DNA of 64,000 nucleotides from Tetradesmus obliquus (lineage: Eukaryota; Chlorophyta; Chlorophyceae; Sphaeropleales; Scenedesmaceae). Shown piece after piece: positions 1 through 64,000 of the stretch. The stretch lies in NCBI GenBank assembly GCA_030272155.1, contig CP126196.1:1054001-1118000 (forward strand), in the 5' to 3' direction. The position numbers and the translations under genes are program-made. Every line of letters starts with the position of its first letter. Within the stretch, counting starts at the first letter, position 1. The notes beneath the pieces are model-generated. The model worked only from the letters and a program-made list of their open reading frames with translations. It ran no database searches and was not told the origin of the DNA.

Positions 1-642
1 TTTGCTGCGGCTGCCTGCTACTGCATGAGCATGTGCATGTACCTTATCAAAGGCTTCCGAAGCTGAGTCAGCTGCTTCCAGGACATGACCAGCCCTAACG
101 AAAATGAGGCTTACGCCAATAGCAGCACAGCAGCTGAGTAATTTTCATCTTACTGTGACGACGGCTTTGGTGGTGACATGATGATGATAATATGACTGTG
201 ACGTGTATTGCCGATGCTCTTGCAGGGAGGCAAGGGCTTCAGCTGCTTCCAGGACTTGATTAGCTCGACAATTCCAGGTTTCAACCGTTGCTGATGATGG
301 ATATAGCTTATATCTCAATTTGCCATCATGATGTTCTGCCAACTGCAGGGAGGCAAGGGCTTCAGCTGCTTCCAAGACATGACCAGCCCACACCAACGAG
401 AGATTCTGCAAAGAACTGACCCTGCCCTGTTGACGATGCTGCCGCCATGCTTGCAGGGAGGCAAGGGCTTCAGCTGCTTCCAGGATATGACCAGCCCCAG
501 CGACTTTGAGTCATATGCAAATGGCAGCACAGCAGCAGTGGCGCCTGTCACCCGCAGCAGCGCCGTGCGAGCCGGGCCGGCACTGGAAGCTCTGTGGCTG
601 TGTGCGGCTGCAGCCGTGCTGGGCGCTGCTTTAATACTGTAA
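1..642 (+). CDS. 3' end of an unrecognised gene with GPI-anchor-like C-terminus (partial)
   Basis: The last exon is seen at 457-642, after an acceptor ending TTGCAG. It begins with the residues GGKGFSCFQDMTSP and ends with a hydrophobic tail (LWLCAAAAVLGAALIL) directly before the TAA at 640-642. A small-residue stretch followed by a C-terminal hydrophobic segment with no charged end is the usual layout of a GPI-attachment signal, so a surface-anchored protein is inferred. The rest of the gene lies left of the window or in unrecognised exons. Three partial copies of the same exon start lie upstream, and the first of them reads to its own stop at 139-141 without the hydrophobic tail. I do not recognise the family. 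It could also be a single-pass membrane protein. Confidence 0.5.
50..395 (+). repeat. Three partial copies of the terminal exon start
   Basis: Diverged copies of the exon beginning at 457 lie at about 68-141, 225-262 and 345-395. The second and third keep the CTTGCAG- or CTGCAG-type acceptor and the GGKGFSCFQD codons. The first reads CFQDMTSP, runs about 15 codons further and stops. If used, it would give a C-terminus without the hydrophobic tail. Confidence 0.7.
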
Positions 643-1018
643 CGGCTCATGGAGGCAGCATTGCAGACACTCGAGACTAGATGGCTGTTGGCCGCCAACT
701 GGTTGGGTTGAATTGAATGGGTTGTGGGTGCGACACAGTTTCACTGTTGCTGCTGTGGTGCAGAGCTGATGGTGGTACGCAGTGTTGCTATGGCGTCTTT
801 TGTAACGGTGAAGTGACTCTGAGTCATGGGATCTGCCAATGTCAGCGGCAGACTTGCAGCGGCGTGGGCACATTCATGGCGGCTGTTGACTGCGTCTATA
901 ATTGAGAGAGGGCAGTTACTAACTGTAGTACATGTGAATCCTGGCACCATCGCAGGTCTAGATGGTATGACATTACATTACATTACATGCTCCACTCAAC
1001 GAGGAGTGGGAGCCCCAG
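643..1018. other. No gene recognised
   Basis: Follows the stop of the first gene and precedes the stop of the minus-strand LRR-like fragments. A short ATTAC simple repeat lies near 970-988. Nothing else is recognisable. Confidence 0.4.
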
Positions 1019-2062
1019 TCAGGAGCCAACGAGAGGCTCATAGGGGGAGGAAACATCGAAGAACAACTCATCATCGTCCAAACCGCCAGAAGAAAACGCA
1101 GAGAAGAACTCATCAGCATCATCAAAAGCTTGAGCAATAGCCTGAGAGGACAGAAGGACCTCAGGATCAGTGTCCGGGTGACACCGCATCAGATAGCAGC
1201 AGTGCACAAAAGCAGCCACCAAAGCAGGTGCCTGCTTCATAAAAGTGATCATGTCATCGCCTGCTGGGTGGCAACCAGCAATAGTATGAGCCACAACGGG
1301 TGAACACATGGTCTGAGACCAGAGGAAAGAGAGTAAACACAACAGAACATAATGCACACACTTGCCAAGCAGTGCACGACAATAGGGTTGGTCACGGCAG
1401 CAGCGCCCCTGACACGCTGCTGTCCTGCCAACTGGGTGTTGTTGTTCCAATGGCATGCCAGCCTGCCTATGAAGAAAAGCCTTGCCGGGAGCTGCCAATG
1501 CTCCATGTGGGCAGCTGCACAGCCGTGCGCTGCCTTACGTTGTCACACTTAAGTTAAGTGAACCATCCACCAAAAAGACAAGCAACATCTCATGTTTTGG
1601 GTTGCATGCATGTATGCCAACTGGCAGCAGCCGTGGCTTCCACATTCAGAGCAACAACGCCTAAATGCAACGCAGGTGGTTGCATGCCAACTACAAAATC
1701 GGCTTGCTTAGCCGTTGCTGCTGCGCAGTGTTGCCCAGAACTCGTCCACAACGGCATCTGTCACTTCATCGTTCCTGTCCACACCCAGGCACTGCAGGCG
1801 GGACAGCCTGTCAGCATCATCAGCCCCTGCGGCGTAATGCCAGGGGTGCCCATCAACCACAACTCACGCAGCGTGTCGGTGCATTCGTCCTTACGCAAGA
1901 CAGCCAGGATACCAGTACGTCGAGGGATGTTGCACCAGCAGAATACAATGCTTTGCATTTGTCCAACTTTTCGTGGAATGCGTGTGAGTCTTGTTGAGCT
2001 TCTGCAGCGTTGCGCAGTGCAACACGCAGCACAGTACTGTGCAGTGCAACACGCAGCACCAT
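1019..2062 (-). pseudogene. LRR-like gene fragments with an acidic C-terminus
   Basis: Reading leftwards, about 1820-2062 encodes leucine-rich-repeat-like sequence (for example DTLRELWLMGTPGITPQGL). About 1716-1820 continues in another frame as LSRLQCLGVDRNDEVTDAVV, also LRR-like. A probable last exon at 1019-1260 follows an AG acceptor and ends in an Asp/Phe-rich tail (AFDDADEFFSAF) before its stop. LRRs of this spacing occur in F-box/AMN1-type proteins. I could not connect the frames with clean introns, so this is either a gene with small unresolved introns or a decayed copy. No F-box or other N-terminal domain was found upstream. Function is not assigned. Confidence 0.35.
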
Positions 2063-2243
2063 GGCGCGCTTGTGCCTGGATGCAGCCGTCTGCTGCCATT
2101 GAATGCGCTACGGGTGCAGTGGTGATGTAATGCATCCATGCTACGCAGAAACTTTGCACAAACCGCCTTTTCTGAAACATGCAGATGCACCCCCTGCTAC
2201 ATGCGTTGCTCACTGCACATGGCACCTTGCTAGCAGCGCTACC

Positions 2244-3391
2244 CTAGGTTCTTGTGCTGTTGCTGCCTTGTGCCTTTGCTGGAGCTGGCACTGCTGCCGC
2301 CGCAGCACCAGCAGGCTTTGCTGCTGCCGTGCCTGCAGCTGACGCCTTTGCAGCTGTGACTGCTGAGCTCAAAGCAGCAGCAGCGGCAGCCTGTTTCGCT
2401 GCTGCCTGCTGCGCCGCAGCCTTGGCTGCTGCCGCTCCCGCAGCAATTATTCCAGCACTAGCTGTCCCAGCTGGCGCTGCTGGCTTGGCTGCCCCTGCAG
2501 CTGGCTGCTGCTGCTGCGCCTTCGCTGTTGCAGCTGCCATCATGGCCTTAATATCCTTCTCAGACTGCATCACCGTATAGCTCGCCATCTGCGACAGCAT
2601 CTGAGTGAGCTCCGGCGAGTAATCCATGGCAAAGGTCGTAATGTACGGAAACTCCTTCAGCGACGCGTAGATCGTACTCGCCGCATCCTTCCTCGCGCCG
2701 ATGCCGCGGCCTTTCCGGAAATCTTCGAGCAGCTTCTTCGTGTCTTTCGGCAGCGCGGATTCCCATGTTGTATCCTTTACGTTGAGCAGCCACAGCACGT
2801 TTGCAGTGTAGCCTCCAGCAATGCCAAGGAAAGGGTTTGGCAGCACTTTGAGGCTCTGCTTGATGCTGGGAGCCTGGCCTGCTTTGAGTTTGGACACCAT
2901 GCTGTTGTAGAATTGGGTGTAACCCTCCTTGGGAAAGACCTGCAGGTGTGATTGGTGTTCGTAAACGGGCAGTCCAAGGTTGGTGCAGGGTGCAGCAGAT
3001 CAGGAAATGTCCAGACAGCACAGCTTGTTGTGGCTGAACAACAGCGGCTGATTCAAAGGAGTGAACTGAATGCCCGCAGCAGCACCCCCACATCCAATGA
3101 GCACAGCAAAGCCAGCAGAGTAGGCCCGGCAGTACAGCCAGCCGCCACACCTGCAGCACCTTGCACACATGTTGTGCATGCGTCACTGTTTAAATGCGCA
3201 AAGGCTGCAGCATGGTTCAGGGCTAGCACTGCGGCAGAACTCTGATCAATGCACGCAGCGGAGCCCCTAGCTCGAATCACCTGCAGCATCTTGTTGTACA
3301 GGTCAGGTGCCACTCCATCGATGGGCTTCATGTCCAGCGGCACCGCGCCGTACAGCCCTGAGATATCATATTGGCCTGCGGCATGCAATTT

Positions 3392-3438
<47 letters not shown>

Positions 3439-6400
3439 GATGTTGCACGAGCTGAAGCTCCCGGCAGATTCCCTGCTGCATATCAGTGTGCGTTACTGGC
3501 ATTCACACAGCTTGAACAAACCCAGCGTGCCCTGCAATGGTGCATTGATGGTGTTTGTGGCCTTACAGATGCTGCTATTAACCACAAGCGGCGCATGCCG
3601 TCACTCACACTTAGCATACTCGATTGCGCCTGCAAAGGGATCGCAGTTGGTGGCGCTGCCTGCAATGATGTTTTCAACGCCCCGCCGCAGCAGCGGAGTC
3701 ATGGCCTGGTTGTCATGGCCGCCGCCATCCCCAAACTTGGCATCGTTCACACCTGCAGCAGCAGGCAAGCAGGGCTGGCTGTTTCAAAACACAAAACCTG
3801 AAAGACAATCAGTGCAGCAGAGTCATGGCCTGGTTGTCGTGGCCACCACCATCCCCAAACTTGGCATCGTTCACACCTGCAGAGATGCGACAGCAGACCT
3901 TGCTTGATTACGCAGGGGAGTATGAAGGAGCAAGCCTACAGCCGCATCAACTGCAGTCTGTGCTGATGCAGCGCTACATACATGCATATAGTCTTGCAGG
4001 CAGGAGTGCCGTCGCATGCCTTCCGTGGCCGCCCCAAGCCATCAGAGTGCTGTTGCTGTACTACATGAGAGAAGCTGGTTGAAAGTAACAACATACCACA
4101 TGTCAGTAACAAGTAACATCCCACCTTTGAAGTCCCACAGGTTCCAGTAGTCAAATTCTTCAACTGACAGCAGCTGCTCGCGCCCCTCCTTGCCGCCCTG
4201 TGTCTTCTGCGCCACGAATGATGACGACACGCCCACTGCTTGCACCAGGCCCACCACAGAACTCGATGATACTGTAACAGCCTGCAATGAAACAAGAGGA
4301 AAGTGGTGTGGTTGTTGCCCAGAGGTGCTCATTGACCGTTTCCAGTATGTGGCATGTCACATGCCACATACTGCACATACCGAATGTGAACACAAAACGC
4401 TCAAACCCCTGGTGCCGCGCTGCAGCTGCACAAACAAACCTTGGTGTGATGTCACTCGACGGCACACAGGTCAGCTGTACATGCAGGCACACATCCGTCC
4501 CTGTCCCCTACGCCCCCGCGGTTGATCCAGCAGGAGGGCTCACCTTCATGCCGTTTGGGCTGACCACGCCAGCAGTAGGTGGCGCGCTGTTGAAGCCCAG
4601 AGGCTCCACCATGCCCCCTCCCAGTGCCACAGGCTGCGTGTCAAGCTGCAGTGGGGGCATACCATAGTACAGGGGGCTGAACTCAAAGGGGAAGAACTTG
4701 CGGGGGTTGTTTTGCAGGATGAGGCTGCCGAGGATGATGGGGAAGGGCCTGCGCGGCAGCAGCAGCAGCAGCAGCAGCAACAACGGCAGCAGCTGAAGTT
4801 ATGGTTCTGGTTACGCTTGAGTTACGCTTGAGGGAAAGAGCTTTTACATGTCAGCTTGTGGAATGAAGCTGCCGAGGATGATGGGGAAGGGCCTGCGCGG
4901 CAGCAGTGGCAGCAGTGGCAGCAGCAGCAGCAGCAGTTGTGCTGGTTGCACTCAAAGGGGAAAAACTTGCGGGGGTTGTTTTGAAGGACGAGGCTGCCAA
5001 GGATGATGGGGAAGGGCCTGCGCGGCAGCAGCAGCAGCGGCGGCAGCAGCAGCAGCAGTTGTGCTGGTTGCACTCAAAGGGGAAGAACTTGCGGGCGTTG
5101 TCTAATGGATGATGCTGCCGAGGATGATGGGGAAGGGCCTGCGCGGCAGCAGCAGCAGCAGCAGCAGCACGTGTTTACAAGCATTATGGCATGATTGAAG
5201 GAATGACAACTCAGCACGGTATAAACTCGGATGCGCTGGCAATGGTGATCTTCATATCTGCTCCAACATGCGCAAGACAGCAGCGGAGCGAACGGTGCTG
5301 ACAGGAACACCTTCGAGATCACTTACCTGTCCTGTGTGCCTGCTGTCAGAAAAGGAATAGATGGTGCCTGCTGCGAAACACGTTCGTGCATGCGGCCCCT
5401 TGTGCCCAGGGTCGTCACGCTGCTGCGCGCCGCACCCACAGCAAAGGGGTCTAGGAAGGCCTCCCCTATGGCGTCAGACCAGGCGCGCACGCGCTCGCCA
5501 CGTGTCGCTGCAGCGCAAGTGGCCAGCAATTCATCCAGATCAATGCCTTTGGTGAAGTGGTGGACAGACCTGTGGCGTTAACACGACTCGAACACTGTGA
5601 GTGTACCTGCAGAGGAGTTGGATGCTGATACACGTTGCATCGCTGCCCTCACCACACCTCTACAGCATGCCCCTGTCCCACTGCTGCCTGCAGCCCGCCA
5701 TTGCCAGCACGCACCCAGGTCCAGCAGCGTCTCCCGCAGGATCTCCATCACGGGTGCGGCTTTGTCCACTGCCTCGCCGTAGCTGCCGGGGCTCAGGGTT
5801 TGTGCTGCTGACGTGTCCAGCTGCTGCGGAGGGATGTAGGGCCCAAAGAACTGCTTCAGCGGCACCTGCATCATAACACAGTAGATAGACAACAGCTTTT
5901 TCCTGTTGTGGGTGTTGACTTGTTGACGATGCTTGGAGATGTTGTAAACACCTGTCAGCACATGAGACACAAGCAGTGCACAGAAAGGGGCGCCATGTAC
6001 GATGCCAGCTGCACATGTACTGTTTGCACCTCTGCTGCTGCCGCTGCTGCTGCTGCTGCCCCGCCCACCTGTGTGTAGCTCATGGCACCACTGAAACAGC
6101 TGTCGCCACAGTGCATGATGCCCGCTGCACAAGTGAGAGCCACAGCAGGTGCTGCCACTGCTGCTGCTGCCACTGCTGCTGCTGCTGCTGCGCAGCCTGG
6201 CCCTGTGCCTACCTGTGTGTAGCTCATGGCGCCGTTGAACCAGCTGCCGCCGCTGTTGCTGGCAATGTACCTGGCCTGCTGCAACACACCCATCTGCAGC
6301 CAGCAGCGCACACAGCGCAGGCACATACTGTGTTTAGTAACGCACTCATGTGGCGTTCCACAACTCAGCAACCTGTCAGCAGCTGCAGGCAGGTGGTACG

Positions 6401-7159
6401 GGCCTGCGACACAGCACACGGCATGCGCCTAACTCAGCGCACAATGGCGTGCGCCTACCTCATCACGCAACGTTACTCAACGTTTGTGACCAGCTGCCTC
6501 ACCTGCCAGAGTGCTCTCACCCAGCCCAGAGCCAGCGTCGTGGCGCGCATGCCGCCTGTGCACACACGAGCAGCAACAGCACCATGTGAACAGCTCAACC
6601 TTACCATGATGCAGCTGCACACAGTGTGCATTGTAAAGCTGCTGGTGCTGTGTGCCGCCTGCACACTCGAAGCACGGCAGCCTCAGCAGCGCAACTTCCT
6701 AGAGATGCAGCTGCGCACTTCATCTTATAAAGCTGCCGGCAATGCGTACTACTGTGCATCAGTTGATGTGCAGGGAGGGCACTTGCAATGAACCTTCCGC
6801 CATACAGCACTGCAGCACGTGCCATTGCACTCGCCCTTACCCGCCAGTACTAGGTAGCGCTGTACATGTTAGGAAGATATGCCATCAGCCATGGTGGCGA
6901 GGGGGCCTACCTTCTAGATGTGAGTACGCATTATGTTGCATTGATGCTATCGCAAAATGTAATGTCTATCCTGCAATTCTTAGTACTGTACAGCGCACTA
7001 CATGTAGTGCTCTGCTGCCCTCAGTCCGTCAAACACAGGCCTGGTCACGTGCACTGCAGGCACCGGCTCACCGCCAGACACGCAAATGCCCAGGTTTGGC
7101 TTCCTCTGCAGCAGCGGCATTCCAAACTCGCCGTCGCTCAGCTCAGGATACACAAAGGG
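2244..7159 (-). CDS. Phospholipase B / cytosolic PLA2-type lipase (5' end uncertain)
   Basis: Exons read right to left: 7072-7159, 6503-6555, 6213-6293, 5715-5865, 5327-~5569, 4544-4748, 4125-4281, 3609-3752, 3281-3375, 2244-2939. The order of motifs is that of the lysophospholipase/PLA2_B catalytic domain. An oxyanion loop (GICVSGGGMRAT) is built across two exons. A nucleophile motif (ASNSGGSWFNGAM) carries the putative catalytic Ser. The region FGDGGGHDNQAMTPLL, near the C-terminus, holds the putative catalytic Asp. The family cleaves acyl chains from (lyso)phospholipids; the substrate here is unknown. The C-terminus is a ~90-residue Ala/Gln/Lys-rich tail. All listed junctions agree in phase except the one entering 5327-5569, where an alternative AAG acceptor at 5546 would keep frame. 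No convincing start exon was found. An ATG-led open stretch at 7304-7672 is possible but its phase does not fit. Confidence 0.82.
3393..3437 (-). repeat. (CAG)15, CTG on the sense strand, next to a lipase acceptor
   Basis: On the sense strand this CTG tract lies about 18 nt upstream of the acceptor of phospholipase exon 3281-3375. Confidence 0.9.
3820..3882 (-). repeat. Echo of the catalytic-Asp exon start
   Basis: In the intron upstream (right) of exon 3609-3752 there is a second copy of its acceptor and first ~20 codons, encoding VNDAKFGDGGGHDNQAM. It differs by only a few bases, then diverges. Confidence 0.85.
4860..5150 (-). repeat. Three echoes of the PFPIILGSL exon start
   Basis: Copies of the acceptor (CGCGCAG) plus codons for PFPIILGSL lie near 4866-4897, 4953-5024 and 5100-5142, upstream of the real exon at 4544-4748. 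Two also carry an FFPFE-like continuation. The farthest copy reaches a stop after about 11 codons. All are preceded on the sense strand by CTG-rich tracts. Confidence 0.85.
6072..6145 (-). repeat. Echo of the nucleophile-exon end
   Basis: Downstream of exon 6213-6293 lies a copy of its 3' part and donor. It reads CGDSCFSGAMSYTQ where the real exon has SGGSWFNGAMSYTQ. The Ser-Gly-Gly-Ser core is altered while the GAMSYTQ codons and donor are kept. A shorter third trace lies near 5985-6005. Confidence 0.75.
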
Positions 7160-8568
7160 CTACTGCTGCTGTTGGTCCAGACACGAGCAGTGATGGGTCC
7201 TGCGGGCTTGTACAGGCCTTTCTCGGCTTTTGATGGACCGATAATGAGTACAAGATTGCATAACAACCACAGCTGCATCGCCGATCCTCTGGAGGTGTAC
7301 ATTTCAACCCCCAACTGCCAAGTGACCTTGATCGAGCGGTCTTGGCTGCAACCGCATGAAAACGATAGCCAAGCTGTTGAAAGCTGTGTAGTCTGTCTCG
7401 CTGGCCACTCTTCGCGGATCGCGCATGATCAAGCCCGTGTCACCCGCAGAACCGATTCCGTAGTCATTAGTGCAGCCACAAGACGCAGCTCCGAACATGC
7501 TTGATATATCAAAACTTGTTCCTGTTCGTCTCTGTCGGCTGTTATCCGTAATCACAGCACTTGTCGCGCCGGCCGTACTTTCCTTGCTGCACCCCACAGC
7601 TAGTGGAAAGTCACAGGCCGGGCTTTCTGTCCTGGGCAGGTCGTGCAACGACCGATTATTGGAATGAACCATTTTGCAAGAAGAGCTGTGCTATTGATCA
7701 TGCACCACACCTCCGTAGTAAACACATGCAGTGATGATTGCGCCTGTCACGCCCAGCAGACTGCTTGCTGCTTTTGTAAGGCATCAAGCGGAAGCAACCA
7801 CGCAGCCTACTGAAGCGATGGAATTGTCAAGTTACATGTTGATATGCCACAAGACGCCAACACTGGTGGCGTTTGCGACAGACAACTATGCTCAGTCATA
7901 GCATGAACTCTTTTGCAGAGTTTGCAACTGCCTCGCCACCCTCACAGCAATCATGAGTGCAAACATACTGCCAACAGCTGCGTTGAATCAGGATCTGCAG
8001 CCAAAACCGCTGCTTTCAGCTCAGCTGCTTTCACTCGCTTTTCCAATTCGCACAAACCGTGCTCTCCTGCTGTGCAAATCCCAATGTGGCATACAAGCAC
8101 TGAAAAGCAATGCCAAGCACAACAACGCATGTGGTATGCGTGAAGACAGCAGGCTATGTGCAGCACGCAGGGGCGCACAAACACTGAGTGCGATGTGGCA
8201 AGTGATGTGTAGCGCCTTGGGGTAAAATTGCCAACAACACAAGAACACCAGCACCCTGAACTGACACAAAGAGTCACTGCCGCAGCCATCATACACACCT
8301 TGAAGATATGAGGTCGGCACCAATGCGATTGAAGCTGTATGTGCACCCTCAACATATGCTCTGCCTCGTGTGCCTGTGCCTCATGTGGCTGTGCAGAAAC
8401 GCACGTGCAGTCGTGACAGCGCTGCTCAGCTGCGCATGCACCAAGGCAGCTGCCGAGTGTTGATAGCTGCTCGCACAGCTGCATGTACGCACGCCAAGCA
8501 CACACACGGCGCGCAACCTGGCAAACCACGTGCCTGCACAACTACTGTCTCAGCAGCAAAACTGTCAG

Positions 8569-8602
<34 letters not shown>

Positions 8603-8878
8603 CAGGCACTGCCTCATGAGCTGCAGCGCGAGACACAACCAGCTGCAGCAGCAAGTAAAATCACTCCCAGGCTTGAAGCGCCAGCTGCTCTTGCTGCACA
8701 TTCTTACAGGCATGGGCTGCACCCACCGCACGCTGCTGCTGTGGGCCACACACAGTGGCAACAGCCACACCCACCCAATCCCTGCTCACGCCTGCTGCCA
8801 GCTGCTGCAGGACCCGTGAAGCATGTCTACCTATTGTTTTGTCTCCAGTACCCTCCGCTCCGATCAAGCTGCTGCTGC
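7160..8878. other. No gene assigned; possible orphan exons on the minus strand
   Basis: An ATG-led minus-strand open stretch at 7304-7672 (122 residues, unusually low in Ala/Gln runs) could be a first exon of the phospholipase, but I found no in-phase donor. Just right of it, about 7685-7771 (-) encodes a hydrophobic segment (SLLGVTGAIITACVYYGG) ending in a stop, which could be the end of another protein. A (CTG)9 tract lies at 8573-8599. Nothing else is recognised. Confidence 0.35.
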
Positions 8879-9208
8879 TCAGAACTCAAAGCCAAGCCCC
8901 TGGCCAACAGTGAAGCCAGCCATCTCAAAGATGCCCTTGTGCGCAATTGCCTCCACCAGCAGGATTCCGAAGAAACCCAGCATAGCAGCTCTGCTGTTGA
9001 TCTTCTCCGCCCACTTCACGAAGCCGAACCTGGGCTCCGGAGTCGTGGGGACACGGGGAGGCTCCACTACGCCCTGAGGCAGCTTGCCAGCGCGTACAAC
9101 CACTGCCGGCCTGCGTAGAGCTGGCCTAACCGATGGTGCGAATTGACGGCCGCTGGTGCTAGCCTGCAGAGTCATGCGTTGCTGCTTCGCTGCGCAAAGG
9201 CCCGCCAT
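8879..9208 (-). CDS. One-helix high-light-induced-type protein (HLIP/OHP-like)
   Basis: A single open frame of 109 residues. Residues 1-~45 are basic and Ser/Ala-rich with a VVVRAG-type end, as in chloroplast transit peptides. The mature part holds a single LHC-like helix (WAEKINSRAAMLGFFGILLVEA). It contains the E-x-x-N-x-R-x-A-M-x-G-F chlorophyll-binding signature of HLIPs, OHPs and ELIPs, followed by AGFTVGQGLGFEF. Members sit in the thylakoid membrane, bind chlorophyll and carotenoid, and act in photoprotection and photosystem assembly. I chose the ATG at 9208 because the transit peptide starts naturally there; an in-frame ATG at 9247 would add 13 residues. No intron. It is divergent from the DUF760 plastid gene. 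Confidence 0.88.
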   Translation of the reverse strand: MAGLCAAKQQRMTLQASTSGRQFAPSVRPALRRPAVVVRAGKLPQGVVEPPRVPTTPEPRFGFVKWAEKINSRAAMLGFFGILLVEAIAHKGIFEMAGFTVGQGLGFEF

Positions 9209-9539
9209 GGTGAAGTGCTTTGTGTGGTGGAGGGTGAGCAGGAGCAAGAGCAGAGCAACAGCGTGAAAATTACTTGACAGTCACTTCAACTTGTAATGTG
9301 CTATCACTTGTGTGCTGTCGCTATGGCACTCACACACACACCCATAACACACCCAAAGCCCCAGCTGTGGCAGGTTTCTCTGCTACTACGCTTCTTACAG
9401 AGGCGGCGCTTAAAGCTGCGTTTACACATTAGTTTGTGTTGTTTTGCTTCCTAGCATAACGTTGCGGCAAGCACTGCCACCCCAGCAGCACGCACTTCAC
9501 ACCCCATCAATCCAGCTAGATCGCTTCTAGTGGGCCACA
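9209..9539. promoter_or_regulatory. Divergent promoter region, HLIP-like / DUF760 gene
   Basis: About 330 bp between the starts of two oppositely directed plastid-protein genes. It contains a short CA repeat near 9330-9345. No TATA box or named element can be claimed with confidence. Confidence 0.5.
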
Positions 9540-11226
9540 ATGCTGGCTCAGAAGATCTTTCACCCGTCGCATAGAAGCAATGCATTGAGGCACCATCAGC
9601 GTTGCATCAGCAGCCTGCCATCTAGGGTTAGCAGCAGCAGCAACATCAGCAGAAGGCGGGGGGCAATCCTTGTGCGCACAGCTGATGAAGTGAAGGTGGA
9701 GTTTGACTTGGCTGTGCCACTCAGCAGCCCCCAAGGTGTGTGCATGCATGCAGCACAGCACACCATGCAGAGTTGGCAGGCTGGCTACCGCAAAGAGCGA
9801 TGCTTGGTGTTGGTGGGAAACGTGTGGAGGCCTTCAACTAGCCTCTCCCCTGCTGCTGCATGGCACATGGCTTAATGCGAAACTTAATGTAACGCTCCAA
9901 TTGTCGCAGTCACCAACAGCTTCAATGTGGAGCCTCTCCAAGCGTTTTTGGCATGCCAGCTCAGCAACAGCAGCTAAATTGGCGGGAGCTCCTGGAGCTT
10001 GCCTCTAGGTGCTCCTGAGATTGTTGCGTCTCAGGCCTGCAACATGCTACATCACAATGTGCCACAATGCATACTTGCATACGTATGCAGGGTCGCAGCT
10101 GGCTTACATCCTCAGCAATGGCGAAGGCAGCGAGCTACTCATGTTTGAGCCAGCCGTGAAAACCTACCTCACTGAGCTACAGCAGGAGCGAGATGCAGAA
10201 GCAGCAATGGAAGCAGAGGCAGCAGCAGACGCAGCAGCAGAGGCTGCGGCAGCAGCAGCAGCAGCCAGTGAAAGTGGTGAAGGGCAGGGTGCTGTGGATG
10301 CGTCATCCACCTGGGATGATGCTGAGCTGATGCGCAGGATCAGGGCTGTCAGGTGCGTTGACTGAAGTTGTTCCGTGGTTTGCACTTTCAGTTTCAGCCA
10401 AGCCCTTGTTGTCATGCTTTTGGTGTCATCAAGTTGTTTTGTCAGCTGCTGTTTTGAGGATGCTTATCTCTGCTCGCAGGATTGCTCCTGCTGATGTTGG
10501 CAGCAGGCGAGACTTGGCTTTCCTTCAGCAGAGCATGGCAGATGGGTGCACTGCACATCATGCTATGCTGTGTCTAACAGCAACTGTCGCTGCTTTACTG
10601 CCTCTACTGCTTTCTCTCCGCCTGCAAACCTACAGAGAAGCAGAGCGGGGCCAGGTTGTGGCAGACATCCTCCACCAACCCACCAACCCACGACCCTACA
10701 TCATGCTTTGCTGCTCCGCCGTTTCTGCTACTTTTTCTCTGACTGCAAACCTGCAGGGAAGCAGAGCGGGGCCAAGTTGTGGCAGACATCCTCCGTCCAG
10801 TGCCATTTCACAGCCTCACAGCGTGCTTTTGCTGCTCTGATCTCTCTGCTCCTGTCCTGTATCTCTACCCGCACGTTACAGGGAAGCAGAGCGGGGCCAG
10901 GTAGTGGCAGACATCCTGTATCTAGAAGTAGCAAGGCAGCTGCAGGCAGCCGGCATGCAGCTGCTGAACAACCTGGCACTGCTGTCCCCAAACATCTCAC
11001 AACCGCCACCAGACTTCATGTCTGCTGAGCGGCTGCAGCAGCAGCAGCAGCAGCAGAGTGAAGACAGCAGCAGCAGCAGCAGCAGCAGTGGTTGGGTGTC
11101 GCCTGCTGTTGCGGATGCGATTGTATCTTACCTGGCAAGTACGTTTGAGGGCGGTGACGCGCGCATGATGGATGCAGCAGCACCACCGGTGACGCCGCTC
11201 AGTGTGGATCGGCTGCAGGTGAGAGC

Positions 11227-11270
<44 letters not shown>

Positions 11271-14200
11271 TGCAACAGCAGCAGCAGCAGCAGCACAGCA
11301 GCAGCAGCAGCACAGCAGAAGCAACAGTGGCAGCAGCGCCGTGACGTGGGCCCGTGCTTGGAATAATTGTTGTGTGGTGCTTGCTGCGTTGTGTTGACGC
11401 TAGGGTCTGGCTGGGATGTGCGTCTCCTGTTACGGCTCTACTCCTGCAACTTCTGTCAGGGTTGACTGTGGCTAGCCAATGTTTGACTGTTGCTGAAGCA
11501 TATTCTGGCCATGCCAGTCCTGCATGCTTGCTGCACTTCTGCTGGCGACGCGGCTGTACTGCACGCGGCGTGATGACAGCTGCTTCACAAGCAGCTTCAG
11601 CTAACACGCTAGCTCCTAATGTCCTGTGTTTGCAGGCAGCGCGGCTGTATTGCGGCCTGCTGGAGTTCGGCTATTTTGCGGCTGCCCTGGAGGCGCGCTG
11701 CCGCACTGTCGGCATCCAGATTGGCAGCGACAGCGCCGCCATGATCGCACACGCTGACTCGCTGCCAGAAGATGAGCTTCGGCGGATGTGCGCTGTGCAG
11801 AGGTGAGCAGTGACCTTGTTGTGTGGCGATTAAAAAGCGCAGCAGCATCGCAGGTGGATGTAACAGACGTGCGACTTTCAGCTGCACTGGAATTGCTGCA
11901 TGCTTGTTGTGGTCCAAACCGCATTGTCACTCCCACTCCAGATGCAATGATATGGTGCCGCATGCGTTTGCCGCCTGCTGCTGAGCTGCAGCGCTGATGG
12001 CTGGTGTGGTGCAGTGCGCTACATGGGCACAGTGTCCGGCCTGGTGGCTGGTTTGTTTGTACTGCTTAAACACCGTGCATGTGTGCTGCCGTGCAAACAC
12101 AGCAGAGGCAAGTAGCACTCAGCGCCTTTTTGGTGTTATTATCATCTTGGTGTGGCCGGTACTCTGGTACTCCGGTACAGCAACACTTTGCTCACCGCCT
12201 TGCCCTGCACGTGCCCTGCACTCGCCGCCTGGCACCTGTCGCCCGCTGCTGAGCTGCACTCGCCGCCTGGCACCTGTCGCCCGCTGCTGAGCTGCACTCG
12301 CCGCCTGGCACCTGTCGCCCGCTGCTGAGCTGCACTCGCCGCCTGGCACCTGTCGCCCGCTGCTGAGCTGCACTCGCCGCCTGGCACCTGTCGCCCGCTG
12401 CTGAGCTGCAGTGCTGATGGCTGGTGGGGTGCCGTGCGCCACGTGGGCACCATCTTCGGCCTGGCACCCAACGCTGACGCCTTTGACTCCTTCGGGCTGC
12501 CATTTCCTGACCTAGCGGTCACCATCAGCCAAATCCAGGTGCGTGCTGATGCAGGAGCTGCTGTCGTTCAGAGTGCCACCTCACTCGCCACTTACAGTGT
12601 CACCTCAGTTTGTGGCGATTTTGCATGACCGGCGTCTAATGTTGATGTACGTTAGGGTGGGCTGCGCTTCCCTGACCTTGCGGTCACCATCATTCAGGCT
12701 TCCACTAGGCCGAACCAGGCTTGTTTTACCGATGCTTAGTAGGCTTGATAGGCTTAGTTAACCATGTCGTCCTTGGTTAATCGACTTCCTGCTAGGGTCC
12801 CTATCAAGGCTTTCCCGCCAACCAAGCCGTGAACAAGGGTTACCGTTGGTGATCAAGGCTAGCAACGAGGGCTTGTTTGCGCGTGCAAGGGTTACCAAGG
12901 CATGTAACGCAGGCTTGTTTGCGCGTGCCAGGGACAAACAAGAATTAGGGTAGGGATTACTTGTAACTACCACAGTGAGTTCGTTTGTCGGGGGGGGGGG
13001 GGGGGGGGGGAGGGGGCATTGAGGCTCCGGAGCATGCCCCAAGGGGTGGGGCATCGTGGCACCACGGGCGACCTGCTGCAAAGCCTGCAAAACGCACTGA
13101 GCACAGGGCAGTTTGGGGCCCTGGGAGGGGGGGGGGGCAAGGGGCATTACTCGTTGTCAGCCCTGCAGGCAATGCCCAGGGGGTGGCGCATTGTTTGAGT
13201 TGTCACAAACGAACTCACTGTGGCAGTTACAAGTAATCCCTACCCTTAGTAGCGATTTACCAAGGTTTGGTCGCTGATTGATGCGGCAATGTAGTACAGC
13301 TTTCAGCCGCAGCTGCCCTCGACTGTTCCGAGAATACGTAGTAAAGCTTAACAGACACCGCTCTACAGGCATGCCGCGCCACCTTGCTGCTCTGTCATGT
13401 GTTAAAATACAAACCAGACAGATAGCACACCAGTCTTGAAGGTGTATGATCTGAGCTAGTATGTCGTTACCATCCATAATGATATTGAATCGAAGCAGTC
13501 ATCGCCTCGAACGGCACACGCAAACGTAGCCGGTACAAGATGCTTGCGAGGCTGAGAGCGAGTGCCCTCTGGCTGATCGCTCTCAACACTCGTTTGCTTG
13601 CTAGTTTAGCGACAATGCGAGTGCAATATGCTTAGATCGCTGCGGACTTGCTGAGGTTGAGCAGCAGGAGTTGGTGAAGCAGTGGCAGGCTTCATGGTTC
13701 ATCCAGCAATCTCCTGGCTGTTCGCGCACCTTGATCCGTGAATCAGGTGTAATAATCACCACATTTCGCTTCATACGCATTGGTGAGCTATGTACGGCAG
13801 AGCAACTGCAGCTAGCAAGACAGCACCACCTACTGCTGTCAACGGGTGTCAGTGCAAGCTGCAGCAGTGCAACAAGAAGATGGCTGGAATGATATACAGT
13901 TCCTTTCAAGCCATTGACATCGTTTACATCTTTGTAATATTCGTATGCTGAGGCAGATGTCAGAGCTGGGTGCCTGCAGGCGTCTATAAGGTGCAGCTGG
14001 GCCACATGTGCTGATGTTGCTGTGTGCGCGCAGCAGGAAGCAACCCAAGTTTGGAACATAGGTAGGTCAGAAGCGTGCTTTCAACAGTTGAACTGCCCCG
14101 CACCCGTACAGCAGGTTGCGCTGTGCTGTTAGGGTTGCAGAATATGCCAGCGGCATGATTCAAACAACCACCGCGCATGCATGCTGTAGCAGTTCTGTGC

Positions 14201-15796
14201 CATCACACCACATGTCTTTCTGGTAATGCCTGTGTGCGTTCCACTTCAATGTAGGTTGCTTGAACCCCTTGAGCAGGCACAGCAAAAGGTGGGCCGGGCA
14301 CACAGGCAGCGAGCAACCGCCAAGCAGCATGGTGCAGCGAGTGCAATTCCTGGTGAGCTCTCATACGTTCTGTCGATGCTCCTCATAAATGATTGTGATG
14401 CTGATGCAAGCACTCTGCCGCATCACGTGTGGGTCAGCAGCAGAGTTGCTACGGTTCGGTTGGAATTTGCAGTGCCTGATATGTTATGCACTTCAGTGAT
14501 TCAAGTAGTGAGAACATGTCGCAGCAGGGCATGCTTGGTGGATGGAAATCTCCGAGCTCCTGGTTGACAGAGTTTGCCCACAATGATGCTGCTGTCAGCC
14601 GGTGCTTTGTACCTGCATGCTTCAGGCATCTAAGTGCAGCTGCTGTTATTTTTTCTGCTGTACCATTGCAGGCGTCTTCCCTGGGAACGACCGCTGCTAC
14701 TGTGCGCATCTAGATTGCACAGCCACAGCGGCTGAAGATGAGAGAACATCATCACAAATTGCAGCGTCTTTGGTGGCTGGTGATGTTTGGAAGTGGTGCA
14801 GTTGGTGGTTGTACTGGTGTGTTGGCACAGCAAAGTGTACCCCTGCTATAGGTGTAGCTGTAGGGGCAGGTCATGTCCACTTATGGAGCAAGTCATGAAC
14901 ACTTTCAAGTATGGTTGGTGTGTTGCTGTATGTGGCATATGTGCTGGGTGCTTCAGCTGTGACTGGCAAGCTTGCCAATTGGCGCACCTGCTGCCAGCTG
15001 GCAGCTGCGCAGTTGCAGTGACTTGCTCATTGGGGGGCCGCCCCCGCAGACCTAGCATATGCTCTTGATGCTACTCCTGTTTGTGTTTCTGTACTGTAAT
15101 GGAACACAAGGCAAGGCTAACCCCCGGTAGGGCTTGACAGTGCGAAGCCTTGATGGCACGTGTACGTACCAAGCGTTGACTCGCAGCCGTGACCAAGGAT
15201 TCGTTGACAAGGTTTGATAAACAAGGGTTGACAAATTCAAACGCAAGGGTTGGTCGACAAGGGTTGGCTGTAGCAAGCCTTGTCAGCAGCTTGGTCGCCC
15301 TTCGTAGGATCGCTACCTACTAAGGTTACTAAGGTCCTCGATGCTACTAAGGGCAACCAAGGGGTATCCTTAGTTAATCATTGACTGTCGTCCTTCGTAG
15401 GCCTTGGTACCCCGTTGTTCAAGTAGGCCTAATTCGGCCTAGTGTTCTCTTGTGCGCAGCGAAGCCTCACACACTTCCCTTGCCACTGCTGCTTTTGTGC
15501 ACCGCACCTGTCTGCAGATGGAGCCTGCTGCTAACCTGCTGGAGCACTTCAACACGCCAGGCACTGCAGCGCGGCTCGCAGCGCGCTCCACAGAGCAAGA
15601 CCCGCCACTTGAAGGCAGCCTTCCTGATGCCAATCTGGTGTCATTTGAGCTGGGGTTGTTCCGGCGGCTGCTGCTTGAGGCTGCCGTGTATGGTGCATTG
15701 CTGTTTGGGGTGGAGCAGCAGGTGGAGCGGCAGTACAGCTACAAGCTGTCCTGCAGGCGGGAGCGGGAAGCACATGCAGGGCAGCCGCCGCTGTGA
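9540..15796 (+). CDS. DUF760-family plastid protein
   Basis: Exons 9540-9735, 10091-10352, 10882-11218, 11636-11802, 12412-12538 and 15518-15796 join in consistent phase into 455 residues. Residues 1-~50 look like a chloroplast transit peptide (Arg/Ser-rich, no acid). The next exons match the plant DUF760 pattern: SSPQGSQLAYIL, MFEPAVKTYLTELQQERDAE, ELMRRIRAVREAERGQVVAD, ILYLEVARQLQ, then a VADAIVSYL segment and LYCGLLEFGYFAAALEARCR. Plant relatives include chloroplast proteins reported as UV-B responsive; no biochemical activity is established. Ala, Gln and Ser runs interrupt the domain. An optional in-phase exon at 10480-10545 is flanked by splice-like sites but breaks the conserved region, so I left it out. 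The last intron is 2.98 kb because of a CACTA transposon insertion. Confidence 0.82.
10632..10800 (+). repeat. Two echoes of the REAERGQVVADIL exon start
   Basis: Copies start after acceptors at 10636 and 10757, and the true exon starts at 10882 (spacing 121 and 125 bp). Each repeats CTGC-rich intron end, CAG, then about 40 nt encoding EAERGQVVADIL. The copies diverge beyond that point. Confidence 0.88.
11965..12060 (+). repeat. Echo of the exon beginning at 12412
   Basis: The segment repeats CTGCTGAGCTGCAG followed by about 60 nt nearly matching the start of exon 12412-12538 (ADGWW region), 420 bp upstream of the real one. Confidence 0.8.
12216..12411 (+). repeat. 38-bp tandem repeat ending at a 3' splice site
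   Basis: About 5.2 nearly identical 38-bp units start at 12216, 12254, 12292, 12330 and 12368 (unit begins CTGCACTCGCCGCCTGGCAC). The last partial unit changes CTGCAC to CTGCAG and so forms the acceptor of exon 12412-12538. The array thus makes the intron's 3' end. The pattern has no spacers and is not CRISPR-like. Confidence 0.92.
12650..12695 (+). repeat. Echo of the end of exon 12412-12538
   Basis: Encodes GLRFPDLAVTI, matching GLPFPDLAVTI at the exon end. It lies about 120 bp downstream, directly before the CACTA insertion. Confidence 0.75.
12703..15444. mobile_element. CACTA (CMC/EnSpm) DNA transposon, probably non-autonomous
   Basis: The element begins CACTAGGCCGAA and ends TTCGGCCTAGTG, perfect 12-bp inverted termini with the CACTA...TAGTG ends that define the superfamily. 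It is flanked by a 3-bp target duplication, TTC (12700-12702 and 15445-15447), the size this superfamily makes. Both subterminal regions (about 12745-12945 and 15100-15400) are packed with short AACAAGG/CCTTG-type motifs in both orientations, as in the subterminal repeats that bind CACTA transposases. Length is 2,742 bp. I recognise no transposase in the interior (13.26-15.1 kb), so it is called non-autonomous. It sits in the last intron of the DUF760 gene, 73 bp before the last exon. Confidence 0.85.
12948..13245. mobile_element. MITE of PIF/Harbinger type nested in the CACTA element
   Basis: A 298-bp segment bounded by inverted repeats of about 40 bp, starting GGGTAGGGATTACTTGTAAC at the left and its complement at the right, with a few mismatches. 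It is flanked by TTA on both sides (12945-12947, 13246-13248), the TWA target duplication typical of PIF/Harbinger and Tourist elements. The interior holds a poly-G run of about 20 and a second G-run near 13126-13136, and no coding capacity. It inserted after the CACTA element. Confidence 0.85.
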
Positions 15797-15912
15797 ATGT
15801 GTTATTGCAGCAGCCGCAACTGCCTCAAGCTGACATGGCGTGTGTGTGATTGCTTAGTGGACAGGCGCCTGCACCGCGCCGCGTATTATGTGCATCATCT
15901 GCACGGTGGCAA
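15797..15912. other. 3' flank of the DUF760 gene
   Basis: Short stretch between the stop codon and the next transposon-like element. No clear poly(A) signal identified. Confidence 0.4.
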
Positions 15913-16616
15913 GGGGGGGCACTCTGTAAGTTTTTGACACTAAGTTGATTTGGACCTGAAACTTACACAGTATATTAATTACGATATAAATAACTTATAA
16001 CAAGAAATTATCGCCCATCTGACAAGGTCAAAAGAGGGGGGGGGTGGTCTGGGGGGGTTCAGGTATTTTGCTGTCTTTCTGCCAACTTTCTTTGTAGGCG
16101 TCAGATCAGCGCCGTACGCAGCTCAAATGAAAGCTAATGTTGATATGAGTTTATTAAGATGGTTTGTAGGTTCCTTATTTAAGTTCTGGTGACCAGCGGG
16201 TGCTACATGCACTTTTGGGGGGGCACCGCTGACAGCTCAGGCAGAGGCAGAGGGGTGCTTGCGACCTCAGGGCGAAGCGCAGCACAGCGAACCAGGCCAA
16301 AGCAACCGCTTGTACATGCTTTTGCAACCGCCTATATGTTGGGAGCTTTGTTGTCGATGCTGTCTTGCAGCTGTCACGCAGCGGTTCGATCGATGGATCG
16401 ATTTAGGCATCACAACTGTGTCATACAGCACGAACTACCCCAAGCAAACCCGCATATCAGTTAAATAATATTAATAATTTATTATCTAGGGGGTGTAAAC
16501 GGCTGTTTGAGCCCTTTTGATGGAGGAAGGGGGGGGTACCCCCCCTTTTGAACTAATCAACATAGTGTCTGTCAGCTTTCTTAGTGCCCCGCCCCCCCCC
16601 CCCCCCCCCCCCCCCC
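15913..16616. mobile_element. TIR element with G-rich termini, superfamily uncertain
   Basis: The left end reads a G7 run then CACT, and about 12-15 nt further GACACTAAGTTGATT. The reverse complement of the right end reads a long G run then CACT, followed by GACACTATGTTGATT. The shared, equally spaced blocks make an inverted repeat of about 45 bp. The interior is notably A/T-rich compared with its surroundings and has further G or C runs. No transposase is seen. Flanks GCACGGTGG (15901-15909) and GTGCGGTGG (16617-16625) resemble each other and may be a decayed target duplication of about 9 bp, but the homopolymers blur the exact ends. Confidence 0.6.
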
Positions 16617-17310
16617 GTGCGGTGGTATAGTTTAATTGCTTTGTTTAGCTCCTATTGGAAGCACGGGCGTGCACAGTCCTTGTGTGATCAGTGAAGGTTG
16701 CCTCATGAGCTAGGTTTGGCTCGCAGGCTTGCTGGCCAGTTCTAAGGCTGCGAATCAGGCATCAGTTTGCGATGGTGAACAGTGGTAAAGGTATTTTGAA
16801 CATATTGAGATGGTTGTGACGCCTTATCGTTGAATCCTATGACTGCACTGCACCGGAAATTCGTGTAACCCTCCTTGACGGACCAAAGATTTCCACAGCG
16901 TCTTGATCGTGGGATATACAAGCATTCAAAGCCACGGGGACGCTTTTACCTGTTTCATTGACTTTGTATGACGCAACGGTAGTGTACTCAAACACCTATC
17001 GCAACCTTCCAGCATTTGGACCTCCGGACCGGCCTAAGGCAGATATTGCTTCTCTGGGGGGCAATCAACTCACAAATAAAGCATCAAGTCGTACGGCATC
17101 ATTTACCGTCGATGGCTCTTCAGGTGCGCTTTGCTGGCATTCCTCAAGTTGCGGAGAAAACAAGTCCCGGCTCTTCAGCAGGCAGCTGTGCACTTGTTGG
17201 GCAATGTCACGCCTACAGCGGACGTCAATTGTTCGTAAAAATTGATGACGTGGGTTTAGCGCGCGCCTCATCACGCTCGCATCTATCTTCGTGCTGCTTT
17301 TGAGCTGCAG
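16617..17310. other. No gene recognised
   Basis: No conserved protein motif or RNA gene visible. Possible upstream exons of the next gene were not identified. Confidence 0.3.
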
Positions 17311-17802
17311 GTGCTACACTTAAAAGGAAGCCCTGCAGCAGCAGCACTTTTGCCACTGGTGGAGCTTCAACGAAACATACAAGCACAATTAGCATGGCTG
17401 ACGTTCATGGGGGCCACACTGCTGCTGGCACTGGCGGCGGGAGGCATCAATATCCTGAGCACCATTGCAACAGCAGGGCGCCAGCGCAGCAGCTGCAAGT
17501 TCTGCAGAAGCACGAACATCTCTGTATGCTTCGTCGACTGCGATGACTCGTCAGACGATTTTTATGCACCAGGAGTTGGTAGTGCTGCAAGCAGCTGCAG
17601 CGGCAGCAGCAGTGAGTCTGCAGCAGCATGCTGTGCCGCAGCAGGAGCGCCTGTGTGGCCGCAGCTGCGCGTTCGGGCGCCACAGGCAATCCCTGCAGCA
17701 GCCAGCAGCGGCAGCGCGTCAGCAGCAGGGTTCGATCCTGGGACCCCTCCGCACCAGTGCCGCCGCCGCAGGCCCAGCTTGCTGTGGACCATCCCTGAGT
17801 AG
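17311..17802 (+). CDS. Last exon of an unknown membrane protein (paralogue A)
   Basis: An open stretch starts right after an acceptor (GAGCTGCAG) and runs 164 codons to a stop. Residues ~28-52 form one hydrophobic helix (AQLAWLTFMGATLLLALAAG). A Ser/Ala/Cys-rich region follows, then QLRVRAP and, near the end, PGTPPHQC. The exon at 19952-20563 has the same order: hydrophobic helix, low-complexity region, QLRIRVP, PGTPPQHC. The two are therefore read as paralogues or as a distant duplication. No family recognised. Upstream exons are not found, so the N-terminus is missing. Confidence 0.45.
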   Translation: MLHLKGSPAAAALLPLVELQRNIQAQLAWLTFMGATLLLALAAGGINILSTIATAGRQRSSCKFCRSTNISVCFVDCDDSSDDFYAPGVGSAASSCSGSSSESAAACCAAAGAPVWPQLRVRAPQAIPAAASSGSASAAGFDPGTPPHQCRRRRPSLLWTIPE

Positions 17803-17839
17803 TGCACATAGTTTTCGTCATTTTACAGAGTAGTGAGGC

Positions 17840-17882
<43 letters not shown>

Positions 17883-19951
17883 TTGGATTCGCTCAATGTG
17901 TTGTGGTAGCGTGCCAGAAGGTCATCCCCCTGTGAAAAAACAGCAGCAGCAGCAGCACTATGCGTGTGCACACTGCTTGCGGCGACTATGTGTGGCTTGT
18001 TGCACACTGCACACTGCGTGCTGCCTGCTGCCAGTGTCGTCACACGTGTCGTGGCCACGTTTTTTGGGCAGTTGATGGGCACCAGAACAGGGCCTGAGCG
18101 GTTTCAGCTTGAAGGACAGGCTGTGGTAGCACAGGGAGCAGAGCTGCGCGGTCATTGGCACCATGAAGCACGCGACCTGCAGATGCTAGCAAACAGCGCG
18201 CTATTGTTACTGCCATCAGGTGCATGGTGTTTTTCAGCTGCAGCTTTGGTGCCGGGGAGAATTGCGCTGGATTTGTGGGACACACTCTGCACGGGTGCTG
18301 TGGTCTCATTTTGTGGAATGCTTGTGATTTTGACTGATGCACAACGAGCCAGCTGCAACGCTGAAAAGCACCAGTGTTAATCTGTTATTCCTATTCGAGG
18401 TTTTATTGGTGGCGTAGAGGCTCAAGCTTTTGGGTAGGCTTGGAGGCAGCCAATCAACTGGGTAGCCCAAGCGTTGTGTGTATGCATTGTGGCTGACTTG
18501 CACCTGTGTTGAAGGTGTCAATCGGCTCAGTTGTTGGCATGCTTGTTTTGGTCTCAGGGTTTGGTCTGTGGTTACTGCTGCTGCTAGCGCTGCTGGCTCT
18601 GTGAGCCTGCTGCGGTGCGCAAGAGGGGCACACATGCCACATGCGCTGCAGCTGCACATGTTTGTGTCTATGTGGTGCTCACTGCACTGCCTATGCTCAC
18701 TGCACTGTTTGCTGGCAATACCGCCTTCAAAAAGTCTTTTGCACCACCCTCTAAGCCATAGGCGCCAGCATACTGCTAGCATTGCATCTGCTGTTCAGCA
18801 TAGCAGCAATGCTTGGTAATTATGCTGATGCAAAACCTGAGCATCATCAGCGTGCCATCAGTGATGTTGCGGCAGGCTACTGTGCAATACTTCAAAGCAG
18901 CACCACTCATTACATAACTTCACTGCAGCACAACATGGCAGCGCGACAGTGCAACACGACAGTGCAACACGACAGTGCAGCACGACAGTGCAACACGACA
19001 GTGCAACACGACAGTGCAGCGCGACAGTGCAACACGACAGTGCAACACGACAGTGCAACACGACAGTGCAGCACAACAGTGCAACACGACAGTGCAGTGC
19101 AGCCAGTTGGTACATCATGTACCATCATGTACAGTGTACAGCGGCTGCAGCCTGCGGTAGCCTTAGTTGTAGGCATTCTTACATGCGCGTGGATGCTTGA
19201 TATACTAATGGATTCGGTTTATAGGCATGTATAAGGTGTCTCAAGAAGCGCAGAAGCGGTCAAGCGCTACGACTGCATGTACACATGTGGACCGTCCAGC
19301 AGGCTGCTGGAACACATGATACTACATTGGACCTACTGTACACTCGCTCACCCACCTTGCAATGTCAGCGTGACTTGATGCTGCTCTATATGCTTGTATC
19401 AGATTTTCCACAGTCATTCTGGTGGTTCTATTGTGCGGCCTAGGGCGATCAACGTGCAACCAGCCCAAAACATACAACCTGTTACTCTTAATGTGAGGAT
19501 TGGTTGCGGCGAGCATCAATAGATCTATCATAATATATTACTTGCCCTAACCATATGAACAGCACACGCAAGGAAGGTATCTGTCATTTTGGGCCCAACA
19601 AGCCCGCCAGGGGGAAGCACCGGTGCAGCGGTCTGGTGTTTGGTCTCCGCTGCTTAGTCCAAAACCTGGCTTTTGGACACTTAGTATACTAGCGAACCAT
19701 ACCAGAGCACGAGACGATTGTTTACAGATAGATCCTGCAGCACTACAGCACCACAGCAAGGAAACTGCCACAACCACTATCTCCGAGACAGCCGAGCTTT
19801 TACGCACAGCAACGCAGCATACCCTACCATCTGATTCATAGACATGAAGACACAGGTGAGCGACGCTACAGGCTGGCAATGTCGTGCTGCAGCTGGCTGA
19901 CACTGTGCACAAGCAGCGGCTGCTGCTTGCTGCCTGTCCCATTGCTGCTGG
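17803..19951. other. Mostly unassigned; simple repeats and possible exons
   Basis: Contains an (AGC)14-type tract at about 17839-17881 and a shorter one at 17942-17956. A plus-strand open stretch of about 90 codons at 18108-18378 encodes two hydrophobic segments (ANSALLLLPSGAWCFSAAAL region). It could belong to the flanking membrane-protein family, but without splice support it is not annotated as a gene. The 13-bp minisatellite is listed separately. Confidence 0.3.
18946..19096 (+). repeat. 13-bp minisatellite with a 39-bp higher order
   Basis: About 11.6 copies of ACAGTGCAACACG. Copies 3, 6 and 10 carry a GCA-to-GCAG-type variant (ACAGTGCAGCACG-like), giving a partly regular three-unit, 39-bp period. 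Open frames exist in several phases only because the unit lacks stops. Confidence 0.92.
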
Positions 19952-20434
19952 TTGTCACAGCTGCTTCCAACTGCCATAAGCAGGAACACCTGCATACCAA
20001 TAATAATAATCAGTGATATCTTCATTTCCCCTTTGTTGCTTCAAACATGGCTGACCCTCCTCCTCTTGCTGCTCCTGCTCCTGCTCCTGCACATGTTCAT
20101 CCCGAAGGCTACGTGCGCAGCAGCAAGCGCAGAGCACACTGCCAAGCAATCCACCTTGCAGGAAACCCTCACCAACCTCCTGCTGTCAGGCGCCTCCTCA
20201 CTGCTGCACCTGGCATCCGCCAGCTACAGCGTGCTGTGCAACATAACATCTGCACGGCAGTGGCTTGACTCCTGTGTGTCGAGCAACATTGGAGTGCCCT
20301 TTGATGAGCTGCGGCAACTGAACGACGGCTGCAACCGCATGCTTGGACACACCGACTGCAGCAGCGGCAGCAGATCAGACCTAGCGGCAGATGTAGCAGC
20401 GGAGCAGGGGGGTCACCAGCTGCGCATCAGAGTG

Positions 20435-20475
<41 letters not shown>

Positions 20476-20563
20476 AGAGGAGCTGCTTGAGCCGGGCACG
20501 CCGCCGCAGCACTGCTGCGCCCACAGTGCGATTTTTCCAGGAGCCAGTGTGTTGGTACGATGA
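19952..20563 (+). CDS. Last exon of an unknown membrane protein (paralogue B)
   Basis: Open to a stop at about 20561-20563; the exact exon start is unknown. It encodes a Leu-rich hydrophobic helix ([17 protein letters not shown]), a region with NLLLSGASSLLHLASASY and FDELRQLNDGCNRMLG, then QLRIRVP, an Ala run from (CAG)n, an acidic EEEELLEPGTPPQHC block and a short tail. The QLR-R-P and PGTPP motifs match the end of the 17311-17802 exon in order and position. No family recognised. Confidence 0.45.
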
Positions 20564-23500
20564 TAAAGCAGTCAGGTTTTGACAATACTTTGCAATTGGC
20601 TCGCATGCTGTGAATGAAGATATGTTGGTGCCGTGTGCATCCTCGTCGCACTGGTTTCGGTGCCCTCGGGTTCGCTTGTTACAGCCATGTTTGCATGCCA
20701 TGCAGATCAGACGCCTCCTGGTTTTCCTTTATGTGAAGATGCTTGCTTGTTGTGTGTTAGGTTTAGGGCTGGTTCGTGTGCATGTCATTTTTGTTGCTAG
20801 CTCAGAGTTTCCATGCTCTGTAGGATTAGGAGCAGCCAGGGGTGGTGTTTCTCTGCTTGATTAGTGCTGGGGGAAGCGTGTTGTGCAGGGGTTTAGGGCA
20901 TATGATCTGAATCCACAGGTGCTGCATAAGTGCTTGCTGTATGCCTTGCAAAACATTGCGCTCTGTTGTGCCTTGTGGTGACTATGTGCGATGCTTCACC
21001 TGTGAATGGCAAGTACCGTATGCGACACCTGCGTCACATGCAGTATGCTGTATCTATCTATTGTGTCTATATGCTCTTCAAATGCACATATTGAAGGGGA
21101 TTCTGATGTGTCAACAGCAGTAAGTCTGTTGCGCTGCATGTCTTTGGGCACTCCACGAGGCGTATATCATAACTGGCTAGGTGCAGCAGCTGCAACTGTC
21201 GCTGCTGTTACATAACGTGTACATACTGCGGCTAGCACCTGGTTCATTGGAGGTCTCTGCCTATGGCATGCGCATGCCTTGCCCATGCAGTGTTGTCAGG
21301 TACTGTTAGGGGCCCACCTTTTTACAGCCTGGCCATGCAATATCTTTGCAGAACCAGATCGCAGCGTGGTTGCTGGGTTTGCAGCTGCAGCTGCCGTAGG
21401 CTGCCGATTGCACACGTGCGTGGTGGTGACAGCTCTCTGCGAGTGCTGTCTGCTCTAGCCTTACTTGCAGCTAAGATGTGAGCTTTTTAGCGGTGCACAA
21501 GCTGGGCTTCAGATGGCCTGCTTCTTTTTCAGCAGGTGTAGGCAACAATGGCTGGCTGGGATTGCTTGATGACTAGCAGGGAATGGTGACAACCTGCTGC
21601 TGAGCTTGACTTTCAGCGTGACCATGAGGGAACCATTGGTGGTGCTTGATGCATTGTTGGCAGGGAGTTGTTTAGGAGGTTTTGGTGCCATCAGCAATTG
21701 CTGCTTGCAAGACCGTTGACCCTGAAGGGAGAGGTGACCACAGCAGCAGCTGCCGTCTGTTGCGTGATGCAGTGTGCAGCAGCCAGTGACTTGCCGTGCA
21801 GGCATACATGTTTGTGTGCATTGCATGTCTGCACGTGCACGATGCGTCAGTCAGGTTGACTGCGGTGAAGCACATAGTGCAGATTGTATGTGTTACAATG
21901 TGTGCAACAAATTCTCTGTGTGAGGATGGTAGAAGTGGAGAGTCGCAGTGCATTGCAGGACCATGCATTTTCTGTATGATCTGCCCTTTACATATCATGT
22001 GCCAGGGCAGGTGCCTTACCGCCATGCTGCATGGGGCTTCACGGAGGGCTTGCAGTTGACTGCGTGTAACGTACACGCATGCTTGAAGCAGTCTAGCGAC
22101 ATGGGTGGCTGCAGTAGCAGCCCAAAAGTGCTTGTCCTTTGACCTGCGCCGTGCAGTTGTATACAGTTGCCGCAGAGCTAGAGGTGTACACCAGACATGT
22201 CTTGCCCCAGCAGTGTGCTACTTGAGCTGTCATGCTGCCGCTTTTGCTCAAGGCAGCGCTCATCGCAGCTGCTGGACTTGTAACACTGTTGTGACACTTG
22301 CAGTTGAGCACACACTCATCACCACCTGTACGCAGAGCATTTCTTTACCAGGACTTTCAAGCTGGCAGCAGCGGCAGTGGTACTAGCCGGTGAAAGTTGC
22401 ATACGCGGGTTACGGTAACCTGCCCATGCACAACTTGCAACTTGCAACTTTGCGCAGCCACACCATGCAACTTCCGATGCGTGACAGCTTGGATGAGCAG
22501 CAGTGCTGCTGGCAACCTCCTAAGGCGCAGCATGCGCCTATTAGTATGATAGGACATCACCACCAAAGGTGATCAATCGCCTGCTTGCATGCAACAGAAT
22601 GCAATTGGATCAAGCAATCTACACAGCGCAACCCTGGACAGTTCTGCTGAGCGATAGCCTTGAGGCACAGCACAGCCGGCAGCATGCAGAGCTAGCACAG
22701 CTAGCTGCCCAGCAGCCACTGCCACCAGCTGTGTGTGTCACACAACGAAGCAAACACCCGTCAGTACCTTCAACAGCCTGTGCAGGCTACCTGCACGTTC
22801 TGCCAGTGATGATTGCTGCCATAGCTGCAGAAGCAGAATCGGCAATCCTCCGCAGAGCAAACCACATGCTGCATACACGACATGAGTACTGGCAGCAAGA
22901 GCAGAAATTGTTGTCCTTGCAGTTTTGGCTGCCTTGGTCTGCAGCTTCAGCAGACGCAACCTGACAGCAGGTTGCACATCACAGCGAGCACAGTATCAAC
23001 ATGTACATGGCAGAACTAATGGCCAACTCATAGCAGTGGCATGTGCAGTGGCTATGCCTGAGGCTCAAGATGCACACTGTTGCTTGACCATGCGCCCTCA
23101 ATCGACTATCAAGACAGCAATGCAGCGCATAATAGGCTGCTGCGCAATGCCCACAGGTTGGGGCATGCTACTGTGTCACCTTCCCTTCAAAAAGCAGTAG
23201 CGCAATTGTCAACAGACGTTGTATGCACAACATCCTGGCTGCTGCGCAAACACATCAGGCTAAAATGGCCTTTAGACAATATATGCATGCACTGGCAAGT
23301 GACAACAGTCCAGCCACGAACAGCAAATGACTCGAGCAGTCACAGCTTTCAGAGGACCGTTGCAGGACAAGCGCAGCGATACTCGCTGCGCAGGAGCAAC
23401 TGCGGCAGGTCGTTTTGAATTGTTCAGCTCCTGCAAAGGCGCACTGCAAACGGTGTACCATCCACGCTCCTACGGCGTGTTCAAGCAAGCAAGACGTAGG

Positions 23501-23720
23501 CAATGCATTCATTGCAAAGCAAAGGTCACAAAACAGCCTCAGCGCGTGCGCGTGCCGTGAAGCATGCTGCGCAAATGAGTGCAGTGACACGCCTTTGACC
23601 AATCAAGAATGTAAACGCAAGTTGAGTGAGTTATGTTGTGCTGTGTCGTGCGTGTTCGAGCTGCAACGTTGCTGCTGCCACAGCAACTCCAGCACAGCAA
23701 CTGCTGCTGCTCCCTCCAAG

Positions 23721-23800
<80 letters not shown>

Positions 23801-25080
23801 ACCTTGCGAACGCCTGTACATGCGTGAAGGTGAACATTTTTTTGCACATCAGCTGCTGAGGCCTTCTGCCAGGCCCTGGCTGGCCTGAGGGCAGGTGCTA
23901 TCTTCCTGCAAGGTCCCTCGGGGCAGGGGCATTTCGAGCAGTCATCTCACAGCATGTGCTGTTGGATGCACAGCCAACACAAATGTGATCGTGTTGACAG
24001 ATCGATCAGAGAGACTATCAGTACGCTAGTATGTGTTCGGCGAATCGCCTCCACTTGGCGTGTAACTAGCTGTTTGCTTGGCACCACCAAAGGTAAATTT
24101 GAAGGGATTTCTAGCCATACGCTGCATCGCTTCGTATGTGTCTTTTCTATTCAAGAGTTGTGATGTTATTGCTGCTGCTGTTGTCGCAGCAGAAGATCAA
24201 GTGGCTGCTGCTGCCGCAGCAGCTCCTTTTGGTCACCGGCCAAATTGTCGGCTCGATGCAAGATCCGACAGCTCCACAGCATTTCTGCTGCTTTCCAATT
24301 GCCTATTCGCGTCCTTGCTGACCCTGGAAGTGCCCCAATCGTTAGCGACATTTGCCGGGCCGGGTCATGCATTTTCACTGATATTTCATGTGGGGGATGC
24401 TAGATCCGACATCTGTAAGGCGTAGATATAGCGTTGAAATGTTCGTTGTGGCAGCAAACTTGCTCCGACAGTGCCCTGGTGCCCAGCCATTGAAAAGGGC
24501 GAAATTTCCCGGCCCGGTGTTTTGCAGAATTTGCCATAGTCTCAACTTGCAAATAATCACCAGCTATTGCGCATGTGCTGCTTGTGTGCTGGCCAGCTTC
24601 ACCCGGCCAACAGTACCAAGTGCAAAGCTTGCTTGCTGTGCAGCAGCGCGCAGACGCGCTGACACCAACACACCAGCAAATCTGTGCAAGCTGCAGCAGC
24701 TGCTGTGCTGCTCAGCTCAAACCTGCTTGGCAACAATGCAGCTGCTGATTGATGCCAACGCGCCTGATGCGTTCAACCCCCACTCGCACAGCTGTGACTA
24801 GCTGCACTACTTGCACAGCAGTCAAGGTCAATTGCCAGAGGCGTGCAGGATTGCACTGCAAACCATGCCATGCAACAACACATCCCCAACGCACGCTACC
24901 TTCAAAGCAAAGTCAAGCAAACTCAAACTCAACAAGAAGCATCTACAAGGTCCATGGGAAAACAGCGGATCCTCTTCCACTTGTACCCTCCACCAAATTT
25001 CCAGCTGACACCAAACCCTGCTGCCTCTACCCTGCCCACCGTGCTCTGGGGCCACGCCGCACCCAATGACAACTAGTTGT
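20564..25080. other. 4.5 kb without a recognisable gene
   Basis: Both strands were read. Only short open frames without conserved motifs are present. Plus-strand stretches such as 22569-22964 and 24388-24801 lack splice support and resemble nothing known to me. The region includes the longest CTG tract of the window (listed separately). No tRNA cloverleaf, transposon ends or LTRs were noticed. Confidence 0.4.
23722..23800 (+). repeat. (CTG)26 microsatellite
   Basis: An uninterrupted run of 79 nt of CTG (CAG on the other strand), the longest in the window. It is not within a recognised exon, so its poly-Leu, poly-Ala, poly-Cys, poly-Gln and poly-Ser readings are not taken as proteins. Confidence 0.95.
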
Positions 25081-25217
25081 GAGCCGGACGCCGTGCTGTT
25101 AGGCTGTTGATTGCGATGCGAGCGTTTGTCCTAAGCTAGTACTAGCAGAGAGCTCAGTGCAGCTCAGTACCAACGCTCGCACCGCAATCAACAGCCGAGC
25201 AGCACGGCGTCCGGCTC
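25081..25217. repeat. Long inverted repeat (hairpin), 46-nt arms
   Basis: The left arm 25081-25126 begins GAGCCGGACGCCGTGCTG. The right arm, about 25172-25217, is its complement with about four mismatches. The 45-nt loop contains the 12-nt palindrome GCTAGTACTAGC. The right arm adjoins an echo of the ApaG-gene terminal exon. It may be a very small inverted-repeat element or a fold-back formed during the local duplications. Confidence 0.85.
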
Positions 25218-25475
25218 AGTACAGGTGCTCCGGCACGGCAAACACCAGCCGCAGGCACCTCAACCAAAACACCCCACTGCGACATTCTAGGCGCAAGGCG
25301 TCTCAGTGCAATTGCAGCCGCCCAGACTGCCAGCTAGCATAGGCATTCTGGCACATAAGGCAGCTCAAAGCAACCGCGCTGCTCAACATCACAACTAGGC
25401 CTCATGCATTCACTCACTCAGGCACAGCAAACACCAGCTGCGGGCAGCTCACCCCAAACTCGGGCCCTATGTGCC
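25205..25475 (-). repeat. Two echoes of the ApaG-gene terminal codons
   Basis: Beyond the stop codon at 25566, copies of the final codons (LVFAVPEYLY) recur. At 25205-25262 the copy reads LVFAVPEHLY plus a stop. At 25416-25475 it reads LVFAVPE then stop. Confidence 0.85.
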
Positions 25476-25565
25476 GACTGACAGTCTAGTGGCTGCTCAG
25501 CAAAGCTGCTCAGCACAGATTCCCCGCACTGCACCACACAATAGCTGAGCCGTTCGGCACCTAGC

Positions 25566-26301
25566 TCAGTACAGGTACTCCGGCACAGCGAACACCAGCC
25601 GCGGGCACCTCACCCCAAACTCAGGCCCCATGCGCTGCATCATGCTGCCCTGTACAAAGCTGAAGCTGCCTTCCATAGCCCCTAGCACCCGGCCCACCAG
25701 CTGAGGCGCGTCATCAGCAGCACCTAACCCTGCTGCTGCTGCTGCTTCTGGGCCAGATCTGCTTGATGCCAGCCCTGCAGCTCCTTCGCGGCCGCTTGAG
25801 ACAGCAAACGGCGTGCAGCTGGCGTACGAAAACTCCTCACCATCTGGAACAAGAAGTGGGAACAGCCCCACTACGCCATCGCCAGATACAGTGTCTGCTA
25901 AGCCGCCCTTTGAATCTAAGATGCGCCAGTGGCGTGTTTCCAGCTGGCAGGAGGCCAGCGGGGCAGCAGCAGCAGCAGCAGTGCCGGCTGCTGCCGGCTG
26001 ATCTTCTGCGGTGCCTGCAGGCGCTGCTGCTGCTGCTCCCTGTGCCGTGTACTTGCCGCCGCCGCTGCTGCCGCCGTCGCCATCAGGGACAGAGACTGCT
26101 GCTGGGTTTGACCACGAAGGGGGCGCAAGCAGTGCTTCTGGCACGCACGCAAGTCCTGCTGACGCATCACAGGGGCCGATAGCTGGCAGCTGCCTGTGTA
26201 CAACTGCAGCCGGTCGTGCTGCCCCACTGCTGCTGCTGCTGCTGCCTCCTGCATTGCCAGGTGGCGCAGCCACAACTGCAGTACCCTCCTGTGCCGCACT
26301 G

Positions 26302-26349
<48 letters not shown>

Positions 26350-29300
26350 CGCTGCTGCTGCTGCTCCAGGCGCTGCAGTGCCTCTGCCTCCCTGTCTGGT
26401 GAGAGCAGCGTGAACTTCACGCTGTAGGTGAACATAAGCCGGCCCTGGCGGGACTCCTGGGGTACCAGCACTGAGGACCAGGTCACCTGCATTAGGCGGC
26501 AGGAGCACAGGCCACTTCCAAGTGTCAGGTTGCGTATGTCCCAACATATGCATATGCATGCATGATGCACGCACAGAGCATACACACAGAAGCGTGCCGG
26601 CAATGTCAAGCGGGATTGCAGCCGTACATCCGATATAACCGTAAAGATCGTCTATCAGGAACCAAACCCACTGCTGTGCTGCTAGCTGTCACTACTGTTG
26701 AATGCTGGTGAGTGCAACTTGCTGAGCTGGCAGTGCTGTGCAGCACTGACGGTGCAGCACCCTTCGAGTCCACATCAACCGCGTAAACTTGTGCAAAACC
26801 AAGAAATCAATAAGAACATCTGGTGTCGCATTTGCCTCGTAGTAGTAGGGGAGGAAAACGTCGTCAGACCTAAACAACGGGCATCCATGACACGCTGATC
26901 ACACCCGCACACGCACTTAAACACTACGGCCACCTTCAATTCCACTTATGCCTGGTATCATAAGTTTTTTTAAGAACTGCTAGGCTGATACAGCCCTGAT
27001 CCAGGGCAACGGTTTTGTCAAGGCTGTACGTTTCTTTCGTTGCTCCAGCATCGGAGCACAGCACACCTCCACGGCAGTTCCACACAAACTAAACAACATG
27101 AAGACAGCACTGCTTTTGGCAGTGGCATGTCTGGCGCTGTGCGCTTGCGTGCGCGCCAACGAGGCCACACCAGCACCAGAGACAAAGCCAGACAGCCCAG
27201 CAGTCCCTGCCGGAAACACCACTTCCGTTGCAACAAGCAGCGTGGACGCTACAGCAAAGCCCACCACCCCCAGCAAGCCAGCTGGTGAGTCTGTCGGTTG
27301 CTCTCGTAACAGTCGTTGTACAGCAGCAAGCACAGCGATCGTGCAATCGCGTCTTTGATTCGACTACTCTAACATTTGCTGAAAACCAGAGTGATCACGC
27401 GCGAAGTGACGTACAAAATGCTACTCTGCTCACTGCCCACTGCTGTGCCATGCTCATTGAACAGATCCCAAGACCAAGCCCACTGGAACAAAGAAGCCAG
27501 CAGCCGGCAGTGCTGCTGCTAAGAAGTGAGTAGCAGCTGCCCAGGCCCCCCTGAATCAAGCTGGCGTATACTTTACGCTTGGCACCTGGGCGACCAGCAA
27601 CAGCTGCCACTCCGATCTGGTCTAGCATTACGCCAGAATTACGTGAGCCGACTGTAGGCAGCAGGGCTCTAAGTAACATGTTCACTGCGTGCTTGCTGCT
27701 GCCGAGCTCACTGTATGAACACCCAAGCAACACTAACTGTGCTGTCCCCCTGTTGTTGCTGCTGCTGCTGCCGCACACACAGGCGTGCTGCGGCAGCCAA
27801 GAAGGCGCAGCAGGCGAAGAAGCAGGCCAACAACAAGGCCAAGAACGCGCCAGCAAAGAAGCCCGCTGCTGCCGCCGCTGCCTCCACTGCCTCTGTGGCT
27901 ACACCTGTGCCAGTGGCTGCCACCACTACTGTGCCAGTGACAACCACACCTGTGGCACCTACCACTGCCCCAGTGTCTGCCCCAGCACCCGTGGACACTG
28001 CTGCTACCACCCCCACCCCTCCAACCACTACAGGCAGGCATCTGATGAGTGAGACAGAGGAGCCCAAGCAGGAGACACCTGCAGCAACCACCACCCCCAC
28101 TACCCCTCCCGCAACCACCACCCCAACCGCCCCCACCACCACCATCACCCCCAGCACCCCTGCAGCCACGGACAAGCCAGCAGCAGCAGCAGCAACCACC
28201 ACCACCACCCCTCCCGCCGCTGCTGACAAGCCAGCAGAGGCCCAAACTGCAGCAGGCAGCACTGGCGACAGTGTGAGCACAGCAGCAGTGGCAGCAAAGC
28301 CTGCTCCTGCAAAGCCCGCTGCCAGCAAGACCAAGCCTGCTGCGGCTAAGGCCAAGCCTGCTGCTGCTAAGCCCAAGCCGGCTGCAAGGCCTGCTGCTGC
28401 TAAGCCCAAGCCGGCTGCAAGGCCTGCTGCTGCAAAGCCTCAGCCCGCTGCTGGTGGTGCAAACAAGCCTGCCGTGCCCGCCAGGTGCGTCAAGCTTGAC
28501 TGTTGGTCAGTCAGAATATGCAGATTACCCTGCCAGTGCATGTGTTGCTTGCGGTTGCCATGCCAGGCCAGTTGTTCACCACGCCTGTTACCGCCGCTGC
28601 TGCTGTGCAGGCGCCCCGCCAACAAGGCCGCGCCCAAGCCCGCCCCCAGGAAGCCCGCAGCCAACAGCCGCGGCCTGCTGCAGGAGGCAACCCCTGACGC
28701 AGTGGAGGCTGTGGACGCAAGCATGCCCAGGTGCGCTGCAATAAACTGTTGACTCTTTGGTGTTGTGTAGTTGCCAGCACCAGACCAGCAGCTGCAGCTG
28801 GCTTTAGCAAACCGGCTGTAGGATCATTAAGCCGGCAGCACAGCCATTTACAACACCCAAACACTTCATGTCTAGCCTACTTAGCAGGCCTTCCAGCTTG
28901 CAGGATTTTGCAGGAAGACTATAGACTCACCAAGTATGTGTCTGCTGCTGCATGTCCATGGCTTGCAGGAATGCCGGCCAGCCCACCCTGAGGACCACCC
29001 AGGCCGTCAAGAAGCCTGCACAGACCCCCATGACCCCCGCCAAGCCCACAGCAGCCAAGCCCACCACCCCCAGGCACCCCGCCAACAAGGCCGCATCAAA
29101 GCCTGCTCCTAAGAAGGCTAATGCTGGCCGTGGTCTGCTGGAGGCCACCCCTGATGCAGTGGAGGCTGTGGATGCAAGCATGCCCAGGTGCGCTTCATGC
29201 TGTAGAAGTAGTAGGAACTGTTTTTGAGCAGCGTGTTTTTGAGTAGCGCAACATCAGCATCCTGCAGCGAATGATGATTTCATGCAGTCTGCTGTCAATA

Positions 29301-32300
29301 ATGTCGACAGCTGCTGTGCTACCCTGTTACAGCTCAACCTGCCATTGCCGCTAGCTTTGGAATCCTAGCAATGCCGCCATCAAAACGTACAAGCTGAATG
29401 AACTCTAGTTTGACTGTATGCTGACTGTTATTCTTGCGCTTTGTTTGACTGTGCGCTTGCAGGAACGCCGGCCAGCCCACCCTGAGGACCACCCAGGCCG
29501 TCAAGAAGCCCGCACAGACCCCCATGACCCCCACCACCCCCACCAAGCCCGCAGCAGCCAAGCCCATCACCCCCAGGCGCCCCGCCAACAAGGCTGCCCC
29601 CAAGCCCGCCCCCAGGAAGCCCGCTGCCAACAGCCGCGGCCTGCTGCAGGAGGCAACCCCTGACGCAGTGGAGGCTGTGGATGCAAGCATGCCCAGGTGC
29701 GCTGCAGTGGTTGCTAAGTGCAAGGCTTAGGCCTGAATAGCTTGTGCTGTGGGTTGATTGTTGAGTTGAGACATGGTGTCTAGGCATAGGCCTGAATAGC
29801 TTAATCGAATGCTCTTGCAGCTGCTGCAGGTGCGTGCAGCTGGGACTGCAGTGCTTCATACAAGTGCTGCCGAGAATGATGTTGGTAGTCATACTTTTCA
29901 CTATTGAGTCCATGCGCAAAGCCCTGCTCTGTACTTCAGTCGCTTCGACTTTAAAAATCCAATGTTGTCCTGCATATGTTTATGCAGTGCGCTGACGGTA
30001 GACACTACTGACGTTTGGCCATGCTCGCTGCACTTGCAGGAACGCCGGCCAGCCCACCCTAAGGGCTACCCAGGCCGTCAAGAAGCCCGCACAGCCCACC
30101 ACTGCCGCTAAGCCCGCAGCAACCAAGCCCACCACCCCCACCAAGCCTGCAGCAGCCAAGCCCACCACCCCCAGGCGCCCCGCCAACAACAAGGCCGCGC
30201 CCAAGCCTGCCCCCAGGAAGCCCGCTGCCAACAGCCGCGGCCTGCTTCAGGAGGCAACCCAGCCGGCCCCAGCTGCTGCTGTTGTCGCCCCTGCTGGCGC
30301 CACAATCGATGCAGTTGATGCTGCGCGCAGGCCTGGTGCAGCACCAGCCCACAACAAGCCTCAGCAGCCCAACAAGCAGCAGCCAAACAAGCCTCAGATG
30401 CCCCACAAGCAGCAGCCAAACAAGCAGCAGCCCCACAAGCCCGCCAACCGCCCCGTAGTGAAGAAGCCTGCAACAGCAAACAAGGCCCCCTGGAGTGTGC
30501 ACAAGCCAGTCAATGCTCGCGCTGTTGCCCCCAACAGGAACGCCGCAGTCAACCGCCCCAACGCCAACAGGGCCAACCCCAACAACAAGAGGCCCAACAT
30601 GCCCCACCAGCAGAAGCCGGCCAACCAGGTTCACCGCAAGGTGACTCCCGGCCCAAACCAGGCCAACCGCCAGCCATACAACTTCAACCGCCTCAACCGC
30701 CCTTGAAGGAATCGGCGAACTGCTGCTGCAGCTACCGCGGTACTCGCAGCAGAGCGAAGAGGCTGACGCAATACAGCTGCTGCGGCAAGCTGCTGCAAGA
30801 TGCGGCTGCTGCTAGCAGCTGGGTTGAAGAAGTGACGGGCCAAACAGCTGCTGCAAGATGCAGCTGTTGCGCCGCGTAGGGCTCTGCCTTGCTCGTTTCA
30901 TTTCAGGTGGTTGATGCTATGTGCTTTGTGTTTGCGGCTGAAACAGGACCATGATGCTGCTGCACAAGCAGACCGACCTGCCAGGGTTTGTGAACCTGCT
31001 AAACTCAACCTAAACTACACAACATCAGGACGCTAGTGCTGCTGCGGGTGGAGTGGAATCTGCCTGTTTGCAGGCAGGTGTATTGCCACCTTGCTGATGC
31101 AGCGCACTGAAGTTCAGTGCGGAATCATGCTGGGGACCCATGCATCGCACTGAAGTTGCAAATCGGTGTGCTGGGATTATGCTGGGGTGATCTTTACCAG
31201 CTTTTAACGCTTGCGAGTGCAGCACATGGTCGGTGTGCTATATAGTAGGGCGCAATCAGATGTTCCAAATTTGCTGCCTGTAGTGATGGGCTGCTGTGCA
31301 GCTATGATCTTGGCTCCAGCATGCATGACCAGCTGATAATTTCGGTTTGATCATCTGTGTAACAGGGCAGTCGTATGTGTACACGCTCCAGCACTTTTGG
31401 TTGACGCTGTGTTGCTGTCTACTGTTGGCGCGCGCGGTCTGGCAATATCGACAACCATGACCAACTATGTTCTGCTTAATGCACAAAACTCTGCAACTCG
31501 GCATCTGTTTCGCAGGTGTCACAACACATGCACATGATTAATACATCTGCAACAGTTGACGGCAACAAACACACATACGAACTTTAGCATTACATTACAT
31601 TATCTATTTATTTAGATATTTATTTAGACATGCAGGTCACCCGGGCGTTGTCTCACCTGCACGCCACGTGTAATAGCTGTGGCAGCTGCGGGGTAGGCCC
31701 GCGGGAACAGGCTGATTGCGCCGCCCACCGTTATTCCTGCATGCCAAAGCACGGCAGCAGGACACAGCAGCTGAGGCACACATGTTAGCAGCAGTGAGCA
31801 GCATGGGAAAGAGCCTTACAGGCTGCATGGGTCAGTGAGCGGCAACGCGACATGCTTAGGCAACATGCATTCCAGGGGCCCCTTGACTGACGAGTCAGAC
31901 TCGCAGCCGCCGTACCAGCCCCCACTCAGCCCTCGCTTGTATACAGTGAGGTTACTCTTGTAACTTCCAAAATGTGAGGCTTGCAGCAACCGCGCATGAA
32001 ACGCACACAGCACCGCACCAACAAACACGAGCAACATGTGAGTAGAGTCACAGCGTGTGCTGCCCCCACCTGCCTCCTCCAGGGGCCCTTGACTGACGAG
32101 TCGGACTCGCAGCCGCCACACTAGTGCCACAGCCAGCCCTTGCTGGCGCCGACTTACTTGTGACAAACCCCTGCTCAGCCGCACACAGAACTGCACCAAC
32201 AAACACGGGCAACTGGTGAAACCAGCCACAGCGTGTGCTGTCCGCACCTGCCTCCTCCAGGGGCCCCTTGACTGACGAGTCGGACTCGCAGCCGCCGTAC

Positions 32301-35300
32301 CAGCCCTCACTCAGCCGCCGCGCATACTCCTCCATCCACCTGCGGCACACGTGGCACGGCACACGTCAGCGCAAATGAATATCTCTGCTGACAGTACCGC
32401 ACATGCTGGGGCTGACAATAATAATTATAGTCTTCTTGTAAGCCATACCTGATCACATGCTGGGGCTGTACGAATATCTCCAATACATTTGGCATGATGC
32501 TGTGCTCCTTAATTGCAACCGCAATATATGTTTAGTCTCATCATGGTTCGCTGCAGTGCTGCTTACTTGCCTCAGCATGCCGTCACATGTCACCTGCCAC
32601 CTGTCACATGTCACCTCAGCAGGCCGTCACTTGCAGTGCTGCTTACCTCAGCATGCCGTCACATGCACCCGGGTATGTGTCTGCAGCTGGCGCCAGCGGC
32701 CAATCCCTGCTGTGGGGCAGCTTCTGGTATACACCACCGGTGCCAGCATCAAGCACACACACCTGCACAGCAGCAGGCCACAAGAACCAGTCAATGGACA
32801 TTAAGGCGTCATTAGCTTCAAGCAGTGCTGTGGGGCAGCTTCTGATAAACACCGCCGGTGCCAGCATCAAGCACACACACCTGCACAGCAGCAGGCCACA
32901 AGAACCAGTCAATGGACATTGAGGCGTCATTAGCTTCAAGCAGTGCTGTGGGGCAGCTTCGATACACACCGCCGGTGCCAGCATCCAGCACACACACCTA
33001 AGAAACAGCAACAGGATTACATGCACATGCGTACACAGTGAGCCATCAGGAGCGTTGGGCTTTGATGCCGGCCGCATGCAGCACAAACACCTGCACAGCA
33101 ACATACAAAAGTATTCAATGGACAGTGAGGCGTCATAAGCGTCAAGCAGTGCTGTGGGGCAGCTTCTGGTACACACCACCGGTGCCAGCATCCAGCACAC
33201 ACACCTGCACAGCAGCAGGCACGTCTCAGATTTTGCAGTACTGTATGCATCGATCTGCACCGGTATGGCGGGCTGGCAGCATGATCAAGTCAATGGACAG
33301 TAGGCGTCATAAGCTTAGAGCAGTGCTGTGAGGTGGTACTGTCAAATAGTGCTGTAACCGCATATGCAGAACAGATGTCTGCTCGGCACAGTGGTTGCTG
33401 GTGGTGGTGATGTGCATAGTGCAAACGAGTGGCGTGAGCGCCACCACGAACTGTTTGTCAACAAGGCAGTATCCCCCACCCACCTTGTCGTTGGGCTTGA
33501 AGGAGTGTGCAAACACCACATGGTTGCTCGGCAGCAGCGGGTGGCGCGCCCCCATCGGCTGCAACAGCACACAAGCCAGTGCACAGCAACGCAGCGGCGC
33601 AGCAGCAGGGAATGACAATGCAGGTGAGCAACAGATCATGCATAGCTATAGCTATAAAAGCTGGGTGCTGCAGCTGCAGCAGCTGCTGCAGCAGCCTAAG
33701 CCTGGCGTTCCGCCTGCCAATCAGTGGCGCTGCTCAGGTTTGGACAAACACTTTTGCTGGCCGCTTAACGCACATGCTTGCTGCTGCTGGACCTGCCACT
33801 GACCTGGTGCCGAAGCCTCCTGCTGGGTCTGCCACTGGCATCAATCACCAGCTGCGTCTCTCCACCACGACCTGCTGATTTACAGCACCTTGTGTCCCAA
33901 TCATGGCTGCTGCCTCCTGCTGGGCCTGCCACAGACATCAATCCAGCTGCGTCTGTCCACCACGACCTGCTAAGTTACAGCACCTTGTGTCCCAATCATG
34001 GCTGCTGCCACGGCTGCTGCAGCGCCTTGCTCTGTGCACGCATTTGCTGCCTGTACCCGCCCTTACCCTGATGCTCCTGAACAGCGCTGTCTTCTGCACT
34101 AGCTAATGCACCTTGCTGCACCCTAGTTCTCCTGCTGCTGCTGTTGCTGCTACAATTGTTGCTGCAGCCGCAGCACCTTGCTGCATCCAAACAGCCCCAC
34201 TCACCCGGATGCTCCTGAACAGTGCTGTCTTCTGCACCATTTCTTCCAGGCTCTGCAGCGCGTTGCTGGTCACGTGGTCATAAAAGATGAGGCAGCCAAA
34301 CAGGCCCATCAGCAGGTTGGGGGGCGGGCCGCCACTGGCCCCCCGCTGGTGCAGGCGCAGGTCCTGCCCGTTGTGCACCCTGCGGTGCAAGAGAGGCAAG
34401 TATGTATCTGAGCAAGGCGAATATGTGAGCAACAAGTTCTGTGCAAGCAACAGCCGGATCACCAGGATGTGTCAGATTTCACGGGGTGCGGCGCAAGAGG
34501 CATGAAAATATCTCAGGAAAGTATCTGGGCAGTCTGCTTGCTTGTTTGTTTGTTATTGTTGGTGTGCGCAGCAGCACAAGTAGAGTACGTCAGGGGTAGG
34601 TAGATCAGGCAGGCCTGCCTCAGCAGTATGTTGCACAGTCAAGCTGTCATAACAGCGGCGCAGCAGGCTGCACAGCATGACAGCCGCTAATCACGGTGAA
34701 ATGCGCCGGCACAACTGTGAATGCGGCACTGCTATTTGTTGCGACTGCTGCCCTGAGGCTGAGCCATGCCGTTGCAGTTTCAGTTGCAAATTCTCCACCC
34801 GAGCCTTCCTGCAAACGGCTCTCCTCACACCGTTTCATCTAGCAAGATCAAGCACACATGCGGCGCTACTAACCACCTACCTGTAGATGCAGCGCACTGC
34901 CAGGAGCAGCGGATGGCCCGAAATCATGTCCAGCTGCAGATCATGTGCAGCTGCGTCGGCACCCCTGTGTCTGCTGCGTACTCTGTTGCTGTCTTGCTGC
35001 ACCCGCAGCACTGATACCCTTGGACGCACACCCCTGCGGCAGCTGCCAAGCCTCCATCGAGTGCACTGCACCCATGCTGTCCTGCGTCCAATCTTGTACA
35101 TGACACGGTTTCAAGCAGATCAAAGCATGTTCCGCTACTTACCTGTAGATGCAGCGCACAGCGAGGGGCAGCGGATGGCCCAGCTCTGCCTCTGCCTGCG
35201 CCACCTGCTGCGCTGTGGCCCCTGGGTTTAGGGTTGCCAGGATCTGCGGGGAGTGCTGCTGCAGGTAGGCCTCGATGCGCCGCCAGCAGGCCAGTGTGCG

Positions 35301-35917
35301 GGCCAGCAGCGGTCCTGCCACGTCAGCGTATGCTGTGTGCCATGCTGCATATGCAGCCCTGCAGGAAATGGCTGGGAATTATAGTTTTGAGTGTGTCGGT
35401 GGTGGATGGGACTGATACAAGGCAGAATGCGGGCGATTGTGTGCATTGTGTGGTGGTGGGATCTGAAACATGGTGTGACCATGGCAGGAGTCTGCTTCGT
35501 TGCTGCGGTGATCATCCTAATCCTGGCAGATCTTTCAGGGTAAAGCAAAAGCAGCGTTGAGCTGCTGCGCTGTTTGTGTCGCTGCAGCAGCTGGGTCAGC
35601 AACTTGGACTCCCACAGCAAGTCCTAGGACCAAACCCTAGCCTGACATGCAGGTGTCTGCTGCTTGGCACCAGCAGCACTCAAGCCGTTTCCTGCAAGGC
35701 AAACCTGCCTGTATGTTGCTGCTTCGGATCCATCTGGCGCAGCGGCGCTGCTTGCCGCATAGTCCGCTGCTAGGTGTGGCTTCCACACAGCATTGTCCCC
35801 AGCTACGCTGTTCCAAAGTGGGTGTACACAGCTTGCGCATGCGCAGTCTTTCGGGGTCAGAAACGAAAACACGCGCAGCAAGCAAGCAATCTCCAAGTCG
35901 TTGAATGCTGTCTCCAT
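25566..35917 (-). CDS. F-box / SMI1-KNR4 / ApaG protein (SKIP16 or FBXO3 type)
   Basis: Exons right to left: 35709-35917, 35143-35358, 34205-34379, 33484-33558, 32647-32762, 32248-32339, one near 31818-31930, and 25566-26486. The first encodes an F-box (FNDLEIACLLRVFSFLTPKD and following CVHPLW). The next give a SMI1/KNR4-like domain (WRRIEAYLQQHSPQILATLN; LPLAVRCIYRVHNGQDLR; GLFGCLIFYDH). The last encodes an ApaG domain: VLVPQESRQGRLMFTYSVKF, then after a long Gln/Ser/Ala insert CQLETRHWRILDSKG, GVVGLFPLLVPDGEEFSYAS and MEGSFSF. Such proteins are SCF ubiquitin-ligase substrate receptors; the target is unknown. Phases agree from exon 1 to 32248-32339 if the first intron uses a GC donor. The junction around 31.8 kb is unresolved. 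The last intron, about 5.3 kb, contains a complete gene on the opposite strand. Confidence 0.85.
27098..30706 (+). CDS. Secreted Lys/Pro/Ala/Thr-rich modular protein, nested in an intron
   Basis: Exons 27098-27284, 27465-27525, 27783-28484, 28611-28730, 28969-29187, 29463-29696 and 30040-30706 give 729 residues in perfect phase. It starts with a signal peptide (MKTALLLAVACLALCACVRA). Exon 3 is rich in Thr/Pro/Ala and then AKPKPAA repeats. Exons 4-7 are versions of one module: NAGQPTLRTTQAVKKPAQ, a Thr/Pro/Lys stretch, RRPANKAAPKPAPRKPAA, and RGLLQEATPDAVEAVDASMP. The C-terminal ~130 residues are Asn/Pro/Lys/Gln-rich and very basic. An extracellular-matrix or cell-wall role is inferred; the tails resemble histone H1, but the signal peptide argues against a nuclear protein. 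Exons 4-6 begin and end in the same phase, so modules can be added without frame change. It lies inside the last intron of the F-box/ApaG gene on the opposite strand. Confidence 0.85.
30707..31817. other. Intron sequence of the F-box gene and 3' flank of the nested gene
   Basis: Holds short CTGCTGCAAGATG-type direct repeats at 30720-30870, and an ATTACATTA/TTATTTA-rich patch near 31586-31630. No further gene recognised. Confidence 0.4.
31870..32310 (-). repeat. Three copies of the YGGCESDSSVKGP exon segment
   Basis: The segment encoding WYGGCESDSSVKGPLE occurs at about 32262-32310 (within exon 32248-32339), 32087-32125 and 31876-31920. Two copies keep a GAGGCAG-GTG donor. The leftmost continues as CMLPKHVALPLTDPC, which resembles the following part of plant SKIP16 proteins, so the functional exon may combine features of more than one copy. 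Confidence 0.85.
32640..33330 (-). repeat. 118-bp-period array of the VCVLDAGTGG exon
   Basis: The real exon is 32647-32762. Copies of its acceptor and first ~50 nt recur with the CTGTGGGGCAGC marker at 32709, 32827, 32945 and 33152 (spacing 118, 118 and 207). A further trace of the linking intron part lies near 33292-33330. Units consist of intron 3' end plus exon start. Confidence 0.9.
34070..34108 (-). repeat. Echo of the end of exon 34205-34379
   Basis: About 130 bp downstream of the real donor the sequence for CAGAAGACAGC...AGGAGCATC recurs, followed by a GTAAGG donor. It corresponds to the KTALFRSIR exon end. Confidence 0.8.
34880..34925 (-). repeat. Echo of the end of exon 35143-35358
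   Basis: Encodes GHPLLLAVRCIYR followed by a GTAGGT donor; the real exon end is GHPLPLAVRCIYR with GTAAGT. It lies about 260 bp downstream. Confidence 0.88.
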
Positions 35918-36488
35918 GCTGTTCTGCTTCCTGAAGGAGCACGGGCCAGTAATGCTGCTACTGCTGTGCCAGCTCAGCTGCTGCTGCTGCTGCTGCTGTC
36001 GCTTTCCAACCTCAAAGCGGTGCTGCAGCAGTGTACTGCCTTGATTTGCTGTAAGGGTTTTAAAAGAAAGCCTGTAACAGCGTTACGGCGTCTGATCAAG
36101 CTGAGAGAATGTAGTAGAGGTCAGTGCTCAGGCTGGAAAAGTTTGAGCAGGGCGAGAATGTGAACGAACGCATAGAAACGCTGTCGAACCTCATAGATCT
36201 ATGGCTTAGAAACGTGTTTGCGTGTCTAAACGTCGTGCTACGCTACGCCAGAGTTAATGACACAAGCCCCAAGCCCAAGCATGCATTGCCCGTCACTGCT
36301 GGTTTGCACTGCGCATACAGCGGCGTATTCGATTGTTTGTATTGGTGTGGCTGTCTTTGACGCTTAATAGGCAGCAGCTGTCGCTCATTGCGTTTGTCGG
36401 CTTTCTTGTGTGTCACTCTGCACAGCGACTCAAAACGCCTGCTCAAAAGTTGCAGTTTCTGTCGATCGAATAGATCAATACAAACAGC
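35918..36488. promoter_or_regulatory. Divergent promoter region, F-box/ApaG gene and eRF3
   Basis: About 570 bp separate two start codons on opposite strands. A (CTG)7 tract lies near 35979-36000. No core element can be named with confidence. Confidence 0.45.
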
Positions 36489-37727
36489 ATGGGAGACTCC
36501 TGGGAGGATCAGGCAGACGACGGAGTGCCACCTCCCCCACCACCTAGGCCTTCCTTCAATGTGAATGCCCCTTCCTTTGTGCCCCGATTCAATGCCCCAT
36601 CTTTCGTGCCTGGGCAGGCATTTGTGCCTCCACCACCACCTCCTAGGGCAGGGGGCCAGCCACCCCCACCACCCCCGCCAGCAGCAGCAGTAGCAGCAGC
36701 ACCGCAGCAGCAGCCCCTGCCGCCCCCACCCGCGGCGCCAGCAGCACCGCAGCCACCACCAGCAGCAGAGCAGCCGAGCAGTAGCTCGCCTGAGCCAGCT
36801 GCTGAGCCGGAGCAGCCTGCCAGCAGCAGCCCAGCAGCAGAGTCAGCGCCAGCTGAGGATGGCGCAGCAGCAGCAGATGAGCTGGCCAGCAAGGCAGAGC
36901 AGCTCAAGTTAGAAGAGCAGCAGCAGCCCCCACGGGAAGAGGAGCCTATCGAGGAAATCCCGCCAGTGGACCAGGGCCGCGTAATGGAGGCCTACAAGAA
37001 GCTCATGGCAGAGGACCCTCGCGACCACCTGAACGTAGTGTTCATCGGGCACGTGGATGCGGGCAAGTCAACGCTGGGCGGTCAAATCCTCTTCCTCACG
37101 GGTGGCGTGGACAAGCGCACGATTGAGAAGTATGAGCGCGAGGCGAAGGACAAGAACCGCGAGAGCTGGTACATGGCCTACATCATGGACACGAACGAGG
37201 AGGAGCGCGTGAAGGGTATCACTGTGGAGGTCGGACGTGCAAAGTTTGAGACGGAAGCACGCCGCTATACCATCCTGGACGCGCCCGGGCACAAGAACTA
37301 CGTGCCCAACATGATCATGGGTGCAGCACAGGTGGGTGGGGTTCAGGGCTGTAGCTGTCCTGCAAGCATCAGCAGCAGCATATTGTTGCTTTTCGGTGAT
37401 TAGATAGATTAAGCATAAGCAAGATCATGGATAGGCAGCACAGCAGCAGCTCCTTGGTAGCCTGGGTGGCAGCAACAGGCACCGCTGCTGCAGGCAGTAC
37501 AATGGCAGTACAAGCGGTTGGGCCAGGTGGTGGATTGCAACAGCCTTGCTGTCTATGCCTGTTATAGTCTTATCAGCAGTTGAAAACATACTTCAGCAAT
37601 GTGCACTTATACATTCAGCAAGCACACGTCATCCTGTAGCAGGAAGCCAATCTCTTAGCGTGCAAGGCTGGCAGTGCTGCAGCACATCGACCTCTTGCTG
37701 CTGCTGCTGCTGCTGCTGCCGCTGCTG

Positions 37728-37765
<38 letters not shown>

Positions 37766-38232
37766 CTGACGTTGCCGTGCTGGTGATCAGCAGCCGTAAG
37801 GGAGAGTACGAGACGGGCTTTGAGAAGGGAGGGCAGACGCGAGAGCACGCGCAGGTGCGCCGTGTGCAGTGTGACATGCGCAGCAAACAACAGCACACAG
37901 CCAGGCCGACACAAAGGCTGCACGGCAGTTGCTGAGAGACACATGCACAGCAGCTAATCAGCTGTGCAGCGAGCTAGAACACTCTTCAGTCACGCTGCAG
38001 CAGTGGGCGGGCAGCGCAGCTGTCGTGTGGGTGACAGCTAAGCAGTTGGCTGCCCTCGACTGCAAGGATGCATGCAATGCACTTCTGTACTAACCAAGCA
38101 CTTGCTGAACCCTCTGCGCCCGCACTGCTGCTGCTGCTGCTGCTGCTTCAACTGCAGCTGGCCAAGACGCTGGGTGTGGTGAAGCTGATCTTGGTGGTCA
38201 ACAAGCTGCACTGACGCATTTGCTGTGCCCGC

Positions 38233-38272
<40 letters not shown>

Positions 38273-40129
38273 CAACTGCAGCTGGCAAAGACGCTGGGCG
38301 TGGTGGATCTGATCGTGGTGGTCAACAAGCTGCACTGATGCACCTGCTGTGCCTGCACTGCTGCTGCTGCTGCTGCTGCTGCTGCAACTGCAGCTAGCCA
38401 AGACGCTGGGCGTGGTGAAGCTGATCGTGGTGGTCAACAAGCTGGACGACCACTCAGTGGCAGAGGACGGCAAGTGGAGCCAGGCACGGTGCGTTGGAGT
38501 TTTGAGAGGCTGTGCATGGGGCAGTGCAGCAGAAGCAGCAGGACGGTTGCCAGGGCAGCAGCAGCAGCAGGAGGACAATTGTCAGGGCAGCAGCAGCAGT
38601 AGCAGCAACGGTGTGCATGTGTGAAAGGCAGGTTGGCAGAGCAAGCTCGTAGGTTAGTGACAAGGCCAGGAGCACTGTCCTGCACCTGCATCAACAGCAA
38701 GTGTCAGCACGCCTAACCCTTTGCATGCATAACCGTGTTGCATCTTAGAACTCTGCCGCCAGCATGTATGTCCCGCTACACTAAGGTGTTGTGGCTGGCA
38801 TTCGCCCGGCCCTGCCAGCAATGTTGTCGCAGCTGTCTGTCATATTTGTCAATTCGTATGTCATTTTCCGAGACAGGTAGTTCCCCTGTTCCAAAACTTG
38901 ACCTCTGCACACACATCCTGCAGGTATGACGAGATTGTCAAGGGCTTGACACCCTTCCTCAACACCTGCGGCTACAACTCCAAAAGGGACTTCTCCGTTC
39001 TCAGCTAACATGTTGTGTCTACGTTGTATAACATTGCCTGCCGCAGGTATGACGAGATCGTCAAGGGCCTCACGCCCTTCCTGAAGACCTGCGGCTACAA
39101 CCCCAAGAAGGACCTCACCTTCATCCCCATCAGCGCGCTGTACGGCCACAATGTGAAGGAGCGAGTGACACCAGATGTGAGTGGAACTGCTGGCAGCTCA
39201 ATGTGCAATATATTGATTAAGCTAGTACTAGTACTACACACTGTCCATGCGTATGAATGCCTGCGCTGTACGGTCACAACGTGAACAGTGCGTGACGCCA
39301 GACGTGAGTGGGTGGTTGGAGCAGCAGCAGCAGCAGCAGCCACCATCAGCACACTGCACTGGCTGGGCGCATGTGCATACAATGCCCGTACATGATTACC
39401 AGTTGCATGGTTCTGTCCCTGTAACACCTGCCTGCTTGCCTGCTGCCTGATGATCTACCTCTGCCTGCTTGCCTGTCTGCCTTTGTTCGATGGGTGTTCA
39501 GGTGTGCGGCTGGTACGATGGCCCCACCCTGTTTGAGACGCTAGACACAGTCGAGGTGCAGCAGCGGTGAGCAGCAGAGGACAGGCAGGCATAGGAGTGT
39601 TGTCTGACGGCGGCAGCAGCAGCAGCAGCTAGCAACGGCTTGGCCCTGCCAGCACACAGCAGGTGCAGCAGGTGTCTGCAGGCTGCAGCAGCGGTGCTCA
39701 GCAGGGCTGCTCAGCAGGGCACAAGCACGGAATTGGTGTCTAGCTGCTTGATATTGCCTATCTGCTGCGTCTGTGATGCTGGCTTTTGCTCTAACATCAG
39801 CGCTGACGAACTTTATGCTGCTGCTGCCTCTGCTGCTGTTACCACCAGCGAGCCCACCGCGCCCTTCCGCATGCCCATTGTGGACAAGTACCGCGACATG
39901 GGCACCATGGTCATGGGCAAGAGCGAGGCGGGGCTGGTGCAGATAGGCGACGTGCTGCAGGTGGGGCTGGCAGGCAGAATGTATAGGCCAGCTGTGCAGT
40001 CAAAGCAGAAAGTTGCCTACTCAGCTGCCCGTGGAGGTGGACGGCATCTTGTCTGACTTCTGCGGCTGCTGCGGCTGCTCCTGCTGCTGCTGCTGTTGCT
40101 GCTGCTGGTGCTATTTGTCTCACATCTGC

Positions 40130-40180
<51 letters not shown>

Positions 40181-41141
40181 CTGCACCAGGTGATGCCCAA
40201 CAAGCTGCGGGTCAAGGTGGAGGGCATCTTCAGGGATGAGCAGGAGAGCACCGCAGCAAAGGCGGGAGAGAACCTGCGCCTGCGCATCTCAGGTGCGTGC
40301 GTGCGGTGTGGCTGCATGAGGCCTGGCAGGTGACTTGAGGGCCAGCCAGCACGCCACTCAGCTAGGTGGCTGCTGTATTGATCTGTCTTGGGCAGCGCTG
40401 AGTTGCAGCGTCACATCGCCAGCTGTCCTGGTAAACTTTTGCGAGTGTTTGTGTGCCTGCAGGGCCGTTGTTACACGTCAGCTACGCATGACGCCGTCCC
40501 TCCTGGTACGCCTGCCTGTGTATGCACACGCCAAGTTGTTGGCTCACTGCACCATGTTGCACTCTTCACCCCTCAGCAGGCCAAGCCTCGTAGCTGCTCT
40601 TCACCCGCGCACTGCTCCTGCCGCCTTTGCTGCAGGCGCTGAGGAGGGTGACGTGCAAACGGGCTTTGTGCTGTGCAGCATCAGCAACCCAGTGCCCATG
40701 GTGAGCACCTTTGAGTGCCAGCTGGTCATCCTGGAGCTGCTGGAGCACAACCCCATCTTCACAGTGGGATACAGGTCAGTGGGAAGTTCATGGTGTGAAG
40801 TTCATAGTCACATGGTGAACAAGGTCGTGCAGTGTATGCATGTTGTGGTCATCCTGGAGCTGCTGGAGCACAAGCGCATCTTCACAGTGGGCTACTGTGG
40901 AAACTTCACATTGGGGTTCTGGTGTGAACTTGTGCCAACAAGAACTTCACAGTGTGGGAAGTTCATGGGCGCATGTTGTGCGAGAGTGTGACGCGCAAGC
41001 AGGCTGGCTGTCTTGGCTGTGGTGGCGCACAAACTGAAAAGGTAAACGGAGTTTTGTTTCTCTCTAGCTGGGGCCTGTTCCTCTGCGTATGAGCTGTGCA
41101 GCATCACCCTGCTGTGCACAATGGATCCTTGCTGTAACATC

Positions 41142-41173
<32 letters not shown>

Positions 41174-41686
41174 AGGAGTGTGCTGCACATTCACACCATT
41201 GTGGAGGAGTGTGAGGTGACCAAGCTGGTGCATGCAGTGGACATGAAGACCAAGGAGCCCAAGAAGGTGAGCAGGCGGCATACTTGTGTTATTTAACAGT
41301 CATAGTGACATGTGACAGTGTAACATCTGAGTGTGAGTGGTGAACACGCTGGTGCACTCTGTGGACATGAAGACCAAGGAGTTCAAGACGGTGACATGCA
41401 TTTGCGATAGATAGTATAACATGACCACCGCATCACCATGAGGAAGCCCCCCAATCCTTTCTCAACTCTGAAACCACTGTGTAACTGGCTTTTTACTCAT
41501 TTTTCACATCCCCAACAGGTCAAGTACGTCAAGTCTGGGGCCATGTGTGTGTGCCGCATCACCATGGAGAAGCCCGTGTGCATCGAGACGTTTGCCGACC
41601 TACCCGCCATGGGCCGCTTCACGCTGCGCGATGAGGGCCGCACCATCGCCATCGGCAAGGTCACCAAGCTGCCCAAGAATCACTAA
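36489..41686 (+). CDS. eRF3: Eukaryotic translation release factor 3 (GTPase)
   Basis: Ten exons: 36489-37331, 37765-37854, 38394-38488, 39047-39176, 39502-39566, 39849-39960, 40190-40292, 40636-40774, 41176-41266 and 41519-41686, giving 611 residues with all phases agreeing. Residues 1-~170 are a Pro/Ala/Ser-rich extension with FNAPSFVPG-like short repeats. This precedes the GTPase domain: P-loop GHVDAGKST, switch GITVEVG, DAPGH and [20 protein letters not shown] and [17 protein letters not shown] are diagnostic of eRF3 rather than eEF1A or Hbs1. Beta-barrel domains follow ([20 protein letters not shown] to [11 protein letters not shown]). eRF3 delivers eRF1 to ribosomes at stop codons and couples GTP hydrolysis to peptide release. 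The N-terminal extension is not Gln/Asn-rich as in yeast Sup35. Most introns contain echoes of adjacent exon edges. Confidence 0.97.
37693..37764 (+). repeat. (CTG)n tract forming an eRF3 intron 3' end
   Basis: A nearly continuous CTG tract of about 70 nt, with a few interruptions, runs directly into the acceptor CCAG of exon 37765-37854. Confidence 0.9.
38100..38393 (+). repeat. Two echoes of the NKLD exon start in the eRF3 gene
   Basis: Two units of about 121 bp, each a (CTG)n run, CAACTGCAG and about 60 nt of exon, precede the real exon at 38394. They encode [18 protein letters not shown] and [18 protein letters not shown], each then a stop. The real exon reads [20 protein letters not shown], so both echoes diverge just before the Asp of the G4 motif. 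Confidence 0.95.
38920..39308 (+). repeat. Echoes on both sides of eRF3 exon 39047-39176
   Basis: At 38926-39000 a copy of the exon start ([18 protein letters not shown]) follows its own CTGCAG acceptor. At 39258-39308 a copy of the exon end (LYGHNV...VTPD, with small changes) is followed by a GTGAGTGG donor. Confidence 0.92.
40020..40060 (+). repeat. Echo of part of eRF3 exon 40190-40292
   Basis: Encodes [12 protein letters not shown], matching [12 protein letters not shown] in the following exon, about 170 bp upstream. Confidence 0.65.
40117..40189 (+). repeat. (CTG)n tract forming an eRF3 intron 3' end
   Basis: About 20 CTG units, with one TTG, end in CTGCACCAG, the acceptor of exon 40190-40292. 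Confidence 0.9.
40845..40910 (+). repeat. Echo of the end of eRF3 exon 40636-40774
   Basis: Encodes [17 protein letters not shown], a near copy of [17 protein letters not shown] at the end of the preceding exon. Confidence 0.92.
41330..41460 (+). repeat. Echoes in the last eRF3 intron
   Basis: At 41336-41395 the codons [14 protein letters not shown] plus a GTGACA donor-like site repeat the end of exon 41176-41266. At 41425-41455 CGCATCACCATG...AAGCCCCC repeats a fragment of the next exon (CRITMEKPV region). Confidence 0.85.
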
Positions 41687-42165
41687 GGACTCAGCAGCAA
41701 CAGCAGCAGCGGCAGGCGGTTGAGGCACAGCTGCAGGCGGCACAGTTGCCAAGTTGCCCAAGAACCACTGAGCAGCAGCAGCAGCAGCAGGTGGTTGAGG
41801 CAGTGCTGTGGGCCATTTGAGGCAGTGCTGTGGGCCATTTGAGGCAGTGCTGCAGGCAGCGGGGTCACCAAGCTGCCCAAGAATCACTGAGCGGCAGCAG
41901 CAGCAGCAGCAATAGAAGGGATCCAGCAGCAGAAGCAGCAGCAGCACCAGCAGCAGCAGGCAGTTGAGGCAGTGCTGTGGCCCTTTTGAGGCAGTGCTGC
42001 AGGCCTCAAGGCACCAAGCTGCCCACAAACCACTGAGCAGCAGCAGCAACATGGCAATAGCAGCAGCAGCTGCTGCAGCGAGCTTTGAAGCAGTGCTGTG
42101 GGCTGCTTGAGGCCGTGCTGCAGGTGGCAAGATTGCCAAGTCTCCCCAAGGCAACTGAGCAGGGC
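41687..42165 (+). repeat. Four echoes of the eRF3 terminal codons past the stop
   Basis: Copies of the last codons (KVTKLPKNH-stop) recur after the real stop, ending near 41770, 41889, 42033 and 42160. They are linked by CAG-rich sequence and a 22-bp GAGGCAGTGCTGTGGGCCAT repeat at 41789-41850. Each copy keeps a CACTGA- or AACTGA-type stop. Confidence 0.92.
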
Positions 42166-43920
42166 GTTTATAGCAGCAAGCGGAGTGGGTGGCAGTGCTG
42201 CTGTGTTGAGCAGCAACGGTGGCGGCGGCCGCAGAAATGGGAAGCATCTTGGTGAAGCCATGGATGGCGTGTGCTGGGACGGGATCCGCAGCAAGGCCAC
42301 GTGGGCTGGTGGTGCGTTGGTGGTCGTGTGCTGCATGTGAATGGGCTAGCTGCTGCAGTGCGCACAGCTGAGCCCAGCAGGCTGGCGAGTCTAAGCGTGC
42401 AGCAGCAGCAGCAGCTGGTTTGCTGGCTTGTGCTGTCGACAGAGAGATTGCATTCTGCTTGTCGGCGAGTGATCTGCTGTGACGCTGAGCCAGCTTGCGG
42501 CTAGCGCTGTGGTGACTGCCTATAGCAGCTGCTAGCTGGCGCTGTCAGCAGGGGTACTGCCTTTGGGCACCAGCTGGCGTCTGTGTCAGCAGCAGCCACA
42601 GCAGTGGTGGTGGGTTGCAGGGACAGCAGTGCTGGCAGCAGTGCTGATGTTTGCACGAGGATCAGTCAGCCACAGCAATGGTGGTGGGAGCTCTTGAGCA
42701 TGAGCATGCAGCTCAGCAGCAGCTGCATACGAGCGCATGCAGCAGTTCTGCTTCTGCAAGATTGTGTCCAGCTGCAGCTGCGGCAAGTGTGCTGGGATGC
42801 GGCACAGTGAGCTAATGCTTGCTTGTTGACCCAGCTTGAAGCTGGGCCAGTGCACTTTGAATTCGTCATCTTACTTCCATGCAGGCATGCAACGACACCG
42901 TCAATGGTTGTTAATCGCATGCACTGTCGCTGAGGGAATGCAATCGGCAACTTTCTTTATATGAGGCTGTGGTTCCCTTCTGTTGCCGCTCCATTGGGGC
43001 GCGGGGCCGATGGCGTTGATGCTATGTCTTGATGGGTAGCATGATGATGATGATATGAGGCTGTGGTTTTGGGTGCCTGTGCTGATGTTAGGATGAAAAC
43101 CGGTCATGCTCCCGCTGTGTACCCATTGTAACCGATTACAGGTCAGCACATTTGTAGAAAGCACTAGGGACCGTTGGTGACAGGTGGGAAAGCGCCTCAG
43201 GAGTTCTGTTGGACAGCAGCCTGCATCATGCTGCAGTGCAGCTTTGCCATAGCGTTGGCAACGCTTTCCATTCAACGTTGCAGCATTAGTCCTGCTGGGT
43301 TCAGCCTGAATCTGGGATCAGGAGACAACCCTGCCTTGCAACTGACTAAAGAATTGCAGGAAAGACACGCAATCTGCAATAGCTGACAATGACAAGATAT
43401 GTACGCGTCACATGTTACACGGTCATTGTTTATTATGAAAGCATCACCTGAAAAAAAAGGCCAAGGCAAATACATGCAGCAGCTTCACTGGAAGCCAGTG
43501 CTTGCATGCAGTTCAAGTGCAGCATCATCCGCTCACAACCACAGAGCGAGCACAGGTGCAAATACACCCTCCAGCTCAACTTGGCACCGGCGCGTCGCCG
43601 CGTACATGTGGCATGCAGTGCCACTGCAGCACGTGTTGCAGGTGACCACGCCGCATGCCGGTGCCAGAGGTGCATGAATGGCTGCAACGCTTGCACATCG
43701 CGTCTGCACCAGTAATGAATGCTGTGTTGGTTTGAAGGGAGCTGCTGCATGACAAGCTGTGCAGCTGACATCAACTGTGCAGAAAGGAGTTTTGCCGCTG
43801 CTGCAGGCGCTAGAGCTGCTGCAGGCGCTAGATGGCATGTCAAGTCCCCAGCTGCCATCCACTTCTCCAACTTCACACTGAAAACCTGAACTTCACATCA
43901 CGCCAACGTCCTCACAAACT
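42166..43920. other. No gene recognised
   Basis: Lies between the eRF3 3' flank and the end of the minus-strand thylakoid-protein gene. Only short unsupported open frames are present. A TGTAA, the usual chlorophyte poly(A) signal, occurs at 43127-43131, but it is too far from either gene end to assign. Confidence 0.4.
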
Positions 43921-45351
43921 TCACGCTGAGGAGCCCTTGAGCTTGCTGCCCACCAGCTTCTCTGCTGCCTCATACGCCTCCTTCACCTTCTGCCCAGCTG
44001 CCTTCAGCACAGCCTCACTCTGACTGGCATACTTTGTGACAGCAAGGCCCAGTCCGATGTAACTGCCAAGCACCAGGATCTCCCCAAGCCACAGCGGCAT
44101 GATGCCGTGTGTGCGGTGCTTGCCGTTGGGGGTTAGGTCTGAAGCCGGCTTGGCGGCGGCTGGCGCGGGCTTGGGCTGGGCCGGCTCGTCCTTCTTCACC
44201 TCGATCTGTTACGACAGGAAAATGACAAAAAAAATGACAGATTATGTAACAAGTTGGGCTGTGAGGACGAGGCTTCAAGGAGGGGGTAGGGCAAGAGGTG
44301 GTTTTGGGATGGCGAGGAGTGCTGTGCAGTGTGCAAGAAAGCAGCCATGTCACCAAGCCGCATACACGCAATGAACGTAACAGCAACCAATTGGTTGCAC
44401 TCCCGTATGAAATGATGACGGTTGAAGGTGACGGGTAACATGCGACATAGCATGCATGTGTGCCGCATGTGTGCACCAGATGTGCACAAATACAGCATGA
44501 TCAAACATTCGTGTCTGCACATGCACACATGCCTTGAGCACACATGCATGCACAACCAGCATCCAGACACTGCATGCTCAATAAAAGCTGCCCTGCAGCC
44601 CTACGCACCTTTGCAGGTGCAGGCGCTGGCACTGGCACTGGCACAGGCACTGGTGCCACTGGTGCACGCTGCTTGCAACAGCAGCACAGACAGGACAACA
44701 GCAGCAACAAAAGCGCAAAACCATGAGCTAGCTGCATCAGTACAGCATGAGTTATGGGAGACATGCAGAGCAGGCCTCCCAGCTTTGGTTGCAGATGACT
44801 CTGCTTCGCACAAGCAGTGCTAGGCATTACTACATGCTAGGGGCAATACGTCTTGGCATCATGCAGCAGCCATCTTCCCAAATGCCGCATGCAAGGCACA
44901 CATGCATGCGTGCCGAAGGTTTGCAAGCGGAGCGAGCAGGCATGGCAAGGAACGTGCATCCGCAATCACTGGAGCATCATGCAGACTAACTGCTGCTGCT
45001 GCTGCTGTTTTGAGCACGGCAATGCTGCACTGCATACGCTACCAAGCTTCCAACCATGCCTGCGACTGCGAGCAACATAACAACAGCACGAGGTCCTGTG
45101 CTACACTGCTGCTGCCGACTGCACATCGCCCAACAGCATCAAACATCACGCATACATATTGCCTGTCATGTCATAACACTCTGTTACACTGCTGCTATGT
45201 AACGCACCGTGCTCTTCCAGGGGTCTGGTGGCGTGCTGAAGCCGCTGCTGCTGGATGCTGCTGGCGCGGGCGCTGCGGGGGCAGGTGCAGGCTCAGCAGG
45301 CTTGCTGAAGCTGAAGCCACCAAACAGGGGCGTGGAGGGCTGCAGCAGCAG

Positions 45352-45388
<37 letters not shown>

Positions 45389-47801
45389 GGGGCCATAGCA
45401 GCAAGAGTGTCAGCTTGTAGTCAACCAGCAGTGACCAGGGTGGGGCCACACAGCTCATGCGTGTTGAGTGTCACATAGAGGCGCAATTCTGCCGTGCGAG
45501 GAACTACAGCTGCTGCTGGTGAAGAGTGCTTCTAATGCGCTTGTTTTCTGAAGCCAACCTGCTCACCTCCTCACTCTCTGCGGGTGTGGGCGCTGGTGCT
45601 GCTGGCCTGTTCTTGGCTGCGCTCTCATACGCGGACGAAGCCTCCTTCTTCAGGCCTGCCGCGCGGCTGGCAAAGTCGCCTGCAGGAAAAAGTAACAAGA
45701 TTTGAATTTGGTGATGTGACAGCTGGGCAAGTGTCAGGGCAAGTATGTTGGTGCAGCGGCCGGCACACATGGAAGGCACATGCTGCGACTCCTGACATGC
45801 TTAGTCAGCTGCACTTCTTCTTCTGCTGCTGACTGAAACTAGGTGGTGAAGATAAAAGGTATAAGATGTTTGTGCAACGACCAGCAGTGGAGCTGCTGCC
45901 AAGCAACAGACATGGCAAGTCAGCGATGGTGGCTTACTGGCAGGTGCAGGTGCAGGTGCTGCCGCTGCCGCTGGTGCTGCAGCTGGTGCTGCCTCGCCAC
46001 TTGCCCGCGCAGCAGCCTTCTCGCGCCTGTGGCGGCACAGCAGACACATCATACAATGACAACGGGCGGGCAGAGAGCTTGAGTCGCATACACCGGGTTA
46101 CGTGCTGTATCTGTCATCCACCAAATGACTGTTACTTGCTCCCACTGTGTGCTGCGTCTTTTCACTGCCAAGCCTTAACCCGCCAGCAATCACCTCAGCA
46201 CTACAGGACTTGCCCATGCCCCTAAGGGTTTAAACACCCTGTCTCAGCAACACATGCATACGCTTCAAAGCCACAGTGAGAGTGTTTGTCTGTCTGAATG
46301 CCAGGCCGTGTTGCGAACTGAACAGGCTCTGTGATGCTGCGCTTCTGCCTGTCGACTATGATAATCAAGTAACCGCATTTGTGTGCACAAAAAGCCACTG
46401 GTTTGAAAGATATCTGTGCATATGGTGCAGACTCACGCCTCGCGCAGCAGCTCGCGGCGCCTCTCCAGCTCAGCTTGGCGCTTCTGGTAGGGAGACATCA
46501 CCTGCGGCAGATACATACAGACACCCGGCCGCTGTTGGCGCTTGTCGTGTGTAGTACACAGCATGTACATGCCAGTGTGCAGTATGCTGTGGTCAGTCAG
46601 GGTAGGGACGCATCACCTGCGGCAGCGGTAGACAGAGGTACCCAAGTATGACGTTTGTGTTGAAGCAGCAGGTATGTGTGGGTTATATCAGCCAAGCAGC
46701 AGAGCTCAGTACCAGGTGTTGGAGCTACCATGATGCACACGGCTGTCAGCATGCTGCGGAGAACTGCTGCTGCTGCTGTTGGTTGCCTATGCAGCAGCTG
46801 CTGGCGGCCTGACCGCACGCATGATGCACCACCTGTGTCTAGAGATGCCTCGTACAGGGCTATGCTGTTCTGAGTGCTGCTGCCGCACCTCCTTATCGTC
46901 TGTGCGTGCTGCAGCATGCAGCATCTGAGGTGTACAAGGCACAAATGGCGCAGCTGAAGTAAAAAGGCAGTTTGATAAGTCGCTGGTGCTGCTGCCGCAC
47001 CTCCTCATCGTCTGCGAATGCTGTCACCCCATTGCCAGACACAGCTTGCAGGACCACAGGCAATACAAACCATGCTGCAGCTGCTGGCCTATCCACACAT
47101 GCAACTAAAACCATAGATGCGGTTGCCCCAGTGCTGCTGCCGCACCTCCTCATCGTCTGCGAATGCTGGCGGCGCGTACGCTGCGTCCATGGCGGTAGCA
47201 CCAGACAGCGTCACCGCTGCTGCCAGCAGTGACGGTGCCAGGCGGTCAAAGAGGGTGACCTCCTGCAACAGCAGGACAGGCAATGCTTGAAGGTGCGCAG
47301 CTTTGCATTTTTCATGCTATACTGTCCATATTTACAATGATACAGTAGTACACTGTGAGGGCAGCACAGTCACCAGGTGACTTGACTGCAGCAGCGACAA
47401 GCAACTAGTTTCCACCGGCGACAGGTAGACTGCAGATATTTAGACGCAGTGTGGTAATGGTTTTACTACAGGCTGTAGGATGCAGCAGTCAGCGGCTGTG
47501 CAAGATGCAACAGGAGGCTCAGCTGCTGCTAGCAGCAGCACCAGTAGGTTCCAACACTAGTACTAACCCTGCCAGCCTCCTTCAGGTACTTTTGTTGCCG
47601 CATACAACAATAATGCCACCGCAAGCAAGCAATTGTGCACCAATGAGCGTACGGGGAGGGAGTGCGGGGCAGATCCATGTGCTGGTGCCTCACCTGGCCC
47701 CTGCTCGCCCTGCTGACCACAGCAGCACGTGCTGGGCGTGCAGCGGAGCGTGTGCCAGCAGCACCAGCCTTGAAGGCGCGTGACTTCATTGCCAACGCCA
47801 T
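43921..47801 (-). CDS. Unknown plastid protein with thylakoid-lumen-type leader and one C-terminal helix
   Basis: Exons right to left: 47694-47801, 47146-47262, 46437-46501, 45938-46026, 45567-45679, 45208-45339, 44609-44668 and 43921-44205, giving 322 residues with all phases consistent. Residues 1-~35 are basic and acid-free (transit-peptide-like). A hydrophobic stretch follows (LAPSLLAAAVTLSGATAMDA) ending APPAFA-DDEE, a typical thylakoid processing site, so export into or across the thylakoid is inferred. The middle has a charged helix (YQKRQAELERRRELLREARE) and long Ala/Pro spacers including a PVPV run. Near the C-terminus one membrane helix (LGEILVLGSYIGLGLAVTKY) precedes an amphipathic Lys/Ala/Glu helix. 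I do not recognise the family. A role tying a luminal or stromal partner to the membrane is possible but speculative. Confidence 0.78.
46595..46620 (-). repeat. Echo of exon 46437-46501 start
   Basis: Repeats CTGCCGCAG-GTGATG and TCCCTACC of the VMSPY exon start, about 100 bp upstream. Confidence 0.7.
46875..47025 (-). repeat. Two echoes of the end of exon 47146-47262
   Basis: Copies of the AFADDEE codons plus the GTGCGGCAGCAG donor region lie at about 46990-47022 (TAFADDEE) and 46878-46912 (ARTDDKE). Confidence 0.88.
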
Positions 47802-48228
47802 TGCGTGAAAGCTGTGCTGCCACCAGTGCGAGACCAGAGATGCGCTCCCGTCAACGCACGCCCTTCGTTGCTTGAGCGGATCGGTTGTTTATCAACAAAG
47901 CCTATGTAAACAGCGATGTCAGCAGCAAATTTTACTGACGCGGTCAGGCAATGGACGGTGCAACTCTCGCCATAACCATAACACAAGTCGCTCCAATTGC
48001 GACAGTGATGCAGTTGATCAGCAGCCAACGTGACAAACCAAGAAAAGCAGTGTGTGCAAGCACAGAACAGCACGTGCGGGTTGTCCCAAACATATTCGTG
48101 GCAGCACCCATCAGCAGCAGCAGGCGAAAAACACACAAGCAAGAATTTTCTACTTGCACACCAGGATGCTGTGCATCAGGGCCACCCAGCAGCTAGCACT
48201 GCCATGCAGCAGCTTGGCAGCTCGCAGC
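47802..48228. promoter_or_regulatory. Divergent promoter region, thylakoid protein and Cys-rich protein
   Basis: About 430 bp separate opposite start codons at 47801 and 48229. No specific element is claimed. Confidence 0.45.
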
Positions 48229-49267
48229 ATGTCCAGCTTGCACTCATTGCTGCTAGGAGCACACCCAGCAGACAGCAGCAGCAGCAGCTTGCAGCAACCG
48301 CAGAGATCGCTGCCGCCAGCAGATGGAAGCAGCTATGAAAGCAGCAGTGGATGGCTACAGGAGCAGCAGCAGCAGCAGCCGGAGCAGCAGCTACCCTCGC
48401 TTTGTGGCGAGCCAAAGAACAAGGTGAGCACACGCAGCAGCTCAGCTGCAGTGCACCACGCAGATGTGCACAGGAGCTGGGGAATCTGTAAGCTGAGGTC
48501 TCCTGTGTGCTCTCTTGCTCACGCATGCATCATGAACTGGGCAGTGCCAGCAGGCCAGGGGTTCAGCAGCTGCGGCAGCTGCAGAGGCAGCAGCTTGTGC
48601 ATACCAAGTAACGTGGGTGCATGCTGCTCAACGTGTTAGCTTGCTGTGGCATCACAGACACAGATATGTTGGCCCATAACGCTGGTTATATGCGCTGTGT
48701 GCTGCTGCCTGCAGCTGTCGCTGCACCGGCGAGGCAACAGGCGCATCTCATACTACTCCAAGCGCCAGGGACTCTTCGCCTTCTGCAAGTGAGCACTGGC
48801 TACGACTTGGCTTGGCGCTTCAAGCCCTGCAGCAGCAGCAGCAACAGCAACAGCAGCAGCCCAGCTCAGCATGCTGTCAGCCTTGCAGGATTGGATGCAG
48901 CACCAGCGGCAGCAACCTAGTTGCAGCATGCTGGGCAGCGTGCATGAATGGTTGCATCACAGTCAGGCTCATGCCCACTATGCCGCATTTGCTCGCGTGC
49001 TTACTCGCGTGCGGGCGCCTGCTGCGTGTTGCAGGCATTGCCGCCAGACTGGCATCAAAGCTATCGACTATTAACATCAAGACTCTGCCCACCACTGCTT
49101 GCACACGCCTCACTCGTGCCGCGCTTCTTGTTGTGTGTGCATGCTGCAGGCACTGCGGCCAGACCGGTACGCCGCACCAATACTTTGCGGCCAACGAGCG
49201 CTGCAGCGGGCAGTGCCTGGCGCCGCCCAGCAAGGCGTACCCGCGCGAGTACAAGCCGCCCTGCTGA
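48229..49267 (+). CDS. Small basic Cys-rich (putative zinc-binding) protein
   Basis: Exons 48229-48423, 48715-48788 and 49150-49267 join in phase into 128 residues. The N-terminal half is Ser/Gln-rich low complexity. The C-terminal half is LSLHRRGNRRISYYSKRQGL then FCKHCGQTGTPHQYF...ERCSGQC and a tail ending REYKPPC. A CxxC pair followed by C-x3-C suggests a single zinc-binding knuckle; this is inference from spacing only. The basic, aromatic region before it could contact nucleic acid. The start is the first ATG giving a compact product; the frame is open further upstream, so a longer N-terminus is possible. No family recognised. Confidence 0.7.
49028..49062 (+). repeat. Echo of exon 49150-49267 start
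   Basis: TTGCAG-GCATTGCCGCCAGACTGG repeats the acceptor and first codons (HCGQTG) of the last exon, about 120 bp upstream. Confidence 0.8.
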
Positions 49268-49317
49268 GCACCTATTGTTGCAAAAGCATCTGTAGTGTGA
49301 TGAGGCAGCAGTGCTGA

Positions 49318-49702
49318 GGTCAGCGGGCAGTGCCTCGAGCCGCCCAGCAAGGCGTACCCCCGCGAGTACTACTTGTAGTACAAGCCGCCCTGCTGAGCAG
49401 TTTGCTGGACAGCAGCAGCAGCAGCAGCAGCAGCAGCTGATCTAGCAGTGCTATGGGCAGTGGCCACCACAGGCTGCCTGTGTATGCGCGAGTACAAGGC
49501 GCCCTGCTGAGCAGCAGCAGCAGCCTCAGCTGCTGACCAAGCAGTGCACTGCATAGTGGTCTCCACAGGCTGGCTAACACCACCTGTATATGCGCGAGCA
49601 CAAGCTGCCCTGCTGAGCAGCAGCAGCTGACCAAGAAGTGCTATGGGCAGTGGACACCACAGGCTGCCTGTGTATGCGCAAGCCGCACCGTGCTGAGCAG
49701 CG
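49318..49702 (+). repeat. Four echoes of the terminal codons past the stop
   Basis: Copies of the exon end (SGQCLAPPSKAYPREYKPPC-stop) recur at 49320-49398 (longest), 49487-49512, 49590-49618 and 49672-49702. Each ends in a TGCTGAGCAG-type stop context. The third and fourth are short and diverged. The pattern parallels the eRF3 3' flank. Confidence 0.9.
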
Positions 49703-50673
49703 CCTGATGTTTTACAAGTGTAACAAGGCAGCAGTGCTGTGGGCAGCGGTTGACGCCGGTCAGGCTGCCTTTGCCTGGACGCATGGTCAGGCGGGCTTGA
49801 GGAGAGGAGGCAACTTGAAGTGAGAGAGATGGTTCTTGCTGTAGGGAGCTGTGAGTGTTGTGATGCACAACATATGCATGCACCGACGAAAAGATGCGTC
49901 CTGCAACGCCTTGGTGTAGTTTGTCTGCTGGGCTGCGGATGGTCGCATGCACAGCTCTGTCTCCGCTGTTTTACGACGGATTGTGGCCTTTACTGCTACG
50001 CTCAGATGTGTGATAAGCAGCATCAGTAGATCTTGTTTGATCTGTGTGAACAGATCTGAAAAAACACAGCAGATGCTGCCTTCTCACACATCTGAGCTTA
50101 GCAAAGTAAAGGAACCACGTGGTGCTTGGGACTCCCAACACTGTTCGGAACAGTGTCCTGGGTGGAACCTCTAATCCTTTTATACCTCTGTGTTGTCCTG
50201 TGCTGCAACCGTTCTTGTATGCAACCGCACGTTCCTGATCTACGCTGCGGCAGCTATGCACACGCAGCTATGATTTGGAGCGAAAGCAGATATGATTCAG
50301 GTGATGCGGGGGGTGCCCACTGCTGCGGTGGCAAGTACGGGATGACAGACTGCTCCCACACCAAGGTAGTAGGCACCGGACTGTAAGTGTTAGACTTTTT
50401 TGGCACAGAAACTCTGTAAGGGCTTCGGACGCGCCGATTGCGACCGAGTCACGCTGCAAACTTCAACGTCAGCACCAGTTCCTGTCAAACATTGGACGGC
50501 TGCGTCATTCGCGCCTCAACGCTCACTCTGCCATTGACTCGGCCAGCAACGCGACGTATGACTATGGTGAAACAGCCTTCTGAGAGCTATCATATCACAA
50601 TGTTCAGGCCCCGAGTGCACTCGGTCTGCTTCTGAGAAGGTCTTCGCCACGCGAAAAGTTCACATCAGTCGTC
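49703..50673. other. No gene recognised
   Basis: Intergenic stretch upstream of the anoctamin gene. An imperfect fold-back lies near 50127-50165 (GGGACTCCC...GTTCGGAAC). No RNA gene was recognised. Confidence 0.4.
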
Positions 50674-52326
50674 ATGGCGAACATAGTCCTCACGTATAGC
50701 TCAGCTTCTGATGCACTGTTGATAAACATAACAGGTCTGCTCTCAGATCAAGTTGGTGGGGCAACGGTGGTGCCCGTCCGACCAGAACTAGCCAAGTCTC
50801 CAGTGCTGCTCGTGCACATCCCTGAGCAAACCTTGCAGCATGCACTGGAAGTCGTATCAGATCAACATGCCGTGCAGGTCCAGAACAGAAGCAGCAACAG
50901 CACATCCCACCTGGCAAAGAACGGCAGCAGCACCACAGCAGCAGCAGCCGCTGCTGCGGCAGCAGCAGCAACCGACAGTGCGCAACCTGGGTCAGGTACA
51001 TTGCAAGACAGCCGCTGCAGCAGGTTAGATGTGACACCAGCAGAGGCGGTGCTGCTAGCAATTACATGCCTGGAGAGGGTCAAGGTGAGCAGCAGAGTGG
51101 TCTGCTGATGCATTGTACTACAGTGCCTGATCTCAGCTGCCAATGCTGGCCCAGCTCGGAGCAGCAGTGCTTTGTACGTGTAATGCATCCTGCAAGCGCT
51201 GCACTGCTTGATGTCAAAGAGCATAGCAGCAGACGTGTTTTTCTTTCTGGCAATCTGTACTATCAGCTGTGTGGTATCTGAGCAGGCACCAGGTCTGATA
51301 TGTCGCCAGTGCATAGATGATCAGCGCATTGCTGCTGTAGATGCTGTGTAGATGCTCAGTGCACTGCTGTGCTGCATTGGCTGGCTCCTGCATGCAGGCC
51401 AGCAGTGAGGTCCTGCAGCTGCTGCAGCAGCATGGCCCGGCAGATGGACAGCTGGCAAAAAGCAGCGCAGCAGCTGAAGGTGATGGGCAGCAGCTGCCAG
51501 GACAAGACGCGCCTGCATTGCTGCCGCTGCTGCAGAGGTGCGTCGGTTTCAAAAGTTGGGTCTGCTGCACATGTGTATATAACACACTGTGTTACTGGCA
51601 GTGTTGTGCGGCTCACATGCAGTACAGCTGAGCTCCTGCTCGTATCTATGTTGTTTTGCTGGTGCCGCTGCCGTGTTGCACACGTGTGACGCACGTGTAA
51701 AACACGAGCGAATCATTGCGAGCGTAACCCAGGTCGGACACATGCACCTGTACTGTGTCACACAAACGTGTTGCTGCTGCTGCTGCTGCTGCAGGTGTGG
51801 GGTGCTGACTGGGATGGTGCCGCTGCATGACCCGGCAGCAGTGGCGCGGCTGCGGCGCAAGGCCATGACTTCCCTACTGGCCCCTGCACATGGCTTCAGG
51901 CAAGTGCAGCCGCTGACCTTTCAGCATGATTTATCTTACATCTTAAAACAGCAACCAGCCCTGGGTTTGACCACTACTGCTGGGCGGGGTTACTACACCT
52001 AGGCCATGCAAGGAACAAGTTGTGCACACTGGCTGCAGAATCGGGGCTTGTTGCCTGCTTGCTGTCCCCACAGTGTAGCATGCATGCATGCAAGCAGGGA
52101 GCGGCTCTCCTGGTGCATCATGACTGCATGCAATTGAGATGCAATGCACCGGATGTTGTGACTGTGGCGCTCATTCACCTTGGGACCTGTGTGCGGTTTT
52201 GCAAAAACAAACCTCGCAGGGCTTACTTTGGCAGCGCTGTGGGCTTCCACCTGGCCCTGCTGAACGCACTCGCCACTTGGCTGCTGGCACCTGCAGCCGT
52301 GGCCACATACCTGCTGTGGGCGCTGC

Positions 52327-52383
<57 letters not shown>

Positions 52384-55300
52384 GCAGCGGCAGCGGCAGC
52401 GGCCCAGCTGTTGATGCGCAAGGTAATTCCAGCACAAGGCACTGCCATGCTGTATGTACATTCGGTGCTGTTAAGTGCAGCATCACCGAAGGTGTGGCTG
52501 GCTGTGACTGCTGCATTTCTGGTGCAACACATATCGATCCAGCCCACCGGCGTCCGCAGTCAGTAATGTCACAGACTGCAGACAGCATAACTGCTGCTGC
52601 CCGCCACACTGCTGACCCATTGCCTTACTTGTTGCCGTGGCAAGGAACGTGTGGCTTTGCTGCTGCTGCCCCTCGCTTCTGCTGTGTACTGCAGGCAATG
52701 CCCTTTCCAGCCCTCTGCTGCCGCTGCTGGTGTGCTTCCACCTGCTGTGGAGCGCAGCAGGCCTCAAGCTGTGGGCCAGGAGGGAGGCAGCACTGAGGCA
52801 GGCCTGGCGCTTAGACGGCAGCAGCAGCAGCAGCAGCAGCAACAGCGCTACATATCCTGATAGGGCATGGAGCAATGCACGCCCAGCAGCAGCAGCAGCT
52901 GCAGCAGCGGGGCCTCTGACAGCACCTGCAATGACAGCAGCAGCAGCTGCCCCAGCACCTGCCGGTCCTGCAGAGCAGCAGGACAGCCTGTCTCCTCTGC
53001 CTAGTGCTGCAGCAGCTCTGGTGGCAGTAGGCCGGCCAGCTGCTGTGATGGGTTCTGCTGCTGCTGCTGCTGTTGGAGGCTCTGATGATTTAGCCGGTCC
53101 TGTAGCAGCAGGGTCTGGGCTGGACTTGGCTGCTGGCATGAGTGGTGGGCTGGGGCCTGGTCAGGGCCTGAGTGCAGCCAGCCTTGAGGTGGCTGCTGCT
53201 GCTGGCGTGAGGAGGGAGTACACAGGTGGGCAGGGGCTTGCACTGATTGGCTTGGTGCTTGAGTGTGAGGTGACTTGGCGCTTGCAGGGCCTGAGTGCAG
53301 CTGGTCTTGAGGTGGCTGCTGCTGCTGGGGTGAGGCGGGAGTACACAGGTGGGTGGAGGGGCTGTCGAAGTGATTAGCTGGCATGGCATGTGCATACTGC
53401 CACAACCGCTTTTGGGTGATGGTGGGTGGTCAGGGCCTGAGTGCTGCCAGCCTGGAGGTGGCTGCTGCTGCTGGCGTGAGGCGGGAGTACACAGGTGGGC
53501 AGGGGCTGGCATTGGCTTGCTGCTTGCATTGGCTTGGTGCTTGAGTGGTGGGCTGGAGCCTGGTCAAGGCCCAAGTGCTGCCAGTCTTGAGGTGGCTGCT
53601 GCTGCTGACGGGAGGCGGGAGTACACAGGTGGGCAGGGGCCCTGTGGGAATGGGTGGGTGCACACAAGCGGGTGGGTGGGTGGGTGGGCGGATAGGGCGG
53701 GTGCTTTGTGCATGTGGCTGTATGGTCATGAACAGGCATGTGCTGTTACGCCATGTGTATGTGGCTGTATGGTCATGAACGGGCATGTGCTGTTACGCCT
53801 CGCCACTCACCACTCAGTTTCGCTCGTGACGCTTGCGTCAAGCCCGGCGCTCAGCTACGCACTTTCGTCCATGCTGCCTTCACCTCCGCTGCTTTCCACC
53901 TGCTGTGCCATCCTCTGTGATCCCCTGCTGCTGCCCTCACCAGTGCTGCAAACGCCTGCAGGCCGCTGGCGCAACAGCCCCACCGGCCACCAGGCACTAT
54001 CCCTTCCACGTCCACGACATCCAACCCCTCGCCTTGCTGCTGTATCGCACTGCCCTGCAGGCCGCTGGCGCATCAGCCCCACCAGCTACCAGCCAGCACT
54101 GCTGCCACACATCTGCTCCTTTGACCCCTCTGCTGGACAATCCTGACTCATCACCCTGCAGGCCGCTGGCGCATCAATCCATTCACACACCAGCCCGAGC
54201 TTCTCAGCTCCCCAGCCCAGCAGCTGCTACGGCTGCTGGCCTCAGCAGCAGCAACAGCGCTGCTGCTGGCGGCGGCTGCAGCGCTGCTGCTGCTGTGCCT
54301 CAACCTGCAGGGGTACATTCCCCCTCAGCAGGCGCGGCTGTACTGGAGGAGCTTGGCTGCTCTGAGTGCCCCTGGTGGCTGGTTTAGCAAGGACAGCGGA
54401 GCTATTGTGAGCCAGGTGTGTAAGCAGCCATAACATGCTGCCAATATGGTACAAGTTACTGCTACTGCCATGCAGTGCGCATGGCTGAAAGGCGTCGGTA
54501 GAATGCTTGTTACAAGCATAGTAGCGTGGCTTTGATCATGCACTGCATCTGCAATGCCTGCTGGTTTGTTCCAGCGTGCAGTGGCATTGTCGTGGGCAGT
54601 GCTGCTACTTTGGCTCTTCTCATCGCCAACAGCCAACGCCACTGGTTGCTTGTTGCTGCAGGTGCCGTTGGTGGTGCGCTCTGCTGTCACCATCCTTTAC
54701 ACCTCCAATGTATATGGGTGAGTGCCGCTGTTACCATGCAGCTGAGGATCCTTGCCATAATGTTTATCGTGCGCAGCTTGCCTTTGCATTACATTACAAT
54801 ACTTTACATTTTTGCCTGGTGTTTGACACCCGTTTCATTTGCTTTCACTAAGCATACTTTATGTTTGTGTGGTTCCCTGCAGGCCTGCAGCGCAGCTGCT
54901 GACGCGGCTGGAGAACCACCGCACGCTAGAAGGCTTTGCGGCGTGCCTGACAGCCAAGCAGGCGGCGCTGCAGGTGCTGTTCACCTTTGGGCCCGTGGCC
55001 TACGTGGGGCTGGCAGGTGCGCCTGGCAGAGCTTGTTTCTTGGTGAACTTTTGGACTGTTTACAATTACTGGCAATGCAGCCAGCCGTTATGAAGTCAAC
55101 CTCTTAGTTGAAAACAATTGCCATTCGCTAATGCTGCTCCTGCTGTTGTGGCAGAGACGGCGGCCTGCCGTAGCGGTGTAGTTACGATATGATCAGTATG
55201 TTGTACCTACTGCAATACCTTTGGTGGTTTGGTTTTTGTTGCTGCTCCTGCAGGTGCCGGTGCTGCTGCTGCCAGGTCTGAGGTGGCTGCATTCTTCAAA

Positions 55301-56042
55301 GTTGGGCTGCTGCAGGAGCTGCACACAAACAGCCTCTGCTGCAAATAAAAACTCAGCAGTATGTTGTGTTTGCTGCCACGCAGGTGCTGGCGCTGCTGCT
55401 GCCAGGTCTGAGGTGGCTGCTTTCTTCAAGGTTGAGCTGCTGCAGCTGGACACAAACAACCCCTGCTGCAAATTAAAACTAGCAATATGTTGTGTTTGCT
55501 GCCACGCAGGTGCTGGCGCTGCTGCTGCCAGATCTGAGGCGGCTGCATTCTTCCAGGTTGAGCTGCTGCGCAGGGCAGCCATGGAGCTGCTGCTGCAACA
55601 AACTCAGTGAATATTTTTTTTGCGTCTGCTGCGTTGCAGGTGCCGGTGCTGCTGCTGCCAGGTCCGAGGTGGCTGCATTCTTCAAGGTAGAGCTGCTGCA
55701 GCTGGACACAAACAGCCTGTGCTGCAAGTCAAAACTTAGCAACCTCTGCTGACACATGAATGCGCTCATTTGTGCCTTTGCTGCCGCTACAGGTGCTGGC
55801 GCTGCTGCTGCCAGGTCAGAGGTGGTGGCATTCTTCAAGTTTCAGCTGCTGCAGCTACGCACAAACAGCCTCTGCTGAGGTGAACCTGCTTATGTGTGCG
55901 GTTGCTGCAGGTGCTGGCGCTGCTGCTGCCAGGTCTGAGGTAGCTGCTTTCTTCAAGGTTGAGCTGCTGCGCAGGGCAGCCATGGAGCTGCTGCTGCCAT
56001 GGGCCTCAGCAGCAGCAGCAGCAGCCAGGCGCCGCAAAGCAG

Positions 56043-56087
<45 letters not shown>

Positions 56088-58968
56088 CAGGCACAGCTGA
56101 ATCAACACAGCAGAGGAGTGGTGAGATGGAGAAGCAGAGGGATGATCGTCAGCAGAGTTCAGGCATGGGCACAGCCGGGGTGCAACAGACAGCGGGTGTC
56201 AGGCAAAGCCGGCGCTGGAAGGCAGCAACTGGTGCAGATGTGGCAGCTGCAGAGAAGGCAGCAGTGCTTGCAGCAACAGCACCCGCAGCACCACCCGCAG
56301 AAGCAGCAGGTCAACAAGGTCAAACGATGGTCAAAGATCATGAGCCAGCAACAGCAACAGCAGCAGCAGCAGCAGGGTTGCCAGACAGTGAGCAGCTTCT
56401 GTCAGAGCTGGCTCGCCCCCGCTATGATGCCTTCACCGACTTCTGGGACATGAGCAGGGACATGGGGTGAGCGCCTGCTGCTGCTGCTGCTGCTGTGTTG
56501 TAACTATCAGGATGCTGCTACTGCTGCACCTCTCTGCAGCTGACAGCTGTCACCAAACGGTGCAAGGCAATGCACGGTTGTGATGAGGCACCCGCGTGTA
56601 GCGCCTGCAGGATGCGGCATGGATTTGCTGTGCTGTAGCTTCATCGTCTTCTGCTGCTACTGATGCTTTAAACTGCACTTGTGCGAGCTTTCAAAGCTGC
56701 CTATAATTGCCAAACTTTGGAAACTCATTGCCTGCCCTGCCCTGGCTTGCTGCTGCAGCTACCTCACCCTCTTTGCTGCGGTTTTCCCCGCAGCCGCGCC
56801 GCTGTGCCTGCTGCTGACTCTGGTCAAGCTGAAGCTGGACTGCCTGAGGCTCACTGCGGTGCAGCAGCGGCCCGTGCCGCTGCAGCTAGCGGGCATTGGG
56901 GCCTGGAACGGCGTGCTCACTGCACTGGTGGGTGGCTGGCTGCTGCAATGCAAGCCTTTGAGGACATGCGCTCACGCGTGCACAACTTCTGGATGTGTCG
57001 CTACTGTGTGCTGATCACTGCACTGATGGGCGCTGGCTGCAGCGCTGAACGTCGAGGCTGCCGGTATTGTGATCGTGTGTCTTTGTTTGTTTGCGACTTG
57101 TTGGTTATGAGATGAGCAAAGTAGCCTGTGCCACTGCAGCTGTCGGGCATTGGCGCCTGTAACGGCCTGCGCACGGCCCTGGTGGGTCCTGCGCTGGCTG
57201 CCGTGCTGCACGCCTCTTTTTAAGGCGTGCAGCGCAGCAGCCAATGCAGCACCCACCCAGTGGGGACACAAGAAAATACTATGTTCTATAGTATAGTTTA
57301 TAGCACAGGACACTATGATGTCCCCAGTGGGGATGCATGAACAGTATAGCCTATAGTAGCATGCTGTCCTATGGCGTCCTGCAAGCGGGCGGCTGGCTGC
57401 TCGCTGCACTGGTGGGCAGCTGCCTGCAGCCTGCTATTCTAAAGACCCAGACAACTCGCAGCTTTTCAAGGAGGAGCCATACGGGTTTTTTTTGTATATT
57501 TGATGAATCGTGGTTGGCAGAGCTTGTTGTAGGGGGAAAGGCGGGAGTCTGCAGGCCTGGACTGTCGGTAGTGTTGGCACATCTGTTAGTTTGTGGATGC
57601 CTGCGGTAAGGGTAGAGAACATCATGCTGCAATGGGAAGCAGCTGCAAGGAGAAGTTGCACCCGGCAGGTTCTACAGGCTGTCTGCTAGTTGAGCTGTCC
57701 ACATGTCACACACGAGTGCTCTGTCACTGACGCACATCCAACAAACGTCCATGGGTATATAATTACTGTACTGCTTCTTCCACTTCTCCTGCAGGTGTTT
57801 GCTTCTGCCAGTACCAACGTTTTCCTGTCAGCTCATTCTGCCGCTCCACAACAAACTACCACAAAATTCTGCTCGTGCCTGCAGGTGTTTGCCTCTGCTT
57901 CTGCCATTACCAACGTGTTCTTTCACGCGTGCCTACAAACCTGTATACATGCAACACATCAGTGCGGTGTCACTAACCTACATCCAACCACATCCAACCT
58001 TTGTTCACTGGTCCACCTGCAGGTGTTTGCTTCTGCCATCACCAACGTGTTCTCTCAGGCATGTCCCCCGGCCAGCTGGCGCTGCCAAATGTTCACCGTT
58101 CCATGGCAAACTTGTGCTGCTGTGGCTCACCCTGCAGGTGTTTGCTTCTGCTATCACCAATGTCTTCCTATCTGGCATGTCCACCGGCCAGCTGGCGCTG
58201 CTGCTGCCCCGCGCCCTCGTGCCCCCAGCTGTGCAGTCTGCACTGCTGGCAGCAGCAGCGGCACGGCCGGCGGCAGCCACAGCAGCAAGCTCCATCCCTG
58301 TGGATGCTGCTGCTGGGGTGCCTGCAGCCGCACTAGCAGATGGCATGCAGATGTATCATGCGGCATATGGATTAATGGGGCCAGCAGGACTTCCTGGTAC
58401 AGAAAGATTAGGAGGTGCTGGTGGGGTAGGTCCTGTGCTGAGCACTTTGCAGGACATCAGCAGCAGTGCCTCTGCTGCTGCTGCAGCAGCAGCAGCAGCA
58501 GCAGGTGTAGCTGGCAGCGGGGTGTGCAGCAGCGGAGGGCTCGGGCAGGTGCTAGGTTTTGCGCAGGATGCGATGGTGTGCGCAGCAAAGGATGCGCCTG
58601 CTGCAGCTGCCACTGCAGTTGTGCCTGCAGGAGGGGTCGGCATGAGTGGTGCAGCAACTCAGCTGCTGAGTGTTGCAGCAGGGACGGCAGCTGTTGCTGC
58701 TGCTGGTGATGTGGCGGCTGCCGACCACCTGCTGCTGCTGTTTGTGCTGGAGCACCTGCTGCTGCTTGCAATGCTGCTGGTGTACTGGTGCATTCCTGGC
58801 GAGCCTCCAGCAGCGCGTGTGGCAGCCGCAGCAGCATGTGAGCCGCAACAGGCAAGGCAGCACAGCAGGGTGAAGCAGCAGCAGCAGCAGCAGCGCGGTG
58901 CATTTGCACGTGTTCATGGCGACAACCAGACGTACATCAATCCGCTGTTTGTTCCAGTGTGTCAGTGA
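50674..58968 (+). CDS. Anoctamin / TMEM16-family membrane protein
   Basis: Eleven exons: 50674-51084, 51398-51537, 51795-51899, 52220-52422, 52695-53225, 54162-54415, 54662-54717, 54883-55016, 55911-56466, 56759-56927 and 58138-58968, giving 1129 residues with every phase agreeing. Family landmarks in order: YFGSAVGFHLALLNALATWL and LLAPAAVATYLLW (first helices); LVCFHLLWSAAGLKLWARRE; RWRINPFT; ENHRTLEGFAACLTAKQAAL; FGPVAYVGLAG; RPRYDAFTDFWDM; YLTLFAAVFPAAAPLCLLL; RPVPLQLAGIGAWNGVL; ASAITNVFLSG; and a final helix LLLFVLEHLLLLAMLLVYW followed by IPGEPP. TMEM16 proteins are Ca2+-gated chloride channels or lipid scramblases, or ER-plasma-membrane tethers; which applies cannot be told. Loops carry long Ser/Gly and Ala-rich inserts. 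The intron after 51899 has a GC donor (CAG-GCAAGT). Confidence 0.92.
52326..52401 (+). repeat. (AGC)n/(GGCAGC)n tract inside an anoctamin exon
   Basis: About 18 AGC codons followed by GGC-AGC repeats encode a Ser run and GSGSGS in the loop after the first helices. It is in frame within exon 52220-52422. Confidence 0.9.
53154..53630 (+). repeat. Four-copy array of an anoctamin exon end
   Basis: The exon end encoding GLSAASLEVAAAAGVRREYT plus a GTGGG donor occurs at 53166-53225 (taken as real) and again at about 53288-53350, 53427-53495 and 53565-53630. Spacing is about 125-140 bp. Any of the four donors could be used. Confidence 0.93.
53670..53691 (+). repeat. (GGGT)n run with G-quadruplex potential
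   Basis: Five consecutive G3 runs separated by single T residues lie in an anoctamin intron. Confidence 0.8.
53950..54100 (+). repeat. Two echoes of anoctamin exon 54162-54415 start
   Basis: CTGCAG-GCCGCTGGCGCA recurs after acceptors at about 53960 and 54060, before the real exon at 54162 (spacing about 100 bp). The copies share about 12-20 nt of the RWRI codons, then diverge. Confidence 0.88.
55249..55910 (+). repeat. Five echoes of the ARSEVAAFFKVELL exon start
   Basis: Copies with their own CAG acceptors start at about 55252, 55384, 55509, 55640 and 55793; the real exon starts at 55911. Each encodes GAGAAAARSEVAAFFKVELL or a close variant. Two also repeat RRAAMELLL. Spacing is 118-153 bp. 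Linking parts such as CACAAACAGCCTCTGCTG are repeated too, so whole units were duplicated. Confidence 0.95.
57120..57205 (+). repeat. Echo of the end of anoctamin exon 56759-56927
   Basis: Encodes VPLQLSGIGACNGLRTAL followed by a GTGGG donor, a diverged copy of VPLQLAGIGAWNGVLTAL about 250 bp downstream. Confidence 0.9.
57790..58137 (+). repeat. Three echoes of the VFASAITNVF exon start
   Basis: Acceptors CTGCAG followed by GTGTTTGCTTCTGCC-type sequence lie at about 57795, 57885 and 58021, before the real last exon at 58138. They encode VFASASTNVF, VFASASAITNVF and VFASAITNVF. Confidence 0.93.
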
Positions 58969-59475
58969 GTTGAGGCCAGCAGGCTTAGTGGCAAACCGCT
59001 CGAGATAGTTTGTTGTGCAGTGTATGCTGGACTTGTGGGGATTCATCCAAGGCTGTACACATCGCATTGCCTTCAGCAGCAGTGTCGCGTTGTGGTTCAA
59101 AAAGCCAGCTGCCCAACCTTGTTTGTCCAGGGATAGTTGTCAGAGCGTTGCCTGCAGCCCTGTGTAGCATGCAGTTGTAGATGGTTGACGCTGAACTTGT
59201 TGCTATCATTCGGGTGAGCTGTCCTGCAAGAATCGTCATCTGCGGTCAGCGTAATGTTATGCCAACGTTATGTTACAGTCACGTCATTGTGTAACACGCG
59301 TGTGCCATGTGCCACAGCATACCTGTTCCTGGGCCTGTTGCGAAGCGCCCTTGACCAAGATACAGCACATCGTTTAGTTGAGTTGTACCAGGAACAAGAT
59401 TTACATTTGCAGAGCTGTCGCAGACGACAACACCAGCAATGCAGCAGCTGTAGTACTGCTTGCTGCCTGCCAACC
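58969..59475. promoter_or_regulatory. Intergenic region between anoctamin and BUD13
   Basis: About 500 bp between a stop and a start on the same strand. It must hold the 3' end of the first gene and the promoter of the second. Three GTTATG(T/C) repeats lie near 59254-59275. No defined motif is claimed. Confidence 0.4.
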
Positions 59476-62400
59476 ATGTTCACTGGGCGCAGCTCGCTCC
59501 GTAAGCCCGAGAAAAAGGAGCCTACAGAGCGTGACAAGCAGCTGCAGGCGTATCTGGCCAGCAAGTATGGAGGCAGCGATGGGGATGGGCAGCAACAGGA
59601 ACCAGCACCCAAGAAGAAGAAAAAGAAGAAGCCCAAAGCAGCAATAGGCTCAGCTGTTCGGATCGTGGAAGGAGATATCTCAGGCTTTGCTGAAGTCCCG
59701 GATGCATTGCCACGGCCGCTGAAACGGGAAGAAGAGGACGCAGATGACGGTGAGCAGACCGGTGTGCTCTGTCGGTTCACGTACTTTGTAGCTGACGCAC
59801 GGACTGACGGATGTTGTCACTGTTGTTTATTTCATGTGCAGATGAGGAGCCTGTTGTTGCCAACCCAGAAGAGGCAGAGGCATTGAAGCTGCAGATAGAG
59901 AAGGTCAGTACAGCAGCAGCGCAGCACTGCTTTTGCTAGGAGCAGCAGCAAGGTAGCACCCCCATGCATGTGCTTTTAGCTGAATTTGCAACAATCATAA
60001 GCTATACTGTATCCAGAGATTGGCTATGGGCCACCTTAATTAAGCTGTGCAGCTGCAGAAGCTGGCACCACTGGCAGCCATCTTGCAATGTGTCCTGCAA
60101 GCTGGTGTACTATATGCATGACCTCTAAGCAGCTGCCTGTATGTTTGTTAGTCTGTTTATGGCAAGTGACAATGTAACATGTTCCTGCACACCTTCAGTG
60201 ACTGCCAGGGCCATGCCATCATCTGTGTTTGCTGAGTTCCTGACTGACACCACGCCATCTCGCTCCTGCTGCAGTCCAAAAACTTCTACCAAGTGGGCGA
60301 TGGCGGCAGCGGCTGGGTGGCAACAGCAGCAGAGCAGGAGCGGCAGCGGCAGCAGCAGCTGCGGCAGCGCCACGACTCGCCTGCAGGTGGCAGCGGCAGC
60401 GACAGGGACATCTCTCCACTCCGCAGGGGAAGGCAGCGGCATGGCTCCCCAGGCCCCGCAAATGGAGCAGCAGCAGCAGCAGGCAGGGGGCGGAAACGCT
60501 CCTTATCTGCAGGCAGTGGCAGCGACAGAGACTTGTCGCCGCCGCGGCGCGGCAGGCAGCGGCACGACTCGCCGCCTGATGCCTCGCCACCACGCAGGCG
60601 CGTGCGGCATGACTCTCCACCAGCAGCAGCAGCAGCAGCAACAGCAGCAGGCGGCAGGGATAGAGACCTGTCACCGCCGCGCAGGGGCAGGCATGATTCG
60701 CCACCTGACGCATCGCCGCCGCGCAGGGGCAGACAGCGGCACGACTCGCCGCCAGCAGCAGCAGCAGCAGCAGGTGGCGGTGATCTTTCGCCGCCGCGGC
60801 GGGGCAGGCAGCGGCATGATTCCCCGCCTGATGCCTCACCTCCGCGCAGGGGCAGGCAGCGCCACGACTCGCCCCCAGCAGCAGCAGCAGCAGCAAACGG
60901 CGGGGACCTGTCCCCACCGCGGCGCGGCAGGCTGCGGCACGACTCGCCAGCACCAGCAGCGGCACGAGGTGGCGGCGGCGGTGATCTGTCACCGCCACGG
61001 AGAGGCAGGCAGGAGCAGCAGCGGCATGATTCGCCGGACGCATCGCCGCCGCGCCGGCGGCCACGCAGCAGCAGCAGCCCTGCTGGCAGAGGAGCAGCAG
61101 CAGCAGCAGCAGCAGCGCCTAAAGGCCTTCGTATGGGTGACGGCACTGCTGCTGGCTTGGTGAGCCATGCGCAGCTGGCTGAGCAGAATGATATCAAGCG
61201 GCGGCAGGCTGAGGAGCGCAAGTGAGTGGTATGAGTGTGATGTGGTTGAGTGTCATGCTGCTGGTGTGCAAACAGCACCAGGCATTCGTCCTCGAGAGCG
61301 CCTGCCGCACTTATGCTGCACATACAGCAAAGCTGTTTGAACAAGTGCCATGTACTGCCCTAGCTAGTGGAGTTGTTGCTGCCTGCTGCGCTGTGCTGTG
61401 CTATGCTGCTGTTGTTGCTGCTCTCCTATTTCGTGTTGTTGACCCCGGGCTCTGCTGCGTTGTGCCGCTTGCAGGCGTGCTGCTGCTGGGCGTGGCGAGG
61501 CCACCGCGTACCGTGCTGTGTTGTTCTGTGCTGTGCTGTGCTGTGCTGTGCTGTGCTGTGCTGTGCTGTGGTGTGCTGTGCTGCACTGCACTGCTGTCCT
61601 CTGCTTTTGTCACTCCGTGCTGTGCTGCGTTGTGCCTGGTGCAGGCGTGCTGCTGCTGGGCGTGGCGAGGCCACTGTGTATCGCGACAAGGTCACAGGCA
61701 AGGCCATCAGCGCAGAGGAGTACACGGAGCAGGTGCGCTGCTGATCTAGATGTAAACATCTTTGAGTTGCATGGCAGCGCTGGCTGCGTCGGCCCAATCA
61801 GCTGTCTCTGGCTGCAGGCATGTCAGCATGTTGTAGCAGCATCCAGCTGGCTGTCAAAGGCTGTGCTCAGCCAGAGCATGTGTGCTGTGCATGCGTGCTT
61901 TGAAGAGGCTGCGATGTGTGCCGCAGCTGTGCTGTCGCTGCAAGGCCTGCCCTTGCAGCCAAATGTGTGCACAGTGGGTGGCGTAAAAGCCACCGTCCTC
62001 GTCCGTGCTTGCAGACACATTGAAAAGCCGACAGTTACGGCAGGCAGCGTGGTTTAACACAGAAATTGTCGCTTTGTTGTTGCTGCCGCAGCTGGCAAAG
62101 GCGAAGCAGAAGAAGCCGCCGCCTGAGGAGATCAACGTGGCCTGGAGGGGAGGCCTGGCGCAGCAGCGCGCAGCCATTGAGGCAGCGCAGCGTGCAGCAG
62201 CAGAAGCAGCCAAGGCCTTCGGCAGGTGAGGCGGTTCCTGCTATGGAGCATGTAGAGGTGCTGGTGGTGCGCACAAGGACATCAATCTTGCCAGCAAGCA
62301 GTGCAGCAGCGTTAGAGTGCTTGCAACGGCTCAGTTGTCACCACAATCTGCGTGTGGCAATGATGGGTTCGCCCAGCCCCTGAGCATCCGCGATTCTGTG

Positions 62401-64000
62401 TTCACTTGCCTGCGCCGTGCACCGCCATTCATGCGCAGATGCAGTTGCTGCAGGGCATAGTGCTTAGGCACAACCCAACCTCACACGGCATGGAGGCTCC
62501 GGCAAGCAGCACTGTCGTGTCACTCTAGAGGATTCTCACCCAATTAGCACTCTAGATGAATCTCACCCAACGTGCTGCCTGCAGTGTTGGCAATCAAGGC
62601 TTCTGCCGTTCACCGCCGCCGCCGCCGGTGCTGTTGCTGCTACTGCTGCCGCCGTTGCTTCTTGATGCCGCTGCCGCCCACAGCTCGCGGGGCTTTGACA
62701 ACGAGGCTGATGCCGAGCTGCGTGACAGGTCACGCCGGGGCGACGCCATGGCACTAATGCATTCCGTTGCCCACAAGCCACCGCCACCAATGCTGCTGCT
62801 GCTGCTGCTGCCGCCGCCCACAGTTCGCGGGGCTTTGACAACGAGGCTGATGCCGAGCTGCGTGACAGGTCGCGCTGGGGCGACCCCATGGCAGGCAAGC
62901 TCAAGAAGAAGAAAGGAGGCGATGGCTTTGACCTGCCACCGCCCCTCATCACTGAAGCAAACAAGGCCATGATGGAGGCCTCAGGTGCGGCTGCTGTTTG
63001 TGTTGTTTCTGGTTTGAGGGAGGAAAGGTGTTGGCGGTTTGCCTGCTTGTGGGCATGTATCTGGCTTGTGTTGTTATGGCCATGTTGAGAGGCGTCAGGT
63101 GCGGCTGCTGCATGCTGTGCTGTTGCTGGTTTGCATGCCTGCGGGTGATGGCTTTGACCTGCCGCCCCCCCCCCCCCCCCCCCCCTCATCACTGAAGCAA
63201 ACAAGGCTATGATGGAGGCCTCAGGTGTGGCTGCTGTTTGTGCTGCTGCAATGTTGTGCTTGCATGCATTTTGCTGGTTTGTGTTGTTGCGTTGCTGTGG
63301 CCATGATGCAGGCCTCAGGTGTGGCTGCTGTTCAAGCTGCTAGCTGCTGTTTTGTGTGTGTATTGCTGGCGTGTGTTGTCGTAGCCTAGATGGAAGCCGC
63401 AAGTGCGACTGCTGTGCTGTTGCTGTTTTGTTGGATGCAATCAATGCTGCCTTGTGTCATGTCACCACATGGTCGTACCTATAAGCAAGCACGCAAGCAC
63501 CCAATGACAACCATGTTTGCCTTTCATCTGCTTTTGCCGCACTGCTTCTGTGTTGTTACTGCTGCTGTTGCCGCAGGCTTTGTGGTTCCTCAGGAGGTGC
63601 CGCACGGCTGGCTGCGGCGCGGTGTGCCTGCCCCGGTGAACTGCTACAACGTGTCATCATCTCAACTGCTTCTGTGTTGTTACTGCTGCTGTTGCCGCAG
63701 GCTTTGTGGTCCCTCAGGAGGTGCCACCCCACAGCTGGCTGCGCCGCGGCGTGCCTGCGCCCGTGAACCGCTACAACGTGTCATCCTCTCATCTGCTTCT
63801 GTGTTGTTACTGCTGTTGTTGCCGCAGGCTTTGTGGTTCCTCAGGAGGTGCCACCCCACAGCTGGCTGCGCCGCGGCGTGCCTGCGCCCGTGAACCGCTA
63901 CAACGTCTCATCCTCTTATCTGCTTTTGTGTTGTTACTGTGGTTATTGCAGGCTTTGTGGTCCCTCAGGAGGTGCCACCCCACAGCTGGCTGCGCCGCGG
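59476..64000 (+). CDS. BUD13: BUD13 homologue, RES-complex splicing factor (3' end beyond window)
   Basis: Exons 59476-59749, 59842-59903, 60275-61221, 61645-61732, 62092-62225, 62824-62984, then one of the copies at 63577, 63700, 63828 or 63952. The N-terminus has KQLQAYLASKYGG, a Lys-rich run (KKKKKKK) and AIGSAVRIVEGD. The long third exon carries about eight RHDSPPDASPPRRG-type repeats separated by Ala runs. Then come LRMGDGTAAGLVSHAQLAEQ, GRGEATVYRDKVTGK, WRGGLAQQR, FDNEADAELRDRSRWGDPMA and FVVPQEVP..WLRRGVPAPVN. These follow the order known for BUD13, whose C-terminal part binds the Snu17/RBMX2 RRM. The RES complex helps activated spliceosomes and the retention of unspliced pre-mRNA. Phases agree through 62984. 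The start ATG precedes the conserved MFTGRSSLRKPEKK region. Confidence 0.93.
61465..61510 (+). repeat. Echo of BUD13 exon 61645-61732 start
   Basis: TTGCAG-GCGTGCTGCTGCTGGGCG continues to GAGGCCACCGCGTACCG, copying the GRGEATVYR codons about 175 bp upstream of the real exon. Confidence 0.92.
61526..61580 (+). repeat. CTGTG pentanucleotide repeat
   Basis: Nine perfect CTGTG units and further imperfect ones, between the echo and the real exon of BUD13. They form part of the pyrimidine-rich intron end. Confidence 0.93.
62678..62760 (+). repeat. Echo of BUD13 exon 62824-62984 start
   Basis: The acceptor CCCACAG plus about 70 nt (SRGFDNEADAELRDRSR) is nearly identical to the real exon start 145 bp downstream. 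The copy ends after GACGCCATGG. Confidence 0.94.
63140..63330 (+). repeat. Two echoes of the end of BUD13 exon 62824-62984
   Basis: At 63146-63226 the stretch GATGGCTTTGACCTGCC, a C-run of about 19, and CATCACTGAAGCAAACAAGG to GGCCTCAG-GTG repeats the exon end and donor. A shorter copy (ATGATGCAGGCCTCAG-GTG) is at 63303-63321. Confidence 0.92.
63577..64000 (+). repeat. Four-copy exon array at the window edge (BUD13)
   Basis: Copies of the FVVPQEVP exon start after acceptors at 63577, 63700, 63828 and 63952 (spacing 123, 128 and 124 bp). Copies 1-3 run about 75 nt, then GTGTCATC or GTCTCATC. Copy 4 leaves the window. The second and third are almost identical over the whole unit, so the duplication looks recent. 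Confidence 0.95.

Follow-up and report, generated by a model that had tools for sequence, protein, structure and literature searches.

Direct local copies of exon edges in Tetradesmus obliquus, with a preferred offset of about 120 bp

The window, a stretch of 64,000 nucleotides of Tetradesmus obliquus DNA that was analysed as a whole, contains predicted multi-exon genes in which partial copies of exon edges, here called exon echoes, lie in the adjoining introns. The genome assembly (104.7 Mb in 17 contigs) has a GC content of 53–61% and is rich in CTG/CAG. Exon edges were taken from an ab initio gene finder whose training set was the same 264 kb; among the predicted genes, only eRF3 and, roughly, an anoctamin-like and a Bud13-like gene have outside support. 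The following echo loci were found in the window:

68..497, plus strand: copies at 226 and 349 of the likely exon start 457, and an older partial copy at 68–134 (self-BLAST, splice-anchored comparison)
3690..3882, minus strand: partial copy pair of 69 bp, 94%, offset 124 bp, with a 55-bp spacer without similarity (self-BLAST)
10602..10917, plus strand: three-copy array, echoes 10636 and 10757 and exon start 10882, unit ∼121–125 bp (tandem repeat call, self-BLAST, splice-anchored comparison)
32700..33333, minus strand: array of 118-bp units across predicted exon edges (tandem repeat call, self-BLAST)
34875..35181, minus strand: exon 35143–35344, its end echoed downstream at an offset of 262 bp (self-BLAST, gene finder)
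38125..38447, plus strand: eRF3 exon start 38394, preceded by echoes 38158 and 38282 at offsets of 124 and 112 bp (self-BLAST, gene finder)
38920..39119, plus strand: eRF3 echo 38920–38996 (77 bp, 86%), a copy of the exon start at 39047 with an offset of 123 bp (self-BLAST)
39135..39311, plus strand: eRF3 downstream copy 39263–39311 of 39135–39184, near exon end 39202, offset 128 bp (self-BLAST, gene finder)
40723..40895, plus strand: eRF3 downstream echo 40846–40895 of the exon end 40723–40772, 50 bp, 94%, offset 123 bp (self-BLAST)
41207..41394, plus strand: eRF3 downstream echo 41329–41394 of exon end 41266, offset 122 bp (self-BLAST)
46874..47168, minus strand: three 38-bp copies, 89–100%, offsets 112 and 145 bp (self-BLAST)
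55239..55970, plus strand: six-copy array, echoes 55254, 55384, 55510, 55640 and 55793 before exon 55911 (tandem repeat call, self-BLAST, splice-anchored comparison)
56870..57215, plus strand: downstream echo 57124–57215 (78%) of exon end 56927, in the intron that also holds the 58138 echoes (self-BLAST, gene finder)
57788..58201, plus strand: anoctamin-like gene, echoes 57795, 57885 and 58023 before exon 58138, 83–97% (self-BLAST, splice-anchored comparison)
62663..62893, plus strand: Bud13-like gene, copy pair of 91 bp, 92%, offset 140 bp, across an exon start as first read (self-BLAST; the gene finder called other edges)
63541..64000, plus strand: full tandem array, unit 124–127 bp, 3.7 copies, 92–93%, continuing past the window end (tandem repeat call, self-BLAST)

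By self-BLAST and splice-anchored comparison, all seven examples listed in an earlier note on this DNA were confirmed; the copies placed there at 38154 and 38275 align from 38158 and 38282. The exon edges given there were also called by the gene finder at 10882, 35143, 38394, 55911 and 58138, but not at 62824 (called 62778–62984) or at 40774, through which an exon 40636–40921 was run; several echoes were called as small exons, and a single exon 436–639 was called at the 68..497 locus. In the set 10636 and 10757 before 10882, the 35 bp that follow the AG were 94% alike, and the five echoes before 55911 showed 86–97% over 35 bp. On the minus strand, 34875–34919 matched 35137–35181 with 91% over 45 bp. 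The Anoctamin match was obtained with a protein hand-joined across the 58138 junction with the echoes left out, and exon 58138–58420 alone gave no family; the Bud13 match was likewise obtained on a hand-joined protein. One predicted gene model (49674–64000) fuses at least two genes, as indicated by its Anoctamin and Bud13 matches. Echoes had been reported in nine genes, a count that was not reproduced: at least one echo-scoring edge was found in 6 of the 13 multi-exon predicted genes of the window, one model being merged.

Alignment of the predicted eRF3 with eRF3a from the PDB placed three echoes outside the conserved protein. Query residues 365–391 (the 38158 and 38282 echoes) and 713–756 (the 40846–40895 echo) were unaligned. 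The prediction also has further unaligned stretches, so that non-alignment is not special to echoes. These three eRF3 echoes give indirect evidence that echo splice sites may go unused.

The window and 19 random 10-kb stretches together gave 806 predicted exon edges, exons shorter than 30 nt being omitted from the scan; at 103 of these edges a direct copy was detected on the intron side, at most 700 bp away. When edges were compared with other loci, 0 of 2418 scored, and the reverse-complement control gave 1 of 806; the echoes are, as had been claimed, too frequent for chance. The stretch L011, which holds dispersed repeats, was left out of most of these counts, yet was part of the gene-finder training, and L010 was retained in all listings but one. 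In a self-BLAST of the window, 79 direct repeat pairs less than 1500 bp apart scored 50 bits or more, compared with 0.2 expected from the density of farther matches. Over 254 kb, ∼254 same-orientation local pairs (1.00 per kb, all pairs inside multi-copy arrays included) were counted versus 3 inverted ones. Chance and low complexity were ruled out as the source of echoes by the far-distance, other-locus and reverse-complement controls.

The earlier note had proposed a comparison of introns with their flanking exons beyond the window, and there too the excess over controls was observed, with 66 of 601 edges scoring in the random stretches and at least one echo-scoring edge in 12 of the 19. The window was somewhat richer (37 of 205 edges; Fisher p = 0.011). 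It was thereby confirmed that exon echoes are real and extend beyond the window. Duplication during assembly is unlikely to be their source, because most copies differ and sit at many places on many contigs. The specificity for exon edges was partial, as one-sided tests also revealed local copies inside introns away from the edges (35 of 1000) and between genes (32 of 1000).

The echo offsets clustered at ∼120 bp plus multiples. The spacing of 118–128 bp first described coincides with the centre of the peak, but the peak itself is broader, covering 95–150 bp. Among 130 nearest pairs, 44 were full tandem units and 86 were partial, their copies separated by unaligned sequence; the term ‘tandem’ in the earlier note thus holds for the former, and simple head-to-tail duplication was rejected as an account of all pairs. 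The median offset was 124 bp for full pairs (n = 44) and 122 bp for partial pairs up to 200 bp, where this class was ended (n = 61). One pair set was restricted to offsets of 80–180 and another to HSPs with at least 78% identity. Copy length and spacer length were anticorrelated (rho = –0.32, permutation p = 0.0095), which fits the offset as the primary quantity. An offset of 95–150 was found in 6 of 18 pairs without coding sequence versus 69 of 111 others (p = 0.037), and this weaker peak suggests that selection through splicing may shape it.

Anchoring of the duplications at CTG-rich acceptors, as had been suggested, was not borne out. Donors (52 of 401) scored as often as acceptors (51 of 405; p = 0.92), and the enrichment of CTG/CAG-type hexamers at the ends of copies was only moderate (stronger motif, 0.32 vs 0.18) and can in part be due to chance extension of alignments. 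The suggested growth of introns was upheld insofar as short local duplications include exon edges together with the splice sites and add intron DNA, but predicted introns with a recognisable copy were not longer: copies were present in 33% of introns of 45–100 bp, 18–24% of those of 100–800 bp and 6% above, the short predicted introns stemming in part from echoes that the gene finder took for exons.

We tentatively favour the reading that echoes arise from a local copying error that is frequent and stays on the same strand, a slip-back or template switch of ∼120 nt, which splicing conceals where it affects an exon edge. While DNA is synthesised or a break is repaired, the nascent strand would slip back ∼120 nt (mostly 95–150), and ∼30–140 nt would then be copied again. 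If copying carried on, a full tandem duplication would result; if the strand returned to its point of departure, a partial copy would be left, with the original intervening sequence as the spacer. Such slip-back copying would occur within genes and between genes. At an exon edge the spliceosome could stay with the original site, and the copy would become harmless intron DNA that drifts neutrally. Exon edges would look special largely because the exon copy is constrained and the pair can be recognised for longer. The copies are local, nearly all in direct orientation, in excess over controls and clustered in offset, partial and full copies having one offset; we infer that the event is a slip-back or template switch, whichever enzyme performs it and whatever sets the ∼120 nt, and that the spacer is original sequence. 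Serial replication slippage, or short-range template switching, would leave partial copies with an unrelated spacer by out-and-back copying; it is familiar from single mutations that cause disease and is not known to dominate at exon edges. Its short-range copying in the same orientation was what we observed (∼254 direct vs 3 inverted pairs), and the common offset and the copy–spacer anticorrelation agree with it. The spacers, mostly dissimilar to the flanks, would suit original sequence, and the CTG/CAG-type motifs at copy ends may be microhomology at the switch points, unless they reflect chance extension. A bolder proposal seems rather unlikely, namely that in this lineage DNA is copied across the genome by one constant physical step of ∼120 nt (e.g. 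an Okazaki fragment or a nucleosome-protected length), and that this process is a main source of both intron DNA and new tandem exons, with coding constraint already acting on some copies.

It is unlikely that the echoes are plain short tandem duplications, made for example when a break with a long overhang is filled in and end-joined, in which substitutions, insertions and deletions erased the intron halves of older units and the exon halves stayed visible. The 44 full units with the same offset agree with this explanation, small tandem duplications are common elsewhere according to the excerpts of PMC8355091, and decay would favour exon edges. Residual spacer similarity on either side at p < 0.05 was present in 13 of 56 partial pairs, with 5.5 expected. 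Among the 14 most-alike partial pairs (at least 92%), 3 had spacer similarity, and part of the partial class may therefore consist of modified full units, but the spacers of the other 11 were no more alike than unrelated loci. When neutral full duplications were simulated with small indels and no large ones, 99–100% of runs were recognised at divergence up to 0.12 per lineage, which implies that the spacers should be recognisable. Partial copies were also less diverged than full copies at codon positions 1 and 2 (83 of 1065 vs 209 of 1538), a comparison of age that is biased, as detection needs partial pairs to be more alike. Decayed full tandem units are disfavoured as the whole story.

Alternatively, the loci could be old tandem arrays of ∼120 bp in which exon-to-echo gene conversion refreshes the exon-derived part and the spacers decay. 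Five arrays in the window, with echo–echo identity of 0.86–0.97 over 35 bp and many upstream 60-bp stretches that align like random sequence, point in this direction, as do the preserved offset of partial pairs and the slight excess of residual spacer similarity. Conversion tracts that end near splice sites would be required, and we consider this explanation improbable.

Filler capture, by which short fragments copied from other places are pasted into breaks during end-joining, local fragments making up most echoes, is very doubtful as the general origin. Two ectopic fragments show that captured filler also contributes: an 86-bp stretch of eRF3 intron and echo has a 100% identical copy in an echo-bearing stretch on contig C8, and a 53-bp stretch that also lies on contig C1 (94%) interrupts one 118-bp unit at 33222–33274. 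However, capture should be blind to orientation, which disagrees with the 3 local inverted pairs, and each of the three spacers tested was without another scored place in the genome, in a search that skips very common words. The spacer 260–343 and the second spacer of the 46874..47168 locus matched only their own places. The spacer as a dispersed element (introner or transposon) was not supported by the three spacers tested. A 207-aa piece of an F-box gene, searched for a paralogous locus, also matched only its own place. DNA searches with 30900–43900, 36400–42900, 54400–58300 and 31000–36000 gave mostly repeats among the ∼40 scored of 1322, 586, 94 and 119 candidates, respectively, and paralogues may remain.

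In echoes less than 10% predicted as coding, the rate at codon position 3 was 1.96 times that at positions 1 and 2 (CI 1.43–2.81, n = 32), about as expected for a drifting echo compared with an exon that accepts silent changes only; the divergence of non-coding echoes is near-neutral. Addition of echoes up to 60% predicted coding raised the ratio to 2.70 (CI 1.95–3.97, n = 46), so that weak constraint on some of them is possible, and copies predicted as coding showed a strong silent-site bias (4.11, CI 3.01–5.94, n = 57). For echoes less than 60% predicted coding with a match reaching within 5 nt of the junction, the core AG was kept in 15 of 19 acceptor-type and GT in 13 of 18 donor-type echoes. 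The median splice score of donor-type echoes equalled that of true sites (6.3 both), and that of acceptor-type echoes was lower (5.1 vs 8.2). It is highly improbable that selection keeps echoes as alternative, decoy or poison splice sites: the kept cores, the donor scores and the silent-site bias would suit it, but not the fit to neutrality or the weak acceptors.

Intron lengthening and the raw material for new exons have so far been mostly inferred from old events. About one in eight predicted exon edges is accompanied by a copy that can still be read close by, at a preferred step, so that intron turnover, splice-site competition and exon birth could be followed in one tractable organism. The cause of a mutational step of ∼120 nt becomes a direct question of replication or chromatin.

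Internal (segmental) gene duplication covers within-gene duplications that touch exons, introns and splice sites. Echoes, which repeat part of a gene locally and in direct orientation inside that gene, conform to it, and add a preferred step of ∼120 bp, high density and mostly partial edge copies inside existing introns. The exon-echo pattern as such was absent among the matches listed in the literature search. The earlier note knew of no named mechanism that predicts the pattern, which is partly wrong: single-case precedents exist (PMC4974935), and introns are known to arise by internal or tandem duplication (PMC3443670). Relative to the excerpts of these sources the density, the preferred step and the partial copies look new. 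As excerpted, PMC4974935 describes a tandem duplication across an intron–exon boundary in a potato RdRp gene, which altered the intron structure and gave a new intron. The duplicated segment spans the boundary, as echoes do, but one gene and one event are described there, compared with the 103 of 806 edges here. Short direct duplications, sometimes with templated insertions, appear in excerpts of two further sources: fill-in by Pol alpha-primase at 3′ overhangs leads to small tandem duplications of less than 100 bp (PMC8355091), and the tandem duplications of helq-1 worms range from ∼100 bp up to 10 kb, the median being close to 1 kb (PMC8654963). Unlike the echoes, these are presented in the excerpts without a ∼120-bp peak or partial copies around unrelated sequence. 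In the AGGT model of intron gain (Rogers; Hellsten 2011; reviewed in PMC3443670, as excerpted), the duplicated exon contains AGGT, and a new intron extends from a GT in one copy to an AG in the next; the tandem duplication is concealed by splicing, as with echoes. In contrast to that model, echoes lie inside existing introns, at acceptors as well as donors, and AGGT does not seem to be needed. After the AG, the echo-bearing exons 55911, 58138 and 39047 begin with GT, and exons 10882, 457 and 38394 with GG or CT.

All seven examples listed in the earlier note of echoes, i.e. partial direct copies of an exon edge with its splice site on the intron side, were found in the window sequence. At distances below 1500 bp, 79 direct pairs in the window reached 50 bits or more, against 0.2 expected from farther matches. 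By BLAST as well as by an ungapped scan, the offset histogram peaked at ~120 bp, with multiples at ~250, 375 and 500 bp. The genome comprises 104.7 Mb on 17 contigs, the window being positions 1054001–1118000 of contig 6, and the GC content of the window was 53–61% in 4-kb steps; 20 stretches of 10 kb, drawn at random from this genome, served as the comparison sample. One of them, rich in dispersed repeats, was excluded from later counts, leaving 19 stretches and the window, in which 103 array clusters were counted, ordinary short-period repeats included. An offset of 95–150 bp was observed in 6/18 pairs without coding sequence, 69/111 mixed pairs and 6/21 coding pairs. Because the spacing peak was weaker in the 18 noncoding pairs, selection by splicing may sharpen it. 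At 12216–12410, a 38-bp unit was repeated 5.1 times with zero mismatches, and this array is very young.

Exon edges were taken from the predictions of a small hidden Markov gene finder trained on the same 264 kb, which gave 550 introns with a median of 190 bp. The donor it learned was (C/G)AG|GTG and the acceptor CTGCAG|(C/G). It matched five of the exon edges of the earlier note, and it labelled some echoes as exons. The eRF3 gene (36489–43886) is outside support, by protein alignment, for the predicted gene models: the alignment to PDB eRF3a flanked the echoes at 38158/38282 and 40846 on both sides and left the stretches holding them unaligned, as it did further parts of the predicted protein, e.g. 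translated CTG repeats. Copies were present in five introns of this gene, at offsets of 112–128 bp. The anoctamin-like and Bud13-like genes had Pfam support, obtained on proteins joined by hand without the echoes.

The comparison of exon-edge copies with controls that the earlier note had proposed did reveal an excess. With exons of at least 30 nt, copies within 700 bp on the intron side and a score of at least 40, 103/806 predicted edges had a copy, against 0/2418 for other-locus and 1/806 for reverse-complement controls. Acceptors (51/405) and donors (52/401) were equal, and the random stretches contributed 66/601 edges. The gene finder predicted 48 of the 103 copies to be coding and 32 to be noncoding, the other 23 being mixed; the coding group includes echoes labelled as exons as well as true tandem exons or protein repeats. 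Among the 32 noncoding copies, 26 began no more than 5 nt from the junction, with the splice dinucleotide retained in 18. In the same test, one-sided, control segments scored in 81/1000 cases for exon interiors, 35/1000 for intron interiors and 32/1000 for intergenic DNA, so the process extends beyond exon edges. When only copies less than 60% predicted coding were counted at edges, 46/806 remained, against 35/1000 for intron interiors with any label (p = 0.03). The exon-edge excess was thus about 1.6- to 3.7-fold, depending on how coding copies were counted.

In 45 echo–exon pairs, mismatches at codon positions 1, 2 and 3 were 54/691, 54/689 and 118/681. For echoes less than 10% predicted coding, the third-position rate was 1.96 times that of the others (CI 1.43–2.81, n = 32). 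Since a ratio of ~2 is expected for a neutral copy compared with a silently changing exon, noncoding echoes drift, or nearly so. The ratio was 2.70 when echoes up to 60% predicted coding were added (CI 1.95–3.97, n = 46), and 4.11 for copies predicted coding (CI 3.01–5.94, n = 57). Coding constraint acts on some copies, which may be new exon modules.

Of the intron bases, ~10% lay in recognisable local copies; the share was ~8% for intergenic and ~16% for coding bases, ordinary protein repeats being part of the coding figure. A gene at 28611–30640, rich in Lys, Pro, Ala and Thr, had near-repeated exons ~460–580 bp apart (71–97% identity). Local copies made up at least 25 bp in 123/543 predicted introns: 33% of those of 45–100 bp, 18–24% at 100–800 bp and 6% of the 16 above 800 bp. 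The intron growth suggested in the earlier note is not favoured in its simple form, because copy-bearing introns were not longer than the rest, a comparison weakened by the short predicted introns, which are partly artefacts of echoes labelled as exons.

The 130 nearest pairs comprised 44 full tandem units and 86 partial pairs, with at least 20 bp unaligned between the copies. Decay of full units into partial pairs would be expected to leave spacers that, at the observed divergence, are still similar to the flanks. Anchored extension exceeded the control 95th percentile in 18% of 56 partial pairs, and local alignment of the spacer was significant on either side in 13/56, against 5.5 expected (2/20, 8/21 and 3/14 at copy identities of 78–86%, 86–92% and above). 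Spacers simulated with small but no large indels were recognised in 99–100% of cases as long as divergence did not exceed 0.12 per lineage. The spacers of partial pairs were mostly unlike their flanks. Divergence was lower in partial than in full copies, a result that detection favours. Full and partial pairs had a common offset (medians 124 and 122), and the spacer was shorter where the copy was longer (permutation p = 0.0095). One act could lie behind both: a slip back of ~120 nt, after which some sequence would be re-copied, and copying would either carry on, yielding a full unit, or return, leaving a partial copy. Microhomology at copy ends was suggestive only.

A tandem duplication over an intron–exon boundary has been published for a single potato gene (PMC4974935), introns arising by tandem duplication have been reviewed (PMC3443670), and mechanisms of small tandem duplication have been treated (PMC8355091, PMC8654963). 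For Chlamydomonas relatives, PMC8226300 describes long introns that lack the usual short peak and calls the advantage of length unknown. No description of the exon-echo pattern was found among the top literature matches, of partial coverage, an absence that argues weakly for novelty.

Inverted local copies were nearly missing (3 vs ~254 direct), which is evidence against orientation-blind capture. None of the three spacers tested had another place among the genome matches scored. Window 38884–38969 (86 bp, eRF3 intron plus echo) was 100% identical to a segment of contig C8 (positions 3001–3086 of stretch L032). There it falls inside a predicted intron that has echoes of its own, and is flanked by an exon on one side and the echo of this exon on the other. 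Window 33222–33274, which interrupts a 118-bp tandem unit, matched contig C1 (L033, 1526–1578) over 53 bp at 94%. Captured fragments thus contribute to the turnover.

Dispersed repeats were also observed. Window 960–1056, with a ACATTACATTACA stretch near one end, matched at least 39 other places (510 candidates) at 96–99% and probably represents a mobile-element end. Window 42961–43060 contained a ~95-bp repeat with at least 38 copies genome-wide (~89–98%). In an intron of the anoctamin-like gene, a ~110-bp stretch at 57429–57549 matched at least 14 other places at 73–76%, and is possibly an old dispersed repeat.
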